DNA from: Nocardia nova SH22a | Lineage (GTDB): Bacteria > Actinomycetota > Actinomycetes > Mycobacteriales > Mycobacteriaceae | Reading direction: 5' to 3' | NCBI RefSeq assembly: GCF_000523235.1 | Contig: NZ_CP006850.1 | Coordinates: forward strand, 3,534,001-3,598,000 | Length of the DNA: 64,000 nt | Shown here: positions 1-64,000 of the stretch, piece after piece | Layout: the number at the start of each line of letters is the position of its first letter | Position numbering within the stretch: the stretch's first letter is position 1 | Translations under genes and position numbers: made by a program | Notes under the pieces: model-generated | Seen by the model: only the letters and a program-made list of their open reading frames with translations | What the model was told of the DNA's origin: nothing | The model's database searches: none

Positions 1-216
1 GCACTACGCCTGACCCGCCCGGGGTCGGTGATCATCGTCGACAATGTGGTGCGCTCCGGAGCGCTCGTCGGCGGCGATGCCGAAGATCCGGGCGTCCGCG
101 GCGGCCGCGAGGCGCTGCGTCTGCTGGCCGACGAGCCGCGCGTCGAGGCGACCGTGCTGCAGACCGTCGGCAGCAAGGGCTGGGACGGGTTCGCCTACGC
201 GGTGGTCGTCGAATAA
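1..216 (+). CDS. O-methyltransferase, C-terminal fragment
   Basis: The frame is open from base 1 and stops at 216, leaving about 71 residues. The visible part reads as the last strands of a class I SAM-dependent O-methyltransferase (COMT/caffeoyl-CoA type). It has a PGSVIIVDNVVRSG segment, in which the D-N pair is the usual metal-binding DN of this family, and ends in GWDGFAYAVV, matching the family's closing beta strand. The N-terminus and SAM-binding motif lie outside the window, so substrate and operon cannot be judged. It probably transfers a methyl group to a small hydroxylated molecule in the cytoplasm. The family call is fairly secure, the substrate unknown. Confidence 0.8.
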   Translation, partial: ALRLTRPGSVIIVDNVVRSGALVGGDAEDPGVRGGREALRLLADEPRVEATVLQTVGSKGWDGFAYAVVVE

Positions 217-276
217 CCTTCGGCGCGTGACGGATTCCCGTCACCGACATCCGGATCGGTGCGGGGACGGGTCGGC

Positions 277-837
277 TCAGCGCGATTCCGGCGGCTCGAT
301 CGTGCGGTTCGGATGCGCGGCGAGCGCGGTCCAGAAGTCGGCCTGGGCCTGCTCGTGGGCGATGCCGAGTTCGAGGATGCGCGAACGGGACTGGGCGCGC
401 ACGCTGTCGTGCGGATCGATCTCGGCATGCAGGGTTCGATAACGGTCGAGCCATCTCCGGTGTTCGGCGGCCTGCCGATGAGCCAGGGCCACCACGTCCT
501 GCGGGTCGCCCAGATCGGCGAAGAACAGCTTCACCTGCGCGGGATCGCGGGTCTCCGGGGCCGGGCACCGAGGATCGGACAGCCAGGCGCGCAACACTTC
601 TCGTCCGGCGTCGGTGAGCTGGAAGACGCGTCGCCGCCTGCCGGACTCCTCGGCGTCCTCGTGCAGCAGTCCCTGGTCGGCCAGTCGCGCCGGAATTCGA
701 TACAGCTGTGCGTGGGGGACCGGCCAGAAGTAGTCGACGCTCTCTTCCATCCGGGCCTTGAGTTCGTACGGGGTCAGCGGGCCGTGCCGGGCGATGAGCC
801 CGAGCACGATGTGGTCCTGTGCTCCCAATTCCGCCAT
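277..837 (-). CDS. PadR-family transcriptional regulator
   Basis: A 186-residue DNA-binding regulator. Residues about 5-80 form the PadR winged helix (HIVLGLIARHGPLTPYELKA, then an RRRRVFQLTDAGREVL wing). Residues about 95-175 form the helical Vir_act_alpha_C dimerisation domain typical of the longer PadR subfamily. The ATG at 837 has a GGAG four bases upstream. It is divergent from a SnoaL-like gene, and the shared 100-bp gap holds a near-perfect 16-bp direct repeat that is a good operator candidate. PadR proteins are usually ligand-released repressors, so the SnoaL-like protein is the likely target. The ligand is unknown. Confidence 0.9.
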   Translation of the reverse strand: MAELGAQDHIVLGLIARHGPLTPYELKARMEESVDYFWPVPHAQLYRIPARLADQGLLHEDAEESGRRRRVFQLTDAGREVLRAWLSDPRCPAPETRDPAQVKLFFADLGDPQDVVALAHRQAAEHRRWLDRYRTLHAEIDPHDSVRAQSRSRILELGIAHEQAQADFWTALAAHPNRTIEPPESR

Positions 838-885
838 CGTCTCCGCTTTCGTTGCACAGGTCGCCGGTCGGCGCCGATTGACACG

Positions 886-937
886 GTATCACTGAGACTA
901 TAGTTTGCTATCGGATATACCGTATCAATGAGACTAT
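886..937. promoter_or_regulatory. Paired direct-repeat operator between padR and the SnoaL-like gene
   Basis: GTATCACTGAGACTAT at 886-901 is repeated as GTATCAATGAGACTAT at 922-937 (15 of 16 bases equal), 36 bp apart, in the divergent intergenic region. The second copy runs to within a few bases of the SnoaL-like start, so occupancy would block initiation. Assignment to the adjacent PadR protein is inference from position. Confidence 0.6.
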
Positions 938-946
938 GGAGTGATC

Positions 947-1360
947 GTGCGAGATTTCGGTATCGAGGTGTTCGACCTGTGGACGGCGATGTGGAACGGG
1001 GAGCTCGAGCTGGCGGAGCGGATCATGGCCCCGCGATTCACGCTGCGCTACGCCCAGCCGGGTGCGGTGGCCTATGACGCCATCCACGATCCGGCGGCGT
1101 TCGCCCGGCAGATCGCGGAATTCCGTCGGTCCATGCCGGGGCTGCGGTTCGAGGTGCAGGGCGACGCGGTCGTGGATCTCGGCGAGGGGCGTACCGGACT
1201 GGTGGCGCGGCCCTACGGTGCGTGTCGTCCGGGCGCCGACGGCGACGTCAGGGTCAGCGGGACCGATATCCTGCGGCTCGATGCCGGGCTCATCGTGGAG
1301 GTGTGGTCGGTGTCGGGCGGCTTACACGGCCGTCCGTACTATCCGGCCACGGCAGCCTGA
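947..1360 (+). CDS. SnoaL-like / NTF2-fold protein
   Basis: A 137-residue single-domain protein with the alpha+beta cone fold pattern of SnoaL-like polyketide cyclases and NTF2-type isomerases: an N-terminal helix with a WNGELELAERIMAPRF segment, an AFARQIAEFRRSMPGLRFEVQ middle, and a final DILRLDAGLIVEVWSV strand pair. Such proteins may be small isomerases, cyclases or ligand-binding proteins, and the sequence does not decide between these. GTG at 947 is preferred because GGAG lies five bases upstream; GTG at 941 is also possible. It is divergent from padR and probably controlled by it. Confidence 0.75.
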   Translation: MRDFGIEVFDLWTAMWNGELELAERIMAPRFTLRYAQPGAVAYDAIHDPAAFARQIAEFRRSMPGLRFEVQGDAVVDLGEGRTGLVARPYGACRPGADGDVRVSGTDILRLDAGLIVEVWSVSGGLHGRPYYPATAA

Positions 1361-1525
1361 GTCGACGGCACCGGCGGGCCCGGAGCGGACGACACCCGAC
1401 AATGCCCCTCCGAACGACGGGGTCAGCTGTGGCAATCCGCTGGTGTCAGCGGTGAGTGTTGAGGGTGAGCGGTCCCTGGCACCGGCTGCGTTCGGATGAA
1501 TGCAGGGCACTGGTGGTGACTGTGG
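1361..1525. other. Intergenic, no gene seen
   Basis: Convergent gap between the SnoaL-like gene and the rhodanese gene. The only structure seen is a short hairpin, CCGCTG/CAGCGG with a four-base loop at 1437-1452, too weak to call a terminator firmly. Confidence 0.4.
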
Positions 1526-1918
1526 TCAGGGCACGGCCGGGGAGCCGCCCGGTTCCACCGGCAGCCCGGCCGCCTTCCACGCCCGGAATCCGCCGACGAG
1601 ATCGGTCGCGCGGGTGAGCCCGAGACCCTGGGCGTCGGCGGCGGCCAGACTCGAGGCGTAACCCTCGTTGCAGACGATGATCACCTCGCTGTCGGCGTTG
1701 AGGCCGGGCAGCCGGTGGGAGCCGGACGGATCGAGCCGCCACTCCAGGACGATCCGCTCGACGATCACCGAACCGGGAATCTCACCCTCGGCGAGCCGGT
1801 TCGCGTGCGGGCGGATATCGACGATCAGCGCGCCCGCGGCCGATCGCTGGGCCGCGGCCTCGGGAGTGGCGCGGTCCAGTCCGGCGCGCGCCCGGGCGAG
1901 CAGATCTTCGGCACTCAT
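1526..1918 (-). CDS. Rhodanese-like domain protein (sulfurtransferase)
   Basis: A 130-residue single rhodanese domain. The core has ALIVDIRPHANRLAEGEIPGSV early, and the active-site loop CNEGYASS, whose cysteine (about residue 81) would carry the persulfide, then DLVGGFRAWKAAGLPV at the end. ATG 1918 has AGGAG nine bases upstream. A longer frame reaches 2035, but its 39 extra residues are low-complexity and unlike the family. It follows cysteine dioxygenase on the same strand, so the pair probably handles cysteine-derived sulfur. Whether it works as thiosulfate or mercaptopyruvate sulfurtransferase cannot be told. Confidence 0.85.
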   Translation of the reverse strand: MSAEDLLARARAGLDRATPEAAAQRSAAGALIVDIRPHANRLAEGEIPGSVIVERIVLEWRLDPSGSHRLPGLNADSEVIIVCNEGYASSLAAADAQGLGLTRATDLVGGFRAWKAAGLPVEPGGSPAVP

Positions 1919-2031
1919 AGGTCTGGGCTCCTGTTCGGTCCGGGGTCGCTGGCCGTGGTCGTCACGAGAAACGATTCGCCGCGCGGCTGCGGAACTGCTG
2001 TGATCGCGCGCCGCGATGGTCCTCGAGATCG

Positions 2032-2556
2032 TCACACATCCGTGAAATCCGACAGCGCCCGGTACTCGCGCACCGGGCGCAGGGGCGGGGAATACGCGTG
2101 CACGGTCGCGGCCGGGCGGGCGCTGCGGTTGTGCAGCTGATGGGCACGCTCGGGCCCGAAGGCCACGGTGTCACCGGTCCGCCAGCTCGTCGAGCGCACC
2201 GGGCCGGTGCCGTCGCTGAAATCCTCCTCCAGTTCGCCGATCGTCACCGTGAACGAGCCCGACGCGCCACCGTGGTCGTGTGGTTCGGTGCCCTGTCCGG
2301 GGGTCCACGACAGCAGCCACAGCTCGACTCCCATCGTCAGTGCCAGGCGGGTCCACCAGCGCCGGGCGGGATCGAACCGCACGATGTCGAACAGGGGAGT
2401 GGCCAGCTCGCCGGCCACCGTCGCGGTGAGCTCGTGCAGCTGCGCCGGTGTCCAGAGGATGCGGTCGGCGATCACGGCCTCGCGGAGTAACGGCACATCG
2501 AGGTCCGGATGAATGTCCTTGGCGTGCTCGATGTTCACTGGCGAAGCCGTGGTCAC
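2032..2556 (-). CDS. Cysteine dioxygenase type I
   Basis: A cupin-fold non-haem iron dioxygenase of 174 residues that oxidises L-cysteine to cysteine sulfinate with O2, the first step of cysteine catabolism. Family marks are the iron-binding H-x-H in PGQGTEPHDHGGASGSF and the third histidine region GPERAHQLHNRSARPA. Length fits bacterial CDO. The GTG at 2556 is favoured by a purine-rich GAGGGGG four bases upstream; an in-frame start at 2604 would add a 16-residue leader without a Shine-Dalgarno. The downstream rhodanese makes a small sulfur-amino-acid unit. Confidence 0.9.
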   Translation of the reverse strand: MTTASPVNIEHAKDIHPDLDVPLLREAVIADRILWTPAQLHELTATVAGELATPLFDIVRFDPARRWWTRLALTMGVELWLLSWTPGQGTEPHDHGGASGSFTVTIGELEEDFSDGTGPVRSTSWRTGDTVAFGPERAHQLHNRSARPAATVHAYSPPLRPVREYRALSDFTDV

Positions 2557-2700
2557 AGTACCCCCTCGAGTCGGTGGATGTGGTGCCGCACACAGCGGCC
2601 GCACGAATTCTGCTCCGCCGCGCCGGATCTGCCACCAGTCGCGCTCAGCGTGAGCGAAACTCCACCGGAGCCCTTCGGCGGCAGGCGGTTCCGGCCGGGC

Positions 2701-3417
2701 TCACCGCCGGGCGGCGAATCCGTCGCACATCGCGTCGAGGCCCGAATGCAACTGCCGGACCGGATCGAGCAGATCGCCCAGACCGGTGCCCTCGAGCGGT
2801 GCCAGCGCGGGCGGGCTGGGCCAGCGCGGTGTGCCCTCCAGCAGTGCGGTGAGGCCCGAGGATTCCTCTTCCGCCTCGTCGCGTCCGGCGAGCATGGCGG
2901 AGCTGACCTGCTGCAGCGCGATCCCGGCGATATAACTCCACACCTCGAGCGCCATGCGGGTCGCCTCGCGCCGATCGTCGGTGAGCTCGGTGAATCCCTC
3001 GGTCAGCCAGCCCAGGCAGGCGAGGCTGTGCGGGCCGAAGTTGTAGCGCGGCACCGCGAAGGTGAACAGTACCCACGGATGCAGGCGGTAGAGGTCCCAG
3101 TCGATGTCGGCGGCCGCGCGGACCCGCTCGCGCCACGTCCATCCGGGTTCCGGATCCGGATACGGATAGCGGCGTGCGACCTCGTCGGTCATCTCGGCCA
3201 GCAGTGCGTCCTTGTTGGGGATGTGCCGGTACAGCGACATCGCGCCGACGCCCATGCGCTCGGCGATGCGGCGCATCGACAGCGCCTCGATACCGTCGGC
3301 GTCCGCGAGCGCGATCGCCGTGTCGACGATGGCCGCGCGGGTCAGGCGCTCCGGCTGGGAGCGGCCGCGGGGGGAACGTGAATCGCCCGTGGTGGACGGT
3401 CGGGAATGGGCGGCCAT
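2701..3417 (-). CDS. TetR-family regulator of the adjacent MFS exporter
   Basis: A 238-residue TetR protein. The N-terminal helix-turn-helix (about residues 25-72) reads RAAIVDTAIALADADGIEAL, then MGVGAMSLYRHIPNKDALL. The C-terminal domain looks like TetR_C_1, the tetracycline-repressor type linked to drug efflux. ATG 3417 starts the conserved region; a longer in-frame extension to 3648 runs through the operator region and is rejected. It is divergent from a 14-helix MFS transporter, with two matched palindromes between them, so it probably represses the transporter and itself until an exported drug binds. Confidence 0.9.
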   Translation of the reverse strand: MAAHSRPSTTGDSRSPRGRSQPERLTRAAIVDTAIALADADGIEALSMRRIAERMGVGAMSLYRHIPNKDALLAEMTDEVARRYPYPDPEPGWTWRERVRAAADIDWDLYRLHPWVLFTFAVPRYNFGPHSLACLGWLTEGFTELTDDRREATRMALEVWSYIAGIALQQVSSAMLAGRDEAEEESSGLTALLEGTPRWPSPPALAPLEGTGLGDLLDPVRQLHSGLDAMCDGFAARR

Positions 3418-3449
3418 GAATCTCACTTTCCTTATAGGCAACCGGATGC

Positions 3450-3482
3450 GTACACTGTACCCCGGAAACGCGTACGGCGTAC
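3450..3482. promoter_or_regulatory. Twin GTAC-N3-GTAC operators, TetR/MFS divergent promoter
   Basis: GTACACTGTAC at 3450-3460 and GTACGGCGTAC at 3472-3482 share the form GTAC-N3-GTAC, with centres exactly 22 bp (two helical turns) apart, so two dimers would lie on one face of the DNA. The second palindrome ends 21 bp before the transporter start. The layout fits autorepression plus repression of the exporter by the adjacent TetR protein. Confidence 0.7.
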
Positions 3483-3503
3483 GCACGAGTTGGAGGATAG
3501 GTG

Positions 3504-5015
3504 ATGGTCGGCATTGATACCTCGGCGGCGGCACGGTCCGCGTCGATCGTGACTCCCCGGCGGGCGTGGCTCGGCCTGGCGGTGTTGATTCTGCCGGTGC
3601 TGCTGGTGTCGATGGACATGTCGGTGCTGTATCTGGCGATGCCGACACTGACCGAACACCTGAACCCCTCGGCCGAACAGCAGCTGTGGATTCTCGATAT
3701 CTACGGATTCATGATCGCGGGCCTGCTGATCACGATGGGCAATCTCGGTGACCGCATCGGCCGCCGCAATATTCTGCTCGCGGGCGCGGCGGTCTTCGGC
3801 CTGGCCTCCCTGCTGGCCGCGTTCGCCACCGGCGCCGGGATGCTGATCGCCGCCCGGGCGCTGATGGGTGTCGGCGGTGCGACACTGCTGCCGTCGAGTC
3901 TGGCGCTGATCTCGAGCCTGTTCGCCGATCCGCGGGCGCGCGGCACGGCGATCGGCGTGTGGACGGCCTTCTTCGCGGGCGGGTCCGCGGTCGGGCCGGT
4001 GATCGGCGGACTGCTGCTGCACAAGTTCTGGTGGGGGTCGATCTTCCTGATCAACACGCCGGTGCTGCTGATCCTGCTGGCCCTCGGCCCGCTGCTGCTG
4101 CCCGAACACCGGTCCGCCGGGCGCGGGCCACTGGACCTGATCAGTGTGGCCATGTCCATCGGCGGCATCCTGCCGCTGGTCTACGCGATCAAGCGGGCCG
4201 CCGCCGAGGGGATCGACGCGGTGTCGGTGGTGTTGGGCGTCGTCGGCGTCGTCGTGCTGGTGGCGTTCGTGCGGCGGCAGCGGGTGCTGGCCGAGCCGCT
4301 GCTGGATCTGAGCCTGTTCCGTCGCGGCCTGTTCCGGGTGGCGATCGGATCGTCGACCGTCGGCATGATGTCGCTGGCCGGGATGAGCTATCTGACCAGC
4401 ACGTATCTGCAGACCGTCGCCGGACGCGACGTGCTGGGGGCGGCGCTGCTGGGCATTCCCGCCGCGGTCGCGGTGTTCGTCTGCTCGATGGGCGGTGCGC
4501 GGATAGCCCGCGGGCTCGGCATCCGCGGCTCGTTCGTGCTGGCGCTCAGCGCGGCGGCGGTAGGCAATCTGATGCTGCTCGGCATCGGCGTCGACGGCGG
4601 AATCGGCTGGTATCTGGCCGGATCCACGATCGCGGGCCTCGGCTACGGCATCGTGTTCACCCTGGTGTCGGAGGTCGCGGTGTCGTCGGTGCCGCCCGAA
4701 CGGGCCGGATCGGCGGTCGGCATCTCCGAGACCAGCTTCGAACTGGGCAACGCGCTGGGCCTGTCGCTGCTGGGTTCGCTGGCCGCGCTGGTGTTCCGCT
4801 CCGGCGGGGACTTCGCCGACACCCTGGGCGAGACCATCGTCGAACATCACGGTGACGTCCCGTTCGTGCACGCGGCGCAGAGTTCGTACGTGACCGGGAT
4901 GCACGTCGCGCTCGCCGTGGGCGCGGCCCTGCTGCTGCTCATGGCGGTGGCCGCCGTCGTGACCCGCACCCGCGACGGCGCCGATCGACCGTCGCAGGCG
5001 GTGGCGGGGCGATAG
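3504..5015 (+). CDS. MFS drug exporter, DHA2 (14-TM) family
   Basis: A 503-residue inner-membrane proton-drug antiporter of the QacA/SmvA/EmrB type. About fourteen hydrophobic helices are visible. The first reads LAVLILPVLLVSMDMSVLYL, with the acidic residue in TM1 typical of DHA2 exporters. The MFS loop motif GNLGDRIGRRNILL follows TM2, and GGATLLPSSLALIS is the TM4-5 region. ATG 3504 sits seven bases after GGAGG; the overlapping GTG at 3501 is too close. It is divergent from a TetR gene with paired operators. The substrate is unknown, but cationic or hydrophobic drugs are typical. Confidence 0.92.
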   Translation: MVGIDTSAAARSASIVTPRRAWLGLAVLILPVLLVSMDMSVLYLAMPTLTEHLNPSAEQQLWILDIYGFMIAGLLITMGNLGDRIGRRNILLAGAAVFGLASLLAAFATGAGMLIAARALMGVGGATLLPSSLALISSLFADPRARGTAIGVWTAFFAGGSAVGPVIGGLLLHKFWWGSIFLINTPVLLILLALGPLLLPEHRSAGRGPLDLISVAMSIGGILPLVYAIKRAAAEGIDAVSVVLGVVGVVVLVAFVRRQRVLAEPLLDLSLFRRGLFRVAIGSSTVGMMSLAGMSYLTSTYLQTVAGRDVLGAALLGIPAAVAVFVCSMGGARIARGLGIRGSFVLALSAAAVGNLMLLGIGVDGGIGWYLAGSTIAGLGYGIVFTLVSEVAVSSVPPERAGSAVGISETSFELGNALGLSLLGSLAALVFRSGGDFADTLGETIVEHHGDVPFVHAAQSSYVTGMHVALAVGAALLLLMAVAAVVTRTRDGADRPSQAVAGR

Positions 5016-5031
5016 GATCCCGGCCGTCCGC

Positions 5032-6015
5032 TCACCGAACGTGTGGTTCCAGCACGACTTTGCCTGTGGTACCACGGTTTTCGAGCGCCCGGTGCGCCTG
5101 CGCCGCCTCGGCGAGCGCGAAGCGGGTGACGGCCGGGCGCAGGCGACCTGCCCCCGCCTCGGCCAGGGCCCGCGTCTCGAGTGCGGCGATACCGCCCGCG
5201 CGTTCGAGCATCGCGGGCCCGAGCACCGATCGTGAGGTGATCGACCGCGCGGCGAGCCGTCCGGCGTCGAATTCGATCGGGCGGTCGCTCCAGCCGAACA
5301 CCAGATGCTCGCCGCCGGGCGCGAGCAGATCCACCCCGGCCCGGGCCACCTCGCCGCCGACACCGTCGAACACCCACCGCAGCGGGCGCTCGCCGAACCG
5401 CTCGCGCACCGCCTGCGGCCAGCCGGGATCGGAATAGTCGAGAGCCAGTTCGGCGCCGTCGGCGGCCACCCGGGCGACCTTCGCGGGTCCACCGGCCAGC
5501 CCGATCACGACCACCCCGGCATTGCGCAGATACTGCACCAGCAGCGTCCCGATGCCGCCCGCCGCGGCCGGGACCAGTGCCACCGCACCCGGTTCCGGAT
5601 CGATGAATCCGAGAATGCCCAGCGTGGTGCGGCCGGTGCCGATCATCGCGACCGCGGCGGCGGTATCCAGGCCGTCGGGAATCCGGTGCAGGCGTTGCGC
5701 GTCGGCGACGGCGAGTTCGGCATATCCGCCCGGAGCCGCACCGAGATGTGTGACAACCGTTGTGCCGAGCAGGTTTTCGTCCACCCCGGACCCGAGCACA
5801 TCGACCGTCCCCGCCACCTCCCGCCCGGGAATCGTCGGCAGCGACGGCACCGGATACGGGCCGGGCAGACCGCGCCGCAGGTGGGTGTCGACCAAGTGCA
5901 CCCCGGCGGCAGCGACCCGGATGCGAACCTGTCCGGGGCCCGGCCGCGGATCGGGGGCAGTCTCGTAGCGCAGGTTCTCGGCCGGGCCGAAGGCGTGCAG
6001 GCGTATGGCTTTCAT
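5032..6015 (-). CDS. Zinc-free MDR oxidoreductase (quinone oxidoreductase-like)
   Basis: A 327-residue medium-chain dehydrogenase/reductase of the NADPH:quinone reductase branch. The GroES-like half begins MKAIRLHAFGPAENL; the Rossmann half has VPAAAGGIGTLLVQYLRNAG, the AAxGGVG-type NADPH loop. The structural-zinc cysteines of alcohol dehydrogenases are missing, and no catalytic-zinc ligands are seen. It probably reduces quinones or other activated carbonyls in the cytoplasm. The ATG at 6015 is preceded by a duplicated MerR-type promoter/operator, which suggests induction by oxidants, electrophiles or metals. The regulator is not in this window. Confidence 0.88.
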   Translation of the reverse strand: MKAIRLHAFGPAENLRYETAPDPRPGPGQVRIRVAAAGVHLVDTHLRRGLPGPYPVPSLPTIPGREVAGTVDVLGSGVDENLLGTTVVTHLGAAPGGYAELAVADAQRLHRIPDGLDTAAAVAMIGTGRTTLGILGFIDPEPGAVALVPAAAGGIGTLLVQYLRNAGVVVIGLAGGPAKVARVAADGAELALDYSDPGWPQAVRERFGERPLRWVFDGVGGEVARAGVDLLAPGGEHLVFGWSDRPIEFDAGRLAARSITSRSVLGPAMLERAGGIAALETRALAEAGAGRLRPAVTRFALAEAAQAHRALENRGTTGKVVLEPHVR

Positions 6016-6028
6016 GGAACTCACTCTG

Positions 6029-6072
6029 CAACCTCGAGCTTGATTGAGGTCAACCTCGAGCTTGATTGAGGT
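6029..6072 (-). promoter_or_regulatory. Perfect 22-bp tandem duplication of a MerR/SoxR-type operator
   Basis: Two identical head-to-tail 22-bp units lie at 6029-6050 and 6051-6072. Read towards the oxidoreductase gene each contains ACCTC-N10-GAGGT, close to the SoxR-class operator. The proximal copy lies in a TTGACC to CAGAGT interval of 19 bp, the long spacer typical of promoters that MerR proteins untwist. Promoter elements are assigned by eye. Confidence 0.7.
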
Positions 6073-6095
6073 CAAGTTGGCGGGGTGTTCGGCGT

Positions 6096-6134
6096 TCACG
6101 GGCTCGGGAAGGTCGCTCACGGGCTCGGGAAGGT
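6096..6134. repeat. Two-copy 18-bp direct repeat
   Basis: TCACGGGCTCGGGAAGGT occurs at 6096-6113 and 6117-6134, a 21-bp period. It lies in the 296-bp gap between the MDR oxidoreductase and ureF. Apart from this and the MerR-type duplication the gap shows no credible gene. It could be a protein-binding site or a local slippage duplication. Confidence 0.5.
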
Positions 6135-6311
6135 ATCGATCGCGGGGGACGCCCGACTACCTCTTCGCTTCCGTGGCGGTCGGGGTTTCCCCACCGTCGA
6201 AGGTGGCGTGTCGGACGGGTTCGTCCAGGGCGATGCCCGCACCGGCCGAAGCGGGCAGGCTCGGTCGACCGCCTGCCCTTAGGATCGGGTCGTGATCGGT
6301 GGAGGATGCGG

Positions 6312-6944
6312 ATGAGTCTGGCGATGGTGCTGTCGCTCGCCGATTCGCGGCTGCCGATCGGCGGGCACGTGCATTCCGGCGGGGTCGAGGAGGCGATCGC
6401 CTCCGGGCTGGTGCGCGACGCGCCGACCGTCGAGGCGTATCTGCGGCGGCGGATCGGCACGGCGGGCCTGGTCGCGGCGTCGCTGGCGGCCGCGGTGTGC
6501 GCAGGAGAACTCACGGTCGCGGCCGCCGAGGCGGAGGCCGACGCCCGCACCCCGGCACCGGCCGCCCGCACCGCGTCCCGGATGCAGGGGCGTGGCCTGC
6601 TGCGGCTGGCGAAACAGATGTGGCCACAACAGGATTGGTCCGCAATCGGTCCCCGGCCGCATCTGCCGACGGTGTTCGGCGTGGTCGGGCGGGCCGCCGA
6701 TCTGCGGCCGGTCGAGATCGCGGAGGTGGTCGTGTACACCACGATGACCGGCGCCGCGACCGCCGCGCAACGACTGCTCGCACTGGATCCGGCCGTCGTC
6801 GCCACGACGACCATGCGCCTGGCGGCGTTGTGCGACACGACCGCGCACGCGGCCGTGACCGGCCTGGCGGCACTGTCCGACCCGCTCGGCGATGTTCTCG
6901 CCGAGCGGCACATCGAACGCGAGATGCCGCTGTTCGCCTCGTGA
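6312..6944 (+). CDS. ureF: Urease accessory protein UreF
   Basis: A 210-residue all-helical accessory protein that, with UreD and UreG, forms the complex delivering nickel to apo-urease. The N-terminal [20 protein letters not shown] and [11 protein letters not shown] segments are family marks, although the usual SGFAFSQGLE-like turn is drifted, as in actinobacterial members. GGAGG at 6301-6305 abuts an ATG at 6306, so the ATG at 6312, with a six-base gap, is the better start. It heads a ureF-ureG-ureD unit. The urease subunits and ureE are not present upstream or elsewhere in the window. Confidence 0.9.
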
Positions 6945-7059
6945 CCTCGTCCTCGCCCCGAAGCGGGATTCCGGCAGCGCGTCCGCGGGCCGGGTAACAC
7001 CGGGTTCACATGGATCGGCCACGATGGTCGCCGACACACCGGTGCCGGAAGGAGAGTCC

Positions 7060-7770
7060 ATGCCGCCCCATCTGATCGACGGCGAACCGCACGATCACAC
7101 CCACGACCGTCCCAAACGAGTGCGCACCCCCGGGGAACCGCTGCGCATCGGTATCGGCGGCCCGGTCGGCTCCGGTAAGACGGCGCTGGTCGCGGCCCTG
7201 TGCCGCCAGCTGCGCACCGAACTGTCGCTGGCGGTGCTGACCAACGACATCTACACCACCGAGGACGCCGATTTCCTGCGCCGCCACGCCGTCCTGCCGG
7301 ACGAGCGGATCACCGCGGTCCAGACCGGCGGCTGCCCGCACACCGCGATCCGCGACGACATCACCGCCAACCTCGATGCCATCGACGATCTGATCGAGGT
7401 CAATCCCGGCCTGGACCTGATCCTGGTCGAATCCGGCGGCGACAATCTGACCGCCACCTTCTCCGCCGGACTGATCGACGCGCAGATCTTCGTCGTCGAC
7501 GTGGCCGGTGGCGACAAGGTGCCGCGCAAGGGCGGGCCCGGGGTGACGTTCTCGGATCTGCTGGTGATCAACAAGACCGACCTGGCGCCGATGGTCGGCG
7601 CCGATCTCGAGGTGATGCGGCGGGATTCGGCCGCCGTGCGCGAGGGCCGCCGGTTCGTGTTCACCTCGCTCACCGAGGATCCGGCCGCGACGCCGGTGCT
7701 CACCTGGGTGCGCGAACAGTTGCAGGCCGCGGATGCGGAGCGAATCGGGGAAGGTGCTGGTGCGCACTGA
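7060..7770 (+). CDS. ureG: Urease accessory GTPase UreG
   Basis: A 236-residue SIMIBI-class GTPase that powers nickel insertion into urease. The P-loop [13 protein letters not shown] lies at about residues 31-43. The metal-binding Cys-Pro-His motif is in [11 protein letters not shown], and NKTDLAP is the guanine-specificity motif. A short histidine-rich start (GEPHDHTHD) could bind metal. ATG 7060 follows AAGGAGAG by three to four bases. It lies between ureF and ureD on one strand and its 3' end overlaps ureD, so the three are translated together. Confidence 0.96.
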
Positions 7771-8449
7771 GATTCGCATCGTCGCCCGCGCCGGGGGATC
7801 ACCGCTGATCCACGCCACCGGCGGACTCGCGGCACGCCACACCGGCCCCGCCACGGTCCACCTGATCGGCACCGCCGCGACACCGCTCGGTGGCGACACC
7901 CTCGACATCGGCGTCGTCGTCGAACCCGGTGCGCGGCTGGTACTGCGCTCGGTCGCGGCCACCATCGCACTGCCCGGGCTGACGAACCCGGTGTCGACCG
8001 CGCGATGGACGATCGACATCGGCGCGGGCGGTGAACTGGACTTCGATCCGGAGCCGACGGTCGTCGCCGGCGGCGCTGATCATCGCAGTGCGACCATCGT
8101 GCGCATGGCCGCCGATGCCCGGATCCGGGTGCGGGAGCGGGTGCAGATCGGCCGCAGCGGTGAGGACATCGGATTCTGGCGCGGCGATCTGATCGCCGAT
8201 CTCGACGACCTGCCCCTCATCCGCCACCGCCTGGAACTCGGTGCCGGTACCGCCACCGACGATCCGCTCGCGGCCCCGCGCGCCGTGCTCAGCGAATTGC
8301 GCTACCCGGACGACCATCCCGTCACCACCCTCGGCACGACCGCCGCGATCCTCCCACTGGCCGCCGGGGGATCCCTGTCGACGTGGACCGGCGATCTACT
8401 CGGCACCACCCAGCCGTTCGATCCACCCGCTGCCGTCACGGCTCACTGA
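7760..8449 (+). CDS. ureD: Urease accessory protein UreD (UreH)
   Basis: A 229-residue beta-rich scaffold that holds apo-urease for UreF/UreG-driven nickel delivery. Recognisable segments are [36 protein letters not shown] and [20 protein letters not shown]. The start overlaps the end of ureG. GTG 7760 has GGGGAAGG five bases upstream and is preferred; an in-frame ATG at 7733 is possible. The shorter than usual length fits actinobacterial UreD. A 176-bp gap without a gene follows, before the convergent ndh. Confidence 0.9.
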
Positions 8450-8625
8450 GTCATGGCCCTTGCGGACACCGCTCGAGCCGGTGGCCTCGGCTCCCGACGC
8501 AGGTCGTTCCGCGGACCATCAATCGCCCAGCGCACACCGGCCGCGACAGGGCCGGAGCGTGGGGTCAGGCGTGGAACGTTGCTGCCCCCTGCGGCAGGCC
8601 GCGCGGTCGCCCTTGGTGCGAGAAG

Positions 8626-10170
8626 TCAGCCCGAGGCCGGTCGCGTCGTGCCCGGTGCTACGGATTCGCCTGGCTTCGAAGGGGTTTCACCGTTTCCCGA
8701 ATCCGGCTGCTCGGCCGAAACGGAATCGGCGGCGGGGGCGGGTTCGGTGTTCGTCGGTGTGGCGGATTCGGCGGCTGCGGCGCGGGCGGGTTCGGCCGTG
8801 GTCTCCGCTCGGACCTCCCGGGCATCGGCCTCGTTGCCGTTCATGGCCTCGAGCGCCAGCCGCGCGAAGACCCACTGTTCGGTGGCCGCCATCTGGCCGC
8901 GGTTGCGGCCGAGGAAGGCCACGAACCACTGGAACACCGTGACGGTGCGGCTGCGGTATCCGATCAGGTAGTACAGGTGCAGGACCAGCCAGATCAACCA
9001 GGCCAGGAAACCGCTGAACTCGAGCTTGCCGATCTGGCAGACGGCGTTGAACCGCGACACCGTCGCCATACTGCCCTTGTTGAAGTACTTGAACGGCTTG
9101 CGCTGCTCGGGCGTCTGCTTCCCGGCGACCTCGGCCTTGATCTGCTTGGCCGCGTACGTCGCGCCCTGGATGGCGCCCTGGGCCTGGCCGGGCACATCCG
9201 GCACCGCCATCAGATCGCCGACCACGAAGACGTTCGGGTGTCCCTTGATCGTCAGATCCGGCTCCACGACCACGCGCCCGGCCCGATCGGTCTCGGTGCC
9301 GTCGGAACGCTCGGCGAGCATCTTGCCCAGCTCGCTGGCCTGCACGCCGGCCGACCACACCTTGCAGGCCGCCTCGATGCGCCGCTCGGTGCCGTCCTTG
9401 TCCTTGACCGTGACCCCGCGCGCGTCGACATCGGTGACCATGGCGTTGAGCTGGATCTCCACGCCCATCTTCTCGAGCCGCCGCTGGGCCTTGCCGCCGA
9501 GTTTCGGTCCCATCGGCGCGAGCACCGCGCCCGCGCCCTCGACCAGCAGCACCCGGGCGTCGCGGGGATCGATGTTGCGGAAGGTGCCGACCAGTGTCCG
9601 ATCGGCGAGTTCGGCGATCTGCCCGGCCAGTTCGACGCCCGTGGGGCCCGCACCGACCACCACGAACGTGAGGAAGCGATCGCGCGCCTCCTGGGTGGTG
9701 GCCAACTCGGCCTCCTCGAAGGAGCCGAGGATGCGCGCCCGCAGTTCGAGCGCGTCGTCGATGGTCTTCATACCGGGCGCGTAGGTGGCGAACCGGTCGT
9801 TGCCGAAATAGGACTGCTGCGCGCCGGTGGCGACGATCAGGCTGTCGAAGGGGGTGACCGTGTCCCGGTTGAGCAGTTCGGAGGTGACGGTGCGGTTCAC
9901 CAGATCGATATCGTGCACCTCGCCCATGATCACCTGGGTGTTCTGGTGTTTGCGCAGCACGATGCGGGTGGCGGGGGCGATCTCGCCGGTGGACAGGATC
10001 CCGGTGGCGACCTGATACAGCAGGGGCTGGAACAGGTGCGTGGAGGTCTTCGAGATCAGTACGACGTCGACGTTGTCGTGTTCGAGATGTTTGCACGCGA
10101 ACAAGCCGCCGAAGCCGGATCCGATCACCACCACCCGGTGGCGTCGGTTCTCGACAATTTCGGTTCCCAT
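8626..10170 (-). CDS. ndh: Type II NADH dehydrogenase (NDH-2)
   Basis: A 514-residue membrane-associated flavoprotein that passes electrons from NADH to menaquinone without pumping protons. The FAD Rossmann motif is VVVIGSGFGGLFAC (about 13-26), the NADH motif VVVGAGPTGVELAG (about 170-183), and VFVVGDLMAV is the second FAD contact. A hydrophobic stretch, FLAWLIWLVLHLYYLIGY (about residue 390), is the membrane anchor seen in mycobacterial Ndh. The last 65 or so residues are Ala/Glu/Pro/Thr-rich and disordered, making it longer than the roughly 460-residue mycobacterial enzymes. ATG 10170 has GAGGAG five bases upstream. Confidence 0.95.
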   Translation of the reverse strand: MGTEIVENRRHRVVVIGSGFGGLFACKHLEHDNVDVVLISKTSTHLFQPLLYQVATGILSTGEIAPATRIVLRKHQNTQVIMGEVHDIDLVNRTVTSELLNRDTVTPFDSLIVATGAQQSYFGNDRFATYAPGMKTIDDALELRARILGSFEEAELATTQEARDRFLTFVVVGAGPTGVELAGQIAELADRTLVGTFRNIDPRDARVLLVEGAGAVLAPMGPKLGGKAQRRLEKMGVEIQLNAMVTDVDARGVTVKDKDGTERRIEAACKVWSAGVQASELGKMLAERSDGTETDRAGRVVVEPDLTIKGHPNVFVVGDLMAVPDVPGQAQGAIQGATYAAKQIKAEVAGKQTPEQRKPFKYFNKGSMATVSRFNAVCQIGKLEFSGFLAWLIWLVLHLYYLIGYRSRTVTVFQWFVAFLGRNRGQMAATEQWVFARLALEAMNGNEADAREVRAETTAEPARAAAAESATPTNTEPAPAADSVSAEQPDSGNGETPSKPGESVAPGTTRPASG

Positions 10171-10282
10171 CTGCGCTCCTCGCCGGACGTTCGGTCTACG
10201 ACACGCTCAACGGTAGTCGGCCACCGGGAACCAGTCACGACGAGCACCGGATCTCGGCGCGTCCGCACCCCGTTCAGGAGTA

Positions 10283-10954
10283 TCACCCGCGTTGCGGCAC
10301 CGTCGGTTCGGCGCCGACCAGCGGCCCGATGAGCCGGTTGCCGCCGATACTCTCCACCGTCGGCCACAGGAAGGCCGCGAGCTGATCGACGAATTCGGCG
10401 CGGGAGCGGGTCGGTTGCTGCATCCACGCCTCCGCCGACATCAGGATCGCGCCGACCGTGGCGGTCGCCCAGATCCGGGCCAGCGCCGGATCGGCGTCCA
10501 GGCGCCGCAGGATGGTGTCGAAAACCGCGGTGGCCCAATCGGATACATGGGTGAAGAAGGGGCGGTGCTCGGCGTCGTCACCTTCCAGGCGCTGCATCAG
10601 CACGTGGTGCAGATTGGGATTGGCGTCCACGAAATCGCACATCAGCGACACCACCGCGCGCAGGAGCTGACGCGCGGGCAGCGGCTGGGCGAGCAGTTCG
10701 TCGGCCGCGGCGATGATCGCGTCCATGTGCCGCCGGGCGAGCGCGTCGATCAAGGTCGGCAGGTCCGGGAACACCGCGTAGACGGCGGTACGCGCGTATC
10801 CGGCCTCGGCCGCGACCTGCGCGATGCTCATTCGGGGTCCGGAGGTCGCGATGACGCGTTCGGCGGCATCGAGAATTTCCGCCCGGCGCCGGCCCGGATC
10901 GCGGGGTGGTCCCGGTGGACGGCCCGGCCGCCGGGTCTCTGTGTCCCTTGTCAC
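10283..10954 (-). CDS. TetR-family regulator divergent from the P450
   Basis: A 223-residue TetR protein with an RPGRPPGPPRDPGRRRAE lead-in, helix-turn-helix at about residues 24-70 (AERVIATSGPRMSIAQVAAE, then YARTAVYAVFPDLPTLI) and a ligand domain of no recognised subfamily. The frame starts at GTG 10954. It is divergent from a P450 gene over an 87-bp gap holding a palindrome. M. tuberculosis has the same pairing at Rv3058c/cyp136 (from memory), so it probably represses the P450. The inducer is unknown. Confidence 0.85.
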   Translation of the reverse strand: MTRDTETRRPGRPPGPPRDPGRRRAEILDAAERVIATSGPRMSIAQVAAEAGYARTAVYAVFPDLPTLIDALARRHMDAIIAAADELLAQPLPARQLLRAVVSLMCDFVDANPNLHHVLMQRLEGDDAEHRPFFTHVSDWATAVFDTILRRLDADPALARIWATATVGAILMSAEAWMQQPTRSRAEFVDQLAAFLWPTVESIGGNRLIGPLVGAEPTVPQRG

Positions 10955-10965
10955 AGCGCGATCCT

Positions 10966-10987
10966 ACCTCTAATGTACGAGGTGTAC
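10966..10987. promoter_or_regulatory. Palindrome in the TetR/P450 divergent promoter
   Basis: ACCTC-N8-GAGGT at 10966-10983 overlaps two GTAC tetramers at 10975-10978 and 10984-10987. The element lies midway between the two start codons, where a TetR repressor would normally bind. Which of the overlapping symmetries is used cannot be told by eye. Confidence 0.5.
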
Positions 10988-11041
10988 TTTTCCTGCGGCC
11001 GGGCGGTGTGGCGCGGCCGTTGCTTCCGGGAGGCTTCTGTC

Positions 11042-12535
11042 ATGGTCAGCGTCGACCCGCGTCCCTCCGGCACCGAGCACGGTGCCCGGTCGTACACCGT
11101 CGCGGAACGAGAGAACATCGGTCTGCTCGAGATTCCGGACCGGCATCCCATCGACCGGGTGCTCCGGCGATTGCCGGTCCGGGAGCAGGTGCTGGCCACC
11201 CCGCCGGTCGGTGGCCCGGCGGCCGCGGTGCGCGGTGATTCCGGCCTGCCGGTGCTGGGCCGCTCGCTGCAGTATCTGCGCTGGGGCCCCGCCGAAATGC
11301 TCGACCGCTACCGCCGCTACGGGCCGGTGAGCTACAACAAGTCCTTCGGTGTCGACCGGATCCTCGTCGCCGGGCCGGACGCGGTCGACGAGGTATTGGG
11401 CAAGCGCCGCAACGATTTCGGGCAGGGCTGGGATTTCCTGATCGGGTCCTTCTTCCGCCGCGGCCTGCTGCTGCTGGAATTCTCCGAGCACATGTTCCAT
11501 CGCCGCATCATGCAGCAGGCCTTCACCCGCGATCGGCTGGAATCGCATCTGGCGCAGCTGAGTCCGGTGGTGGAGGCGGCGGTGGCGCGCTGGAGCCCGG
11601 CCGGCGCCCGCACCCTGCGGCTGTACCCGACCGTCAAGGACCTCACCCTCGAGATCGCCACCGAAACGTTCATGGGGGTGGATGCCGGACCACAGCGGCA
11701 GCGCCTCGGACAGGCGTTCCTGGACTGCACCCACGCGCCGCTGGCGCTGGTCCGCCATTCGATGCCCGGTGGCGCCTGGCGTGCGGGCCTGCGCGGGCGC
11801 CGGGTCCTCGAGGACTATTTCGCCGCGATGGTGCCGGGCAAGCGCAGCGCCGGGGGAACGGATTTCTTCTCCGCGCTGTGCGAGGCGCGCACCGAGGACG
11901 GGGACACCTTCTCCGACGCCGACGTGGTCAATCACATGATCTTCCTGATCATGGCCGCGCACGACACCACCACGACGACCGCCACCTCCGTCGCCTACTA
12001 CCTCGGCCGCCATCCGCAATGGCAGGAGCGGGTGCGCGCCGAGGCGAAGGCATTGTTCGACGAACTCGGCGGCGCCGCGCCCACCATCGCCGACCTCGAC
12101 CGGTTGCACGATCTGGATCTGGTCATCAAGGAGAGCCTGCGCCTGGTGCCGCCGGTTCCCGGGCTCGTGCGCCGCGCGGTCCGCGACACCGAGGTGGCCG
12201 GGCACTACATCCCGGCCGGAACCCACGTCGACGTCGCCTACGCGTGTAACCACCTGATCCCCGAATTGTGGTCGCGCCCGGCACTGTTCGATCCCGAGCG
12301 CTTCGCCGAGGGCCGCCGGGAGGACAAGTCCCACCGGCTGGCGTGGATGCCGTTCGGCGCCGGGGCGCACAAGTGCATCGGCATGCATTTCGGGACCTTC
12401 GAGGTGAAGGTGGTCATCGCGGCGATGGTGCGCGCCTACCGCTGGGACATCCCCGAGAACTACCTGATGCCGTGGGGTTTCAACACGATCCCGTTCCCGC
12501 GCGACGGCGCGCCGATGCGGCTGACGCGATTGTGA
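11042..12535 (+). CDS. Cytochrome P450, CYP136-like
   Basis: A full-length P450 of 497 residues. The I-helix oxygen-activation motif is in IFLIMAAHDTTTTTATS, the ExxR pair in IKESLRLVPPVPGLVRR, and the haem loop FGAGAHKCIGMHFG supplies the proximal cysteine. It is longer than most soluble bacterial P450s and has a CYP51/CYP136-like flavour. Length and divergent TetR neighbour match M. tuberculosis cyp136, so it is probably an orthologue of that orphan enzyme, substrate unknown but likely sterol- or lipid-like. ATG 11042 has GGGAGG eight bases upstream. No ferredoxin gene is adjacent. Confidence 0.88.
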   Translation: MVSVDPRPSGTEHGARSYTVAERENIGLLEIPDRHPIDRVLRRLPVREQVLATPPVGGPAAAVRGDSGLPVLGRSLQYLRWGPAEMLDRYRRYGPVSYNKSFGVDRILVAGPDAVDEVLGKRRNDFGQGWDFLIGSFFRRGLLLLEFSEHMFHRRIMQQAFTRDRLESHLAQLSPVVEAAVARWSPAGARTLRLYPTVKDLTLEIATETFMGVDAGPQRQRLGQAFLDCTHAPLALVRHSMPGGAWRAGLRGRRVLEDYFAAMVPGKRSAGGTDFFSALCEARTEDGDTFSDADVVNHMIFLIMAAHDTTTTTATSVAYYLGRHPQWQERVRAEAKALFDELGGAAPTIADLDRLHDLDLVIKESLRLVPPVPGLVRRAVRDTEVAGHYIPAGTHVDVAYACNHLIPELWSRPALFDPERFAEGRREDKSHRLAWMPFGAGAHKCIGMHFGTFEVKVVIAAMVRAYRWDIPENYLMPWGFNTIPFPRDGAPMRLTRL

Positions 12536-13423
12536 TCAGCGGCCGCCGAACAGCAGCTTCGCGACGTGCGTGGTGGTCTCCTCGCCGTCGGTGTAGCCGC
12601 CCTGATCGCCGAGCGAGTTCATCACCGCGAGGGTGTAGCGCTCACCGGGACCGGCGAAGCCGACGGAGTTGACGACCCAGCCGCCGTTCTCGTCGGACCA
12701 GCCGTTCTTCAGGCCGGGGTGCATCTGGTCGCCCGCGCCCCACACACCCCAGTGCTGGTTGGTGTCGACCTTGCGCATCCGGTCGAGCAGATAACCGCGG
12801 TCGTCGGGGTGCATGTGGTCGAGCACATTGCTCATCAGCCGGTCCAGATCGGCCGGGGTGCACTGCTGGAAACCCCAGTCCGGGAAGGCGTGCCCGCCGG
12901 TCGGGGGCTGCGGAATCAGCCCGGTCATGCCGTTGGCACGGAAGGCGTTGTTGAACGCCAGCCGATCCGGACCCGCGTACTTGTTCCACAGGTAGTCGGC
13001 CGCGGCGTCGTTGGAGGTGGCCAGCATGGATTCCATCTGGGTGCGGTCCTCCGGCGACAGCGCGATCGCGCCGACCCGGTTGCGGTTGATCAGGTCCTCG
13101 GCGATGGCGAGCTTGATCGTCGACGCCGTCCAGAACATGGTGTCGGCCTGGCCGTTGCCGTAGATCCCCCCGGTGACCCGGTCGCGCACCACATAGCCGG
13201 TGACGCCCGGACGCGAGGCGAGGTAGTTGTCGACCGCCGCGATCCGGCTGCTCATATCGCAGTCGAATCCGTCCCGGCAGCCCTGCATGCGCAGCGGCAC
13301 GGCGTCGGCGGGCGCCGGGTCGATCACGGGAGCGCTCGCGAGCAGGGTGGCGGCGACGACACAGGCGCCGGCGGCGAGGCGGGTGGTTCGAATGCCGCGC
13401 GACGCGGTCCTGGGATAACGCAC
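12536..13423 (-). CDS. Secreted serine beta-lactamase-like hydrolase
   Basis: A 295-residue exported protein with a basic N-terminus and a hydrophobic signal segment (about residues 15-35, LAAGACVVAATLLASAP). The mature part has the class A / penicillin-binding fold: nucleophile S101 in S-T-I-K104, the S137-N-D139 second motif, and K239-N-G241 where beta-lactamases have K-T-G. The usual Omega-loop ExxLN is not obvious, so it may be a cell-wall carboxypeptidase-like or esterase-type member rather than an efficient beta-lactamase. It converges on the P450 gene with no gap. Confidence 0.8.
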   Translation of the reverse strand: MRYPRTASRGIRTTRLAAGACVVAATLLASAPVIDPAPADAVPLRMQGCRDGFDCDMSSRIAAVDNYLASRPGVTGYVVRDRVTGGIYGNGQADTMFWTASTIKLAIAEDLINRNRVGAIALSPEDRTQMESMLATSNDAAADYLWNKYAGPDRLAFNNAFRANGMTGLIPQPPTGGHAFPDWGFQQCTPADLDRLMSNVLDHMHPDDRGYLLDRMRKVDTNQHWGVWGAGDQMHPGLKNGWSDENGGWVVNSVGFAGPGERYTLAVMNSLGDQGGYTDGEETTTHVAKLLFGGR

Positions 13424-13548
13424 GGAAAGTCACAATAGCCATCGATACGGCGATCGTGCACCTTCCGGAGGGATCGATGACCGGAGCGCGCGGTCGGAGA
13501 TCGTTGCGGGCCAGCGCATTTCGGCCACGCTCCGGGTATCCGTGCAGC

Positions 13549-13755
13549 TCAGCGGAAGGCCGCGAGCAATTCCTCCACGCTGCGGCCGTTGAGCCGATAG
13601 CAGTGCTCGAACGCCTCGGAGTGACCGTCACGCGCCCAGCTGTGCAACACGACACCACGGCCGTAGTGCCGGGAGTTGATCAATTCCCACGTCTCGCCCG
13701 ATCGCCGTACCGTGAACCCGGATCTCGGCACGAGGGGGACCACCGTCGCAGACAT
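13549..13755 (-). CDS. Small conserved-looking protein, function unknown
   Basis: A 68-residue protein, basic and soluble, ending YRLNGRSVEELLAAFR. The SGFTVRRSGETWELINSRHYGRG middle alternates hydrophobic residues like a small beta sheet. No cysteine pair or membrane segment is present. ATG 13755 is chosen because the upstream extension (to 13938) is arginine-rich, low quality and has no family character. Codon usage looks normal for the region, so it is probably real, but I do not recognise it. Confidence 0.55.
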   Translation of the reverse strand: MSATVVPLVPRSGFTVRRSGETWELINSRHYGRGVVLHSWARDGHSEAFEHCYRLNGRSVEELLAAFR

Positions 13756-14095
13756 GAATCGAACCAGCCTTTCGATACCGCTTCTCCCGACCCTCCCCGC
13801 AGAGCACTGTGGCATACGGCGCGCCCGGTGTGCGGGTGACACGCGGTGGCGAATTGCGTTCACCTCGTATCGCATTACAAGATCATCGGATTCGATTGTG
13901 TTGCCAGGAGTTTGGTGACATGCTGCACACGGCGACAACTCGGTGGTTGCGGATGGTTTTCGGCAGGTAGCGAGTAACGCCGGAGGGGGCGGAACCTCGT
14001 GGCGGCGGGTCGGGACGGCCGACGGCTGTCGCGGGGTTTGTAGGATCGGGCCGCCGGATCACCCCACCGGCCGAGCGAGGACGGAGAGGCCGAAG
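13756..14095. other. 340-bp gap upstream of recC
   Basis: The stretch between the small protein gene and recC holds no credible coding frame on either strand. It is less GC-rich around 13850-13920 and must carry the divergent promoters for the small gene and for recCBD, but no clear -35/-10 pair stands out. Confidence 0.5.
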
Positions 14096-17000
14096 GTGCT
14101 GCACATCCACCGGGCGGAGTCGGCGAGCACCCTCGCCGGAGTCCTCGCGGCGATGCTGTCGGAACCGCTGCCGGACCCCTTCGCCGCCGAGATCGTCGCG
14201 ATCGGCGCCCACGGCGTGCAGCGCTGGCTCACTCAGCGCCTGGCCACGACACTGGGCGCGGTAGCCGGTGACGGCATCTGCGCCAACATCGCGTATCCGG
14301 CCCCGGCGGCCCTGATCGCCGACATCTGCGCGGCCGCGGCCGATATCGCCCCCGCCGACGACCCCTGGTCCCCGGACCGGCTGGTCTGGCCGGTGCTCGC
14401 CGCACTGGACGAGGCGATCGGCGAGCCCTGGGCCGCGGTACCCGCCCGGCATCTGGGGATGGGGCGCGGCCGCGCCGAGGAGTACCGCACCGGCCGCAGG
14501 CTGGCCACCGCCGCGCACATCGCGGCCCTGTTCGACCACTACGGCAGCACCCGCCCGTCGCTGATCACCGAATGGGCCGAGTCGTCCGGGGACACCGACG
14601 GCTGCGGCGCGCCGCTGCCCGAGGATCTGCTGTGGCAGCCGCAGCTGTGGCGGCGGGTGCGAGCCCGGATCGGGACGCCGTCACCGGCCGAACGCCTGGC
14701 CGGGGTCTGCGACCGTGTCCGCGGCGAACCGGCGAGTATCGATCTGCCGCAGCGGCTTTCACTGTTCGCGCCGCATCGGGTTCCCGCCGCGCACCTGGCC
14801 GTGCTCGCGGCCGTGGCCGAACATCGCGACGTCCACGTCTGGCTGGTCCATCCGAGTCCGGCGCTGTGGGACGCGGGTGATCCGGCCCCCGGCGGCCTCG
14901 TACCGGCCGGGGTGGCGACCGCGGTGCGCGCCGCCCCGGCGGTCCGGCGGCGGGCGGCGGCGGATCCGCTGACCGCTCATCCGCTGCTGGCCGCCCTCGG
15001 GCGCGATATGCGCGAACTGCGCTCCCGGCTGGCCACCGTGGACTTCGCCGACACCTACCACGAGCCCGTCCCCGGCGAGAATGCCTCGGGCACAGTACTT
15101 TCCGATCTTCAATCCGACATCCGCGCGGGACGGCCGCCCCGGCCCACGCCCGGCGGCGCCGACGACGCCACCGTGCAGATCCACGCCTGTCACGGCCCCG
15201 CCCGCCAGATCGAGGTGCTGCGCGATGTGCTGCTCGGCCTGTTCGAGCGGGACCGGACGCTGGAACCTCGCGATGTGATCGTGCTGTGCCCGGACCCCGA
15301 CGGTGTCGCGCCGCTCGTACGGGCGGCCTTCGGTCAGGGCCCGGCCGACGAGCCCGACCCCGATCCCGCGCACGGCCTGCGGGTGCGGCCCGCCGAACGC
15401 CGTGCCGGATCGGCCAATACGGTGCTCGCCGTCCTCGACGATCTGCTCGGCCTGGCCGAGGACCGGATCGGCGTCACCCAGATCCTCGATCTCGCCGCCA
15501 CCGAACCGGTACGGCACCGCTGCGGATTCGACGACGACGATATCGAGCGGCTGCGCGAGTGGGCGGCCGAGACCGGCGCCCGCTGGGGCATCGGGCAGCG
15601 GCAGCGGCAGGCGTTCGGACTGGCCGATTTCGCCCAGAACACCCTGAACGCGGCGGTGGACCGCATTCTGCTGGGAGTGGCCGCTGGTGAATCCGGTGCG
15701 GACTGGCTGGATCTGGCGCTTCCACTCGAGGACGTGGACTCCGGGGATGTCGAACTGGCCGGGCGCTTCGCGGAATTCGTGGACCGGCTCGCGGTCTGCG
15801 TGCGCGATTTCGGCGGGCCCACCGCCGCCGAACCTGCCGGAACACCCCGGCCCGCGCGGCAGTGGTCGCAGATCCTGCATCGCGCGTTGGATCTGCTGAC
15901 GGATCTGCCGCCCGCCGCGGCCTGGCAGGGCGTGCAGGCGCGCCGCGAGATCGCCGCCGTCTTCGAACATGCCGGGGAGACCGAGCTGCGGCTGCCCGAT
16001 GTCGCCACCGCGCTGCGAGCGCGCACCCGGGCCCGCACGGCGCGATCGAACTACCGCACGGGAGAACTCACGGTGTGCGGTCTGGCGCCGATGCGCGCGG
16101 TCCCGCACCGGGTCGTGGTCCTGCTGGGACTCGACGACGAGGTGTTCCCGCGCACCGGCGCGGTCGACGGCGACGACGTGACCGCCCGGGAACCGCTTGT
16201 CGGAGAACGTGATCCGCGCAGCGAGGATCGCGGTCTGCTGCTCGATGCCGTCCTGGCCGCGCGCGAGCACCTGGTCGTGCTCTACACCGGCGCCGACCCG
16301 GTGACCGGCGTCGTGCGGCCGCCGGTGACGCCGCTGGCCGAACTGATCGACGTGGTGCGGGCACACCGCGGAACCGGCGAGGTGGTGCGGCGGCATCCGC
16401 TGCAGGCCTACGACCGCCGCAACTTCGACGCGAACGACCCGTTCGGATTCGACACCCTCGCGCTGGCCGCGGCCGAGGCGGCGGCACGGCCCGCACGACC
16501 CGCGCCGCCGTGGCTGCCCGCCGCACTGCCCGCACCCGCGCGCACCGATGTCGAACTGTCCGAACTGGTGTCCTTCGCCGAACATCCGATCCGCGCGTTC
16601 CTGTGGCAGCGGCTCGGTATCCGGGTGCCGGAGGAGGACGAGGACATCGACGAACGCCTGCCGATCGAACTGAGCGGCCTGGCGAGCTGGAACATCGGCG
16701 AGCGGATGCTGGCCGCGCGGCTCACCGGCGCCGATCCGGCCGACCTGCGCGCCGCGGAGTGGCGTCGCGGCACACTGCCGCCGTTCGGGCTCGGCGCGGC
16801 GGTGCTCTCGGATGTGGAATCGACCGTCGACCGCCTGGTGGAGGCGGCCGCACCACTGCGGCAGGCGCCGGCCCGGACCATCGATGTCGCGGTGGATCTG
16901 GGCTCGGGACGGCGGCTCACCGGAACGGTCGCCGACGTGCACGACGACGCGCTGATCCGGGCCACCTATTCGCGGCTCGCGCCCAAACATCGCATGGCCG

Positions 17001-17485
17001 CCTGGGTCCGATTGCTCGCCCTGGCCGCCACCGAACGCCATCAGGGCTGGCGGGCCGTGGGGATCGGCCGCGGCAGATTCGGGCGCCCCGCCTGGCGCTC
17101 CACCCTGACCGCCCCCGACGCCGCGACCGCCGCCGCCCTGCTGGCCGACCTCGCCGATCTACGCGACGAGGGGCTGGCCGAGCCGCTGCCGTTCGGCCCG
17201 GCCTCCTCCGCGCTGTACGCCGAACGACGGTGCCGCGGAGCCGATCTCGACGAGGCACTGGCCGCCGCCGAGGAGGAGTTCTTCGGCGGACCCAAGGGGC
17301 CGCGGCCCTTCGGCGACCACACCGACCGCTATCTCACCTACATCTGGGGGCCCGACCTGACCTTCGAGCGTCTGACCGCGCCACTGCCGAAACCGGATCG
17401 CCACGGCGAGACCACCGTCTTCGGATCGGTCGCGCGCCGCATGTGGAATCCGCTGCTGGCGGGCGAAGCCCAGGGGCAGCCGTGA
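14096..17485 (+). CDS. recC: Exodeoxyribonuclease V gamma chain RecC
   Basis: The 1129-residue RecC subunit of the RecBCD helicase-nuclease, which holds the split DNA ends and scans for the Chi-like signal. It opens with LHIHRAESASTLAGVLAAML and the IVAIGAHGVQRWLTQRLATT block typical of RecC, and carries degenerate helicase-fold motifs such as VVLLGLDDEVFPRTG without a working P-loop, as expected. GTG 14096 follows GGAGAGG by six bases. Its stop overlaps the recB start (GTGA), so synthesis is coupled. The length matches mycobacterial RecC. Confidence 0.94.
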   Translation: MLHIHRAESASTLAGVLAAMLSEPLPDPFAAEIVAIGAHGVQRWLTQRLATTLGAVAGDGICANIAYPAPAALIADICAAAADIAPADDPWSPDRLVWPVLAALDEAIGEPWAAVPARHLGMGRGRAEEYRTGRRLATAAHIAALFDHYGSTRPSLITEWAESSGDTDGCGAPLPEDLLWQPQLWRRVRARIGTPSPAERLAGVCDRVRGEPASIDLPQRLSLFAPHRVPAAHLAVLAAVAEHRDVHVWLVHPSPALWDAGDPAPGGLVPAGVATAVRAAPAVRRRAAADPLTAHPLLAALGRDMRELRSRLATVDFADTYHEPVPGENASGTVLSDLQSDIRAGRPPRPTPGGADDATVQIHACHGPARQIEVLRDVLLGLFERDRTLEPRDVIVLCPDPDGVAPLVRAAFGQGPADEPDPDPAHGLRVRPAERRAGSANTVLAVLDDLLGLAEDRIGVTQILDLAATEPVRHRCGFDDDDIERLREWAAETGARWGIGQRQRQAFGLADFAQNTLNAAVDRILLGVAAGESGADWLDLALPLEDVDSGDVELAGRFAEFVDRLAVCVRDFGGPTAAEPAGTPRPARQWSQILHRALDLLTDLPPAAAWQGVQARREIAAVFEHAGETELRLPDVATALRARTRARTARSNYRTGELTVCGLAPMRAVPHRVVVLLGLDDEVFPRTGAVDGDDVTAREPLVGERDPRSEDRGLLLDAVLAAREHLVVLYTGADPVTGVVRPPVTPLAELIDVVRAHRGTGEVVRRHPLQAYDRRNFDANDPFGFDTLALAAAEAAARPARPAPPWLPAALPAPARTDVELSELVSFAEHPIRAFLWQRLGIRVPEEDEDIDERLPIELSGLASWNIGERMLAARLTGADPADLRAAEWRRGTLPPFGLGAAVLSDVESTVDRLVEAAAPLRQAPARTIDVAVDLGSGRRLTGTVADVHDDALIRATYSRLAPKHRMAAWVRLLALAATERHQGWRAVGIGRGRFGRPAWRSTLTAPDAATAAALLADLADLRDEGLAEPLPFGPASSALYAERRCRGADLDEALAAAEEEFFGGPKGPRPFGDHTDRYLTYIWGPDLTFERLTAPLPKPDRHGETTVFGSVARRMWNPLLAGEAQGQP

Positions 17486-20400
17486 CCGACGAACTGTTCC
17501 CGACCGGCGATGTGCGCACCGTCGACGACCGCCCGCGGCCACGTCGGCGCGCACGACCCACGGGCGAATCCGCCGCCGGACGGTTCGCCACCGGCGGGGA
17601 AGCGGGCCCCCGGCGCGATTCGTCCGAATTCGATCTGTGCGGCGAATTGCCCACCGGCACAACCATCCTGGAGGCCAGCGCCGGAACCGGGAAGACCTAT
17701 GCCATCGTCGGGCTGGCGGTGCGTTTCGTCGCCGAGGGTGTCGTGGACATCTCCCAGCTGCTGCTGGTGACCTTCAGCCGGGCCGCGACCCAGGAACTGC
17801 GCGAGCGCACCCGCGACCGTTTCGTCGCGGTCGCCGCCGCACTCGCCGAACCGGCCACCGCCCGGTCGGCCGACGACGAGCTGATCGTCCATCTGGCCGC
17901 GGCCGACGACGCCGAGGTGCTGCGGCGGCGCGCCCGGCTGGTGGCAGCACTGTCGGATTTCGACGCCGGAACCATTTCCACGACTCACGGGTTCTGCCAG
18001 CGCATGCTCGACGAACTCGGCATCGCGGGCGAGCACGATCCGCGGGTGCGGCTGGTGGAGGGAATCGAGGACCTGGTGACCACGGTCGCCGAGGATCTGT
18101 ATCTGGCCCGCTACGCCCGCGGCGGCGCGCCGATGCCGATCCGGCAGGCCACGGCACTGGCGAAAGCGGCGGTCGCCGATCGTCGCGCGCGACTGGTGCC
18201 CGGCGACGAACTCGGCGATCACCCGGCGGCCGAAGCGGCGGCCTTCGCGGCCGCGGTCCGCACGGAAGTGGAACGGCGCAAACGGCTTTCGGGCCTGCGC
18301 GACTACGACGACCAACTGGTCCTGCTGCACGACGTCCTCGCCGATCCCGCCCACGGCGAGCGAGCCTGCCGCCGCATCCGCGAGCGCTTCCCGGTGACCC
18401 TGGTGGACGAATTCCAGGACACCGATCCGCTGCAGTGGGACATCCTGCGGCGGGTGTTCCACACCCACACCACCCTCGTCCTGGTCGGCGATCCCAAACA
18501 GGCGATCTACGCCTTCCGGGGCGCCGAGGTGCTGAGCTATCTGGACGCGGTCGCGCTGGCGGGTGCGCGCCGCGAACTCGACATCAACCGGCGCAGCGAT
18601 GCCGGACTGCTGACGGCGCTGCACCACGTATTCGGCGGTGCGGCGCTGGGACATCCGGAGATCACCGTGCCGCCGGTGCGCGCGGTGCGCCCGCACACCC
18701 GGTTGAGCGGACCGGGTGACTCGCCGGTTCCGTTGCGGCTCAGGTTGTTTCCGCGTCAGGGCGCGGGTGCGCTCAACGGCAGCGGGTTTCCCGCGGTGGG
18801 GCGCCAGCGGGAACGGGTCGCCGACGATGTGGCCGCCGACATCGTGCGCACCCTCGAATCCGGTCTGCGCGTCGACGGCGCGGCGCTCGGGCCCGGTGAT
18901 ATCGCGGTCCTGGTGCGCAAACGCACCCAGATCGACGCGGTGCGCGCCGCGCTGGACCGGGCCGGGGTGGCGTCGGTGCTGGCCGGTGGTGCGAGTGTGT
19001 TCGGCACCCGCAGCGCCACCGACTGGCTGTGGGTGCTGCGGGCGCTGGAACAACCACATCGCGGCGACCGGGTGCGGCTGGCGGCGACCACTCCGCTGCT
19101 GGGCTACTCGGCCGCCGAGATCGACTCCGGCGGTGCGGATCTGGTCGGGCAGATCGGCACCCGGCTGCGCGAGGCCGCCCGGTTGTTCGCGCGCTCGGGA
19201 TTCGCGGCGGTCTTCGACCGGCTCGGTGCGCAGGCGCTCCCGGCGCCGCGCCTGCTGAGCGTTCTCGGCGGTGAGCGGCGGCTGACCGATCTGCGTCATA
19301 TCGCGCAGCTGCTCGACGAGGTGGCGAGCCGGGAATCGCTGGGGCTCACCGCGCTGACCCGCTGGCTGGCCGACCGGGTCCGGGATCCGGAGTCGGGCGC
19401 GGTCTCCGGGCGCAGCCGCCGCCTCGACCGCGATGCCGCCGCGGTGCAGATCGCGACCGTCCACGCCAGCAAGGGACTGGAATTCCCGATCGTCTACCTG
19501 CCGTTCGCCTGGGACAGCGCGAAGATTCCGGACCCGCCGACCCTGCTGTTCCACGACGGCCCCGACCGGGTGCTCGATGTGGGCGGCCCCGAGGCGCCCG
19601 GATACGCCGAACACAAACGCCGATGCGACGCCGAGGAGGCCGGTGAGGAACTGCGGCTGCTGTATGTCGCGCTGACCCGGGCGAAATGCCGGGTGGTCGC
19701 CTGGTGGGCCCCCACCTACGGCACCGCGTCCGCCCCGCTGCACCGGATGATCCTGGGCCGCGACCCGGGCAGCGCGGAGGTGCCCGCGCGCAGCGAGGTC
19801 GCCGCCGATCCGATCGCGTTGCGCCGGCTACAGGACTGGGCCGCCGCGGCCGGTCCCGGACTGATCGACATCGAACCGATCCGTGCCCCCGAACAACTGC
19901 GGCTGCGCACCGAGCGTGGCCGCGACGGCGACGTACACTTGGCCGCCGCGCGATTCGAGCGCACCGTGGACCACGAATGGCGCCGCACCTCCTATTCGGC
20001 GCTGACGGCCTCGGCGCACGAGCAGGCGCCCGCCGCACTCGACACCGCGGAAACGGTGTCCGGCGGTACCGACGAACCTCTTTCTCCCGCACCGGAACTC
20101 GAGACCGATCCGGGCGCGGAATTCGCCGGAGCCGCACCGTCGCTGATGAACGGCCTGCCCTACGGCGCCGAATTCGGCACCCTCGTCCACGGCGTCCTCG
20201 AACTGGTCGACACCGACGCGCCGGATCTCGCCGCGGAGGTGCGCGCGCGATGCGCGCACGCGGTCGCGGAACTGATGGCCGACATCGATCCCGACGAACT
20301 CGCCCGCGCGCTGGTCGCGGTGCTGCGCACCTCGGTGGACCCGGTCGCGCTCGCCGACATCCGGTCCCGCGACCGGCTCGAGGAGCTGGAATTCGAACTG

Positions 20401-20922
20401 CCGCTCGCGGGCGGTGACGACCCGGTGGCGCGACGGGTGAGCGTGCGCCGTATCGCCGATCTGCTGCGCGCCCATCTGCCCGCCGACGATCCGTTCGCCG
20501 AGTACGCCGCGGCGGTGGAACTGCTCGACGACATCGCGCTGAAGGGCTTCCTCACCGGCAGTATCGACGCCGTATTGCGCACGGCCGGGCCACGTTTCGT
20601 GGTCGTGGACTACAAGACCAACCGGCTGGGTTCCGGTGATCTGACCGTCGCCCATTACACCCGCGACCGGATGGCGCAGGAGATGGCGCGCTCGCACTAC
20701 CCGCTGCAGGCGCTGTTGTATTCCGCCGCGCTGCACCGGTATCTGCGCTGGCGGATGCCCGATTACGATCCGGCCCGGCATCTGGGCGGGGTGCGCTACC
20801 TGTTCGTGCGCGGCATGATCGGCCCGGACACACCGCCCGGTCACGGCGTCTTCGACTGGGATCCGCCGGTGGACCTGGTGGTGGCGCTGTCGGATCTGCT
20901 GGCGGGCGGGAGGACCCGATGA
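17482..20922 (+). CDS. recB: Exodeoxyribonuclease V beta chain RecB
   Basis: A 1146-residue UvrD-type 3'-5' helicase plus nuclease. Walker A is ILEASAGTGKTYAI (about 62-75), Walker B VTLVDEFQDTDPLQWD (about 310), and VATVHASKGLEFPIVYLPFA is motif V. The C-terminal RecB nuclease is intact: LTGSIDAVL supplies the Asp and VVVDYKTNRL (about 1040) the D-x-K pair, so both helicase and nuclease should work. An Arg/Gly-rich N-terminal stretch of some 50 residues precedes the helicase. It starts within the recC stop and ends within the recD start (ATGA). Confidence 0.95.
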   Translation: MTDELFPTGDVRTVDDRPRPRRRARPTGESAAGRFATGGEAGPRRDSSEFDLCGELPTGTTILEASAGTGKTYAIVGLAVRFVAEGVVDISQLLLVTFSRAATQELRERTRDRFVAVAAALAEPATARSADDELIVHLAAADDAEVLRRRARLVAALSDFDAGTISTTHGFCQRMLDELGIAGEHDPRVRLVEGIEDLVTTVAEDLYLARYARGGAPMPIRQATALAKAAVADRRARLVPGDELGDHPAAEAAAFAAAVRTEVERRKRLSGLRDYDDQLVLLHDVLADPAHGERACRRIRERFPVTLVDEFQDTDPLQWDILRRVFHTHTTLVLVGDPKQAIYAFRGAEVLSYLDAVALAGARRELDINRRSDAGLLTALHHVFGGAALGHPEITVPPVRAVRPHTRLSGPGDSPVPLRLRLFPRQGAGALNGSGFPAVGRQRERVADDVAADIVRTLESGLRVDGAALGPGDIAVLVRKRTQIDAVRAALDRAGVASVLAGGASVFGTRSATDWLWVLRALEQPHRGDRVRLAATTPLLGYSAAEIDSGGADLVGQIGTRLREAARLFARSGFAAVFDRLGAQALPAPRLLSVLGGERRLTDLRHIAQLLDEVASRESLGLTALTRWLADRVRDPESGAVSGRSRRLDRDAAAVQIATVHASKGLEFPIVYLPFAWDSAKIPDPPTLLFHDGPDRVLDVGGPEAPGYAEHKRRCDAEEAGEELRLLYVALTRAKCRVVAWWAPTYGTASAPLHRMILGRDPGSAEVPARSEVAADPIALRRLQDWAAAAGPGLIDIEPIRAPEQLRLRTERGRDGDVHLAAARFERTVDHEWRRTSYSALTASAHEQAPAALDTAETVSGGTDEPLSPAPELETDPGAEFAGAAPSLMNGLPYGAEFGTLVHGVLELVDTDAPDLAAEVRARCAHAVAELMADIDPDELARALVAVLRTSVDPVALADIRSRDRLEELEFELPLAGGDDPVARRVSVRRIADLLRAHLPADDPFAEYAAAVELLDDIALKGFLTGSIDAVLRTAGPRFVVVDYKTNRLGSGDLTVAHYTRDRMAQEMARSHYPLQALLYSAALHRYLRWRMPDYDPARHLGGVRYLFVRGMIGPDTPPGHGVFDWDPPVDLVVALSDLLAGGRTR

Positions 20923-22796
20923 CCGCCATCGAACTCGCCCAGCGCGCCACCGGGCTCCTGCGCACCTTCAACACCGCCGGTGTGCTGTCGGCCGCCGACG
21001 TGCACGTGGCGTTGCGGCTCGGCCGCCTCGGCGGGGAATCGGGCGAGCAGGTGCTGCTGGCCGCCGCGCTCGCGGTGCGGGCCGTCCGATCCGGATCGGT
21101 GTGCCTGGAACTGCGGCGCATGCACGAAATCGGTGTCGACGGTGAGGGTTTCGATCTCGGCGACGCCGAACCGGTCGACCCCGCCCTGCTGCCCTGGCCC
21201 GAGGTCGAATCGCTGTGCGCGGCACTGCGGGCCAGTCCGCTGGTGTGCGGCAGCCCGGCCGGACCGCTGCGCCCGCTGCGGCTGGTCGACTCGGCGGGCG
21301 GCCCGCTGCTGTACCTGGACCGATACCATCGCCAGGAGCAGACCATCCGGGAAGCGCTCGCCGAACGGGCCCAGGGGCATCCGATGGTCGATCCCGCGAC
21401 CGTGCGCCGCGAACTGGATCGGCTGTTCCCCGGCACCGGCGAGCCGGGCGCGCCGCCGGACCGCCAGCGCATCGCCGCCGCGGTCGCCGCCACCGGCTGG
21501 ACCACCGTCGTCGCCGGGGGACCGGGAACGGGCAAGACCCACACCATCGCCCGGATCCTGGCCCTGCTCGCCGCCCATCAGCGCGCGATACCCGGCGCCG
21601 CGCCGCTGCGCATGGCGCTGGCCGCCCCGACCGGCAAAGCCGCTGCGCGCCTGCAGGAATCGGTCCGCGAACAGGCCGCCGGGCTGGATCTGCCGGAGCT
21701 CACCGCCGCCACCGTGCACCGGTTGCTGGGCTGGCAGCGCGGCGGTACCACCCGGTTCCGTCATCACGCCCACAACCGGCTGCCCTACGACGTGATCGTG
21801 GTCGACGAGACCTCGATGGTGTCGCTGACGATGATGAGCCGCCTGCTGCCCGCGGTCCGCCCGGACGCCCGGCTGGTCCTGGTGGGCGACCCCGATCAGC
21901 TGGCCTCCGTGGACGCCGGGGCCGTCCTCGCGGATCTGGTCGCGGGACCGGTGCTGGGCCCGCCGAATCCGGTGCTCCAGCAGATCCTGGACGCGGGGCC
22001 CGCCACCCCGGGACCGGAGGATCTCAGCGAGCGGGAACGGGATCGATTGCGCGGCGGCATGATTCGCCTGACCCGGGGCCGCCGCTTCGGCGGCCGCATC
22101 GCCGATCTGGCGGTCGCGGTGCGCGCCGGTGACGCCGACACCGCCCTGGAACTGCTCACCGAGGGCGGCCCCGAACTGTCCCTGCACGATCCCGACGACA
22201 TCGCCGGGGTGCGTGCCGATGTGGTCGATACCGCCCGCGACGCCACCGCCGCCGCGGAGGCCGGGGACGCGGCGGCCGCGCTGACCGCGATGGAATCGCA
22301 CCGCCTGCTGTGCGCGCACCGGCAGGGCCCCTTCGGCGTCGAACGCTGGGACCGGATGGCCGGAACCTGGGTGGCCGCCGCCGGAATCGGCGCCGAATCC
22401 GCTGCCGGGCACTGGTTTCCGGGACAGCCGCTGCTGGTCACCGCCAACGATCACGAGGCCCGCATCTACAACGGCGACACCGGGGTGATCGTGCGCGCGC
22501 CCGACGGCGGCCTGCGCGCGGCCCTGCAGCGCGGCAGCGAGCCGTATCTGGTGCACCCCACGCAGTTTCCGGGCGTCACCACGGTGTACGCCATGACGAT
22601 CCACCGCAGTCAGGGCAGTCAGTACCGCGCGGTGACCATTGTCGTCCCCGGAGCGGAATCGACGCTGCTGACCCGCGAACTGCTCTACACCGCGATCACT
22701 CGCGCCCGGGAGCGTGTGCGGGTGATCGGCACCGCGGAGGCGCTGCGGGCGGGTATCTCGCGGCGGGTGCTGCGGGCCAGCGGCCTGCGCGGCTGA
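20919..22796 (+). CDS. recD: Exodeoxyribonuclease V alpha chain RecD
   Basis: The 625-residue superfamily 1B 5'-3' helicase of RecBCD. Walker A is VVAGGPGTGKTHTIARIL (about 196-213), Walker B VIVVDETSMVSLTMMSRLLP, and the C-terminal VYAMTIHRSQGSQY plus TRELLYTAITRARERVRVIG are the UvrD_C_2 motifs. ATG 20919 overlaps the recB stop, so recC-recB-recD is a single coupled operon. In mycobacteria RecBCD serves single-strand annealing while AdnAB does recombination; that division probably applies here too. The stop codon sits in a hairpin shared with the convergent TetR gene. Confidence 0.95.
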   Translation: MTAIELAQRATGLLRTFNTAGVLSAADVHVALRLGRLGGESGEQVLLAAALAVRAVRSGSVCLELRRMHEIGVDGEGFDLGDAEPVDPALLPWPEVESLCAALRASPLVCGSPAGPLRPLRLVDSAGGPLLYLDRYHRQEQTIREALAERAQGHPMVDPATVRRELDRLFPGTGEPGAPPDRQRIAAAVAATGWTTVVAGGPGTGKTHTIARILALLAAHQRAIPGAAPLRMALAAPTGKAAARLQESVREQAAGLDLPELTAATVHRLLGWQRGGTTRFRHHAHNRLPYDVIVVDETSMVSLTMMSRLLPAVRPDARLVLVGDPDQLASVDAGAVLADLVAGPVLGPPNPVLQQILDAGPATPGPEDLSERERDRLRGGMIRLTRGRRFGGRIADLAVAVRAGDADTALELLTEGGPELSLHDPDDIAGVRADVVDTARDATAAAEAGDAAAALTAMESHRLLCAHRQGPFGVERWDRMAGTWVAAAGIGAESAAGHWFPGQPLLVTANDHEARIYNGDTGVIVRAPDGGLRAALQRGSEPYLVHPTQFPGVTTVYAMTIHRSQGSQYRAVTIVVPGAESTLLTRELLYTAITRARERVRVIGTAEALRAGISRRVLRASGLRG

Positions 22797-22810
22797 GCGT
22801 TCAGCCGCGC
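22787..22810. terminator. Hairpin enclosing the recD and TetR stop codons
   Basis: GCGCGGCTGA at 22787-22796 pairs perfectly with TCAGCCGCGC at 22801-22810 across a four-base loop. The left arm contains the recD stop and the right arm the stop of the convergent TetR gene. There is no T run, as is common in actinobacteria. It would work in both directions. Confidence 0.65.
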
Positions 22811-23502
22811 GCGGTGGCGAAGATGCCCGGAATCGTCAGCGCCAGTTCGACATCCTCGCGCCGCCCCAGCGTCACCAGCACATTGCGAATCATGGTCAGC
22901 CGCGCCTCGGCGACCTCCGCGGTATCCGGTTCGGCGCCCGGCGCGGTGGCCAGCGAGACGCGGTAGACCACGAATTCGCAGACCTGCAGGGCGGTGTCGA
23001 GGTCCAGTGGTGTCGGCAGCTCCCGGCCCAGCAGTTGGAATTTGTCCCGCACGAGCGCCCGGATGTCGTCGAAGGCCTCCTCGCGATAGGCCGAGACCGG
23101 TGAGGCCGGGTCGTGCAGTTCGGCGAACACCGGCCGCAGCATGGGACCGTGTCCGCGGGCCCAGTCGAGATAGGCGTCGATGATGCCGATGCCGAGCGCC
23201 ACCGGTTCCTCGGAGCGTGCGAGCGCGGTGCGGATACCGCCCACGAGTCCCTCGTTGGACAGGGTCAGCACCACATCCAACGGTGCGGTGGCATTGGCGA
23301 AGTAGCGATAGAAGGTGGGGCGCGAGATGCCCGCGCGGTCGATGATGCGCGCGACGCTGAGCCCGCGCGACCCGTGCTCGGTGAACACCGCCGCGGTGGC
23401 CACCACGATGCGCGAGCGCACCTCGTCGGCCTGTTCCCGGGTCTGCGGCGGGCGGCCGCGGCGGGCGCCGCTGTGAGGAGTGACCACCGCATCCTCGGAC
23501 AT
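22801..23502 (-). CDS. TetR-family regulator divergent from aldehyde dehydrogenase/SDR pair
   Basis: A 233-residue TetR protein. After a GARRGRPPQTREQADEVRSR arm, the helix-turn-helix spans about residues 30-75, ending ISRPTFYRYFANATAPLDVV. The C-terminal ligand domain is helical and of EthR-like character. ATG 23502 has AGGGAGG eight bases upstream; the in-frame ATG at 23523 lacks one. The divergent gap contains two related palindromes downstream of a good promoter, so it probably represses the dehydrogenase pair and itself. The inducer may be an aldehyde or alcohol metabolite. Confidence 0.88.
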   Translation of the reverse strand: MSEDAVVTPHSGARRGRPPQTREQADEVRSRIVVATAAVFTEHGSRGLSVARIIDRAGISRPTFYRYFANATAPLDVVLTLSNEGLVGGIRTALARSEEPVALGIGIIDAYLDWARGHGPMLRPVFAELHDPASPVSAYREEAFDDIRALVRDKFQLLGRELPTPLDLDTALQVCEFVVYRVSLATAPGAEPDTAEVAEARLTMIRNVLVTLGRREDVELALTIPGIFATARG

Positions 23503-23533
23503 CTGTGGGACCTCCCTGATCATCGCGGGAAAC

Positions 23534-23561
23534 TTGACAGTGCCCCGAACATCCCTATTAA
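23534..23561 (+). promoter_or_regulatory. Probable sigma-70-type promoter of the aldehyde dehydrogenase operon
   Basis: TTGACA at 23534-23539, a 16-bp spacer and TATTAA at 23556-23561, read rightward. The start codon lies 72 bp downstream and two palindromes follow the -10 element directly. Confidence 0.55.
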
Positions 23562-23563
23562 TC

Positions 23564-23593
23564 TAACATCGGTGTTAATGTAACACTGGTGTT
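23564..23593. promoter_or_regulatory. Two adjacent TetR operator palindromes
   Basis: TAACATCGGTGTTA at 23564-23577 (arms TAACA/TGTTA) and AACACTGGTGTT at 23582-23593 (arms AACAC/GTGTT) share the core AACA-N4-5-TGTT, with centres 17 bp apart. They sit just after the rightward -10 element, a position suited to repression by the adjacent TetR protein. Confidence 0.65.
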
Positions 23594-23632
23594 CAGTAAA
23601 TTGCCGGACACGTGCCGATCGAGAGGGCCGAC

Positions 23633-25198
23633 ATGACGACCGCCCCGGAACTCACCACCGCTCTGCCCCCGGAGCTGGTGGATCGTCTGCTGACCCACGC
23701 CGTCGCCGGTGGCGCCGCGTCGGTGCCGATCCACGCCCCGGCCAGCGGCGTCAAGATCGTCGATCTGCCGCAGTCGTCGACCGCCGACATCGAATCCGCC
23801 TTCGCGACCGCCCGCACCGCCCAGGAGAGCTGGGCGCGGGTGCCCGTGCGCGAGCGGGTGGCGGTCCTGCGCCGCTTCCACGATCTGGTCCTCGCCGAGC
23901 AAGGCACCATCCTCGACATCGTGCAGACCGAGGCCGGTAAGTCCCGCGTGCACGCCTTCGACGAGGTCGGCGACGTGGCGGTCAACGCCCGCTACTACGC
24001 CGCCGCCGCGCCGCGCCTGCTGGCCTCCCGGAGCCCGCGCGGAGTGCTGCCGGTCCTGACCCAGGTGGAGGTCCGCAACCGGCCCAAGGGCGTGGTCGCG
24101 GTGATCTCGCCGTGGAACTATCCGCTCGCGCTGGCCGCCTCCGACGCGCTGCCCGCGCTGATGGCCGGTAACGCCGTGGTCGCGCGGCCGGACAATCAGA
24201 CCGCGCTCACCGCGCTGTGGGCCATCGACGCCGCCGAACGGGCCGGGCTGCCGAAGGGCCTGTGGCAGGCGGTACTCGGTCGCGGCTCGGTCATCGGCGG
24301 CGAGGTCATCGCCCGCGCCGACTACGTCGACTACACCGGCTCCAGCGCCACCGGCCGCACCATCGCGCAGCAGGCGGGCCAGCGGCTGATCGGGTACTCC
24401 CTGGAACTGGGCGGCAAGAATCCGCTGCTGGTCCTCGAGGACGCCGATGTGAGCGCGGCCGCCAAGATCGCGGTGCGGGCCTGCTTCGCCTCGGCCGGGC
24501 AGCTGTGCGAGTCGATCGAGCGCATCTACGTCCACGACCGGGTGCACGATCGGTTCGTGGCCGAATTCACCGCCGCGACACAGGCTCTGCGGCTCGGCAA
24601 GGATCTGGACTACTCCTACGAGATGGGCTCGCTGACCTTCCCGCGCCAGCTCGACACCGTCACCGCGCACGTCGAGGATGCCGTCGCCAAGGGCGCCACG
24701 GTCCTCGCCGGTGGCCGCGCCCGCCCGGATCTCGGGCCGTACTTCTACGAACCCACGATCCTGGCCGATGTCGCCCCGGGAATGACGGTGTACCGCGAGG
24801 AGACCTTCGGCCCGGTGGTGTCGGTGTACCGGGTGCACAGTGACGACGAGGCCGTCGAACAGGCCAACGACACCGCCTACGGCCTCAATGCCAGTGTGTG
24901 GAGCCGGAATACGGCCCGCGCCCGCGCCGTCGCCGCCCGCATCCACGCCGGATCGGTCAACGTCAACGAGGGCTTCATCGCGGCCTGGGGCAGTGTCGCG
25001 GCGCCGTCGGGCGGACTGGGCATCTCCGGTAGCGGGCGCAGGCACGGTCCGGAAGGACTGCTGAAATACGTCGACACCCAGACCATCGCCGTCCAGCGCG
25101 CCGTGCCGATCGCGCCGCTGCCGGGCATGTCGGAGGCGCTGTGGGCCAAGACGATGACACTGTACTTCGGTGCCATGAAGGCTCTGCGGCAGAAGTGA
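23633..25198 (+). CDS. Aldehyde dehydrogenase, succinate-semialdehyde dehydrogenase (GabD2) type
   Basis: A 521-residue NAD(P)-dependent aldehyde dehydrogenase. The cofactor-domain mark is VISPWNYPLALAASDALPAL, the general base glutamate is in LELGGKNPLLVL, and the catalytic cysteine in ASAGQLCESIERIYV. Overall pattern, length and GxGRRHGPEGLLKY ending resemble M. tuberculosis GabD2 (Rv1731), suggesting oxidation of succinate semialdehyde or a similar aldehyde to the acid. ATG 23633 follows GAGAGG by six bases. It leads a two-gene unit with an SDR and is probably repressed by the divergent TetR. The exact substrate is uncertain. Confidence 0.87.
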   Translation: MTTAPELTTALPPELVDRLLTHAVAGGAASVPIHAPASGVKIVDLPQSSTADIESAFATARTAQESWARVPVRERVAVLRRFHDLVLAEQGTILDIVQTEAGKSRVHAFDEVGDVAVNARYYAAAAPRLLASRSPRGVLPVLTQVEVRNRPKGVVAVISPWNYPLALAASDALPALMAGNAVVARPDNQTALTALWAIDAAERAGLPKGLWQAVLGRGSVIGGEVIARADYVDYTGSSATGRTIAQQAGQRLIGYSLELGGKNPLLVLEDADVSAAAKIAVRACFASAGQLCESIERIYVHDRVHDRFVAEFTAATQALRLGKDLDYSYEMGSLTFPRQLDTVTAHVEDAVAKGATVLAGGRARPDLGPYFYEPTILADVAPGMTVYREETFGPVVSVYRVHSDDEAVEQANDTAYGLNASVWSRNTARARAVAARIHAGSVNVNEGFIAAWGSVAAPSGGLGISGSGRRHGPEGLLKYVDTQTIAVQRAVPIAPLPGMSEALWAKTMTLYFGAMKALRQK

Positions 25199-25235
25199 TC
25201 TCGCCCGTCCGGGCACATCTGGAAAGGAACGGCAA

Positions 25236-26063
25236 ATGGATACGGTCGCGGGTAAGCGGGTGCTGATCACCGGCGCTGCGATGGGCCTGGGCAAATCGTT
25301 CGCCCAGCGCGCGATACGCGAACAGGCCGCCGACGTGGTGCTGTGGGATATCAACGAGACCGCGTTGAAGCAGACCGCGGCGGAACTGTCCTCGGGCGCG
25401 CTGAGCCGGGTGCACCACTACGTGGTCGACGTCTCGGACAAGGAGTCGATCGCCGCCGCCGCGGCCGCCGTGCGCGAGGAGGTCGGCGATATCGACATCC
25501 TGGTCAACAATGCCGGAATCGTGCGCGGCAACGGATACTTCTGGGAGACCGACAATCGCGCCGACATCGACAAGACGATGGCGATCAACTCCCTCGCGCC
25601 GATGTACATCGCGCTGGAGTTCCTGCCCGCGATGGTCAACCGCAAGACCCCCGCGCGCATGCTGAACATCGCGTCGTCGGCGGCGCTGGTGGCCAATCCG
25701 CGCATGAGCGTGTACGCGGCCTCCAAGTGGGCGGCGCTGGGCTGGTCGGATTCGGTCCGGCTGGAACTCGAACAGTCCGGCAACGAGCACGTCAAGGTCA
25801 CCACGGTGTGCCCGACCTACATCAACACCGGAATGTTCGACGGCGCCAAGGGATTCTGGTTCACCCCGATCCTCGACCAGGAAGAAGTGGTCGACACCGC
25901 GTGGGGCGAGATGAAGAACGGCTCACCGCTGGTGGTGCTGCCGTGGACCTCGCGCCTGAACCGGGCGATCTCGGGTCTGCTTCCGCTGAAACTGCGCGAC
26001 TACTACCTGAACAAGGTGGGCGTGTACCACTCGATGGACGAATTCACTGGTCGCAAGCCGTGA
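25236..26063 (+). CDS. Short-chain dehydrogenase/reductase, SDR16C-like
   Basis: A 275-residue classical SDR. TGAAMGLGKSFAQ is the cofactor loop, DILVNNAGIVRG the NNAG motif, ASSAA plus YAASKWAALGWSD the Ser-Tyr-Lys triad. The order and the C-terminal WGEMKNGSPLVVLPW resemble retinol/long-chain alcohol dehydrogenases (SDR16C). It probably interconverts an alcohol and the aldehyde that the upstream aldehyde dehydrogenase then oxidises; the two are 37 bp apart and co-transcribed. A good Shine-Dalgarno (GGAAAGGAA) precedes ATG 25236. A hairpin terminator follows. Confidence 0.87.
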   Translation: MDTVAGKRVLITGAAMGLGKSFAQRAIREQAADVVLWDINETALKQTAAELSSGALSRVHHYVVDVSDKESIAAAAAAVREEVGDIDILVNNAGIVRGNGYFWETDNRADIDKTMAINSLAPMYIALEFLPAMVNRKTPARMLNIASSAALVANPRMSVYAASKWAALGWSDSVRLELEQSGNEHVKVTTVCPTYINTGMFDGAKGFWFTPILDQEEVVDTAWGEMKNGSPLVVLPWTSRLNRAISGLLPLKLRDYYLNKVGVYHSMDEFTGRKP

Positions 26064-26069
26064 TTCGTG

Positions 26070-26102
26070 CCGGTCACGCTACCGCCACGGCAGCGTGACC
26101 GG
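26070..26102. terminator. Bidirectional hairpin between SDR and NUDIX genes
   Basis: CCGGTCACGCT at 26070-26080 pairs perfectly with AGCGTGACCGG at 26092-26102. The 11-base loop can pair a further three bases. It begins seven bases after the SDR stop and reaches into the last codons of the convergent NUDIX gene, so it can end both transcripts. Confidence 0.7.
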
Positions 26103-26573
26103 TTCCGCCGGTGTCCGCCCGGCCAGCAGTTCGCCGAGCAGATCGGCGAGCCCGAGCGGGTACACCGGCTGATCGGTGCGCGTGAGTTCGTCGCGGCGCC
26201 ACCACCGGTATTCCACGATGGACCGGCTCTCGTACTCCAGCAGGCCGGTGGTGTCCAGCTCGGCGCCGGTGGTGGCGAGCCGATGGAAGAAATAGTCCTC
26301 GCGGAAGATCCCCGACAGCCAGCCCGGGATGTCGAGATGTCCCGACGCGGTCGCCACCTGCGCGCCGAGTTCGGTCGTGCTGAGCCGGACGCCGGTCTCC
26401 TCCGCGAGTTCGCGGGCCGCCGCCTGGGCGGGCGACTCGGCGGCATCCATCCCGCCGCCGGGGGTGATCCAATACAGCGGATCGAGTTTGCCGCGATAGG
26501 CGATGAGCAGGATCCGGTCCTCGGCATCGGCGAGGATCACCCGGCCCGACCGCCGTACATAGTGCTGCTCCAC
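26079..26573 (-). CDS. NUDIX hydrolase
   Basis: A 164-residue NUDIX protein. The complete box Gx5Ex7REUxEExGU reads from GGMDAAESPAQAAARELAEE to TGV at about residues 39-61, so the metal-binding glutamates are intact. It should hydrolyse a nucleoside diphosphate linked to another moiety, possibly in nucleotide-pool cleaning, but the flanking sequence gives no substrate. It stands alone between convergent and divergent neighbours, and its terminal codons lie in a hairpin. Confidence 0.93.
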   Translation of the reverse strand: MEQHYVRRSGRVILADAEDRILLIAYRGKLDPLYWITPGGGMDAAESPAQAAARELAEETGVRLSTTELGAQVATASGHLDIPGWLSGIFREDYFFHRLATTGAELDTTGLLEYESRSIVEYRWWRRDELTRTDQPVYPLGLADLLGELLAGRTPAEPVTLPWR

Positions 26574-26658
26574 GAGGTTTCATGCTAACGGCAGGGCCGG
26601 TCGGGGATATGTCATACTCGGCGCGGCGGTATGCGCCGAGGGAGGACGGAAGTTACGC

Positions 26659-27858
26659 ATGGGCCTGATGGACAAGATCCGCGGCGAATTCGTCGATATC
26701 ATCGAATGGCTCGATGATACGAACACCACGTTGGCCTGGCGTTTTCCGCGCTACGACAACGAGATCAAGAACGGCGCCGAGCTGATCGTGCGCGAGGGGC
26801 AGCAGGCGGTGTTCGTCTACCGTGGTCAGCTGGCCGACCGCTACGACCCCGGGCACTACACGCTGACCAGCGAGAACATGCCGATCATGTCCACCCTGCA
26901 GGGCTGGAAACACGGCTTCAACAGTCCGTTCCGCTCCGAGGTGTACTTCGTCAACACCCGCCCGGTGACCGAACTGCGCTGGGGGACACCGCAGCCGGTG
27001 ACCGTGCGCGATCCTGACTTCCGCATGGTGCAGGTGCGCGCCAACGGCGCCACGACCGTCAAGGTGCTCGATCCGGCCGTATTCCTGCGGCAGGTGATCG
27101 GCACCGAGAGCGTGGTCGACATGGAGCAGATCACCGATCTGGTGCGCCGCAATATCGCGCTGGCCTTCTCCGACATGGTGCTGGCCAGCGGTCTGGGCGC
27201 CATCGATCTGCAGGGCCGCCAGGTCGAATTGTCCGACAAGCTGCGCGAATTCGTGGCCGAGCGGGTCTCGTCGTTCGGCCTGGGCGTGGACGCGGTCACC
27301 ATGACCATCTCGCTGCCGGAGGAGATCCAGCAGGCGATGACCCGCGGTGTGGCACGGGGTGTGGAGGCGAGCGGATTCGCCGACAACGTCCGCGACCCCA
27401 GCCGCTATCAGCAGGTCCAGGCCGCCGACGCCATGCTCGCCGCCGCCCAGAATCCGGGCAGCGGTGCGGTCGGTGCGGCGATGCAGGCCGGAATCGGCGT
27501 GGCGCTGGGCGGCCAGCTCGCGGGCACGGTCCAGGGCGGCTTCGCCGCACCGCAGGGCGGATATCAGCAGGGCCAGCCGCAGCAGGGTTACGGCCAGCAA
27601 CCGCAGGGCCAGCAGCCCCCTCCACTACCCGGCCAGCAGCAGTTCCACATCGATCTCAACGGACAGGCCGCGGGCCCGTTCCCGATCGACCAGCTCCGCG
27701 GATACGTCTCCTCGGGTCAGCTGACCGCGCAGACCAACGTGTGGACCAACGGAATGCAGGCATGGACCGCCGCCGGTCAGGTACCCGCACTCCAGTCGCT
27801 GTTCAGCGGCCCGCCGCCGCTGCCGGGCACCCCTCCGCCCCCGCCGCCCGCGGGCTGA
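26659..27858 (+). CDS. SPFH-domain protein with C-terminal GYF_2 domain (YdjI-like)
   Basis: A 399-residue protein. Residues about 40-250 form an SPFH/band-7 fold of the YdjI (virion-core-protein-like) group, including VREGQQAVFVYRGQLADRY and RQVIGTESVVDMEQITDLVR. A Gly/Gln-rich linker (about 290-325) leads to a GYF_2 domain with the FHIDLNGQAAGPFPIDQLRG start and a VWTNGMQAW middle, used for binding proline-rich partners. The next gene begins with a proline-rich stretch, an obvious partner. SPFH proteins gather at membranes; here no transmembrane helix is visible, so it is probably peripheral. First gene of a three-gene stress-type unit. Confidence 0.87.
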   Translation: MGLMDKIRGEFVDIIEWLDDTNTTLAWRFPRYDNEIKNGAELIVREGQQAVFVYRGQLADRYDPGHYTLTSENMPIMSTLQGWKHGFNSPFRSEVYFVNTRPVTELRWGTPQPVTVRDPDFRMVQVRANGATTVKVLDPAVFLRQVIGTESVVDMEQITDLVRRNIALAFSDMVLASGLGAIDLQGRQVELSDKLREFVAERVSSFGLGVDAVTMTISLPEEIQQAMTRGVARGVEASGFADNVRDPSRYQQVQAADAMLAAAQNPGSGAVGAAMQAGIGVALGGQLAGTVQGGFAAPQGGYQQGQPQQGYGQQPQGQQPPPLPGQQQFHIDLNGQAAGPFPIDQLRGYVSSGQLTAQTNVWTNGMQAWTAAGQVPALQSLFSGPPPLPGTPPPPPPAG

Positions 27859-27882
27859 TCGCCGTCCGCACCGGGGGAGAAG

Positions 27883-29439
27883 ATGAACCACGTTCCACCA
27901 CAACCGGATAGGCGCCCGCCCGCAGTACCACCAGTGCCGGGCCAGCCACCGGCGCAGCGATCCGCGCCACCGGGCCCGGGGATGGCTGCGCAGTCGCCGC
28001 CGTTGATCCCGCCCGCCCCGATGACCGCGGCACCGGGATCACCGTCCGTGCCGCCGCCCGGGTCGGTGCCAGCGCACTATCCGCTGACCGGCGAGGCAGC
28101 GGGCGATCTCCTGCAGCCGCAGCCCCAGATGCCTGCGCCGCCGCCCGGCTACGGGCCGCCGTCTGCTCCGCCTGGGGGACAGGCGCCGCCTCCGATGCCG
28201 GGTGCGCCGATATCCGTACCACCGCAACAGGTTCCGGGTGGGGGTGCGCCCTCCGGGCCGCCGCCCGCGCGGGATCGGGCGATGCTGCACCGCACCGAAC
28301 TCACCCGGACCTATCCGTGTGCGGCGTGCGGCGGTCAGCTCGGATTCGATATCGCCTCGCAGCAGTTGCGGTGCCCCAGTTGCGGGAACTACTCGCCGCT
28401 GTCGGTGCCGCGCGCGCCGGTCGTCGCCCGCGATCTGCGCCACGCCATGGACGAGCTGCGGGCCGCGCAGGCGGTCACGTCCGGCCCACAGGTCACCGGC
28501 GACCGTGAGGTGAAGTGCCAGAACTGCGGTGGCACAACGACATTCGTCGGCAGTCTCACCGCCACCCGGTGCCCGTACTGCGCCACCCCGATTCAGCGCG
28601 AGGACGTGCACAACGCGCCCGCCCGGCTGCCGGTCGACGGTGTGGTCCCGTTCCGCGTCGACGAGAAGTCGGCCCGGGAACTGGTCGAGCGCTGGGTCTC
28701 CGGCCGCTGGTTCGCGCCGAACGCGTTCAAGAAGTACAAGCAGCTGGGTTCGCTCGCGAGTGTGTACCACGCGTACTTCACCTACGACGCCGACGTGCAC
28801 ACCTGGTACCGCGGCGAACGCGGCGAGGAATATCAGGAGCGGTACCAGGAGAACGGGGAGACCAAGACCCGCACGGAGGTTCGCTGGTATCCCGCCCACG
28901 GCGAGGTCGGCAACCAGTTCACCGATCTGCCGGTGCTGGCCAACGACGCCGAGGACCGGGCGAAGGTCGCCGAGCTGGAACCCTGGCCCGTCACCGAGGC
29001 CACGACCTATTCCCCGGAGTACGTGGCCGGACATCTGGCCCGCACCTACGACCACGACGCCGAGGAGATGTTCCCCGAGGCGCGCGGGCGCATGGAGAAG
29101 GCCATCGAGCAGACGGTGCGCCACGATATCGGCGGTGACCGGCAGCGCATCCACGATCTGCGCTCGACCTGGAACTCGCTGGCGTACAAACATGTCCTGC
29201 TGCCGATCTGGCTGCTGACGGTGATGTACGCGAACAAGCCGTTCCAGGTGTACATCAACGGACTGACCGGTGAGGTGGTCGGCCGCCGTCCGTGGAGCAA
29301 GGTGAAACTGGCCGCCTTCGCCGCGCTGGTGGTGGCGGTGATCATCGGCGTGCTGATCGCGTACAACCATTGGCACGGCGGTGGCGGCTCGACGACCCAC
29401 CACGGTACCGGGCACACCGTCCATCACTCCGGGAGCTGA
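27883..29439 (+). CDS. Zinc-ribbon membrane protein (YdjG-like)
   Basis: A 518-residue protein in three parts. Residues 1-130 are proline/alanine-rich and disordered. Two TFIIB-type zinc ribbons follow, CAAC...CPSC (about 146-168) and CQNC...CPYC (about 212-234), each with complete cysteine pairs. A globular region ends in one transmembrane helix, LAAFAALVVAVIIGVLIAYN (about 484-503), and a His-rich tail. Such proteins are often misnamed as helicase PriA-like because of the ribbons. It starts 24 bases after the SPFH gene; the proline-rich N-terminus fits that protein's GYF domain. Probably a membrane-stress partner as in Bacillus ydjG. Confidence 0.82.
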   Translation: MNHVPPQPDRRPPAVPPVPGQPPAQRSAPPGPGMAAQSPPLIPPAPMTAAPGSPSVPPPGSVPAHYPLTGEAAGDLLQPQPQMPAPPPGYGPPSAPPGGQAPPPMPGAPISVPPQQVPGGGAPSGPPPARDRAMLHRTELTRTYPCAACGGQLGFDIASQQLRCPSCGNYSPLSVPRAPVVARDLRHAMDELRAAQAVTSGPQVTGDREVKCQNCGGTTTFVGSLTATRCPYCATPIQREDVHNAPARLPVDGVVPFRVDEKSARELVERWVSGRWFAPNAFKKYKQLGSLASVYHAYFTYDADVHTWYRGERGEEYQERYQENGETKTRTEVRWYPAHGEVGNQFTDLPVLANDAEDRAKVAELEPWPVTEATTYSPEYVAGHLARTYDHDAEEMFPEARGRMEKAIEQTVRHDIGGDRQRIHDLRSTWNSLAYKHVLLPIWLLTVMYANKPFQVYINGLTGEVVGRRPWSKVKLAAFAALVVAVIIGVLIAYNHWHGGGGSTTHHGTGHTVHHSGS

Positions 29440-29440
29440 C

Positions 29441-29950
29441 ATGGTCCTGCTGCTGTTGCTGTTCGTCGTGGTGCTCGTCGTGGGCGGGGGAGCCGCGCTC
29501 GCCGTCGTGGCCGTCAACACCGGGCAGCGCCGCCGGGTATCGGCCGCGAACCAGCTGGTTCCGGGCGTGCCGAGCCGGGCCCCGGAGTCGTGGGCGCTGT
29601 CCCACGATCCCGAGGCCCGCCTGCACCGGCGGTTGCGCGACGCGATGGCGGCACTGCGCGCCGTCACCGCCTACGACACCGTCACGACGGTGACCCTGCG
29701 CGCGAACCTGGAACAGGCCGCCCTGGCGATGGACGACCATCTGATCGCGATATCGGCCCTGCGCCCCGAACACCGGGAACCGAGGCTGGCGAAGGCCGCC
29801 GAAGGCGTCGCCGCGATCGAGGCCGGAGTGGCCGAATACGCCGGGGCCGCAACCCAACCGGACCCGGCCGCCCTGGACGCCGGACTGGCGGGCGTGCAGG
29901 ACCGGCTGCGGATGGTGGGCGATATCCAGCGAGGATTCGGCCCCTCCTGA
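29441..29950 (+). CDS. Small membrane-anchored protein (third gene of SPFH operon)
   Basis: A 169-residue protein with one N-terminal transmembrane helix (about residues 1-27, VLLLLLFVVVLVVGGGAALA) and a mostly helical, soluble domain with a coiled-coil-like MDDHLIAISALRPEHREPRL stretch. It is positioned like Bacillus ydjH but is shorter and I see no clear homology to it. ATG 29441 lies one base after the previous stop, with GGGAG upstream, so it is translationally coupled and probably works with the SPFH and zinc-ribbon proteins at the membrane. No specific function can be given. Confidence 0.72.
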   Translation: MVLLLLLFVVVLVVGGGAALAVVAVNTGQRRRVSAANQLVPGVPSRAPESWALSHDPEARLHRRLRDAMAALRAVTAYDTVTTVTLRANLEQAALAMDDHLIAISALRPEHREPRLAKAAEGVAAIEAGVAEYAGAATQPDPAALDAGLAGVQDRLRMVGDIQRGFGPS

Positions 29951-29954
29951 GCTG

Positions 29955-30776
29955 TCAGAGCGCGACGCGGGTCCCTTCGACCACGATCGTGCCGTCATCG
30001 GGTGACCGCGCCGCCGCCGATGCCAGCCCGCCGCGCTCCATGATCGCGAGGGCGGTCTCCCGCTGCGACTCCCCGGTCTCCACGAACAGCCGCCCGCCCA
30101 CGGCCAGCCAGCGCCCGGCCTCGGTGGCGACCCGCCGTAGCACGTCGAGCCCGTCGGCGCCGCCGTCGAGTGCGGCACGGGGTTCGTGGTCGCGCGCCTC
30201 GGGCGGCATGTGCGCGATCATGCCGGTCGGCACGTACGGGGTGTTGGCCAGCAGCAGATCGACCCGGCCGATCGGTTCGGCGGGCAGCGTCTCGAACAGG
30301 TCACCGCGAAAGACCCTGCCGCCCAACGGTTCCAGATTGCGGCGCGCGCACGCCACCGCGGCCGCGTCGATATCGGCGGCGAGCAGATGCACCGCCGCGC
30401 CGTCCGCGCGCAGGGCGCGGGTGACGGCCAGCCCCAATGCGCCACTGCCACAACACAGATCGACCACCGTGCGCCGATCGCCGGTTCGGGCCGCGGCGTG
30501 CGCCAAGGCCCGGTCGACGAGAAACGCTGTGCGCTGCCGCGGCACGAACACCCCGGGCGCGACCGCCACCCGGTGGCCGTGGAATTCGGCCCAGCCCAGG
30601 AGATGTTCCAGCGGAATCCCGCGCACGCGCCGCGCCACCAGATCGGACAGATCACCGGGGGAGGAGGCCGCCTGCCGCAGCAGCTCGGCCTCCTCCTCGG
30701 CGAAGACACATCCCGCGGCGCGCAGCGTGGCCACGAGGGTGGCCTCGCCGGATGCCCCGGGTCCGGAATCGATCAC
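29955..30776 (-). CDS. PrmC-related glutamine N5-methyltransferase-like protein
   Basis: A 273-residue class I SAM methyltransferase. GIPLEHLLGWAEFHGHRVAV is the substrate-side domain shared with PrmC/HemK. The SAM motif is VVDLCCGSGALGLAV, and the catalytic tetrapeptide reads N-T-P-Y in LLANTPYVPTGMI instead of the canonical N-P-P-Y. This marks the PrmC-related actinobacterial group whose target protein is unknown, rather than the release-factor enzyme itself. It converges on the preceding membrane-protein gene with a four-base gap. Confidence 0.85.
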   Translation of the reverse strand: MIDSGPGASGEATLVATLRAAGCVFAEEEAELLRQAASSPGDLSDLVARRVRGIPLEHLLGWAEFHGHRVAVAPGVFVPRQRTAFLVDRALAHAAARTGDRRTVVDLCCGSGALGLAVTRALRADGAAVHLLAADIDAAAVACARRNLEPLGGRVFRGDLFETLPAEPIGRVDLLLANTPYVPTGMIAHMPPEARDHEPRAALDGGADGLDVLRRVATEAGRWLAVGGRLFVETGESQRETALAIMERGGLASAAARSPDDGTIVVEGTRVAL

Positions 30777-30827
30777 GTCACCATTGTCGGTGCGCGGTCA
30801 ACCCGATACCGGCCGGGCCGGTCGCCG

Positions 30828-31712
30828 TCAGCGGGAGGCGGGCAGCAGGAAGGTGCGCGTGGCGTCGAGGTAGATACCGCGCTGTGCGGCCTTCGAGGGC
30901 GGCGGCAGTTGCGAGATGATCTGATCGAGCGAGGTCGTCGCGCCCACCACCCGGGTACCGGCCACGATGAAGTCGGCCACCGCCCGGCGGATGTGATTGG
31001 GCGAGCTCACCACGATCGCGCTGGTGGCCCCGGCATCGCGCAGCATCTGCGAGCCGAACAGCGCGTTCTGCACGGTCGAATTGGCGCGGTCTTCGACCAG
31101 AACCCGGGAGGCCGGAATGCCGTGACCGATGAGCCACCCGGCCATCGCGGCGGCCTCGGGCACGCCGTTCTGCGGATTGCCGCCGGTGACGACGATCGGT
31201 GACATCGGCGCGGCGAGGGCCTGCATCCAGGCCGCGGTGAGGCGACTGACCAGCTCGGGACGCATACTGCCGTCGGGCAGCAGACCGTAACCGAGCACCA
31301 CGATGCCCGTCTGCGGCCCGGCGATGGCCGGTAGCGGATTGGGCAGCGTGCCGACCGCGGCGCCGATCGCGCCGATCAGCCCGCGCGCCCCCTGGGCCAT
31401 CTCCGGGTCGATCGCCGCGAGCCGGTTGAACGCGGCTTCGCGGGTCACCAGATCACCGGTGTAGTCGGACCAGATGCCCTGCAATGCCAGGGCCTGCGCG
31501 TCGTCGGGCGTGTTGTCCAGCAGCGCGCGCAGGTCGGACAGACCGGCGGCGTCGTTGCCGTTGACGAAGTTGGACTGGGCCGAGTTGTACAGCGGCGCCG
31601 GGCCCTCGGCGGCCGTGGCGGTCGAGGTGAGCGGTCCGGCGATCAGGGCCGCGGCCGTTGCCGCGACGACAAGATGCGTCATACGTCTGGCGATTGTCAA
31701 TGCAGTTGTCAC
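30828..31712 (-). CDS. Exported DUF218 (YdcF/SanA/ElyC-like) protein
   Basis: A 294-residue protein with an N-terminal signal or anchor (LVVAATAAALIAGPLTSTA), a short TPR-like helical region (about 40-115), and a DUF218 Rossmann-like domain: GIVVLGYGLLPDGSMRPELV, PIVVTGGNPQNGVPEAAAMA and ANSTVQNALFGSQML. Conserved DUF218 residues (G-x-G-x-R, GG, E-A, S-T-x-x-N) are present. ElyC/SanA relatives act in envelope and peptidoglycan-precursor upkeep, so an envelope role is likely. GTG 31712 gives the best signal peptide, but the ATG at 31682 is also possible. Confidence 0.75.
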   Translation of the reverse strand: MTTALTIARRMTHLVVAATAAALIAGPLTSTATAAEGPAPLYNSAQSNFVNGNDAAGLSDLRALLDNTPDDAQALALQGIWSDYTGDLVTREAAFNRLAAIDPEMAQGARGLIGAIGAAVGTLPNPLPAIAGPQTGIVVLGYGLLPDGSMRPELVSRLTAAWMQALAAPMSPIVVTGGNPQNGVPEAAAMAGWLIGHGIPASRVLVEDRANSTVQNALFGSQMLRDAGATSAIVVSSPNHIRRAVADFIVAGTRVVGATTSLDQIISQLPPPSKAAQRGIYLDATRTFLLPASR

Positions 31713-31879
31713 CTTTCCGGGCGAGCGGGATCACACATGTGTTGCCGATCGTTTGGAACACAACCGTGCCCACCATACGGCCCGAATCGGTCCCCGGCCC
31801 GGATTTACCCCCTCGGCACAGGACTGGGGTATGGTGGCGCGCTCGTCGGCGTCGGTGCGCGGACCGATAGGGTGACCGG

Positions 31880-32728
31880 GTGGACACCATTTCGCTGACC
31901 GGCAAGCAACTCGCCGCCGACCTCAACGCCGAGACGAAACAACGCGCTGCCGCACTCGCCGGATCCGGGGCCGCGCCGCGGCTGGTCCTGGTCGTCGCGA
32001 ACGACGATCCGGCCAGCGGATGGTATGTGGGCTCGCTGCAGCGCGCCGCGGGCAAACTCGGAATCGAGTGCGAGACAAACGATCTCGGTGCCGCGGCGAG
32101 TGCCGACGAGATCCTCTCCGCGCTCGCGAAGCTGAGCGACGATCCGGCCGTGGACGCGGTCATGCTGCAGACTCCGCTGCCGACCGGCGTGGAACTGAAC
32201 GATGTGAGTTCCGCCATCGCCGCGGCCAAGGACGTGGACGGGGTGAGCCCGCTGTCGCTGGGCCTGCTGGCCGCCGGACTGCCCGGATTCGCCCCCGCCA
32301 CCTCCCGGGCGGTCGTCGAACTCGCCAAACATCACGACATCCCGCTGTCGGGTCGCCACGTCGCGGTCGTGGGCCGGTCGAATGTCGTCGGCAAACCTCT
32401 GGCACAGCTGCTGCTGGCCGAGAACGCGACGGTGACCGTCTGCCATTCGCGCACCACCGACCTGCCCGCGGTCACCTCCGCGGCCGATGTCGTGGTGGCG
32501 GCGGTGGGCCGGGCCGGGCTGATCGGCGGCGACCACGTGCGCGAGGGCGCGGTGGTCATCGATGTCGGCACCAACGAGGGCCCCGACGGCGGAATCGTCG
32601 GCGATGTGGACGCGGCCTCGGTCGGCGGCCGGGCGGCGGCGCTGAGTCCGGTGCCCGGCGGCGTCGGCCCCGTCACGACGGCGCTGCTGATGCGCCACGT
32701 GGTCGAGGCGGCCGAAGCCGCGCGCTGA
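31880..32728 (+). CDS. folD: FolD-like methylenetetrahydrofolate dehydrogenase lacking the catalytic lysine
   Basis: A 282-residue FolD-fold protein. The NADP loop VVGRSNVVGKPLAQLLL and the closing SPVPGGVGPVTTALLMRHV are canonical, as are PLP and KDVDG. But the first signature, normally Y-V-x-x-K, reads Y49-V-G-S-L53: the lysine that is essential for cyclohydrolase activity is leucine. The N of the usual xxNxG after DVDG is also changed (DVDGVSPLSLG). It may retain only the dehydrogenase half. Eight hundred bases away is an FTCD-C/FchA-type cyclohydrolase that could supply the missing step. GTG 31880 is the start. Confidence 0.85.
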   Translation: MDTISLTGKQLAADLNAETKQRAAALAGSGAAPRLVLVVANDDPASGWYVGSLQRAAGKLGIECETNDLGAAASADEILSALAKLSDDPAVDAVMLQTPLPTGVELNDVSSAIAAAKDVDGVSPLSLGLLAAGLPGFAPATSRAVVELAKHHDIPLSGRHVAVVGRSNVVGKPLAQLLLAENATVTVCHSRTTDLPAVTSAADVVVAAVGRAGLIGGDHVREGAVVIDVGTNEGPDGGIVGDVDAASVGGRAAALSPVPGGVGPVTTALLMRHVVEAAEAAR

Positions 32729-33469
32729 TCACCAGTGGGTGGTCACCGGATCGCCCACACTCACGTTGTCGTAGTACCACTCGGCGTCGGCGGGCGCGAG
32801 ATTGATGCAGCCGTGGCTGACATTCGCGTTGCCCTGGTCGCCGACCGACCACGGCGCCGAGTGCACGAACACACCGCCCGAGGTCAAGCGCTCGGCGAAC
32901 TCACCGGTGAGGTAGTAGCCCTCCGGATCGTCGAGCGGAATGCCGATCGTGCGCGAATCGAAGATGATGGTGCGGTCCTTCTCCATCACGGGGAAGGTGC
33001 CCACCGGCGTCTCGCGGCCCGGCTTGCCCATCGACGCGGGCATCACCCGCGGCGCCTGACCGGGGACGAACACGGTGAACGTGTGCGCCGACATGTCCGC
33101 GTCGGCGCTGGTGCCGCCGTCGGTGCGGAAATCGGTGCGGGCATCGCCCGCGGTGACGGTGAACCGGGAGGCGGCGGGCAGGAAACCCGTTGCGGTCCAG
33201 ACCAGTTCGCGATCATTGGTCCAGGAGAACGAACCGGGCAGGTTCCCGACGTGCACGGATTGTTCGGCGCGTGCGCGGTCGGCGACGGGTGCGGTGAAGT
33301 GGACGGTGACCGGATGGGCGATCCCGACCACGGCGCCCGCGCGCGGCGATATCGAGGCCACGGACGCGGTCTGCGGTGTCACCATCACCGCGGCGGCGGT
33401 GCCGGTGGCGACCGCGGCCAGTAGAGCGACAACTGATGCCAGGAAGACATGACGCATCATGTTTCGCAT
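32729..33469 (-). CDS. L,D-transpeptidase (YkuD domain), exported
   Basis: A 246-residue cell-wall cross-linking enzyme that forms 3-3 peptidoglycan bridges and is the target of carbapenems. A signal or anchor segment (VFLASVVALLAAVATGTAAA) is followed by an Ig-like domain (about 35-120, SPRAGAVVGIAHPVTVHFTA), as in mycobacterial Ldt proteins. The YkuD domain carries the catalytic set: HSAPWSVG then SHGCINL, with the nucleophilic cysteine about residue 221. It is shorter than LdtMt2 and has one Ig-like domain. It converges directly on the folD-like gene without a gap. Confidence 0.93.
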   Translation of the reverse strand: MRNMMRHVFLASVVALLAAVATGTAAAVMVTPQTASVASISPRAGAVVGIAHPVTVHFTAPVADRARAEQSVHVGNLPGSFSWTNDRELVWTATGFLPAASRFTVTAGDARTDFRTDGGTSADADMSAHTFTVFVPGQAPRVMPASMGKPGRETPVGTFPVMEKDRTIIFDSRTIGIPLDDPEGYYLTGEFAERLTSGGVFVHSAPWSVGDQGNANVSHGCINLAPADAEWYYDNVSVGDPVTTHW

Positions 33470-33610
33470 GGCTCCACCCCCTCAGGTGGTGAGCGTTATA
33501 AGACCCCCGATTCTAGTTCCGGATGATCATGATCCGCTGAATAGTTCTCGCTTCGTAATGACAGTTACGGCGTGGCTAATCGAAGAGTCGCACGAGATGT
33601 GGTATGCGAA
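33470..33610. other. Intergenic, relatively AT-rich, no gene seen
   Basis: Upstream region of the L,D-transpeptidase. It is clearly less GC-rich than the surroundings and holds GATCATGATC, a 10-bp perfect palindrome near 33525. It probably holds the ldt promoter, with no firm -35/-10 pair. Confidence 0.4.
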
Positions 33611-34267
33611 TCAGCCCACGACGGCGGCGAGAACATCGGTGTGCAGCGCGTCCGCGCGGGCGAAGATCTCCTCGATCCGGCGCAGCGCGGGGGCGAATTC
33701 GGCCGCGTCCTGTTCGCCCAGCGAGCCCACGTTGATGGCGATATTGAGCTGCGAACTCGCGGCCGCGGCCCGCGCGGCGTCGGCGGCGGCGCCGATGTCG
33801 GTGACCACGTTCGGATTGCCGATCGGCAGCAGATCCGCGGCCAGCGACAGCACCTCGTCCGCCTCGGCGACCACCGCGGCCGGAACGCGCGCGGCCTGCA
33901 GCAGTGCGGCGGTGATCGCGGCCTTGCGGCCCGCGATCTGCTCGTCGGTGTCCTTGGGGAGCTTGTAGGCCGCGCCCACGGCGGTGAAGGCCGCGGCGTC
34001 GGCATCGGCCAGATCCAGGGAGCGGGCGCGAGCGGCGTCGGCGGCGGCGATGATCCGATCGATCACGGGCCGGTTGTCGGCGTCCTTGGCCCGGGTGGTG
34101 TAGCGCGCGACCATCGCGACCAGGGCGGCGCCCTGTGCGGCATGCAGCGCCGCCGTCGCGCCGCCGCCGGGGGCGGGGATCTTGGCGGCGAGATCGTCCA
34201 GGTATCGGCCGATCGTCGAATCCCCGAACGTCGTGGTGTCCGTCGACGATGCGGTGTCCTGAGACAT
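33611..34267 (-). CDS. Cyclodeaminase/cyclohydrolase family protein (FTCD-C, FchA-like)
   Basis: A 218-residue all-helical protein of the formiminotransferase-cyclodeaminase C-terminal family, which includes the stand-alone methenyl-tetrahydrofolate cyclohydrolase FchA of methylotrophs. The folate-binding start IGRYLDDLAAKIPAPGGGAT is typical, as is LPIGNPNVVTDIGAA. No formiminotransferase domain is attached. It sits near a FolD-like protein that lacks the cyclohydrolase lysine, so it probably hydrolyses methenyl-THF to 10-formyl-THF. ATG 34267 starts the conserved part; the much longer open frame upstream is noise. Confidence 0.85.
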   Translation of the reverse strand: MSQDTASSTDTTTFGDSTIGRYLDDLAAKIPAPGGGATAALHAAQGAALVAMVARYTTRAKDADNRPVIDRIIAAADAARARSLDLADADAAAFTAVGAAYKLPKDTDEQIAGRKAAITAALLQAARVPAAVVAEADEVLSLAADLLPIGNPNVVTDIGAAADAARAAAASSQLNIAINVGSLGEQDAAEFAPALRRIEEIFARADALHTDVLAAVVG

Positions 34268-34455
34268 GCTGCGGGGCCTCCCGTTTCGATGAATCCGCGT
34301 GCGGTACGCCGACAACCGTACCGGGCGCCGCCGACGGTGCGGGACCGGGCCGTGCCGCCCGCCTGTCCGGAGCGTCTCGCGGGTGTGCAGGATGGAATAC
34401 GCGAACCCGGCGCGGTACCGCGTTCGGTACCGGTTGTGCGGTGCGTTAACCTCAT

Positions 34456-34469
34456 TGCAACTGGTTGCA
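34456..34469. promoter_or_regulatory. TGCAAC-N2-GTTGCA palindrome upstream of the luciferase-like gene
   Basis: A perfect 6-bp inverted repeat with a 2-bp centre lies 20 bp before the start codon of the luciferase-like gene. A third half-site, GTTGCA, sits at 34480-34485 inside the ribosome-binding region. This is the form of a dimeric repressor operator; the regulator is not identified. Confidence 0.55.
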
Positions 34470-34489
34470 TATGAATGGAGTTGCATAAG

Positions 34490-35527
34490 ATGCGTATCGG
34501 ATTGGGCATCAACTATGCGGGGGGCTTCAAAGAGGTCGCGGCCGAGGTCGCCGATCTCGAGCGGGCCGGCCTCGACATCGTCTTCGTCCCGGAGGCCTAT
34601 TCCTACGACGCGGTGAGCGGGCTGGGCTACCTCGCCGCCAAGACCGAGCGAGTGCAGCTGGCCTCGGGCATCCTGCAGCTCTACACCCGTACCCCCACCC
34701 TGACCGCCATGACCGCCGCGGGTCTGGACTACGTCTCCGACGGCCGCTACATCCTCGGCCTGGGCGCTTCGGGCCCGCAGGTCATCGAGGGATTCCACGG
34801 TGTGCCCTACGACGCGCCCATCGGCCGCACCCGCGAGGTGGTCGAGATCTGCCGCAAGGTGTGGCGGCGCGAGCGCCTGGAATATCAGGGCAAGTACTAC
34901 ACGATCCCGCTGCCCGCCGAGCGCGGCACGGGACTGGGCAAGCCGCTCAAGCTCATCAACCACCCGGTCCGCGACCGCATCCCGGTCCTGCTGGCGGCGC
35001 TCGGCCCGAAGAACGTGCAGCTGGCGGCCGAACTGGCCGAGGGCTGGCAGCCGATCTTCTTCCTGCCCGAGAAGGCGCACGACGTCTGGGGTGAGGCCCT
35101 GGCGGCGGGCACCGCGAAGCGCGATCCCGAACTCGGCGCGCTGGACGTGTACGCCGGGCCCGCGCTGGCGATCGGCGACAATGTCGAACCGCTACGCGAG
35201 TTCGTCAAGCCGCACCTGGCCCTCTACATCGGCGGCATGGGCGCCAAGGGCAAGAACTTCTACCACACCCTGGCCACGAAATACGGCTACGGCGCCGAGG
35301 CCGACCGCATCCAGGAGCTGTATCTGGCCGGTCGCAAGGAGGAGGCCACCAGGGTGGCCCCCGACGATCTGGTCCGCGACATCTCGCTGATCGGCCCGGC
35401 CGGATTCGTCGCCGAGCGGGTCGAGGCGTTCCGCGAGGCCGGTGTCACCGTGCTGAACGTGGTCCCGCTGGCCGAGACCGCCGGGGCGCGGGTGAAGTTG
35501 ATCGAACAACTACGCGAACTCGTCTGA
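34490..35527 (+). CDS. LLM-class F420-dependent oxidoreductase
   Basis: A 345-residue luciferase-like monooxygenase-fold enzyme of the F420-using branch, similar in pattern to mycobacterial Rv3520c. The TIM-barrel start MRIGLGINYAGGFKEVAAEV, the LASGILQLYTRTPTLTAM block and LGLGASGPQVIEGFHG (phosphate/cofactor loop) are characteristic. ATG 34490 has GGAG nine bases upstream; an in-frame ATG at 34475 is less well placed. Substrates of this branch are mostly unknown redox-active ketones, quinones or lipids. A palindrome overlies its promoter and a strong hairpin follows. Confidence 0.88.
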   Translation: MRIGLGINYAGGFKEVAAEVADLERAGLDIVFVPEAYSYDAVSGLGYLAAKTERVQLASGILQLYTRTPTLTAMTAAGLDYVSDGRYILGLGASGPQVIEGFHGVPYDAPIGRTREVVEICRKVWRRERLEYQGKYYTIPLPAERGTGLGKPLKLINHPVRDRIPVLLAALGPKNVQLAAELAEGWQPIFFLPEKAHDVWGEALAAGTAKRDPELGALDVYAGPALAIGDNVEPLREFVKPHLALYIGGMGAKGKNFYHTLATKYGYGAEADRIQELYLAGRKEEATRVAPDDLVRDISLIGPAGFVAERVEAFREAGVTVLNVVPLAETAGARVKLIEQLRELV

Positions 35528-35541
35528 GACGAACCCGCATG

Positions 35542-35578
35542 CCACGGGCCCGGTCGCTGCTCGCGACCGGGCCCGTGG
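35542..35578. terminator. 16-bp perfect hairpin after the LLM gene
   Basis: Bases 35542-35557 pair without mismatch with 35563-35578 across the five-base loop TGCTC; the arms begin CCACGGGCCC and end GGGCCCGTGG. It lies between the LLM stop and the convergent STAS gene, and lacks a T tract, which is normal for high-GC actinobacteria. It can serve both genes. Confidence 0.8.
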
Positions 35579-35605
35579 GCTGTGCGTATATCGAGTCCTG
35601 CCGTG

Positions 35606-36049
35606 CTAGTCCTGCCGCAGCGCCGCCAGTGCGGCGTCGAGCGTCGTATGCAGGGTGAAGACCTGATCGAGATTGGTGAGCTTGAGCTGTCTGCTGGTGG
35701 CGGGGCCCTCGGCGACGAGAACGATACGAGTCGCCGACCCGGCCCGCTGATGAGCGGCCACGAGCGCGGCCATTCCGGCCGAAGCCAGGAAGCTCACCTG
35801 CAGCAGATCGATGATCAGTGTCGCCGGTGTCCCGCCGAGGGCCGCTTCGATGGCACTCTCGAGCGCGGGAGCGGTTGCCAGGTCGACCTCGCCGGCCACG
35901 GTGAGCACGGTCGCATCGTCGTGCACGCTGACCGAGGTGGTCATCGCGTCGGCGAGGGGATACGCGTCTCCGGAAGTGTTGGTCACGGGCTTCAATGTAC
36001 CCGGTTGCCGCCGGACCATCTCTTCGACCAGGTATTTCCCTTCGGGCAC
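35606..36049 (-). CDS. STAS-domain anti-sigma-factor antagonist
   Basis: A 147-residue protein whose last 110 residues are a STAS domain: VHDDATVLTVAGEVDLATAP, then LIIDLLQVSFLASAGMAAL, in which the serine in LASAGM is the usual phosphorylation site of SpoIIAA-type antagonists. It would bind and release an anti-sigma factor in stress control of a SigB/SigF-type sigma. No kinase or sigma partner is adjacent. The start is uncertain: GTG 36049, GTG 35986 and ATG 35944 are all in frame, and none has a strong Shine-Dalgarno. Confidence 0.85.
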   Translation of the reverse strand: MPEGKYLVEEMVRRQPGTLKPVTNTSGDAYPLADAMTTSVSVHDDATVLTVAGEVDLATAPALESAIEAALGGTPATLIIDLLQVSFLASAGMAALVAAHQRAGSATRIVLVAEGPATSRQLKLTNLDQVFTLHTTLDAALAALRQD

Positions 36050-36244
36050 AACGGGATAGGCGAGGGGCCCGCCGCGGCGGCCGCTCCCGGTCGCAGGATT
36101 CGCCCGTGCGTATCCGCACGCCGGGACCGCCGGGCGTCGCGTCGCGGGGATGGGGCGGTACGCGCAGGTCAGCCGCGATAGCGGTGGGTCTGCTGTGCGG
36201 GGTGGACGTGGGCCGCTCGGCGGCGATCGGGCCGCCGCCGGGAG
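36050..36244. other. Intergenic, no gene seen
   Basis: GC-rich gap between the STAS gene and the distal TetR gene of the mce operon. No credible frame, repeat or hairpin of note was seen. Confidence 0.4.
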
Positions 36245-36907
36245 TCAGCGATTGCGGGTGACGAGGAAATCGTCGACGATTCGGGCGCAGTCGGCGCGGG
36301 TGGTCCGGCCCAGCCCGGTCAATCGCAGGAAGACGATCGGACCGACCAGCCGCGCCACCGTCGTGATGGATTCCCGCTCGTCGAGTGGCGCCCCGCCGTG
36401 CGCGTCACCGAGCAACTCGTCGAACGGACGGCGATATCGCTCGATGAGATGCTGCCGCAGGGCCACCGCCTCCGGACCGGACGCGGTGCCCGCGGGGTCA
36501 CTGGTGGCCGTCCAGGTCAGCGTCGTCATATGCAGCGGAGCGCGATCGATGAGGACGGCCTGCCGGTGAACGAGCTCGATGAGCCGATCCCGCAGTGTGC
36601 CACCGGAATCCGGGACTTGCGCGGCGGGCAGGAGGAAGCGGTCGAGTGCGGCGGCCCGAAGCGCCACGATGCTGCCGAAGTTGCGATAGAGAGTGGTACG
36701 CGCGACCTTCGAGACCCTGGTGACGGCGTCGATGGTGACGGCCTCGATACCGCCGCGCTCGAGCAGTCCGGTCGCCGCCGCGAGCAGCTTCGCCCGCGAG
36801 CGCAGCCTGCGCGGATCCGCGTCCGGGAAATGGGACCGCGGCGTGTCCGTCGGCGCCGGATGGCACTCCGGGACCCGGAAATCTGTTCCGCCGGTCGTCG
36901 CGATCAT
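36245..36907 (-). CDS. TetR-family regulator, last gene of the mce operon
   Basis: A 220-residue TetR protein. The helix-turn-helix (about residues 35-85) reads KLLAAATGLLERGGIEAVTI then TRVSKVARTTLYRNFGSIVA. The ligand domain is helical, with no recognised subfamily. Its ATG overlaps the stop of the CaiB/BaiF gene (ATGA), so it is made with the Mce importer. It is the only regulator gene in the 36-64 kb island, and is therefore the best candidate to bind the TACNGT-N7-ACNGTA palindromes at all island promoters, including that of its own operon. This link is inference. Confidence 0.88.
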   Translation of the reverse strand: MIATTGGTDFRVPECHPAPTDTPRSHFPDADPRRLRSRAKLLAAATGLLERGGIEAVTIDAVTRVSKVARTTLYRNFGSIVALRAAALDRFLLPAAQVPDSGGTLRDRLIELVHRQAVLIDRAPLHMTTLTWTATSDPAGTASGPEAVALRQHLIERYRRPFDELLGDAHGGAPLDERESITTVARLVGPIVFLRLTGLGRTTRADCARIVDDFLVTRNR

Positions 36908-38106
36908 CGCGGGAACACCGTATCGGTGTGTTCTCCCAGCCGCGGTGCGGCGCGGGCGGGACTGTGCCGACCGTTGACCGCCATCGGTAGTCCGGGCGCG
37001 AGGTAGTCGCCGATGCCGGGCTGGTGCAGCTTCGTGAACAGGGGGTTCGCGGTGACCCGAGGGTCGGTGACGACCTCGCCGAAGCTGCGGTAGCGCTCCC
37101 ACAGGACCGAGGTTCCGGCCAGGGCGGTGGCGATGTCGCCCGCCACACGATCGCGGAACCAGGGTGTGAACAAGCCGGTCAGCACATCGCGGTGCCGATA
37201 GCGCACGCCCTCGTCGGCGAAGTCGGCGGACAGGGCGTCGCCGAGTGCCGCGACGGCGGCCTCGGTGCCGGTCAGCGCGGTGAGGTCGCGAAAATGCCTG
37301 GGGGTCAACGTGACCACCATGAACGAGATGCCGTCGGCGCTGGTGAAGTGCTGTCCGTACTGGCCGTAGAGAGCGTTGCCGAGCCGGGGGCGCTCTCGCC
37401 CGCACACCGCTGCCTCGGTGAGGAAGCCGAGGTTGCCCGCGGTCGCCAGTGCGACGTCCTCCAGCGCGAGGGTGATCCGCGCACCGCTGCCGGTCGCGTC
37501 CCGGTTGCGCACCGCGGTGGTGATCGCCAGGGCCGCGTACACCCCGCACAGCGCATCCCACGCGGGGAGCACGTGATTCACCGGTTCGGCATCGGCCGCG
37601 GGGCCGGTGACGAGCGGGAATCCGGTGGCGGCGTTGACGGTGTAGTCGACCGCCGCGGAACCGTCCGCGCGGCCGCGGATTTCGAGATGGATCAGGTCCG
37701 GGCGGCGTGCGACGAGAGTGTCGTAATCGAGCCAGTCCCGGCCGGGCATATTGGTCAGCAGAATGCCGCCGCCGGGATCGTCGGCGATCAGATCGGCGAC
37801 TGCCGCCTGTCCCGCGGGACTGCGCAAATCCACTGTCGCGGAACGCTTTCCCTTGTTCAGTCCGGTCCAGTAGATGCTGTGACCGTCGTCGGTGAGGGGC
37901 CAGCGGCCGGTGTCGGCGGCACCGCCGATCGGATCGATGCGAACGACCTCGGCCCCCAGCTGGGCCAGCGTCATACCCGCCAGCGGTGCGGCCACGAAAC
38001 TCGAGATCTCCACGATCCGGACGCCGGACAGCGGCGTCACCGCCGACGGGCCGGGTGGATGGGCGTCATCGAGGCCGGTGGTCGGATCCGGTCGGTCTTC
38101 CGGCAC
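36904..38106 (-). CDS. CaiB/BaiF family III CoA-transferase
   Basis: A 400-residue formyl-CoA-transferase-fold protein. SGVRIVEISSFVAAPLAGMTLAQLGAEVVR is the CoA-binding N-terminus. The catalytic aspartate is probably that in LPAWDALCGVYAALAI, aligned with Asp169 of formyl-CoA transferase. Family III enzymes move CoA from one acid to another; some (2-methylacyl-CoA racemase, mesaconyl-CoA isomerase) are isomerases, and the two cannot be distinguished here. It lies downstream of two Mce-associated genes, with its stop overlapping the TetR start, tying it to the importer and suggesting the imported substrate is activated or rearranged as a CoA thioester. Confidence 0.88.
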   Translation of the reverse strand: MPEDRPDPTTGLDDAHPPGPSAVTPLSGVRIVEISSFVAAPLAGMTLAQLGAEVVRIDPIGGAADTGRWPLTDDGHSIYWTGLNKGKRSATVDLRSPAGQAAVADLIADDPGGGILLTNMPGRDWLDYDTLVARRPDLIHLEIRGRADGSAAVDYTVNAATGFPLVTGPAADAEPVNHVLPAWDALCGVYAALAITTAVRNRDATGSGARITLALEDVALATAGNLGFLTEAAVCGRERPRLGNALYGQYGQHFTSADGISFMVVTLTPRHFRDLTALTGTEAAVAALGDALSADFADEGVRYRHRDVLTGLFTPWFRDRVAGDIATALAGTSVLWERYRSFGEVVTDPRVTANPLFTKLHQPGIGDYLAPGLPMAVNGRHSPARAAPRLGEHTDTVFPR

Positions 38107-38144
38107 GGGGCATCACCTTTCCGAGGATGGGGGACAGTGCGGCG

Positions 38145-38660
38145 TCACAGCGGGGTCATCCCGCTGACGAGCCAATGGTTCGCGTGCTTTTCGGCGGTGA
38201 CGGTCACCCGGCTGGAACTGGTGGTCGGAGCGGGGACGGCGGTGCTGACGGTCACCTGGTCGATGTACATCAGCAAGGTCACCCGCTGGGGCGCCGCGGC
38301 GAGTACACCGACGGCGACGACGTGCGCCCGGGTCGTGATGCCCTTCTGCTTCGCGACGGGCGCGATCGTCTTGGTGACCAGACTGCGGTAGTCGTCCTGG
38401 AAGGAACCGGTGAGCCCGGTGGCCGAGCCGAGCTGCTTGTCGACGTCGTCGGCGGTGTAGCTGAGCATCTTCGAGACGGTCTCGCCGGCGGCGGGCGGCG
38501 CTTCCCGGCGTGCGGTGGCCGTGTCGGCGTCGTGCTGGTTGGCGCGTACCAGCAGTACCGCGGCGACGGTCGCGGCCACGATCACGGCGGAGACCAGGGG
38601 GATGACGCCGAGCCGCGCCACCTTCCGGACACGGGCGAAACGTACGGGCTGATCGGTCAC
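38145..38660 (-). CDS. Mce-associated membrane protein (second)
   Basis: A 171-residue protein with an N-terminal transmembrane helix (LGVIPLVSAVIVAATVAAVL, about 17-36) and an extracytoplasmic NTF2-like domain running from LSYTADDVDKQLGSATGLTG to KHANHWLVSGM. This is the standard Mas form found at the 3' end of mce operons, where such proteins stabilise the Mce complex. GTG 38660 overlaps the preceding stop (GTGA). It is paired with a second Mas protein. Confidence 0.87.
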   Translation of the reverse strand: MTDQPVRFARVRKVARLGVIPLVSAVIVAATVAAVLLVRANQHDADTATARREAPPAAGETVSKMLSYTADDVDKQLGSATGLTGSFQDDYRSLVTKTIAPVAKQKGITTRAHVVAVGVLAAAPQRVTLLMYIDQVTVSTAVPAPTTSSSRVTVTAEKHANHWLVSGMTPL

Positions 38661-39370
38661 GGCACGAACTCCACATCTGTGACTTTCAGGGCACCACCGA
38701 TGTCTTTCACCTTGACGCTGAAGCGGTAGGCACGGTGTTCGGGCTGGTGGGTTTCCGGATTGGTGACCTGTGCGTCGGCCGCGACGATCACGGTGGTGGC
38801 GCCCGCGTCGGGGACGGCCGACCCGATGTCGTCGCCGGCGGCGGCGATCCCCGCGGCGACGACCTGACCGGTCGAGGCGACCTTCGCGTCGCGCACCGCC
38901 TGCAGGTAGTTCTTCGACTGATCGTGCAATTCGTCGGAGAACGGCGGGGCGGTGATCTCGCCGAGGCGGGCGAAGTCGGCGTCGGCCTGATCGCCGCGGA
39001 TGTTGATCAGCGCGGTGACACCCTGCCGGGCGACATCGACGATCGCCGTCGCACGGTCCGCATCGTCGGCGGCGCGCCGGTGATCGTGCCAGGCCACGCC
39101 CGCGACGGATACGGAAGCGAGCAGGGCGACGATCGCGAGGGCGGCCGCCGTTCTGCGAAGACCGGTGCGCCCCAGCCGGATACGGCGCACGACCGCCGGG
39201 ATCCGGCGTCGCGGACCGATGGGCTCTTCCGGCTCCGAACCGGTCTCGATCAGGACGACAGCCGGGCCCGGCTCACCCGGCGGCCCACTGGCGCGGGTGG
39301 CTTTGCGACGCCTGCGCTCGGCGGACGCGGTGGTGCTCACGGTATCGGGGCGGTCAGCAATTGTGTCCAT
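38657..39370 (-). CDS. Mce-associated membrane protein (first)
   Basis: A 237-residue protein: a basic, disordered cytoplasmic region of about 75 residues, one transmembrane helix (AAALAIVALLASVSVAGVAW) and an NTF2-like outer domain (GDQADADFARLGEITAPPFS...). ATG 39370 has AGGA six bases upstream and overlaps mceF by 34 bases; GTG 39340 would give the usual four-base overlap and cannot be excluded. It probably assists assembly of the Mce transporter in the cell envelope. Confidence 0.85.
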   Translation of the reverse strand: MDTIADRPDTVSTTASAERRRRKATRASGPPGEPGPAVVLIETGSEPEEPIGPRRRIPAVVRRIRLGRTGLRRTAAALAIVALLASVSVAGVAWHDHRRAADDADRATAIVDVARQGVTALINIRGDQADADFARLGEITAPPFSDELHDQSKNYLQAVRDAKVASTGQVVAAGIAAAGDDIGSAVPDAGATTVIVAADAQVTNPETHQPEHRAYRFSVKVKDIGGALKVTDVEFVP

Positions 39371-40776
39371 GCCGGGTCCTGCTTGCCTGGTCGATTCGGA
39401 TTCGGGTCGGTGTGCGGATCGATGTCGATGTGCCGGTAGGGAGTTCCGTTCGGTGTCGTGTACATGGGGGTGCCGGGCAGATAATGGGCGACTGCCGGGC
39501 CCACGGGCGCCGGACCGGTCGTGGTCAGCGGGGCCGAGGCGGGCGCCGCCGGTACGGGCGGTGGCGGCGCGGCGGTTTCGCCGGGGTTGTTGTCGCCCGA
39601 CGGCGGCCGCACGCCGTTGCGGCACTGGTCCGGGCTGGCGGCCCGTACTCCGGGATTGTCCAGGCACGGCAGGTTCCGCATGCCGCGCACCGCGTAGGGC
39701 GCGTCCTTGGGCACGTTGCAGTAGAGATCTTTCGGGGTGTCGGTCAGGGTGTCGTCGGTCGGCATCCGCCGTTGATCGGCGGGCAGATATCCCGTGGTGC
39801 AGGCCGGTGGGTCCTGCGCCTCGACGGAGAACACCACGTTGACCGCGTGGTCGGCGCGCCCGCGCATACCGGCGGTGTTCTCGGCCGCGATGAGCGGTGG
39901 TAGCAGCACGAGTATCTGTTCGATCGCGGGGTTGTAGGTGAGTGCGACCTGACCGAGGCTGGTCATGTTCGCCAGCAGCACCGGCAGGGTCGGCGAGAGT
40001 TGCTGGAACAGCTGGTTTGCCGCGTCGGCCGCGGCCGGACCGCGTTCGAGGATGTTGCGCACGGCCGGGTCCGCGTCGTGGAGTTGACGGGTGAGATCGG
40101 CCAGATCGGTTGCCCAGGAGCGGATTTCGTCGCTGCTGACGACTTGGGTGTTCAACAGTGGCGTGAGCTTCTGGACCAGGGACACCACCGCGTCGCCGTT
40201 GGCGGCGAGGCCGTCGACGAAGGTGGTCGTGGAGTCGAGCAGGGAAGACAGGTCCTGCCCTTCACCGCCGAGCCCGCGCTGGGCTTCGTCCAGAACCTTG
40301 TGCACGGTGTCGGGCGGCAGTGCGGCCAGCATCCTGCGGGACTGGTCGAGGATGGGCCCGATCTGATCGGCGACCTGCACCTTGTTCGCGGCGATGACCG
40401 ATCCGTCGTGCAGATACGGGCCGTGCCCTACCGCGGGTTGCAGGTCGACGTACTGTTCGCCGATCGCCGACATCGAGCGCACCCGCGCGGTGAGATCGGC
40501 GGGCACCCGCACCGAATCGATGAGCGACAGGCTCGCGGTGACGCCCGTCGGCCGCAGATCGACCGACGCCACCCGGCCGATGGTCCGCCCGTTGTAGGTG
40601 ACGTTGGCGTTGTGGTAAAGCCCTCCGGCCCTGGGTAATTCGATGGTGACGTGATACCGGCCGATATACAGCGCGGCCGGGATGCGCAGGTAGTAGACGG
40701 CGGTGAAGACCGTCGACACGACCGCGATGATCGTGAAGATGATCAGCTGGGTGCGAACCAAGGGGGAGATCTTCAT
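39337..40776 (-). CDS. mceF: Mce family protein MceF
   Basis: A 479-residue Mce protein. One N-terminal membrane helix (QLIIFTIIAVVSTVFTAVYY) precedes the MCE/MlaD domain (about 35-115, including ANVTYNGRTIGRVASVDLRP) and a helical needle region. The tail is proline-rich and long, as usual for MceF. It is one of six subunits that form the periplasmic tube of the lipid importer. ATG 40776 overlaps the mceE stop (ATGA). The N-terminal extension in frame to 40881 is rejected. Confidence 0.93.
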   Translation of the reverse strand: MKISPLVRTQLIIFTIIAVVSTVFTAVYYLRIPAALYIGRYHVTIELPRAGGLYHNANVTYNGRTIGRVASVDLRPTGVTASLSLIDSVRVPADLTARVRSMSAIGEQYVDLQPAVGHGPYLHDGSVIAANKVQVADQIGPILDQSRRMLAALPPDTVHKVLDEAQRGLGGEGQDLSSLLDSTTTFVDGLAANGDAVVSLVQKLTPLLNTQVVSSDEIRSWATDLADLTRQLHDADPAVRNILERGPAAADAANQLFQQLSPTLPVLLANMTSLGQVALTYNPAIEQILVLLPPLIAAENTAGMRGRADHAVNVVFSVEAQDPPACTTGYLPADQRRMPTDDTLTDTPKDLYCNVPKDAPYAVRGMRNLPCLDNPGVRAASPDQCRNGVRPPSGDNNPGETAAPPPPVPAAPASAPLTTTGPAPVGPAVAHYLPGTPMYTTPNGTPYRHIDIDPHTDPNPNRPGKQDPAWTQLLTAPIP

Positions 40777-41837
40777 CGTCCGGCCTCCGGCGGGGGTGCG
40801 GTGGGGTTCGGACCCGCCAGCGGTGTGCCGAACAGCAGTCCCTTCTGCAGCCGCGACAAGGTGAGGTCGGCTTCGGCCCACAGGTTCATGTAGTCGCCGC
40901 GCACGCCGTTCTGGACCGCGACCGGCGGGAACGGGAAGGTGGCGAGCTGATGGATGTTGTTCACCAGGTCGTCGCCCGCTTCGGAGATCTTCTCCAGCAG
41001 CGGTACCAGTCCGGTGAGGTTCTGTTTCAGGTCACCGTGGATCTGGTCGACCAGTGCGGTCCCGGCGTCGCCGAACCGGGTCAGGGCGGACAGGGCGGTG
41101 GTGAGGTTGCCGCGCTGCTGCGCGAGCACGCCGACCGCGGGGCCGATCGCGTCCAGCGCCTTGCCGATGGTGTCGTTGTCGCGGGTCGCCTGGTCGGCGA
41201 AGCGGTCGAGGCCGTCCAGAGTGGTGACGAGGGCCTCGCGTTGCGCATCGAGCCGGCCGAGCAGCGTGTTCATCTGATCGAGCACATTCGAGAACGAATC
41301 CTGGTGTCCGGCAATGGCCTTGTCGGCCTCGCCGACGATGGTCTGGAGGTTGCCCAGGCCGCCGCCGTTGAGCACCATCGACAAGGCCGCCAGTGTCTGC
41401 TCGGTGGTGGGGTATTCGCCCGCGTGCTCGAGGGGGATCACACTGCCGTCGACGAGTGTTCCCCTGGGGTCGGCGGGCGGGTCTAGTTCGATGTGGGTCG
41501 TGCCGAGCAGGCTGGTCTGGCCGATCTTCGCGGTGGTGTTGGCGGGCAGGACGGCGTCGCGGGCGAGGGTGACGGTGACCTTGGCGTGCCAGTTCTCGGT
41601 GGTGATGGCCGTGATGGAACCGACCTCGACATCGTGCACCAGGACGGGCGAGTTGGTGGTGATCGTCGTGACGTCGGGCATCTGGATGCTCACGCGATAA
41701 CTGCCCGGGCCGTGGCCCTTCGTACCGGGAAGCGGCAATGAGTTCAAACCGGTCCACTGACATCCGGACACCGTGGCGCACAGCGCGATTCCGCAGGCCA
41801 GGGCGACGGGTTTGCGGTAGCGTCGCGCGGTGTTCAT
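40773..41837 (-). CDS. mceE: Mce family lipoprotein MceE
   Basis: A 354-residue Mce lipoprotein (LprK type). The signal peptide ends in the lipobox V-S-G-C26, the mark that separates MceE from the other subunits. The MCE domain (about 45-125) includes SYRVSIQMPDVTTITTNSPV and NTTAKIGQTSLLGTTHIELD; the rest is helical. It anchors the tube to the outer leaflet of the plasma membrane or beyond. ATG 41837 overlaps the mceD stop. Confidence 0.94.
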   Translation of the reverse strand: MNTARRYRKPVALACGIALCATVSGCQWTGLNSLPLPGTKGHGPGSYRVSIQMPDVTTITTNSPVLVHDVEVGSITAITTENWHAKVTVTLARDAVLPANTTAKIGQTSLLGTTHIELDPPADPRGTLVDGSVIPLEHAGEYPTTEQTLAALSMVLNGGGLGNLQTIVGEADKAIAGHQDSFSNVLDQMNTLLGRLDAQREALVTTLDGLDRFADQATRDNDTIGKALDAIGPAVGVLAQQRGNLTTALSALTRFGDAGTALVDQIHGDLKQNLTGLVPLLEKISEAGDDLVNNIHQLATFPFPPVAVQNGVRGDYMNLWAEADLTLSRLQKGLLFGTPLAGPNPTAPPPEAGR

Positions 41838-43063
41838 TTCGGCTGCCCGGGAAGCAGGAGCTGCTGCAGCTCGGGCGGGCTGTACACGAGCTGGCCGGGG
41901 CCGGCGCCGGTGCTCTGGAACGGATTGACGCTGAGCGGGGGATAGTTCATCTTCAGCGTGTTCAGTAGCGGTCCGAGGTACTGCTGGCACAATTTGGCTC
42001 CTTCCTCGGAGGTGCCGTTCCCGGTGGCGGCGATGGCGCCGCAGACGAAGTTGATCGGATTGCCGAAGTTCGGGAATCCGGGGACGCCGGTGATCGCGCC
42101 CTGGGCGGGCTGATAGGTGTTGTAGTAGTTCGACAGCGCGGTGGGCGTGCGGTGCAGGATGGTCTCGAGTGCGTCGCGCTGCGAGACGATGTTCCCGGTC
42201 GCGTCGCTCAGCTGCTTCAGTTGTTCGCTGATGCCGTCGCGATGTGTGGTCACGAACGACTGGATGTCACCGATCGCGGTGTCGAGATCGGTCAGGGCGC
42301 CGGCCAATTCGTCGTGGTTGCCCGCGAGCACCTGTGACACCGAGGCGAGCCGCCCCTGGAACACCACGATCTGCTGGTCACTGGCCGACAGTGCGGTGGT
42401 GAACGCCTCCAGGTTGCGAATGGTGCCGAACAGGTCGGCGCTGCCCGCCGACAGCGTCGACATGGTCTGCGACAGTTGCTGCGTGGTGGTGCGCAACGTG
42501 TCCGCGTTGCCGCCGTCGAGTGCGGTGGCGGCGGAGTCGAGCAGGCGGGCCCCCGGACCGGTGGGGTCCTCGGGTGTGGGCGCCAGCGCGGCGGTGACCC
42601 GGTTCAGTTGTTGTTCGACCTGATCCCATTCGACCGGCACGGCCGTGCGGTCGATGGGGATGTCGAGACGGCTGCCCGCGCTCGGACCGTGCGTCCAGGC
42701 CGGTGTCAGCTGAACGAACCGGGCGGCGACCAGACTCTGCGCCATGACCACGGCCTTGACGTCGGCGGGCAGTCGCAGCGACCGCGGGATCCGCATCCGG
42801 ACCTTCAGCGTGGTGCCCTCGTTGTCGATACTCGCGACGGTCCCGACCTTCACCCCGACCACGCGCACCTCGTCACCGGGATACAGCCCGTTGGTGGCGG
42901 TGAAATGCGCTGTGACCGTGGTGAATCGGGCCTGCTGGACGAAATGGTAGCCGGTGGCGGCGAGTGCGACGACGATCAGCGCCGCGAGCACACGGATCGT
43001 CCACCGCCGCCGTGCGGTGGCGGCGGTGCGGGGGCCGAGTGCGGAGCGGATGCGGGAGATCAT
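41834..43063 (-). CDS. mceD: Mce family protein MceD
   Basis: A 409-residue Mce protein with a membrane helix (IRVLAALIVVALAATGYHFV, about 23-42), an MCE domain (ATNGLYPGDEVRVVGVKVGT, then VVMAQSLVAARFVQLTP) and a helical C-terminal region. Part of the hetero-hexameric substrate tube. ATG 43063 overlaps the mceC stop (ATGA), keeping the stoichiometry by coupled translation. Confidence 0.94.
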   Translation of the reverse strand: MISRIRSALGPRTAATARRRWTIRVLAALIVVALAATGYHFVQQARFTTVTAHFTATNGLYPGDEVRVVGVKVGTVASIDNEGTTLKVRMRIPRSLRLPADVKAVVMAQSLVAARFVQLTPAWTHGPSAGSRLDIPIDRTAVPVEWDQVEQQLNRVTAALAPTPEDPTGPGARLLDSAATALDGGNADTLRTTTQQLSQTMSTLSAGSADLFGTIRNLEAFTTALSASDQQIVVFQGRLASVSQVLAGNHDELAGALTDLDTAIGDIQSFVTTHRDGISEQLKQLSDATGNIVSQRDALETILHRTPTALSNYYNTYQPAQGAITGVPGFPNFGNPINFVCGAIAATGNGTSEEGAKLCQQYLGPLLNTLKMNYPPLSVNPFQSTGAGPGQLVYSPPELQQLLLPGQPK

Positions 43064-44085
43064 TTGACCTGCGGGATCGGTAGGGGCGCGGGCGGAAGTC
43101 CGAACACCGTGTTGAACAGGGGCTGGCTGTATTGGCCGGGAACGAGGTTCTGGATGTAGGCGTAGAAGTACGGGCCGCTGGCGACCGCGTCGCCGAGGGT
43201 GCCGATATAGGTCGACAGGCCCTGGATGCTCTGAGAGATGTTGTCGCGGTTCTTGTTCAGCAGCCCCAGCACCTGCCCGAGCTTGTCGAGAGCGGGCTTC
43301 AATTCGGCATCGTCTTCGCGGACCATGCCCGTCAACTGCTGGGACAACTGGGAGATTCCGGTGATGAGACCGCCCAGGGCCTGATTGCGCACCTCCAGTT
43401 CGCCCAGGAGCGAATTGCCGTCCAGCAGTAGCTTGTTCACCTGCGGTGCGCGCTGGGCGAGTACGCCGGTCACCTTCTCGGCCCCGGAGAGCAGGTCGCG
43501 CAGCGCCTGGTCGCGCTGGTTCACGGTCTCGGCGAGGCGCTTCATGCCGTCCAGTGCGGGGCCGACTTGCGGTGCGGCGGTGGACAATACGTCCGAGGCG
43601 CTGTCGAGGGTGCGGGTGAGCTGATCGAGGTCGATATCGCGGATCGTGGTCGTCGCCTCGTTGAGGATGTTGGGCAATGTGTAGCCGGAGCGGGTCCGTT
43701 CGACCGGTATGGTGCTGTGCACGCGCAGCCGGCCCGGCCCGGACGGGGTGACCTGGATCGAGCGCTTGCCCAGCAGCGAGGTGGTCTTGATCGCCGCGCT
43801 GGTCGTATTGCCCAGGGCCACAGCGGGATCGGCGGTGAAGGTGACGCGGGCGTGTCCGGCGTCCACGTCGATCGCGGTCACCTTTCCGACCGTCACACCC
43901 GCCGCCGAGACGTCGTCGCCGACGACGAGTCCGCTGGCGTCGTCGAACAGTGCCGAATACCGCAGCGTGGGCGGGTTGAGCATCGGTATGCGATCGAACT
44001 GCAGTGCCACCAGGCAGATCGCCGCGGTGATCACGAGGCCGACGATGCCGATGCGACCGGCGCGGTGGGCGGAGATGGGTCTCAT
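43060..44085 (-). CDS. mceC: Mce family protein MceC
   Basis: A 341-residue Mce protein: membrane helix (IGIVGLVITAAICLVALQFD), MCE domain (SALFDDASGLVVGDDVSAAG, IKTTSLLGKRSIQVTPSGPG) and helical needle region. ATG 44085 is preferred over an in-frame start at 44100 because it makes the same ATGA overlap with mceB that the rest of the operon uses. Shorter than many MceC proteins, lacking a long proline-rich tail. Confidence 0.93.
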   Translation of the reverse strand: MRPISAHRAGRIGIVGLVITAAICLVALQFDRIPMLNPPTLRYSALFDDASGLVVGDDVSAAGVTVGKVTAIDVDAGHARVTFTADPAVALGNTTSAAIKTTSLLGKRSIQVTPSGPGRLRVHSTIPVERTRSGYTLPNILNEATTTIRDIDLDQLTRTLDSASDVLSTAAPQVGPALDGMKRLAETVNQRDQALRDLLSGAEKVTGVLAQRAPQVNKLLLDGNSLLGELEVRNQALGGLITGISQLSQQLTGMVREDDAELKPALDKLGQVLGLLNKNRDNISQSIQGLSTYIGTLGDAVASGPYFYAYIQNLVPGQYSQPLFNTVFGLPPAPLPIPQVK

Positions 44086-45101
44086 TGCTTCGGTCCGCAC
44101 CTTCCGGTCGTCTGGTTGTACAGTTCGAGCACCTTCGGTTTGCCGTCCGGGCCGTCGAGTTTGAACGACAGCCCGCAGAGATAGAAGTTGAAGAACGACC
44201 CGTACGCGCCGGTGCGGGTGAGCTTGCGGTAGTCGTCGGGCAATTCCTGCAGCGCGGCGTCCAGATCGGGAATGTGATTGGTGCTGGGGGTGAGCGCCGC
44301 GTCCATCTGTGTGATCGTCGCGGACAGATCCGGGCGGATGTCCGACAGCAGTCCGGCGAAGGTGTTGGTCGCCGTGTCGAGGGTGTCGACCGCGTGCCCG
44401 AGGAGATCGCGATCGTCGGCGAGGCCCGAGACGAGTTGCTGCAGATGGTCCAGCGTGCTGCTGAATTGGTCTCCGCGAGAGGCGATCTGGCCGAGGACGT
44501 TGTTCAGGTTGGTGATCACCCGGCCGATGACCTGATCATGATCGGCCAGCGTGGACGTCACGACGCCGACGCGCTGGAGCACCTCCGCGATGGTGCCCGC
44601 CCGCCCCTGGAAGATCTGCAGCAGCGCCATCGACAACTCGTTGACCTGCTTGGGATCCAGGGCCTGCAGCAGCGGATGGAATCCGCCCAGCAGAGCATCG
44701 AGATCCAGGGCGGGCGCGGTGTTCGGCGGTGCGATCGTCGCCCCGGTCGCCAACGGCGTGGTGTCGGCGCCGCGCTCCAGATCGAGGTACCGGTTTCCGA
44801 CCAGATCCTCGTACCGGATCGCCGCGCGCGTCGTCTCGGACGGGCGATCGTCGCTGTCGATGGAGAAATCGACGTGGGCGCGGTGATCGGCCCCGTAGCG
44901 CACCGCGTTCACCGAGCCGACCGGCACACCCGCGATGCGCACCTTCGAACCGGGCTTCATACCGGAGGCGTCGGCGAAGATCGCGTGATACGTGCGCGCG
45001 TCTCCGGAGTGAACCTGGGTGAACACCAGGAACATCGCCGCGTTGACCAGTGCCATGACGAGGACGAAGACACCCAGTTTGACCGCCGTGATCCGCTTCA
45101 T
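44082..45101 (-). CDS. mceB: Mce family protein MceB
   Basis: A 339-residue Mce protein with an N-terminal helix (LGVFVLVMALVNAAMFLVFT), MCE domain (YHAIFADASGMKPGSKVRIA, RYEDLVGNRYLDLERG) and a C-terminal domain ending with the cysteine-bearing FYLCGLSFKLDGPDG and TGRCGPKQ segments common in MceB. ATG 45101 overlaps the mceA stop. Subunit of the lipid-import tube. Confidence 0.94.
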   Translation of the reverse strand: MKRITAVKLGVFVLVMALVNAAMFLVFTQVHSGDARTYHAIFADASGMKPGSKVRIAGVPVGSVNAVRYGADHRAHVDFSIDSDDRPSETTRAAIRYEDLVGNRYLDLERGADTTPLATGATIAPPNTAPALDLDALLGGFHPLLQALDPKQVNELSMALLQIFQGRAGTIAEVLQRVGVVTSTLADHDQVIGRVITNLNNVLGQIASRGDQFSSTLDHLQQLVSGLADDRDLLGHAVDTLDTATNTFAGLLSDIRPDLSATITQMDAALTPSTNHIPDLDAALQELPDDYRKLTRTGAYGSFFNFYLCGLSFKLDGPDGKPKVLELYNQTTGRCGPKQ

Positions 45102-46273
45102 CGGTCACCTCCCAAACCGAACAGGTAGCCGACCAGATCCGACGGCTGCTGCCGCAGCCCGACGCCCTGACGTGAGGGATCGAAGGGATTCACGCCGGTG
45201 TCGGTGACGACATAGGGGGCGGGTTCGACCGGATCGGTGTAGGGCAGGCCGAGGCAGTGCGGGCCGCCGGTCGCGTTGACCTTGGGCAGATCATCGGGAT
45301 ACTTGTACGGGCTGACGCCCGGGGTGAGTCCGGCGAACATCTTCACGCCGGGTTGTCCGGCGTAGGCGTCCGGATTGGTCGTGTTGCTGGCGGTGATCCC
45401 CTGGAACAGGCACGGGATCTCCGGGGCGTACTCGGCCGCCAGCGAGCTGGTGGGCGCCAGCAGACGCAGGACATCCGCAAGCTGAGAACCGTTGTGGGCC
45501 AGCAGGTCCGAGCCGGTATCGGCCACCGTGGTGGCACTGGACAGCGCCTTCGCCAGCTGCTGCTGCTTGTCGGTGATCGTGGTGCCCGTGCTGGTCAGTG
45601 CGGACAGGGTCCGCATCAGTTCCGGGCTGATGTCGCCGTAGAGCGTGCTGGTCGGCGCCGCGGTGCGTAACAGGTCGCCGATTCCCGGATCGGCCGCGTT
45701 CAGCTGGGTCAGCACGGCGGAGGCGTGGTCGATGGCGGTGCCGAGACGCTCGCCCCGGCCCTGCAGCGCCGTCGCGAGCGCGCCCAGCGTGGCTTCGAGC
45801 TGAGCGGGGTCCACCGCGCGCATGAGATCGGTGAGTTGTTCGAAGACCGTGTTGATTTCGACCGTCACGTGCGAGATGTCGATCGTCGCGCCCGCGGCCA
45901 GCCGGGCGGTGCTCGCCGCCGTGGCCGGGGCGTTCAGGCTGACGTATTTGGCGCCGAAGACGGTGGTGGAGGTGATCTGCGCGTCCACGTTCGCGGGAAT
46001 GGACGCCAGCGACGAGCGATGCAGGCGGAGGCTGAGCCGGGCCTGATCCCCGTGGTAGTCGATGCCGGTCACCTCACCGACCTGGACGCCGGTCATCGAG
46101 ACCCGCGCGCCGCGATCCATGACGAGTCCGGTGCGATCGGCGATCACCGTCACCCGCACCCAGTCGTCGAAGCGTTGCTGATAACTGCCCAGTACCGCCC
46201 ACACGATCCCGGCGACCACCAGGATCAGTGCCAGCACAGCGAGTTTCAGCTTCGCCCAGTGAAACAGAAGCAT
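45098..46273 (-). CDS. mceA: Mce family protein MceA
   Basis: A 391-residue Mce protein, first of the six. Membrane helix (LKLAVLALILVVAGIVWAVL), MCE domain (DRTGLVMDRGARVSMTGVQV, ITSTTVFGAKYVSLNAP) and a long helical region. It starts seven bases after yrbEB. Gene order yrbEA-yrbEB-mceA-F is canonical. Sequence alone does not decide which mycobacterial Mce class (1-4) it matches; the catabolic neighbours suggest a substrate other than bulk fatty acid. Confidence 0.94.
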   Translation of the reverse strand: MLLFHWAKLKLAVLALILVVAGIVWAVLGSYQQRFDDWVRVTVIADRTGLVMDRGARVSMTGVQVGEVTGIDYHGDQARLSLRLHRSSLASIPANVDAQITSTTVFGAKYVSLNAPATAASTARLAAGATIDISHVTVEINTVFEQLTDLMRAVDPAQLEATLGALATALQGRGERLGTAIDHASAVLTQLNAADPGIGDLLRTAAPTSTLYGDISPELMRTLSALTSTGTTITDKQQQLAKALSSATTVADTGSDLLAHNGSQLADVLRLLAPTSSLAAEYAPEIPCLFQGITASNTTNPDAYAGQPGVKMFAGLTPGVSPYKYPDDLPKVNATGGPHCLGLPYTDPVEPAPYVVTDTGVNPFDPSRQGVGLRQQPSDLVGYLFGLGGDR

Positions 46274-46280
46274 CGGGTAC

Positions 46281-47147
46281 CTATCCGGAGAGGTGGAAGT
46301 TGCCGCTACCGCCGTAGAGCGCGAGCGATACCAGCAGGACGACCAGCACGACCATGATCAGCGACATCCGCACCGCCCGGCCGACGGACGCGCCGACTCC
46401 GGCCGGGCCCCCGGCGGCGGTGAAGCCGTAGTGGGTGTGCACCAGCATCACCACCAGCGCGATCAGCAGCGCCTGGACGAACGACCACAGCACGTCCATC
46501 GGGTTGAGGAAGGTGGAGAAGTAGTGGTCGTAGAGTCCGGACGACTGCCCGAAAAGCACTACGGTGGTGAACTTTCCGGCCAGGAACGAGGCGGCCAGCG
46601 CCAGCGAGTACAGCGGCACGATGGTGATCATCCCGGCGGCGACGCGGGTGCTGACCACATAGGGAACCGGCCGGATCGCCATGGACTCGAGTGCGTCGAT
46701 CTCCTCCGCGATGCGCATGGCGCCGATCTGCGCGGTGGCGCCCGCGCCGAGCGTCGCCGACAGCGCGATACCCGCGATGACGGGGGCGGCGATGCGGACA
46801 TTGATGAAGGCCGACAAAAAGCCCGACAGGGCTTCGATGCCGATATTGCCCAGTGAGCTGAATCCCTGGATGGCGATGGTGCTGCCGGTGGCCATCGTCA
46901 TGAAGCCGACAATGGCCGCGGTGCCGCCGATCAGTGCCAGCGCACCACTGCCCATACTGATTTCGGCGACGAGGCGCACGGTTTCGAGCGGGTGTTTGGC
47001 GACGGCGCCGGGAATTTGCAGAATAGTCTTGCCGTAAAAGACGAGTCGCGCGCCGAGTGCGTCGATATTGGCATCCCAACGCGACAGGCGGCGACGAGTG
47101 CGGACGAATTTACCGGTGTCGGTGATGTGCACGATTTCCGACCTCAC
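46281..47147 (-). CDS. yrbEB: YrbE-type ABC permease (second, YrbEB)
   Basis: A 288-residue MlaE-fold permease. FGQSSGLYDHYFSTF and the NVRIAAPVIAGIALSATLGAG...EEIDALESMAI block (the EExDAL motif that contacts the ATPase) are diagnostic. With YrbEA it forms the membrane channel powered by an Mkl/MceG ATPase encoded elsewhere, since no ATPase gene is present here. GTG 47147 overlaps the yrbEA stop (GTGA); GTG 47132, with GAGG nine bases upstream, is an alternative start. Confidence 0.92.
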   Translation of the reverse strand: MRSEIVHITDTGKFVRTRRRLSRWDANIDALGARLVFYGKTILQIPGAVAKHPLETVRLVAEISMGSGALALIGGTAAIVGFMTMATGSTIAIQGFSSLGNIGIEALSGFLSAFINVRIAAPVIAGIALSATLGAGATAQIGAMRIAEEIDALESMAIRPVPYVVSTRVAAGMITIVPLYSLALAASFLAGKFTTVVLFGQSSGLYDHYFSTFLNPMDVLWSFVQALLIALVVMLVHTHYGFTAAGGPAGVGASVGRAVRMSLIMVVLVVLLVSLALYGGSGNFHLSG

Positions 47148-47911
47148 TTCCCCGATATTCGGATGCCGACGGCGGTCACCACGGTGTTGATGACGAACAG
47201 CGCGATGAAGGCGTAGACGACGGTCTCGTTGACCGCCTGCCCGACGCTCTTGGCGCCGCCGGACACCGACAGTCCGCGATAGCAGGCGACCAGCCCGGCG
47301 ATCATCCCGAACAACATCGCCTTGACCGCCGAGATCGCCAATTCCGTTGCGCCGGTGAGCAATGTGATGCCCGAGGCGAACGCACCCGGGTTCACGCCCT
47401 GCAGTTGCACCGAGAAGATGAAGCCGCCGGTGATGCCGATGGCGCACACCAGGCCGTTGAGCAGGACCGCCACCAGGGTGGAGGCCACCACCCGCGGGAT
47501 CACCAGCCGCTGGATGGGGTCGATGCCGAGTACCTCCATGGCCGAGATCTCCTCGCGGATGACCCGCGAGCCCAGATCCGCGCACATGGCCGTCGCGCCC
47601 GCACCCGCCACGATCAGCACCGTCACCATCGGCCCGACCTGGGTGACGGTGCCGAAGGCCGCACCGGCGCCGCTCATCGTGGCCGCGCCGATCTCGCGCA
47701 GCAGGATGTTGAGGGTGAAGCTCACCAGGACGGTGAACGGCACCGCGACCAGGACGGTGGGCAGCAGCGACACCCGGGCCAGCATCCAGCCCTGCTCGAC
47801 GAACTCGCTCATCCGGAAGCGGGTTGTCACGAGCCCCCTGCCGACATCGGCCACCATCGCGAAGAACTGACCCACCTCCCGGACGGGGGCGTTCAGCCGT
47901 TCCACTTCCAT
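47144..47911 (-). CDS. yrbEA: YrbE-type ABC permease (first, YrbEA)
   Basis: A 255-residue MlaE-fold permease and first gene of the mce operon. Motifs: ARVSLLPTVLVAVPFTVLVS, GAGATAMCADLGSRVIREEI and EISAMEVLGIDPIQRLVIPR, the EE/EI-A-EVLGI coupling helix for the ATPase. ATG 47911 follows GGAGG. Its upstream region carries a probable promoter overlapped by a 19-bp palindrome shared with all other transcription units of the island, so uptake and catabolism are probably induced together. Confidence 0.94.
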   Translation of the reverse strand: MEVERLNAPVREVGQFFAMVADVGRGLVTTRFRMSEFVEQGWMLARVSLLPTVLVAVPFTVLVSFTLNILLREIGAATMSGAGAAFGTVTQVGPMVTVLIVAGAGATAMCADLGSRVIREEISAMEVLGIDPIQRLVIPRVVASTLVAVLLNGLVCAIGITGGFIFSVQLQGVNPGAFASGITLLTGATELAISAVKAMLFGMIAGLVACYRGLSVSGGAKSVGQAVNETVVYAFIALFVINTVVTAVGIRISGK

Positions 47912-47969
47912 CGATCCTCCAGCGGGCTGCTCGGCTGTCGCGGATGTCGTGCCGAGTTGGCCGAATGGT

Positions 47970-47999
47970 TAACTATTGCCATTACAGTGTGATTGACAA
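47970..47999 (-). promoter_or_regulatory. Probable promoter of the yrbE-mce operon
   Basis: Read leftward: TTGTCA at 47999-47994, an 18-bp spacer, TAGTTA at 47975-47970, with the yrbEA start 59 bp beyond. The 19-bp island palindrome covers the -35 element and most of the spacer, so bound protein would exclude RNA polymerase. Confidence 0.5.
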
Positions 48000-48001
48000 T
48001 A
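47983..48001. promoter_or_regulatory. Island operator 1 (TACAGT-N7-ACAATA), mce promoter
   Basis: Left half TACAGT is perfect, and the right half ACAATA has one mismatch to ACNGTA. It overlaps the -35 region of the mce operon promoter. One of seven copies of the TACNGT-N7-ACNGTA element in the island. Confidence 0.7.
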
Positions 48002-48125
48002 CAGTAGGGCGCCGCAACGGAGAAGCAATTTCCCGGGAAACATTTCCGGGAGCGGGCGAGGTGGCCCGGCGGCTCGACGGGGGTGTTTTCCGGTCGATAG
48101 CCGACACGCATTCCGGTTGCCCGGC

Positions 48126-49748
48126 TCAGCTATTGGAAGTTCCGTCGATCTGCTCGAATATCTTCCGCAATCCTCGCACGTCGACCTTGCCACTGGACAG
48201 CAGTGGAATGTCCGCGGTGGCGATCACGGCGAACCGGCCGGGAATCTTGTAAGCCGACAACCGGGTGCGGAGCTTTTCCCGCAGCGCGGTCTCGTCGAAT
48301 ATGCCAGGGTCGTCGAGGGCGAGCACCGCGGCGACCTGCTGTCCGCGGGTGGGATGGGGAAGGTCGAACACATGGGCCGCGGCGCCGGTGAGGTCGGTGA
48401 TCGCCTTCTCGACCTCGGCCGGTGCGACATTCGCGCCCGCGGTCTTGATCATGGCGCCGCTGCGGCCGAGAAAGTACACGAACCCGTCGGGGTCGATGCG
48501 CGCCAGATCGCCGGTGTGGAACCACCCGTCGGTGTCGAAGCACTCCTCGCGACCGCGCTTGTGATAGCCCCGCATGAGGTGGGGGCCGCGGAAGCGGAGT
48601 TCGCCGACCTCACCGGCCGGTACGGGCGCGCCGGTGCGCGGGTCGGCGATCTGGGTGTCGAAGCCGGGTGCGGGGCGGCCGAAGGAGCCGCGCCGGGATT
48701 CGGGTTGATCCGATTCGTCGCCGTCGATCAGGACCACGCTCCCGGTCTCGGTCATGCCGAGCATATTGTGCCGGAGCTCCGGATCGGCGGGGCGTAGTTC
48801 CGCGGGCATGATCGGGTAGAGGTTGCCGCGCCGCATCGAGGACAGGTCACGCGAGCCGAAGTCCGGATGCTGCGCGAGGTGCGCGACACCGGCCGCGAAA
48901 CCGTTGGTGACAGTGGGCCTTTCGGCCTCCAGCAGGTCGAGGGTGGCACCGGCGTCGGTGGCGTTGCTGCATACCAGCGTCGAGCCCGCAACCACGGTGG
49001 CCAGCAGGCCGAAAGCGAACCCGCCGATCCAGAAGAACGGCGAATTGCAGAACAGCACATCGGATTCGGTCAGGCCGCGGATCCGGTTGAGATTGCGCTG
49101 ATGTTCCAGCAGTGCCGCGTGCGTGTGCACGACGCCTTTGGGCGCGCTCGTCGAGCCCGAGGTGTAGACGATGGCCAGCCGATCGCAGCCGTCGACATCC
49201 GCTTCGGCCGCCGAGAGCAACGCGCCGTCGACGTTCGTCGCCGCCTGCCGTACCGACCCGATGCCGTGGGGGCCGAGCGCGCCGTCGACGGCGACCCGGC
49301 GCAGCTGCGGCACGTCCGGGCAGAACACGCGGCCGGTCCGGTCGCGCTCGCCACCGGCGAGTATCTCGGTCAGGCGCTGTGCGTAGTCGTGGGAGCGGTA
49401 GCGACCGGTGGCCAGCAGGATGTGAGTGTCGCTGTGTACCAGCTGTTCTCGCAACTCCCGCGCCGTGGAGAAGGTGGAGTGGGGGACGACCACGGCTCCG
49501 ATGCGGGCCGCGGCGAGGGCGCCGACGACGAAGTCGGCGCCGTTGGGGTAGAGCAGTCCGACGTGGGTTCCCTTTCCCGCGCCGAGGGCGAGCAGTCCGC
49601 GCGCCAGTTCGGCGGAATCGCGTTCCGCTTCGGAATAGGTGAGTCGTTCCGCGTCGCAGATCAGCACTGGGCGGTCGGGATCGGCCGCTGCCCGGGCGCG
49701 CAGCAGCGCTGCCAGGGTGGTGGTGCCGGTAGCGGGAGTGTCCGTCAC
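48126..49748 (-). CDS. AMP-forming acyl-CoA synthetase (FadD-like) 1
   Basis: A 540-residue ANL-superfamily ligase that would activate a carboxylic acid to its CoA thioester. The phosphate loop is AIVYTSGSTSAPKGVVHTHA, in which the usual second glycine is serine. Also present are GMTETGSVVLIDGDES, the DTDGWFHTGDLARIDPDGFV hinge region, and the C-terminal catalytic lysine in LLSSGKVDVRGLRK. GTG 49748 has GAGGAG seven bases upstream and overlaps the preceding enoyl-CoA hydratase-like gene by tens of bases less than the longer frame to 49781. The pair forms an operon under the operator at 50631. Confidence 0.92.
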   Translation of the reverse strand: MTDTPATGTTTLAALLRARAAADPDRPVLICDAERLTYSEAERDSAELARGLLALGAGKGTHVGLLYPNGADFVVGALAAARIGAVVVPHSTFSTARELREQLVHSDTHILLATGRYRSHDYAQRLTEILAGGERDRTGRVFCPDVPQLRRVAVDGALGPHGIGSVRQAATNVDGALLSAAEADVDGCDRLAIVYTSGSTSAPKGVVHTHAALLEHQRNLNRIRGLTESDVLFCNSPFFWIGGFAFGLLATVVAGSTLVCSNATDAGATLDLLEAERPTVTNGFAAGVAHLAQHPDFGSRDLSSMRRGNLYPIMPAELRPADPELRHNMLGMTETGSVVLIDGDESDQPESRRGSFGRPAPGFDTQIADPRTGAPVPAGEVGELRFRGPHLMRGYHKRGREECFDTDGWFHTGDLARIDPDGFVYFLGRSGAMIKTAGANVAPAEVEKAITDLTGAAAHVFDLPHPTRGQQVAAVLALDDPGIFDETALREKLRTRLSAYKIPGRFAVIATADIPLLSSGKVDVRGLRKIFEQIDGTSNS

Positions 49749-49777
49749 GTGATCGCTCCTCGACAGCACCGGAGATC

Positions 49778-50596
49778 TCAACGGCCTCGGAAGTCCGGCG
49801 CACGCCGCTCCCGGAAGGCGGCCAGACCTTCCTTGAAATCGCTTGTGCGGCAGGCTAGTTCGAGATCGTACAGTTCCTGGTTCAACGACTGGCCGAGCGT
49901 GGCGTGCTGGCCGTAGGCCAGTGCCTGTTTGGCCAGTCCGATGGCGACCGTGGGCCCGGTGGCGAGCCGGTCCAGCAAGGCCGCGACGGCGCCGTCCACG
50001 TCACCGGCGGGGACGCAGCGATCGATCAGGCCCCAGTCGGCCGCCTCGGCGGCGCCGATCTTCTCGCCGAGCAAGAGCATCCGCTTGGCCCTGGTCAGTC
50101 CGATCAGCCTGGGCAGCAGCCAGGTGGAGCCCGAGTCCGGACTGAAGCCCCGGGTCAGGAAGGGCTCCCAGAACACGGCGTCGTCGGCGGCGACGGTGAA
50201 GTCCGCTGCCAGCGCGAGATTGCAACCCAGACCGGCTGCCCAGCCCCGGACGCCGCAGACGACGGGAAGCTGAATGGTGTGCAGCAACTCGATCACCCGG
50301 TGCGCGGTGTGCGGGATGCGCCGCACCAGATCGCCGGTTCGGGGACGAGGCCCGTCGGCGTTGTTGGTCGACACCCAGTCCACGCCGGAGCAGAAGTCGG
50401 GACCGTTGCCGCCCAGGTGAATCGCGCGCAACTCCGGATCGCTCGCGGCGGCGGTCAAGGTCGCCACGAGGGTGTCGATCATCGCGGGGGCGAGTGAATT
50501 CTTCGCACCGGGACGGTCGATGAGCAGGTGCAGGATCGCGCCTTCGCGGCGCACGAGGACTTTTCCGGCCGCGGGCGCCGCGGTGTCCCGACTCAC
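49778..50596 (-). CDS. Crotonase-fold enzyme, PaaG-like isomerase type
   Basis: A 272-residue enoyl-CoA hydratase/isomerase family member. The oxyanion-hole segments FCSGVDWV and GWAAGLGCNLALAADF are present. The first hydratase glutamate is replaced (GCN), while the second site reads FSPDSGSTWLLPRLIG, where an aspartate replaces glutamate. This D-x-G-x-TWLLP pattern is that of PaaG-type isomerases rather than true hydratases. It may shift double bonds in a CoA-bound intermediate. It starts at GTG 50596 and precedes the FadD-like gene. It is divergent from the thioesterase over a shared operator. Confidence 0.88.
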   Translation of the reverse strand: MSRDTAAPAAGKVLVRREGAILHLLIDRPGAKNSLAPAMIDTLVATLTAAASDPELRAIHLGGNGPDFCSGVDWVSTNNADGPRPRTGDLVRRIPHTAHRVIELLHTIQLPVVCGVRGWAAGLGCNLALAADFTVAADDAVFWEPFLTRGFSPDSGSTWLLPRLIGLTRAKRMLLLGEKIGAAEAADWGLIDRCVPAGDVDGAVAALLDRLATGPTVAIGLAKQALAYGQHATLGQSLNQELYDLELACRTSDFKEGLAAFRERRAPDFRGR

Positions 50597-50630
50597 TGTT
50601 CCCGCCTGTCACGGACGATACTGCTGTACA

Positions 50631-50649
50631 TACGGTATATGCTACCGTA
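50631..50649. promoter_or_regulatory. Island operator 2 (TACGGT-N7-ACCGTA), perfect
   Basis: A perfect copy that extends one more base each side (ATACGGTA-N5-TACCGTAT, 50630-50650). It lies in the 103-bp divergent gap between the PaaG-like gene and the thioesterase gene, 34 bp from one start and 50 bp from the other. Confidence 0.82.
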
Positions 50650-50699
50650 TCGCTTTGGATCAGCCTGGCGACCAGTCGCCGGAGACGAAAAGAGGGCTC

Positions 50700-51389
50700 A
50701 TGCCGGAGTTTCCACGGTCCGATACGGGAGCGCCGAGTGCCCGGTTCGGTGCGCAGCCACTGGCGCAGACCCGCGAAGCGGCCGCCGCGCTGCGCCGGCT
50801 CACCGGGCTGCTGCTGTCGCAGGAACATCCACACACGGCGGTCGGGGAGTTGCTCGTGATGGCGCGGCAGTGGGAAAACGCACTGTCGGCAACGGCGCCT
50901 ACCGACAACGCGCCGCGCATCGGCGACGCCGGTGAGAACCGGCGCATCTACCTCGACCACGCCTTCGACATCGGTGGCTACAACCCGTGCTTTCCCGAAT
51001 ATCGATTCGATCGTGTCGATCCGGAGCGGGCCGAAGGGCGGGTGAACTTCCCGCTGCCGTTCGAGGGGCCGCCGGGGCTGGTGCACGGCGGATTTCTCGG
51101 TGTCTTCTTCGATTGCGTGGTCCAGCAACACAATTGCTCGGTCGGCCCGGCGGGGAAGACGCGATCGCTGACGGTGACCTATCGTCGTCCGGCGCCGCTG
51201 TTGACAGACCTGCGATTCGAGATCGACCGGTCCGCGGGGGAGCGGTCCATCGCTTCGACCGCCCGGCTGCTGCAGGGGGACACGGTGCTGTGTTCGGGTG
51301 CGGTCGAAGCGGTCGCCGCCGCCCCGAAGACGCTGGCGGGGGCGAGCTACGGCGAGCGCAGGCCGATGCCCGACCGGCCGAGCGAGTAG
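50700..51389 (+). CDS. Hotdog-fold thioesterase (PaaI/4HBT-like)
   Basis: A 229-residue protein. The C-terminal 150 residues form a hotdog domain: RVNFPLPFEGPPGLVHGGFLGVFFD, the GxVHGGxxxxxFD motif of PaaI/4HBT thioesterases, and TRSLTVTYRRPAPL, the second strand. The N-terminal 70 residues are helical and unusual. It would hydrolyse an acyl-CoA to free CoA during catabolism, probably to rescue stalled intermediates. ATG 50700 follows AGAGGG by four bases. It is divergent from the isomerase/ligase operon with one operator between them. Confidence 0.83.
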   Translation: MPEFPRSDTGAPSARFGAQPLAQTREAAAALRRLTGLLLSQEHPHTAVGELLVMARQWENALSATAPTDNAPRIGDAGENRRIYLDHAFDIGGYNPCFPEYRFDRVDPERAEGRVNFPLPFEGPPGLVHGGFLGVFFDCVVQQHNCSVGPAGKTRSLTVTYRRPAPLLTDLRFEIDRSAGERSIASTARLLQGDTVLCSGAVEAVAAAPKTLAGASYGERRPMPDRPSE

Positions 51390-51428
51390 CGCGGCGCCGG
51401 AGCCGCGCTGCGCCATGATCCGCTGTGG

Positions 51429-51866
51429 TCAGGCCGCGCGGTTGCCGGGGTCCGGCGAGGTGAAGAACATGCTCATGCCCGCCGGACTCAGAGCGTCGCC
51501 GAGTGCAATGAAATCGACTGTGCCCGTGGAGTTCCGGGCGGCGTCGGCGAGTTCCTCGTAACCGTGGTCGGGCAGTAGTGCGCGGTGTATCCGGATCAGA
51601 TCGGTATCGAGGGAGCGGCCGCGGCGCCCGGCCTCGGTGAGCAGGAGGTGCAGGCACAGTTGCTCGGCCGGGGTGCCCGGACGGGGGGCCTGCCCGAGTT
51701 CGAGTTGTCCGCGCAGTGCGAGGAAGCTCTGTTCGAGATAGTGCAGGAAGACCGGCCGCGGACTGTGCAGCAGTTTGGCGCGCACCTGTCCGGCCAGCCC
51801 GTCGGCGGCGTTCAGCAGTGCCGCGATGGTGTGCGGGGTGAGTCCGGGAATCGGCTTGTCGCTCAT
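51429..51866 (-). CDS. Protein of unknown function, island-regulated
   Basis: A 145-residue soluble protein of almost wholly helical character (TPHTIAALLNAADGLAGQVR, FLHYLEQSFLALRGQLELGQ, EQLCLHLLLTEAGRRGRSLD). No catalytic motif, signal peptide or membrane segment is visible, and I do not recognise the family. ATG 51866 has AGGAG five bases upstream. It stands as its own transcription unit with a -35/-10 pair and an island operator upstream, so it belongs to the catabolic regulon despite having no known role. It might be a chaperone, accessory or sensor protein. Confidence 0.75.
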   Translation of the reverse strand: MSDKPIPGLTPHTIAALLNAADGLAGQVRAKLLHSPRPVFLHYLEQSFLALRGQLELGQAPRPGTPAEQLCLHLLLTEAGRRGRSLDTDLIRIHRALLPDHGYEELADAARNSTGTVDFIALGDALSPAGMSMFFTSPDPGNRAA

Positions 51867-51955
51867 ATCGTCTCCTGTTCAGGGGCCTGCGGTGGTGGCT
51901 GCCCCGGAACCGGCCGGTGGTCGCGCAGCTACCGGACACGACTTCCTGTTGAGCT

Positions 51956-51974
51956 AACTGTAACTACTACCGCA
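51956..51974. promoter_or_regulatory. Island operator 3 (AACTGT-N7-ACCGCA)
   Basis: Matches TACNGT-N7-ACNGTA with one mismatch in each half. It covers the -10 element and most of the spacer of the 145-residue gene's promoter, which supports a role as a repressor site. Confidence 0.6.
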
Positions 51975-51985
51975 AGTGTCGGCAA
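51957..51985 (-). promoter_or_regulatory. Promoter of the unknown 145-residue gene
   Basis: Read leftward: TTGCCG at 51985-51980, a 17-bp spacer and TACAGT at 51962-51957. It overlaps the island operator at 51956-51974. Confidence 0.55.
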
Positions 51986-52035
51986 GGGTGCGGTACGCCC
52001 GGATCGAGGGTTCGGCCCGCGATCCGGGCGCGCGA

Positions 52036-52857
52036 TCAGTACTGGGTGGACCCGAGGTCGACCGCGATCGCCGCGGCGGTCACGAATCGCGCGTCGTCGC
52101 TGGCGAGCCAGGCGACCGTGGCGGCCACATCCTCCGGTTCGGCGATCCACGCGGGCAGGAACGGTGTGATCATCTGGGCCAGTGCCGGATTGGACTCCAG
52201 GGTCCGGCCCAGGTTGGCGACCATCTCACCGCCGCCCATCGGGGTGTTGACGGCGCCGGGATGCACGCTGTTCACCCGGATCGAATGCTTTCCGAGTTCG
52301 GCGGCCAATGCCCTGGCCATACCGGTGACGGCATGTTTGCTCGCGGTGTAGTGCACCATGAACGGCTGCATCTTCAGTCCCGCGGCGGAACTGATCAGCG
52401 AAATCGATCCGCCGCGGCCGCCGTCGATGATGTACTTGGCTCCGGCGGCAACGGTGTTCCAGGTGCCGGTGACGTTGATGTCGAGGACGTCGCGGAAGGA
52501 TTCGGGGGTGATCTCGTCCCATGTCTGGGGTGCGCAGATGCCGGCATTCGCCACGATGGTGTCGAGACGGCCCAGTGCGGCCACCCCCTCCGAGACGACC
52601 TTGCGCAGACCGTCGAGATCGCGAGTGTCGACCTGACCGGCGATGATGCGGCGTCCGCTCTGCTCCACCAGGCGCACGGTCTCGTCGAGGTCGTCCGGTG
52701 TGGCCGAGTCGTACGGCACCGCCGGGGGCAGCGGGCCGGCGATGTCGACGGCGATGATGTCGGCGCCCTCGGCGGCCAGGCGCAGGGCATGCGCCCGGCC
52801 CTGGCCTCGCGCCGCTCCGGTGATGAAAGCGACCTTGCCGTCGTGTCGGCTCGTCAC
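52036..52857 (-). CDS. Mycofactocin-type short-chain dehydrogenase (carveol-dehydrogenase-like)
   Basis: A 273-residue SDR. VAFITGAARGQGRAHALRLAAEGADIIAVDI is the N-terminal signature of the mycofactocin-coupled SDR family (TIGR03971), which includes carveol dehydrogenase; the family's insertion DLDETVRLVEQSGRRIIAGQ follows. NAG is in TIVANAGICAP and the active site SS-x10-YTASK. These enzymes hold NAD tightly and pass electrons to the peptide cofactor mycofactocin. It probably oxidises a secondary alcohol of a cyclic substrate. It is divergent from the aldehyde dehydrogenase with two island operators between them. Confidence 0.92.
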   Translation of the reverse strand: MTSRHDGKVAFITGAARGQGRAHALRLAAEGADIIAVDIAGPLPPAVPYDSATPDDLDETVRLVEQSGRRIIAGQVDTRDLDGLRKVVSEGVAALGRLDTIVANAGICAPQTWDEITPESFRDVLDINVTGTWNTVAAGAKYIIDGGRGGSISLISSAAGLKMQPFMVHYTASKHAVTGMARALAAELGKHSIRVNSVHPGAVNTPMGGGEMVANLGRTLESNPALAQMITPFLPAWIAEPEDVAATVAWLASDDARFVTAAAIAVDLGSTQY

Positions 52858-52892
52858 GTGCCCTCCTGGCTGTTGCTGAATGTCGTCGTGTG

Positions 52893-52911
52893 TATCGTAA
52901 GTTCAACGGTA
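52893..52911. promoter_or_regulatory. Island operator 4 (TATCGT-N7-ACGGTA)
   Basis: Right half perfect, left half with one mismatch. It lies 36 bp upstream of the mycofactocin-type SDR start. Confidence 0.65.
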
Positions 52912-53018
52912 CCTGTGCGGAAGCCGTATTTCGCGGCTGGTGGACCCGCCGTCGTGCGGTCCCTCGATCACGCTGTCCCATTGTGGAAATCCCCGCCACC
53001 AGCGACCGTAGTTGATGT

Positions 53019-53037
53019 TACAGTTTGACTTACCGGA
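53019..53037. promoter_or_regulatory. Island operator 5 (TACAGT-N7-ACCGGA)
   Basis: Left half perfect, right half with one mismatch. It lies 73 bp upstream of the aldehyde dehydrogenase start. The two operators are 126 bp apart in this 252-bp divergent gap, one for each direction. Confidence 0.65.
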
Positions 53038-53109
53038 TATGTCACTGGCTCACCTTCTCCGAAGGTCTGCCGGGGTGATCGCCGGGTTCGCGAAGAGGAG
53101 AAGGCACGG

Positions 53110-54606
53110 ATGAACAGCGATGCCGTCGCGCCGGTCGGCGAAGCCGAACCGGTGGGTGCCGCCGATACCGACGCCGCGACGCTGTTGCAGTTGCAGCGCC
53201 GCGCCTTTCTGCAGGAGGGACCGCCGTCGGCCGCGGTCCGTCGCCATCGCATCGATCGCCTGCTGGCCATGGTGCTCGACAACATCGACGACTACGTCGA
53301 CGCCCTGGTGGCCGATTTCGGTACCCGCTCACGCACCGGCGTCCTGTTCGCCGAGATCATGGGCATGCTGACCACGATCGAGCACACCCGGTCGCACATC
53401 GACCGGTGGATGCGCCCGCGGAATCCGAAACCCCTTGCGCGCCTGTACGGTATCCGCGCGCAGGTGCGGCCGACCCCGCTGGGCGTGGTGGGTGTCATCG
53501 GGCCGTGGAACTTTCCGCTGCAACTGGTCGTGGTTCCCGCCGCGGCGGCCTTCGCCGCCGGCAACCGGGTCATGATCAAGATGTCGGAGGTCACCGCGCA
53601 CACCGCGGAACTGACCCGTACGCTCGCGCCGTCCTACTTCGACCCGGCCGAACTCGCCGTGGTCACGGGCGGACCGGATGTCGCGGCCGCGTTCTCCGCC
53701 TTGCCGTTCGACCACGTGTTCTTCACCGGATCCACCCGGGTCGGCCGCCTGGTGCAGCGCGCGGCGGCCGACAATCTGGTTCCGGTGACGCTCGAGCTCG
53801 GTGGCAAGAACCCGGTGATCGTGGCGCCGGACGCCGACCTGAACCGCGCCGCGGCCCGCATCGCGCGCGCCCGGCTGGTCAACAGCGGGCAGGTCTGCGT
53901 GAGTCCCGACTACGTCTTCGTGCCGCGGGAGCGGGTCGACGCGTTCGTCGCGGAGACCCGCGCGGCATTTCGCCGGCTGGTCCCCGAGATCGTCGGCAAC
54001 GCCGACTACACCGCCTGTGTCGATCAGGCCAATTACGAGCGCATCATCGGCCTGATCGAGGACGCGCGGACACGCGGCGCGCGTGTCGAGGAGGTGGTCC
54101 CGTCCGGCGAGAAGCTGCCCGATCCCGGGCTGCGCAAGATCGCCCCGACCATCGTGCGCGATGTCACCGACGACATGGCGATCGCCACCGAGGAGGTCTT
54201 CGGACCGGTCCTCGTGGTACGCCCGTACTCGACTCCGGGTGAGGTCGCCACGGTGCTCAACGCCGGTCCGGCGCCGCTGGTCGCGTACTGGTACGGGCCC
54301 GACGGCGCGGAATTCCGCGAATTCGTGCGCAGCACCCGCAGCGGCGGTGTCTCCCGGAACGACTTCGCGCTGAACATGTTTCCCGAGGACGCGCCGTTCG
54401 GCGGCATCGGGGACAGCGGAATGGGCGCCTATCGCGGCAAGGCCGGTTTCGACACCTTCACCCACTACCGCACCGTGGTCGGCACCGATCTGCCGTTCGT
54501 CATCACCGCGCTGGCCGCCCCGCCGTTCGGCGCCGGCCTGCGGCGCGGCATCGATCTGGCGCTGCGCACGGCCCGCCGACGCACCCACCGCCGCCTGAAT
54601 CCATGA
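53110..54606 (+). CDS. Aldehyde dehydrogenase, coniferyl-aldehyde-dehydrogenase type
   Basis: A 498-residue aldehyde dehydrogenase. VIGPWNFPLQLVVVPAAAAF is the cofactor helix region, glutamate base in VTLELGGKNPVIVA, catalytic cysteine in NSGQVCVSPDYVFV. The missing tetramer tail and the FGGIGDSGMGAYRGKAGFDT ending put it with class 3/coniferyl-type enzymes, which use bulky or aromatic aldehydes. The C-terminus has an extra hydrophobic/basic stretch (TARRRTHRRLNP) that may favour membrane contact. ATG 53110 follows GAGAAGG. It probably oxidises the aldehyde formed from a P450/SDR product, feeding the acyl-CoA ligase encoded just downstream. Confidence 0.9.
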   Translation: MNSDAVAPVGEAEPVGAADTDAATLLQLQRRAFLQEGPPSAAVRRHRIDRLLAMVLDNIDDYVDALVADFGTRSRTGVLFAEIMGMLTTIEHTRSHIDRWMRPRNPKPLARLYGIRAQVRPTPLGVVGVIGPWNFPLQLVVVPAAAAFAAGNRVMIKMSEVTAHTAELTRTLAPSYFDPAELAVVTGGPDVAAAFSALPFDHVFFTGSTRVGRLVQRAAADNLVPVTLELGGKNPVIVAPDADLNRAAARIARARLVNSGQVCVSPDYVFVPRERVDAFVAETRAAFRRLVPEIVGNADYTACVDQANYERIIGLIEDARTRGARVEEVVPSGEKLPDPGLRKIAPTIVRDVTDDMAIATEEVFGPVLVVRPYSTPGEVATVLNAGPAPLVAYWYGPDGAEFREFVRSTRSGGVSRNDFALNMFPEDAPFGGIGDSGMGAYRGKAGFDTFTHYRTVVGTDLPFVITALAAPPFGAGLRRGIDLALRTARRRTHRRLNP

Positions 54607-54697
54607 GCACACCGCCCCGCGCTCGACGTGCGCGGGAGTATTTCCAGTCGACACCTTTCGCTTGCGTTCGCGCGGCGGACAACCGAAGGAGGCACCG

Positions 54698-56371
54698 TTG
54701 TCTCAGTCCGTGACCGATCCCCAGACCTCGACATCGGCCCTGACGATCGTGGCGGCGGCCGACGCCGCGGCGGCGGCGCTGCCGGACCGGGACCTGGTGG
54801 TTCGCGGCGACCGGCGCTTCACCTACGCCCAGATCGCCGAGCGGTCGAAACGGCTGGCGGCGTATCTGCGCGACCGCGGGCTCGGGTGCCGCACCGAACG
54901 CTCGGAGCTCGCGGGCCACGAGGTCGGCCAGGATCTGCTCGGTATCTATGCCTACAACGGCAACGAGTACATCGAGTCGACGATCGGCTCCTTCCGGGCG
55001 CGCGTGGCGCCGTTCAACGTGAACTACCGCTACGTCGGCGCCGAACTGCGCCATCTGCTGGCCGACGCCGGCGCCACCGCGCTGGTCTACCACGCCGCCT
55101 TCGCGCCGGTCCTCGCGCAGGTGCTGCCGGACCTGCCGCAGCTCGAGGTGCTGATTCAGATCGCCGACGACTCGGGTAACGAATTGCTCGACGGCGCGGT
55201 CGATTACGAGACCGTGATCGCGGAGACCGAACCCCGGCAGTTGCCGGAGCCGAGCCCGGACGATCTGTACGTGCTCTACACCGGCGGCACGACGGGTATG
55301 CCGAAGGGCGTGCTGTGGCGTCAGTACGACATCTACATGGCCGGCTGCGGTGGCCGCAACAACCAGACCGGCGAGGTGGTCGGGTCGGCCGCGGAGATAG
55401 GGGAGCGGGCCGCGGCCAATCCCGGTCTCAATCTGATGATCCTGCCGCCGCTGATGCACGGCGCCGCGCAATGGGCGTTCCTGACCGCCATGACGACCGG
55501 GCAGACCATCGTCTTCCCGTCGGTGGTGGACCGCTTCGACGCCGAGGACGTGGTGAGCGCCATCGAGCGTGAGCGGGCCGCGATAGTCATCGTGGTCGGC
55601 GACGCGGTGGCACGTCCGCTGCTGGCGGTCGTCGAGGCGAGGAAGCCGGATCTGTCGTCCATGGTGGCTCTCGCCAGTGGCGGCGCCGTATTGAGCCCGG
55701 CGTTGAAACAGCGCTGGATCGAAGCCGTTCCCGGACTGGTCGTCTTCGACGCGGTCGGCGCGTCGGAGACCGGCGCCCAGCTGCATCATGTGTCGGCCGC
55801 GGGCTTCGTCTCCTCGGGAACATTCGCCGCCGGTGTCGACACCTGCGTCGTCGCAGCGGATTTCAGCGCGGTGCTGGAACCCGGGCACGACGGCATCGGC
55901 TGGCTGGCGCAGAAGCGTTTCACCCCGCTGGGCTACAAGGGTGACGCGGCCAAGACCGCGAAGACCTTTCCGACCATCGGGGGCGTCCGGCTCGTGCTGC
56001 CGGGCGACCGGGCACGGCACCTCGGGAACGGCGATATCGAACTGCTCGGCCGGGATTCGGTGACGGTCAACTCCGGCGGCGAGAAGATCTTCGTGGAGGA
56101 GGTCGAGGTCGCGATCTCCTCACATCCGGGCGTCGCCGACGTCGTGGTGGTGGGCCGGCCGAGTGAGCGATGGGGGCAGGAGGTGGTGGCGATCGTGGCA
56201 CGGGCCGCGGGCGTGGAGACCACCGCCGAGGAACTGATCGAGCATGCCGCGCAGACGCTTTCACGATACAAACTGCCCAAGGCGGTGCTGTTCCGGCCGG
56301 AGATCGTGCGCAGTCCGGTGGGCAAGGCCGACTACCGGTGGGCCCATGCTCAGGCGGTGGCCGCGAACTGA
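54698..56371 (+). CDS. AMP-forming acyl-CoA synthetase (FadD19-like) 2
   Basis: A 557-residue ligase whose phosphate loop LYVLYTGGTTGMPKGVLWRQ is the VLWRQ form seen in mycobacterial FadD19/FadD17, which act on steroid side-chain acids. VFDAVGASETGAQLHH, the VNSGGEKIFVEEVEVAI hinge and catalytic lysine in SPVGKADYRW are all present. The start is TTG 54698: AAGGAGG lies five bases upstream and no better start exists. Transcribed with the aldehyde dehydrogenase (91-bp gap). A strong hairpin follows the stop. Confidence 0.92.
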   Translation: MSQSVTDPQTSTSALTIVAAADAAAAALPDRDLVVRGDRRFTYAQIAERSKRLAAYLRDRGLGCRTERSELAGHEVGQDLLGIYAYNGNEYIESTIGSFRARVAPFNVNYRYVGAELRHLLADAGATALVYHAAFAPVLAQVLPDLPQLEVLIQIADDSGNELLDGAVDYETVIAETEPRQLPEPSPDDLYVLYTGGTTGMPKGVLWRQYDIYMAGCGGRNNQTGEVVGSAAEIGERAAANPGLNLMILPPLMHGAAQWAFLTAMTTGQTIVFPSVVDRFDAEDVVSAIERERAAIVIVVGDAVARPLLAVVEARKPDLSSMVALASGGAVLSPALKQRWIEAVPGLVVFDAVGASETGAQLHHVSAAGFVSSGTFAAGVDTCVVAADFSAVLEPGHDGIGWLAQKRFTPLGYKGDAAKTAKTFPTIGGVRLVLPGDRARHLGNGDIELLGRDSVTVNSGGEKIFVEEVEVAISSHPGVADVVVVGRPSERWGQEVVAIVARAAGVETTAEELIEHAAQTLSRYKLPKAVLFRPEIVRSPVGKADYRWAHAQAVAAN

Positions 56372-56390
56372 GCGGACCGAATATGACGCA

Positions 56391-56427
56391 GCGCTGCGGC
56401 GGGCCGGAAACCGGCCCGCCGCAGCGC
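56391..56427. terminator. 17-bp perfect hairpin between convergent ligase genes
   Basis: GCGCTGCGGCGGGCCGG (56391-56407) pairs exactly with 56411-56427 over a three-base AAA loop and is followed by TTT. It lies between the convergent ligases ending at 56371 and 56440. The strongest terminator structure in the window. Confidence 0.88.
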
Positions 56428-56439
56428 TTTCCGGTGTGA

Positions 56440-57954
56440 CTACGCGGAGTCCTCGTCGGCGGTGGTCTCGAAGTGGGCGCGCACCGCCGGGAGATCGGCC
56501 TTGCCCGAGGGGGTGCGTGGGATGGCGGGGACGACCACGATCTCGGCGGGAACCTCATAGGGAGCCAACCGCTGTCGAAGATGCGCCAGGAGCGCGGTGA
56601 TGTCGACGGCCGGGCCGTTCGCCGGTTCGACCAGTGCGACCGGGACCTCGCCGAGGCGCGGATCGGGCCGGGCGACGACCGCGGCGTTCAGGACCGCCGG
56701 ATGGCTTTCCAGCGCGGTGCGCACATCGTCGGGCATGATCTTGAATCCGCCGCGAATGACGGCCTGATCCGCCCGTCCCAGGATCCACAGGAATCCGTCG
56801 GCGTCGATGCGGGCCAGATCGGTCGTGCGCATCCAGGTCGCGGACGGGCCGAGCTGACCGGGGGCGACCTCGAGCAGACCCGGTTGCCCGGACGGCAGCT
56901 CCGCTCCGCTGTCCTCGTCGACCACGCGCAGCCGGGCCCCGCCGGTGGCACGTCCGACGCTGCCGCGCTTGTCCTGCCGATGCCGTCGAAAATCGGCAAG
57001 GGTCCAGCCGGCCACGCCGCCGCCGAATTCCGTTGCGGCATAGGAGGTCAGCACCGGGATGCCGAACTTTTCGTGGAACGCGTCGGCGTCGTCGGCGGAC
57101 AGCGCTGCGGTGCCGGAGGTGACCACCCGGATACTCGACAGGTCGTCGCGGGAGAGGTCCGAACGCAGGACGGCGCGCAGCGCCGCGGGTACCAGTGACA
57201 CCGCCTTGGGCCGGTGGTCACGCACCGCCCGGGCCCACGGTTCGAGCCGGAAGCGCGGCAGCAACACGAACGGGCGGGCCTCGGCGACGCACTGCAGGAC
57301 GCGGAAGACGCCGCCGATGTGCACCAGCGGCGCGTTGACGATGGCGACACCTGTGCGTGGCCGGTCCGGCGCCGGTGCGTTGTCGGGGTCGGGGCTGATA
57401 ACGCTGCGCGCGAGCATGTCGTAGGTGAGATCGACCCGTTTGGGCGGTCCGGTGGTGCCGCTGGTCAGCATTCGCACCGCCACACCGGGCTGCGCGGCGC
57501 CGGTCGATATCCGGCGCCCGGGAGCCACCCGCAGGCGCGGTTCGGCGGTCGTACCCTCGACGGCCAGTGTCGCGGTGCCCGGCGCCGCCGTGACCAGCGC
57601 GGCCAGATCGCCGGGTGCGCCGATGATCAGCGGTAGCCGCAGTGCGGCGATATCGGCGCGGGTGCGCTCGTCACCCCTGGACGGGTTGATCACCACGACG
57701 GTCCCGCCGCCCAGCAATGTCGCGAGCAGGGCCGCGACGTGTTCGGGACGGTTGCGCAGCAGAATCCCGATCTGCCTGCGGCCCAGGGGATATGCGGTGA
57801 CGAAGGTGCGGATGTGGTGCGCGAGATCGGCCAGCTCGCGGCGGCTGACCCACTGCCGCTCGAATTCGAGCGCCGGGCCATCGGGTCGCAGCGCCAGGGC
57901 GGCGGCGATCCGGCGGCTCAGCGCGTGCGTGGTGTAGCTCGTCGGCACGGCCAT
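56440..57954 (-). CDS. AMP-forming acyl-CoA synthetase (class I adenylate-forming) 3
   Basis: A 504-residue ANL ligase: phosphate loop RMLTSGTTGPPKRVDLTYDM, LTSYAATEFGGGVAGWTLAD as the A5-type motif, DLARIDADGFLWILGRADQA, and catalytic lysine in RTPSGKADLPAV. It differs clearly from the other two ligases and probably has a different acid as substrate, for example a ring-degradation product. ATG 57954 has AGGAGAGG eight bases upstream. It is divergent from a crotonase gene, and the gap has a perfect island operator. Confidence 0.9.
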   Translation of the reverse strand: MAVPTSYTTHALSRRIAAALALRPDGPALEFERQWVSRRELADLAHHIRTFVTAYPLGRRQIGILLRNRPEHVAALLATLLGGGTVVVINPSRGDERTRADIAALRLPLIIGAPGDLAALVTAAPGTATLAVEGTTAEPRLRVAPGRRISTGAAQPGVAVRMLTSGTTGPPKRVDLTYDMLARSVISPDPDNAPAPDRPRTGVAIVNAPLVHIGGVFRVLQCVAEARPFVLLPRFRLEPWARAVRDHRPKAVSLVPAALRAVLRSDLSRDDLSSIRVVTSGTAALSADDADAFHEKFGIPVLTSYAATEFGGGVAGWTLADFRRHRQDKRGSVGRATGGARLRVVDEDSGAELPSGQPGLLEVAPGQLGPSATWMRTTDLARIDADGFLWILGRADQAVIRGGFKIMPDDVRTALESHPAVLNAAVVARPDPRLGEVPVALVEPANGPAVDITALLAHLRQRLAPYEVPAEIVVVPAIPRTPSGKADLPAVRAHFETTADEDSA

Positions 57955-57986
57955 CGCGGCGTCCTCTCCTGTTATCACAGCCCTGA

Positions 57987-58005
57987 TACTGTTATATATA
58001 CAGTA
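57987..58005. promoter_or_regulatory. Island operator 6 (TACTGT-N7-ACAGTA), perfect
   Basis: A perfect copy with an all-AT centre, TATATAT, in the 137-bp divergent gap between ligase 3 and the crotonase gene. It overlaps the most AT-rich stretch of the gap, where the -10 elements of both directions should lie. Confidence 0.82.
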
Positions 58006-58091
58006 GACAGTACCGTCAGCGTCCCGGCAATGATGAGAACGATCGGTTACGTCACATCCGGCCGCGCGATGAACCAGGAAGAGGCAACCCG

Positions 58092-58997
58092 ATGAGCAGC
58101 TCCAGTACCGCCGGCGGACGCGTACTCTACGAAGTGGATCCGGACCGCCGGATCGCCACCGTCACGCTCAACAATCCCGCCCAGCGCAATTCCTACGACG
58201 CGGCCATGCGCGACGGCCTGGCTCGCTACCTGGACGAGGCCGCCGAGGACGACGACATCGTCGTCGTTCTGCTGCGCGGCGCCGAGGGCGTGTTCAGCAC
58301 CGGCGCCGATATGAACAACGCGTACGGCTGGTACGGGGAACGCGCCGCGAACAACGGCAACGGTGACAAGCCGACGAAGGGCCGGCCCAGCCAGCGCCGC
58401 CGCCTCACGGTCGACCGGAAATCCTTCGGCTTCTACCACAACTTCATGGGCTTCCCGAAGGTCACCGTCGGTGAGATCAGCGGCTACGCGCTGGGCGGCG
58501 GCTTCGAAATGGCCTTGATGACAGATATTTCGGTGATCGCCCGCGACACCCGCATCGGCATGCCCGCCGCCCGCTTCCTCGGACCCGCGCTGGGCAGTCT
58601 GCACATGTTCTTCCACCGCCTCGGGCCGGTCCTGGCGCGTCGGCTGCTGCTGACCGGCGACATCGTCGAGGTGAGCACGCTGGAACATCTCGGCGTCTTC
58701 ACCGAGGTCTGCGATCCGGCGGCGGTGGGCGCGCGCGCCCGGTACTGGGCGGAGAAGGCCGCGAAGATGCCCGCCGACGGAGTGGTGATCGCCAAGGAGG
58801 CGTTCCGCCTGGTGGAGCAGAGTCAGGTCTATCAGGGCGAAGAGGTGGCCAGCTACCTGTTCCACGCCTTCGGCACGAATCTGCAGTTCTCCCAGGGGGA
58901 GTTCAACTTCGTCAAGACTCGTGCCGAACACGGCACCAAGGCGGCGTTCCGGCTGCGCGACGAGCACTTCCACGTCGCGGAGTCGGAACAGGGCTAG
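58092..58997 (+). CDS. Crotonase-fold enoyl-CoA hydratase-like protein
   Basis: A 301-residue crotonase. Oxyanion segments FSTGADMNNAYGWYG and GYALGGGFEMALMTDISVIA are present. The first hydratase glutamate is kept (GGFEMAL), but the second site reads RIGMPAARFLGPALGS, with no glutamate or aspartate. A 20-residue insertion (ERAANNGNGDKPTKGRPSQR) separates the oxyanion strand from the next helix, more than in standard hydratases. It may be a hydratase with single-acid chemistry, a hydrolase or an isomerase. ATG 58092 follows GAAGAGG. Confidence 0.88.
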   Translation: MSSSSTAGGRVLYEVDPDRRIATVTLNNPAQRNSYDAAMRDGLARYLDEAAEDDDIVVVLLRGAEGVFSTGADMNNAYGWYGERAANNGNGDKPTKGRPSQRRRLTVDRKSFGFYHNFMGFPKVTVGEISGYALGGGFEMALMTDISVIARDTRIGMPAARFLGPALGSLHMFFHRLGPVLARRLLLTGDIVEVSTLEHLGVFTEVCDPAAVGARARYWAEKAAKMPADGVVIAKEAFRLVEQSQVYQGEEVASYLFHAFGTNLQFSQGEFNFVKTRAEHGTKAAFRLRDEHFHVAESEQG

Positions 58998-59076
58998 CTC
59001 GCGCCGGCGTGGTGCGGCGGCCGTCGGCTCGCCGCCGCACCGACCCGCCGCGATGCCGGACGCACCGGAATCGGAT

Positions 59077-59886
59077 TCACGTCAGGCCGCCGGTACCCCA
59101 CGCTCCGGTGAAGACGGGATCGCGTTTCTCGGCGAATGCCGCGAACGCCTCGATGACATCGGCACCGGAGAGGTTGATCGTCTGCGCCCGCAGCTCGTCG
59201 GTGAGCGCGTCCCGCAGGGTGCGGTCGGCGCTGTTGTTGACCAGCGCCTTCGTCTGAGCGAGGGCCAGGGGTGGTCCGGCCGCGAGCCGGTCGGCGATCC
59301 CCTCGGTGAAGGTGTCGATCGACTCCTCGGGCTGTACCCAGGTGACCAGGCCCAGGGAGTACGCCTCCTCGGCGCCGATGGTGTCGGCCAGCAGGGTGAG
59401 GCGCTTGGCCTGTTGCAGGCCGACGAGTTTGGGCAGCAACCAGCTTCCGCCGCAGTCGGGTGACAGCGCTCGTCGGGTGAAGATCTGGCAGAAGCGGGCG
59501 CCGGGGGCGGCGACCACCAGATCGCAGCCGAGGGCGATGTTCCAGCCCGCCCCGGCCGCCACGCCCCGCACCTTGGCGATGGTGGGCACGGGCAGATCGT
59601 GCAGTTGCTGGATGACGTCGTTGATGCCGCGGATCATCCGGCTCGGATCCGAAAACCCCTCCGCGCCCGCGGCATCGGAGAGATCCGCTCCCGAACAGAA
59701 GTTTCCCGCCGCCCCGGTGACGATCACCGCGCGGACGTCGTTGCCCCGCGCGACCGCGTGCAGGGCCGCGCCCAACTCGTCCCACAGTCGCGTGTCGACG
59801 GCGTTCTTGAGCTGCGGGCGGTTCAGGGTCAGCGTCAGTACGCCGCCGGATCGGCTCTGCAGCAACGGCTCTGATGGTTCCGTCAC
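59077..59886 (-). CDS. Crotonase-fold enzyme, PaaG-like isomerase type (second)
   Basis: A 269-residue crotonase. GNFCSGADLSDAAG and GVAAGAGWNIALGCDLVVAA give the oxyanion hole; the first glutamate is replaced (WNIAL) and the second site is LSPDCGGSWLLPKLVGL, the PaaG-type aspartate pattern shared with the enzyme at 49778-50596. The two look like paralogues with a common ancestor in this island. Its start overlaps the CaiB/BaiF stop (ATGA). Last gene of a leftward operon of four. Confidence 0.9.
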   Translation of the reverse strand: MTEPSEPLLQSRSGGVLTLTLNRPQLKNAVDTRLWDELGAALHAVARGNDVRAVIVTGAAGNFCSGADLSDAAGAEGFSDPSRMIRGINDVIQQLHDLPVPTIAKVRGVAAGAGWNIALGCDLVVAAPGARFCQIFTRRALSPDCGGSWLLPKLVGLQQAKRLTLLADTIGAEEAYSLGLVTWVQPEESIDTFTEGIADRLAAGPPLALAQTKALVNNSADRTLRDALTDELRAQTINLSGADVIEAFAAFAEKRDPVFTGAWGTGGLT

Positions 59887-61127
59887 GGTGTCGTCCTCTC
59901 ATGTACGGTGGCGCCCAGAACGCCACGCTCACGCAGGTCGCTGATCTCGCGGGCGTCGAATCCCGCGGCGAGCAGGGCGCTGTCGGTGTGTTCGCCCAGC
60001 GCCGGAACGGCGCCCATCGGCGGCTCGTAACCCGAGACGACAGGCGGCGGGAGCAGCCCCGGCACCTGCCCGGCCGGAGTGCCGACCTGCCGCCAGCGCT
60101 CGCGTGCCGCCAGATGCGGGTGGGCGTTCACCTCGCTGGGAGTGTTGTATCGGGAGTTGCCGATGCCCGCGGCATCGGCCGTCGCCTGGACGGTCGCCAG
60201 ATCGTGTCCGGCGCACCACCGCGCGATCGCCTCGTCGAGTTCGGCGCGGTGGCGCACTCGTGCGGCGTTGGTGGCGAAGCGGGGGTCGTCCGCGAGGTCG
60301 TCGCGGCGGAGGATGTCGCGAGCCAGTCGCTGCCATTCCCGGTCGTTGGTGGTACCGAGCACCACGGTCGCGCCGTCGGCGGTGGGGTAGGCGCCGTAGG
60401 GGGAGACCGCCGGTGAGCTCATCCCGAGGGGCTGCTGGTCGACGCCGGTGTGCCGGGTGTAGGTCAGCGCGTAACCCATGATCTCGACCGCGGTGTCGAA
60501 CAGGCTCACCGTGGCCGTGGAATGTCGAAGACTGTGGGGCGCAACGGATTCGGTCCGCGCTCGTTCGCAGAGCAACGCGAGTACGGTGAGCGCCGCGTAC
60601 AGGCCGGAGCACACGTCGGCGATCGGCGGGCCGGGTTTGGCGGGCGTGCCCGCGGTCCCGGTGACCGCGCAGACCCCGGCCTCGGCCTGGATCAGCAGAT
60701 CGTAGGCCCGTTTGTGGGACAACGGCCCGCCCGGCCCGTAGCCGTCGATGTTCATCACGATCAGGTCGGGGTGGCGTCGCGTGAGCTCGTCGGTTCCGAG
60801 CCCGAGCGCCTCGACCGCGCCCGGCGCCAGATTCGAGACGAACACGTCGGCCTCCGCCAGGAGCCGGTGCGCGACCTCGATCCCGTCGCGATGTTTGAGG
60901 TCCAGGGTCACCGATTCCTTGCCTCGGTTGGCCCAGACGAAATGGGCGGCGAGGCCGCCGACCACGTCGTCGTAGTACCGGGCGAAGTCACCGCCGCGCG
61001 GATTCTCGATCTTGATCACCCGGGCCCCGAAATCGGCGAGCGTGCGCGTGCACATCGGAGCGGAGACGGCCTGCTCCAACGCCACCACCGTGATGCCCGT
61101 CAGGGGGCCCGCGGTTGCGTCGCTCAT
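59883..61127 (-). CDS. CaiB/BaiF family III CoA-transferase (second)
   Basis: A 414-residue CoA-transferase. ITVVALEQAVSAPMCTRTLADFGARVIKIE is the CoA-binding start; GDFARYYDDVVGGLAAHFVWANRGKESVTLDLK is the classical NRGK segment; the catalytic aspartate is in GPPIADVCSGLYAALTVLA. Canonical length and motifs suggest an active transferase (or racemase). It is better conserved than the mce-linked copy. The start overlaps the SDR stop by one base (TGATG), and its stop overlaps the crotonase start. It probably exchanges CoA between a pathway acid and a product acyl-CoA, saving ATP. Confidence 0.92.
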   Translation of the reverse strand: MSDATAGPLTGITVVALEQAVSAPMCTRTLADFGARVIKIENPRGGDFARYYDDVVGGLAAHFVWANRGKESVTLDLKHRDGIEVAHRLLAEADVFVSNLAPGAVEALGLGTDELTRRHPDLIVMNIDGYGPGGPLSHKRAYDLLIQAEAGVCAVTGTAGTPAKPGPPIADVCSGLYAALTVLALLCERARTESVAPHSLRHSTATVSLFDTAVEIMGYALTYTRHTGVDQQPLGMSSPAVSPYGAYPTADGATVVLGTTNDREWQRLARDILRRDDLADDPRFATNAARVRHRAELDEAIARWCAGHDLATVQATADAAGIGNSRYNTPSEVNAHPHLAARERWRQVGTPAGQVPGLLPPPVVSGYEPPMGAVPALGEHTDSALLAAGFDAREISDLRERGVLGATVHERTTP

Positions 61128-61891
61128 CACATCACCAGGCCGCCGTCGACCGCCAGTACCTGGCCGGTGACGTAGGAGGCGGCATCCGAGGCGAGGAAGA
61201 CGAACGCTCCGGCGACCTCGTCGGGGTCGGCCCATCGGCGCATCGGGATCCGGGCCAGCATCTGTTCGGCGAATTTCGGGTCGGTGCGGATGGTTTCGGT
61301 CATGGGCGTCGCGGCGGCGGGCGCGAGGGCGTTGACCGTGATCTGTTTGCGTGCCAGTTCCTTGGCCAGCGATTTGGTCATGCCGACGATGGCCGACTTC
61401 GCCGCCGAGTAGTTGACCTGGCCGAGGGTGCCCACCAGACCGGCCGCGGAGGTCACATTGATGACGCGGCCGGTGCCGTCGGCGGGGAGGTGGGGCAGCG
61501 CCGCCCGAGTGCACCGGAACGCACCCAGGACATGGATGTCGAGCAGTCGCTGAACCGATTCCTCGGTGGTCTTGGCGAACATCGCCGGTGCGGTGACTCC
61601 GGCGTTGTTGACCACGATGTGCAGTGTGCCGCCGCCGAGTTCCGCGGCCGCGGCGGCGGCATGTTCGGCAGCCTCCGCGTCCCGGACGTCCAGCGCGATG
61701 CCCCGCGCTCGCCCGCCGTCGGCGGTGATCTTCTCGGCGGTCGCCGTCGCGGCCGCGGCATCGATATCCGTCGCCAGAACGGCGGCGCCCTGCTGGGCCA
61801 GCGCGGCGGCGACCGCCGCGCCGATACCACCCCCCGCGCCGGTGACCAGGGCCGCCCGCCCGGACAGGTCGAAACGATTACCAGTGGGCAT
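61127..61891 (-). CDS. Short-chain dehydrogenase (FabG-like)
   Basis: A 254-residue SDR with the classical set: ALVTGAGGGIGAAVAAALAQ, HIVVNNAGVTAP, VTSAAG and YSAAKSAIVGMTKSLAKELA. It resembles 3-oxoacyl-ACP/CoA reductases and 3-hydroxyacyl-CoA dehydrogenases, and so could carry out the hydroxyacyl-CoA oxidation step of the pathway. ATG 61891; the adjacent upstream SDR is 51 bp away. Linked in operon with CaiB/BaiF and a crotonase. Confidence 0.9.
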   Translation of the reverse strand: MPTGNRFDLSGRAALVTGAGGGIGAAVAAALAQQGAAVLATDIDAAAATATAEKITADGGRARGIALDVRDAEAAEHAAAAAAELGGGTLHIVVNNAGVTAPAMFAKTTEESVQRLLDIHVLGAFRCTRAALPHLPADGTGRVINVTSAAGLVGTLGQVNYSAAKSAIVGMTKSLAKELARKQITVNALAPAAATPMTETIRTDPKFAEQMLARIPMRRWADPDEVAGAFVFLASDAASYVTGQVLAVDGGLVM

Positions 61892-61942
61892 CCAGAACTC
61901 CTCGGGTGCTGCGTATTTCGGACAAGCGAAGAACAGGCGTCG

Positions 61943-62728
61943 CTACAGCTGAACCGGGGGCCCGGCGACCAGCGGGGCGACGAATCCGCCGTCGACGTGG
62001 ATGTCCTGACCGTTGACCCAGCGGGCCTGCCGAGAACCCAGGAAGGCGATGACGGGCACGATGTCGTCGACGGTGGCGTGGCGTCCGATCGTCGCCTTCA
62101 CCGTGTCGAGCACGTCCTTGCCCATCGACGCCTCGAAATCGACGAGGATCGGGGTCTCGGTGGGCCCGGGACTCACCGTGTTCACGCGGATTCCGTACTT
62201 CTGCCAGGCCACCGGCGCCAGCCGCTTGGCGAAGATGATCGCGGCCTGTTTCGAGGTGCTGTACACCGGATAGTTCGGGTCCTGCTCCGCCTGCCAGCGC
62301 TCGACCTCCTCCGGGTCGGTCGTCGCGAGCAGTCCGGACAGCGCCTCCACGCGCTCCTGCCAGCCGAGCGCCGCGACCGAGGCGACGGTCACGATCGCAC
62401 CGCCCTCGCGCAGCCGCGTCAGCATGCCCTCGGCCATCAGGCGCATGCCGAGGTAGTTCACCTTCAGGACGTCACCGGCCGGTGCGGTGCCGGGGACGCC
62501 CGCGACGTAGGCCAGCAGATCCCAGCCGGGCTCGATGCGCTCGAGCAGCGCGGCGACGGCGGACGGGTCGCGCAGATCGCACTGCTCGTGCCGCGCGGCC
62601 GGAGTGTCGTTGGGGCGCAAGTCGATTGCGAGCACATGATCGCCGCTGTCGTGGAAGTGCGCGGCGGTCGCGGCGCCGATCCCGGAGCCCGCCCCGACCA
62701 CGATGACCTTGCGTTGATCGGATCCCAT
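61943..62728 (-). CDS. Short-chain dehydrogenase, 3-alpha-hydroxysteroid-dehydrogenase-like
   Basis: A 261-residue SDR of the shorter 3-alpha-HSD/carbonyl reductase group. GAGSGIGAATAAHF binds the cofactor; a compact middle lacks the usual NNAG, with YVAGVPG in its place, as in Comamonas 3-alpha-HSD; TVASVAALGW and YSTSKQAAIIFAKRLAP give the triad, and PGPTETPIL is the C-terminal mark of the group. It probably oxidises a ring hydroxyl. ATG 62728 has GGTGGA four bases upstream; upstream extension is rejected. It is the first gene of a four-gene leftward operon, divergent from the P450. Confidence 0.9.
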   Translation of the reverse strand: MGSDQRKVIVVGAGSGIGAATAAHFHDSGDHVLAIDLRPNDTPAARHEQCDLRDPSAVAALLERIEPGWDLLAYVAGVPGTAPAGDVLKVNYLGMRLMAEGMLTRLREGGAIVTVASVAALGWQERVEALSGLLATTDPEEVERWQAEQDPNYPVYSTSKQAAIIFAKRLAPVAWQKYGIRVNTVSPGPTETPILVDFEASMGKDVLDTVKATIGRHATVDDIVPVIAFLGSRQARWVNGQDIHVDGGFVAPLVAGPPVQL

Positions 62729-62758
62729 GAATTCCACCGTTCGGTTGCTGAAGATAGT

Positions 62759-62777
62759 TATAGAATACTTGACAGTA
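62759..62777. promoter_or_regulatory. Island operator 7 (TATAGA-N7-ACAGTA)
   Basis: Right half perfect, left half with two mismatches: the weakest copy. It sits in the 148-bp divergent gap between the 3-alpha-HSD-like SDR and the P450, 31 bp from the SDR start. Confidence 0.5.
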
Positions 62778-62876
62778 AGCGCCACTATAAAGCACTCTGG
62801 TGGCCGCCACAACGGACCGCCGCGGCTGCGTAACGGTCTGGTGGACATGGAGACCCGCATACCGAAAGAGTCGCTC

Positions 62877-64000
62877 ATGAGCATCCCCATCGTCGACGCC
62901 GCCGCCAAGGTGCTGGCAACTCCTCGGTCCTATACGGACGAGGTGGCGCTGCACGCGGCACTGGCCGAATTGCGCGCCAAGGCGCCCGTCGCACGTGTGG
63001 AGGTGCCCGATTACAAGCCGTTCTGGGCGATCACCAAGCACGCCGACATACTCGCGGTCGAACGGGCCAACCAGCTGTTCACCAACTGGCCCCGGCCGGT
63101 GCTGATGACCGCCGCCTCGGACGAGATGCAGGCCGCCGTCGGCATCCGCACGCTGATTCACATGGACGACCCGCAGCACCGGGTCGTGCGCGCGATCGCC
63201 GCCGACTGGTTCAGCCCGAAGGCGATGAAGGCGATGGGCGAGCGTATCGAGCAGCTCGCCGTGCGCTACGTCGACGGAATGCGTGACGCGGGCGGGGAAT
63301 GCGATTTCGTGCAGGAGGTCGCGGTCAATTTCCCGCTGTATGTGATCATGTCGCTGCTCGGTGTTCCCGAGTCGGACTTTCCGCTGATGTTGAAGCTCAC
63401 CCAGGAGCTCATGGGCAGCGACGACGACGAATTCAAGCGCAGTGCGCCGGCCGACGAGGCGATGAACTCACTGGTCGAGTTGTTCCAGTACTTCCAGAAT
63501 CTGACGGCGCGGTGGCGCGAGCACCCGACCGGCGATCTGGGCTCGACGATCGCGAATGCCCGCGTCGACGGCGAGCCGCTGTCCGATATCGACACCATGT
63601 CCTACTACGCGATCATCGCCACCGCCGGTCACGACACGACCAGTAGCAGTATCTCCGGTGGTCTGCGTGCCCTGATCGAACATCCCGATCAGCGAGAACA
63701 CCTGCGCGACAACCTGGATCTGATGCCGCGGGCGACCGAGGAGATCATCCGCTGGGTCACTCCGGTCAAGGCGTTCATGCGAACCGCCGCCGAGGACACC
63801 ACCGTCAACGGAGTGCCGATCGCGTCCGGCGATTCCCTGCTGCTGTCCTACGCGTCGGCCAACCGCGACGAGGACGCCTTCGCCGATCCGTTCCGATTCG
63901 ATATCGAGCGGGAGCCGAACAAACACGTCGCCTTCGGTTTCGGCGTGCATTTCTGCCTGGGGGCGGGGCTGGCCCGTATGGAGATCAACAAGTTCTTCTC
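62877..64000 (+). CDS. Cytochrome P450, CYP108 (P450terp)-like, truncated by window edge
   Basis: The frame starts at ATG 62877 and stays open to the window end, 374 residues. Motifs match P450terp closely: AIIATAGHDTTSSS is the I helix, ATEEIIRWVTPVKAFMRTAAE holds the ExxR, SYASANRDEDAF follows, and FGFGVHFCLGAGLAR is the haem loop. P450terp hydroxylates alpha-terpineol, and its family often acts on terpenoids or cyclic hydrocarbons. It probably starts the pathway by hydroxylation. It is divergent from an SDR operon over an island operator. Only 20-50 residues should be missing. Confidence 0.93.
   Translation, partial: MSIPIVDAAAKVLATPRSYTDEVALHAALAELRAKAPVARVEVPDYKPFWAITKHADILAVERANQLFTNWPRPVLMTAASDEMQAAVGIRTLIHMDDPQHRVVRAIAADWFSPKAMKAMGERIEQLAVRYVDGMRDAGGECDFVQEVAVNFPLYVIMSLLGVPESDFPLMLKLTQELMGSDDDEFKRSAPADEAMNSLVELFQYFQNLTARWREHPTGDLGSTIANARVDGEPLSDIDTMSYYAIIATAGHDTTSSSISGGLRALIEHPDQREHLRDNLDLMPRATEEIIRWVTPVKAFMRTAAEDTTVNGVPIASGDSLLLSYASANRDEDAFADPFRFDIEREPNKHVAFGFGVHFCLGAGLARMEINKFF

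What the first reader, a model, noticed from the sequence alone, without database searches (positions are those of the whole stretch)
47983..62777. Seven copies of a 19-bp palindrome, TACNGT-N7-ACNGTA, mark every promoter of the mce/catabolic island
Sites seen directly: 47983-48001 (one mismatch), 50631-50649 (perfect), 51956-51974 (two), 52893-52911 (one), 53019-53037 (one), 57987-58005 (perfect) and 62759-62777 (two). All fall between genes, within 140 bp of start codons, and each of the six promoter regions of the 36-64 kb island contains at least one. In the mce promoter and the unknown-gene promoter they overlap the predicted -35/-10 elements. This points to one dimeric repressor controlling import and all catabolic units. 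The form differs from KstR and KstR2 boxes as I know them, so this may be an undescribed regulon.
Basis: seen in the sequence. Interest (0 to 1): 0.88.

Follow-up and report, generated by a model that had tools for sequence, protein, structure and literature searches.

The report
Shared switch of lipid-breakdown island
In a bacterium that is likely a Nocardia, the same DNA element, TACNGTA-like units exactly 12 bases apart, sits in front of genes predicted to import and break down an unidentified lipid-like compound, and it is likely the docking site of two related TetR-type repressors whose genes occur with the element across Nocardia genomes and lie beside it in Mycobacterium.

Summary
In detail: all seven sites are at the stated places with the stated mismatches. 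It is not chance: 12 is the only clearly enriched period, 19 of the genome's 55 two-unit sites fall in one 76-kb stretch (0.9% of the genome), and the copy before the mce genes is conserved in 9 of 9 Nocardia promoters. The regulon runs about 60 kb past the window. Two paralogous TetR genes lie there, each beside an array. In 67 of 79 scorable named loci an array before the TetR orthologue is among the locus's five best positions, and of 148 Nocardia genomes at least five sites occur in 26 of 28 with the TetR and 1 of 120 without. Two rival regulators fail that test. So: likely a TetR regulon for import plus catabolism, unlike KstR2, BkaR and Mce3R, and not found in the open-access papers searched. 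Binding, repression, inducer and substrate are untested.

The parts
47971..48001 (.). array 1 (three units, AACTATT-N5-TACAGTG-N5-GACAATA), before yrbEA and the mce operon
   Evidence: unit positions 98% conserved in 9 of 9 Nocardia orthologous promoters, own included; promoter-like sites on it
50619..50649 (.). array 2 (TACTGCT-N5-TACGGTA-N5-TACCGTA), between the divergent ECH/fadD unit and the 229-aa gene
   Evidence: an array stands upstream of the orthologue in 4 of 4 other genomes
51944..51974 (.). array 3 (TCCTGTT-N5-AACTGTA-N5-TACCGCA), before the 145-aa unknown gene
52881..52911 (.). array 4 (weak first unit TGTCGTC, then TATCGTA-N5-AACGGTA), before the mycofactocin-type SDR
53019..53049 (.). 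array 5 (TACAGTT-N5-TACCGGA-N5-CACTGGC), before ALDH and fadD
57987..58017 (.). array 6 (TACTGTT-N5-TACAGTA-N5-TACCGTC), between divergent fadD and ECH
   Evidence: best profile match in the genome (it is also a member of the training set)
62759..62789 (.). array 7 (TATAGAA-N5-GACAGTA-N5-CACTATA), between the SDR operon and the next + strand gene
   Evidence: near-identical arrays in L040, L043 and L045
47144..47911 (-). yrbEA, first gene of the mce operon (which runs to about 36904 and the TetR at 36245)
   Evidence: orthologue (E<=1e-110) in 9 of 148 Nocardia genomes, own included; the names yrbE and mce are from recall
36245..36880 (-). TetR-family gene at the end of the mce operon; rejected as the regulator that binds the arrays
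   Evidence: TetR_N; its distribution does not follow the arrays
48126..49781 (-). acyl-CoA synthetase (AMP-binding)
49778..50596 (-). enoyl-CoA hydratase family
50700..51389 (+). 229-aa protein without Pfam or NCBIfam match (hotdog thioesterase-like, by eye)
51429..51866 (-). 145-aa protein, no Pfam or NCBIfam match
52036..52857 (-). mycofactocin-coupled SDR
   Evidence: TIGR03971, 342 bits, cut-off 300
53110..54606 (+). aldehyde dehydrogenase
54662..56371 (+). acyl-CoA synthetase
56440..57978 (-). acyl-CoA synthetase-like (ATG start probably at 57953)
   Evidence: function read by eye
58092..58997 (+). enoyl-CoA hydratase-like
   Evidence: function read by eye
59077..62728 (-). probable operon of two SDR-like genes, a CaiB-type CoA transferase and an enoyl-CoA hydratase-like gene, reading away from array 7
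   Evidence: functions and operon read by eye

Best explanation
The seven sites are arrays of TACNGTA-like units at an exact 12-bp period, usually three units, and are likely operators bound by a conserved TetR-type repressor (two paralogues, encoded 18 and 55 kb past the window's end) that would switch the predicted mce importer and the surrounding predicted acyl-CoA catabolic genes together. Shown by sequence: the array form, its clustering, its place before starts, its conservation before orthologous genes and before TetR genes, and its co-occurrence with the TetR. Inferred: a TetR dimer spans two units (one helix-turn-helix per unit, dyad at the middle of the 5-bp spacer), because the central base of each unit is asymmetric and mirrored about that point; the third unit offers a second, overlapping register; binding over or beside the promoter blocks RNA polymerase; a pathway intermediate, perhaps an acyl-CoA, releases it; the TetR also controls its own gene.
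For: Array form: period 12; in 161 non-redundant two-unit sites from 80 named loci, a third unit with >=4 of 6 matches stands at -12 in 52 and at +24 in 40, against a mean of 3% at other offsets; a triple can be counted from both of its pairs. Clustering: 55 two-unit sites at <=2 mismatches in 8.35 Mb, 19 of them (16 separate arrays) in 76 kb; at <=1 mismatch 9 of 11. Profile search: 11 matches at E<=10 in 9 places, 8 in the cluster. mce promoter: 9 of 9 orthologues keep the array; unit positions 0.98, centres 0.89, spacers 0.78, flanks 0.70. Regulator: arrays upstream of own TetR-B (five units, one of them weak) and TetR-A; in 26 of 30 TetR loci an array scoring >=13 of 18 before the TetR (own included); with a matrix from own-genome arrays only, 67 of 79 scorable named TetR loci have an array in the 320 bp before the TetR that is among the five best of the locus, mostly about 20,000 positions (about 8% expected by arithmetic). 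Co-occurrence in 148 Nocardia genomes: >=5 sites in 26 of 28 with the TetR, 1 of 120 without; medians 10 and 1; Mann-Whitney p 1.3e-15; 9 of 9 mce genomes have the TetR. Dyad: oriented outer to inner, the central base is T in 134 and A in 38 of 260 half-sites. TetR_N, TetR_C_1 and TetR fold.
Against: No binding or expression data. The genomes are related, so p-values overstate independence, and the TetR is co-inherited with the gene cluster, so co-occurrence alone does not prove contact. Exceptions: G416 (TetR, 0 sites), G433 (TetR match over residues 1-186 only, 1 site), G342 (no TetR, 5 sites on three contigs). In one search, 12 of 79 loci miss the top five: four weak arrays with 5-10 better positions (L080, L081, L119, L146) and eight with no good array (L082, L083, L087, L092, L099, L105, L120, L156). 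In one search, four of 30 loci have only a weak array or none. The profile is weak (best E 0.007) and finds again only 8 of its own 17 own-genome training arrays. In the small own and kin sets another offset, +19, does as well as the 12-bp steps (5 of 19, 4 of 25). One perfect site (3279125) lies 300 kb away from the cluster. A 12-bp half-site distance is longer than in most TetR operators I recall. The 76-kb interval was chosen after seeing the sites.
Confidence: 0.82

Rival explanations
1. The sites are bound by the TetR encoded in the window at 36245-36880 (end of the mce operon); it works as a local KstR-like repressor.
For: It is a TetR_N protein in the mce operon, with weak similarity to the KstR model (34.6 bits, cut-off 280).
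Against: Homologues (E<=1e-40; 20 candidates scored per genome) are in 79 of 148 Nocardia genomes, 59 of these without TetR-A/B, and in none of eight site-bearing genomes (G003, G009, G014, G031, G287, G408, G414, G431; 6-11 sites each). No array stands directly before it.
Confidence: 0.05
2. Another regulator inherited with the cluster, for example the GntR-type gene at the edge of the mycobacterial clusters, binds the arrays, and the TetR proteins are passengers.
For: A GntR-like gene lies at the cluster edge in M. szulgai and M. palustre (by eye); the TetR and the cluster travel together.
Against: GntR homologues (E<=1e-40) occur in 12 of 148 Nocardia genomes, only 2 of them site-rich (G000, G380), and at 37-43% identity. 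The TetR is the regulator whose own promoter carries the array in both genera. Not every regulator of the cluster was tested this way.
Confidence: 0.07
3. The arrays are promoter elements or chance AT-rich words in intergenic DNA rather than operators.
For: TACNGTA resembles -10 boxes; promoter-like sites overlap array 1; many units are degenerate; one TetR-less genome has 5 sites.
Against: Exact 12-bp phasing, fewer than five sites in 119 of 120 Nocardia genomes without the TetR, and mirror asymmetry about the spacer are not expected of promoters.
Confidence: 0.04

Closest known systems
KstR2 regulon (TetR, cholesterol ring catabolism)
   Same: TetR repressor with a palindromic motif in its own and neighbouring divergent promoters of a lipid-catabolic cluster (passages of PMC3068626)
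   Different: 14-bp motif AnCAAGnnCTTGnT; no 12-bp phased units. For its sister KstR, NCBIfam's model gives 16 bits for TetR-A and is not listed for TetR-B (cut-off 280)
BkaR (Rv2506, TetR)
   Same: autoregulatory TetR of an acyl-CoA-related operon, its motif twice in its promoter (passages of PMC3920632)
   Different: 16-bp core GTTA(N)T(N4)A(N)TAAC, bound as a dimer; different motif and spacing
Mce3R
   Same: TetR-type regulator of an mce operon and lipid genes
   Different: double-TetR polypeptide on two 25-bp asymmetric, non-palindromic sites 53 bp apart (passages of PMC11667970); here single-TetR proteins of 274 and 293-307 aa and palindromic phased units
QacR and EthR type extended TetR operators
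   Same: operators longer or more complex than one simple palindrome (passage of PMC4482099)
   Different: unit sequence and 12-bp period; stoichiometry here unknown
Tetracycline repressor TetR (class B/D)
   Same: closest fold and among the closest sequences in the PDB, same C-terminal family PF02909
   Different: 22-27% identity in the fold matches; 15-bp operator (passage of PMC4482099); NCBIfam TetR equivalog cut-off 265, scores 77 and 80; most homologues here carry a basic C-terminal tail

Membership tests
TetR family transcriptional regulator (TetR-A, TetR-B) | N-terminal TetR_N helix-turn-helix | tested here: met
   PF00440 43.5 (A) and 37.4 (B) bits, cut-off 24
TetR family transcriptional regulator (TetR-A, TetR-B) | all-helical ligand-binding domain and TetR fold | tested here: met
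   PF02909 above cut-off for both; TetR-B model (mean pLDDT 77) matches TetR structures; TetR-A was not modelled
TetR family transcriptional regulator (TetR-A, TetR-B) | palindromic operator in its own promoter | tested here: met
   by sequence; some TetR-A-type genes inside operons have none
TetR family transcriptional regulator (TetR-A, TetR-B) | DNA binding as dimer, released by ligand | not testable with these tools
   needs protein
KstR | NCBIfam equivalog NF033703 at cut-off | tested here: not met
   16.2 bits for TetR-A, not listed for TetR-B; cut-off 280
KstR2 | operator AnCAAGnnCTTGnT | tested here: not met
   consensus from 130 pairs is TAC(T/G)GTA-N5-TAC(A/C)GTA; motif from PMC3068626
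BkaR | operator core GTTA(N)T(N4)A(N)TAAC | tested here: not met
   against PMC3920632
Mce3R | two TetR domains in one polypeptide, non-palindromic 25-bp sites | tested here: not met
   PMC11667970
TetR class B/D tetracycline repressor | NCBIfam equivalog NF010319 at cut-off | tested here: not met
   76.7 (B) and 80.3 (A) bits, cut-off 265

The most novel reading that the evidence does not exclude
The three-unit operator is a register switch: because each unit is a palindrome, two paralogous TetR proteins (or their heterodimer) compete for two overlapping 19-bp dyads that share the middle unit, so that the two paralogues, each perhaps with its own ligand, set different occupancy at each promoter of one giant catabolic regulon; the basic, disordered C-terminal tail found in most homologues clamps neighbouring DNA.
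Probability: 0.15. Interest if true: 0.8.

Novelty: new variant of a known kind. Interest (0 to 1): 0.62.

Why it matters
It ties an uncharacterised gene cluster (mce importer, many acyl-CoA enzymes, a KshA-like Rieske oxygenase, a cytochrome P450, thiolases) to one likely regulator type and one readable operator, in Nocardia and in many mycobacteria. The operator can serve as a genome-wide tag: a gene behind a phased array becomes a candidate member of the pathway, and derepressing the TetR, or finding its ligand, would point to the unknown substrate. The 12-bp, usually three-unit layout also poses a clean structural question about how TetR dimers share half-sites.

Tried and rejected
A pattern of the bare core ACNGT three times at 12 bp is too unspecific genome-wide: 478 places per strand at <=2 mismatches against 172 for the reversed control (the places were not examined further, apart from the few in the cluster). 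The reversed control of the two-unit pattern is commoner than the pattern itself in the own genome at <=2 mismatches (130 against 55) and in many Nocardia genomes at <=1, so I rest on clustering and co-occurrence, not on that control. The site at 8104113 lies in a long frame that looks like PKS (by eye), taken as chance. The perfect site at 3279125 with a weaker one at 3284973 stands near other TetR-like genes; not followed. Window TetR 36245 and the mycobacterial GntR were tested as rivals and rejected. The idea that each TACNGTA is the centre of its own dimer was set aside for the mirrored asymmetry of the central base and because neighbouring helix-turn-helices would fall in one groove (reasoning, not modelled). 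Paper searches (open-access library, listings seen; one search lists 20 of 78 papers) showed no paper on this motif or regulon, for the literal motif, found one unrelated paper. The passages seen for Rv0767c gave no motif. Whether M. tuberculosis has an orthologue of the TetR was not determined. The substrate was not identified; hints at steroid-, terpenoid- or aromatic-like chemistry but no more.
Full report
OBSERVATION. The seven reported sites exist exactly as described, and the pattern is over-represented in the window (19 matches at <=2 mismatches, 5.9 expected, 0 of 100 shuffles reach 19). The matches overlap at 12-bp steps. Scoring every 7-mer of the window against TACNGTA and testing every period from 8 to 30, only 12 stands out: 8 three-unit positions with at least 13 of 18 matches, against 0-3 at other periods. 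All seven arrays lie in intergenic DNA within about 120 bp of a start codon and, by my reading, serve ten transcription units (arrays 2, 6 and 7 lie between divergent genes).

HOW MANY UNITS. Taking two-unit sites (>=10 of 12) from 80 named TetR loci (161 non-redundant), a third good unit (>=4 of 6) stands at -12 in 52 and at +24 in 40; at other offsets the mean is 3% (a triple can enter through both of its pairs). The same two offsets have the highest mean scores in the own-genome set (19 sites) and in kin islands (25 sites), on small numbers (5 and 3; 6 and 7 good third units), where offset +19 also has 5 of 19 and 4 of 25. One step further out there is no clear excess (4 of 161 at -24, 10 of 161 at +36). 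Three units, 31 bp, is the usual form; pairs occur, and five units, one of them weak, stand before TetR-B. Among 130 strong pairs the consensus is TAC(T/G)GTA-N5-TAC(A/C)GTA; oriented outer to inner the central base is T in 134, A in 38, G in 66 and C in 22 of 260 half-sites.

GENOME-WIDE. The window is 3,534,001-3,598,000 of an 8.35-Mb chromosome. The two-unit pattern at <=2 mismatches has 55 places; 19 lie between 3,584,619 and 3,657,653 (16 separate arrays); at <=1 mismatch 9 of 11 do. A sequence profile of 30 arrays (17 own, 13 kin) finds 11 matches at E<=10 in nine places, eight in the cluster, all eight being training members; the best E is 0.007 and nine own training arrays are not found again. 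The regulon thus appears to continue about 60 kb past the window, over thiolases, amidohydrolases, a P450, a KshA-like Rieske oxygenase, a ferredoxin reductase-like protein, CoA transferases, FadD and ECH genes (Pfam for eight of these proteins; the others read by eye).

CONSERVATION. The 229-aa gene at 50700 has orthologues in 4 of 59 other genomes searched, all four with TACTGAT-N5-TACAGTA-N5-TACCGTT upstream. yrbEA orthologues (E<=1e-110) occur in 9 of 148 Nocardia genomes, own included; all nine keep the array, its start 79-83 bp before the ribosome-binding-like CTGGAGG, with unit positions 0.98, centres 0.89, spacers 0.78 and flanks 0.70 conserved (the alignment is ungapped and anchored on the arrays, which favours the units somewhat).

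REGULATOR. Two TetR genes lie in the extended cluster: TetR-A (L037:381-1262, minus; a longer start at 1304 is possible) with an array 100-150 bp upstream, and TetR-B (L039:5391-6215, minus) with a five-unit array starting 36 bp upstream. They are 66% identical, carry TetR_N and TetR_C_1 and, for TetR-B, a TetR fold. TetR-B homologues (E<=1e-35) are in 40 of 298 genomes of the order and in 80 kept named loci of Nocardia, Mycobacterium, Mycolicibacterium, Aldersonia and a record labelled Williamsia (best 80 of 306). Of 30 loci scanned with 1.5-kb flanks, own included, 26 show an array of at least 13 of 18 before the TetR, commonly TACCAAA-N5-TACGATA-N5-TACAGTA; L066 shows none at the threshold and L051, L052 and L072 only weak ones. 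With a matrix trained only on 18 own arrays, an array within 320 bp upstream is among the five best positions in 67 of 79 scorable named loci (one of 80, L137, starts too near the contig end); about 8% would be expected by arithmetic. It is the single best in 7, and in most mycobacterial loci it ranks second, with a better array elsewhere in the locus. In the two mycobacterial loci laid out gene by gene a similar catabolic cluster carries further arrays.

CO-OCCURRENCE. In the same 148 Nocardia genomes, the TetR (E<=1e-60) is in 28. At least five two-unit sites (<=1 mismatch) occur in 26 of these 28 and in 1 of the 120 others; medians 10 and 1. Exceptions are G416, G433 and G342. All nine mce genomes have the TetR. 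Rivals: the window TetR is in 79 of 148, 59 of these without TetR-A/B, and missing from eight of the 28; the mycobacterial GntR is in 12 of 148, two of them site-rich.

MECHANISM. Most likely a TetR dimer binds two units, the third giving a second register, over or next to the promoter, and is released by a pathway intermediate. Position over a promoter-like site is seen only at the mce array. Binding, repression, inducer, autoregulation and stoichiometry are inferred. Most homologues carry a basic, low-confidence C-terminal tail (net charge >=+3 in 34 of 37 proteins read, two of the 37 being repeats of the same gene; pLDDT <50 at residues 254-274 of TetR-B); its role is unknown.

KNOWN OR NEW. 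KstR2, BkaR and Mce3R operators, from passages read, differ, and family models do not place the TetRs with KstR or with TetR proper. Balhana et al. (PMC4482099, passages) give motif logos for some 30 conserved, divergently oriented mycobacterial TetR genes; the logos are figures and were not seen, so an overlap cannot be fully excluded. The searches named under Tried and rejected found no description of this motif; only open-access papers were searched.

Noticed in passing
window 882-940: A different direct repeat, CGGTATCACTGAGACTATAG and CCGTATCAATGAGACTATGG, 36 bp apart (three 12-bp steps), upstream of a possible small gene starting near 948; perhaps the operator of another regulator.
   Followed up: no
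L037:381-1262 and L039:5391-6215 and homologues: C-terminal Lys/Arg/Ala-rich tails on TetR proteins, reminiscent of histone H1-like tails: net charge >=+3 in 34 of 37; not in three TetR-A-type proteins (L040, L042, L044).
   Followed up: partly
G000:3279125-3279143 (L171:8125) and 3284973 (L171:13973): A perfect two-unit site and a weaker one 6 kb away, near other TetR-like genes, 300 kb from the cluster.
   Followed up: partly
   Followed up: partly
window 36245-36880: TetR gene at the end of the mce operon; its two closest homologues among 148 genomes (62-66% identity) are in two other mce genomes (G344, G400). Its target is unknown.
   Followed up: partly
window 52036-52857: The SDR behind array 4 is of the mycofactocin-coupled type, and the TetRs show weak similarity to the mycofactocin regulator MftR2 (37-39 bits, cut-off 285): a hint that the pathway may use mycofactocin.
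   Followed up: no
window 12536-13423: Gene that by eye looks like a secreted class A beta-lactamase.
   Followed up: no
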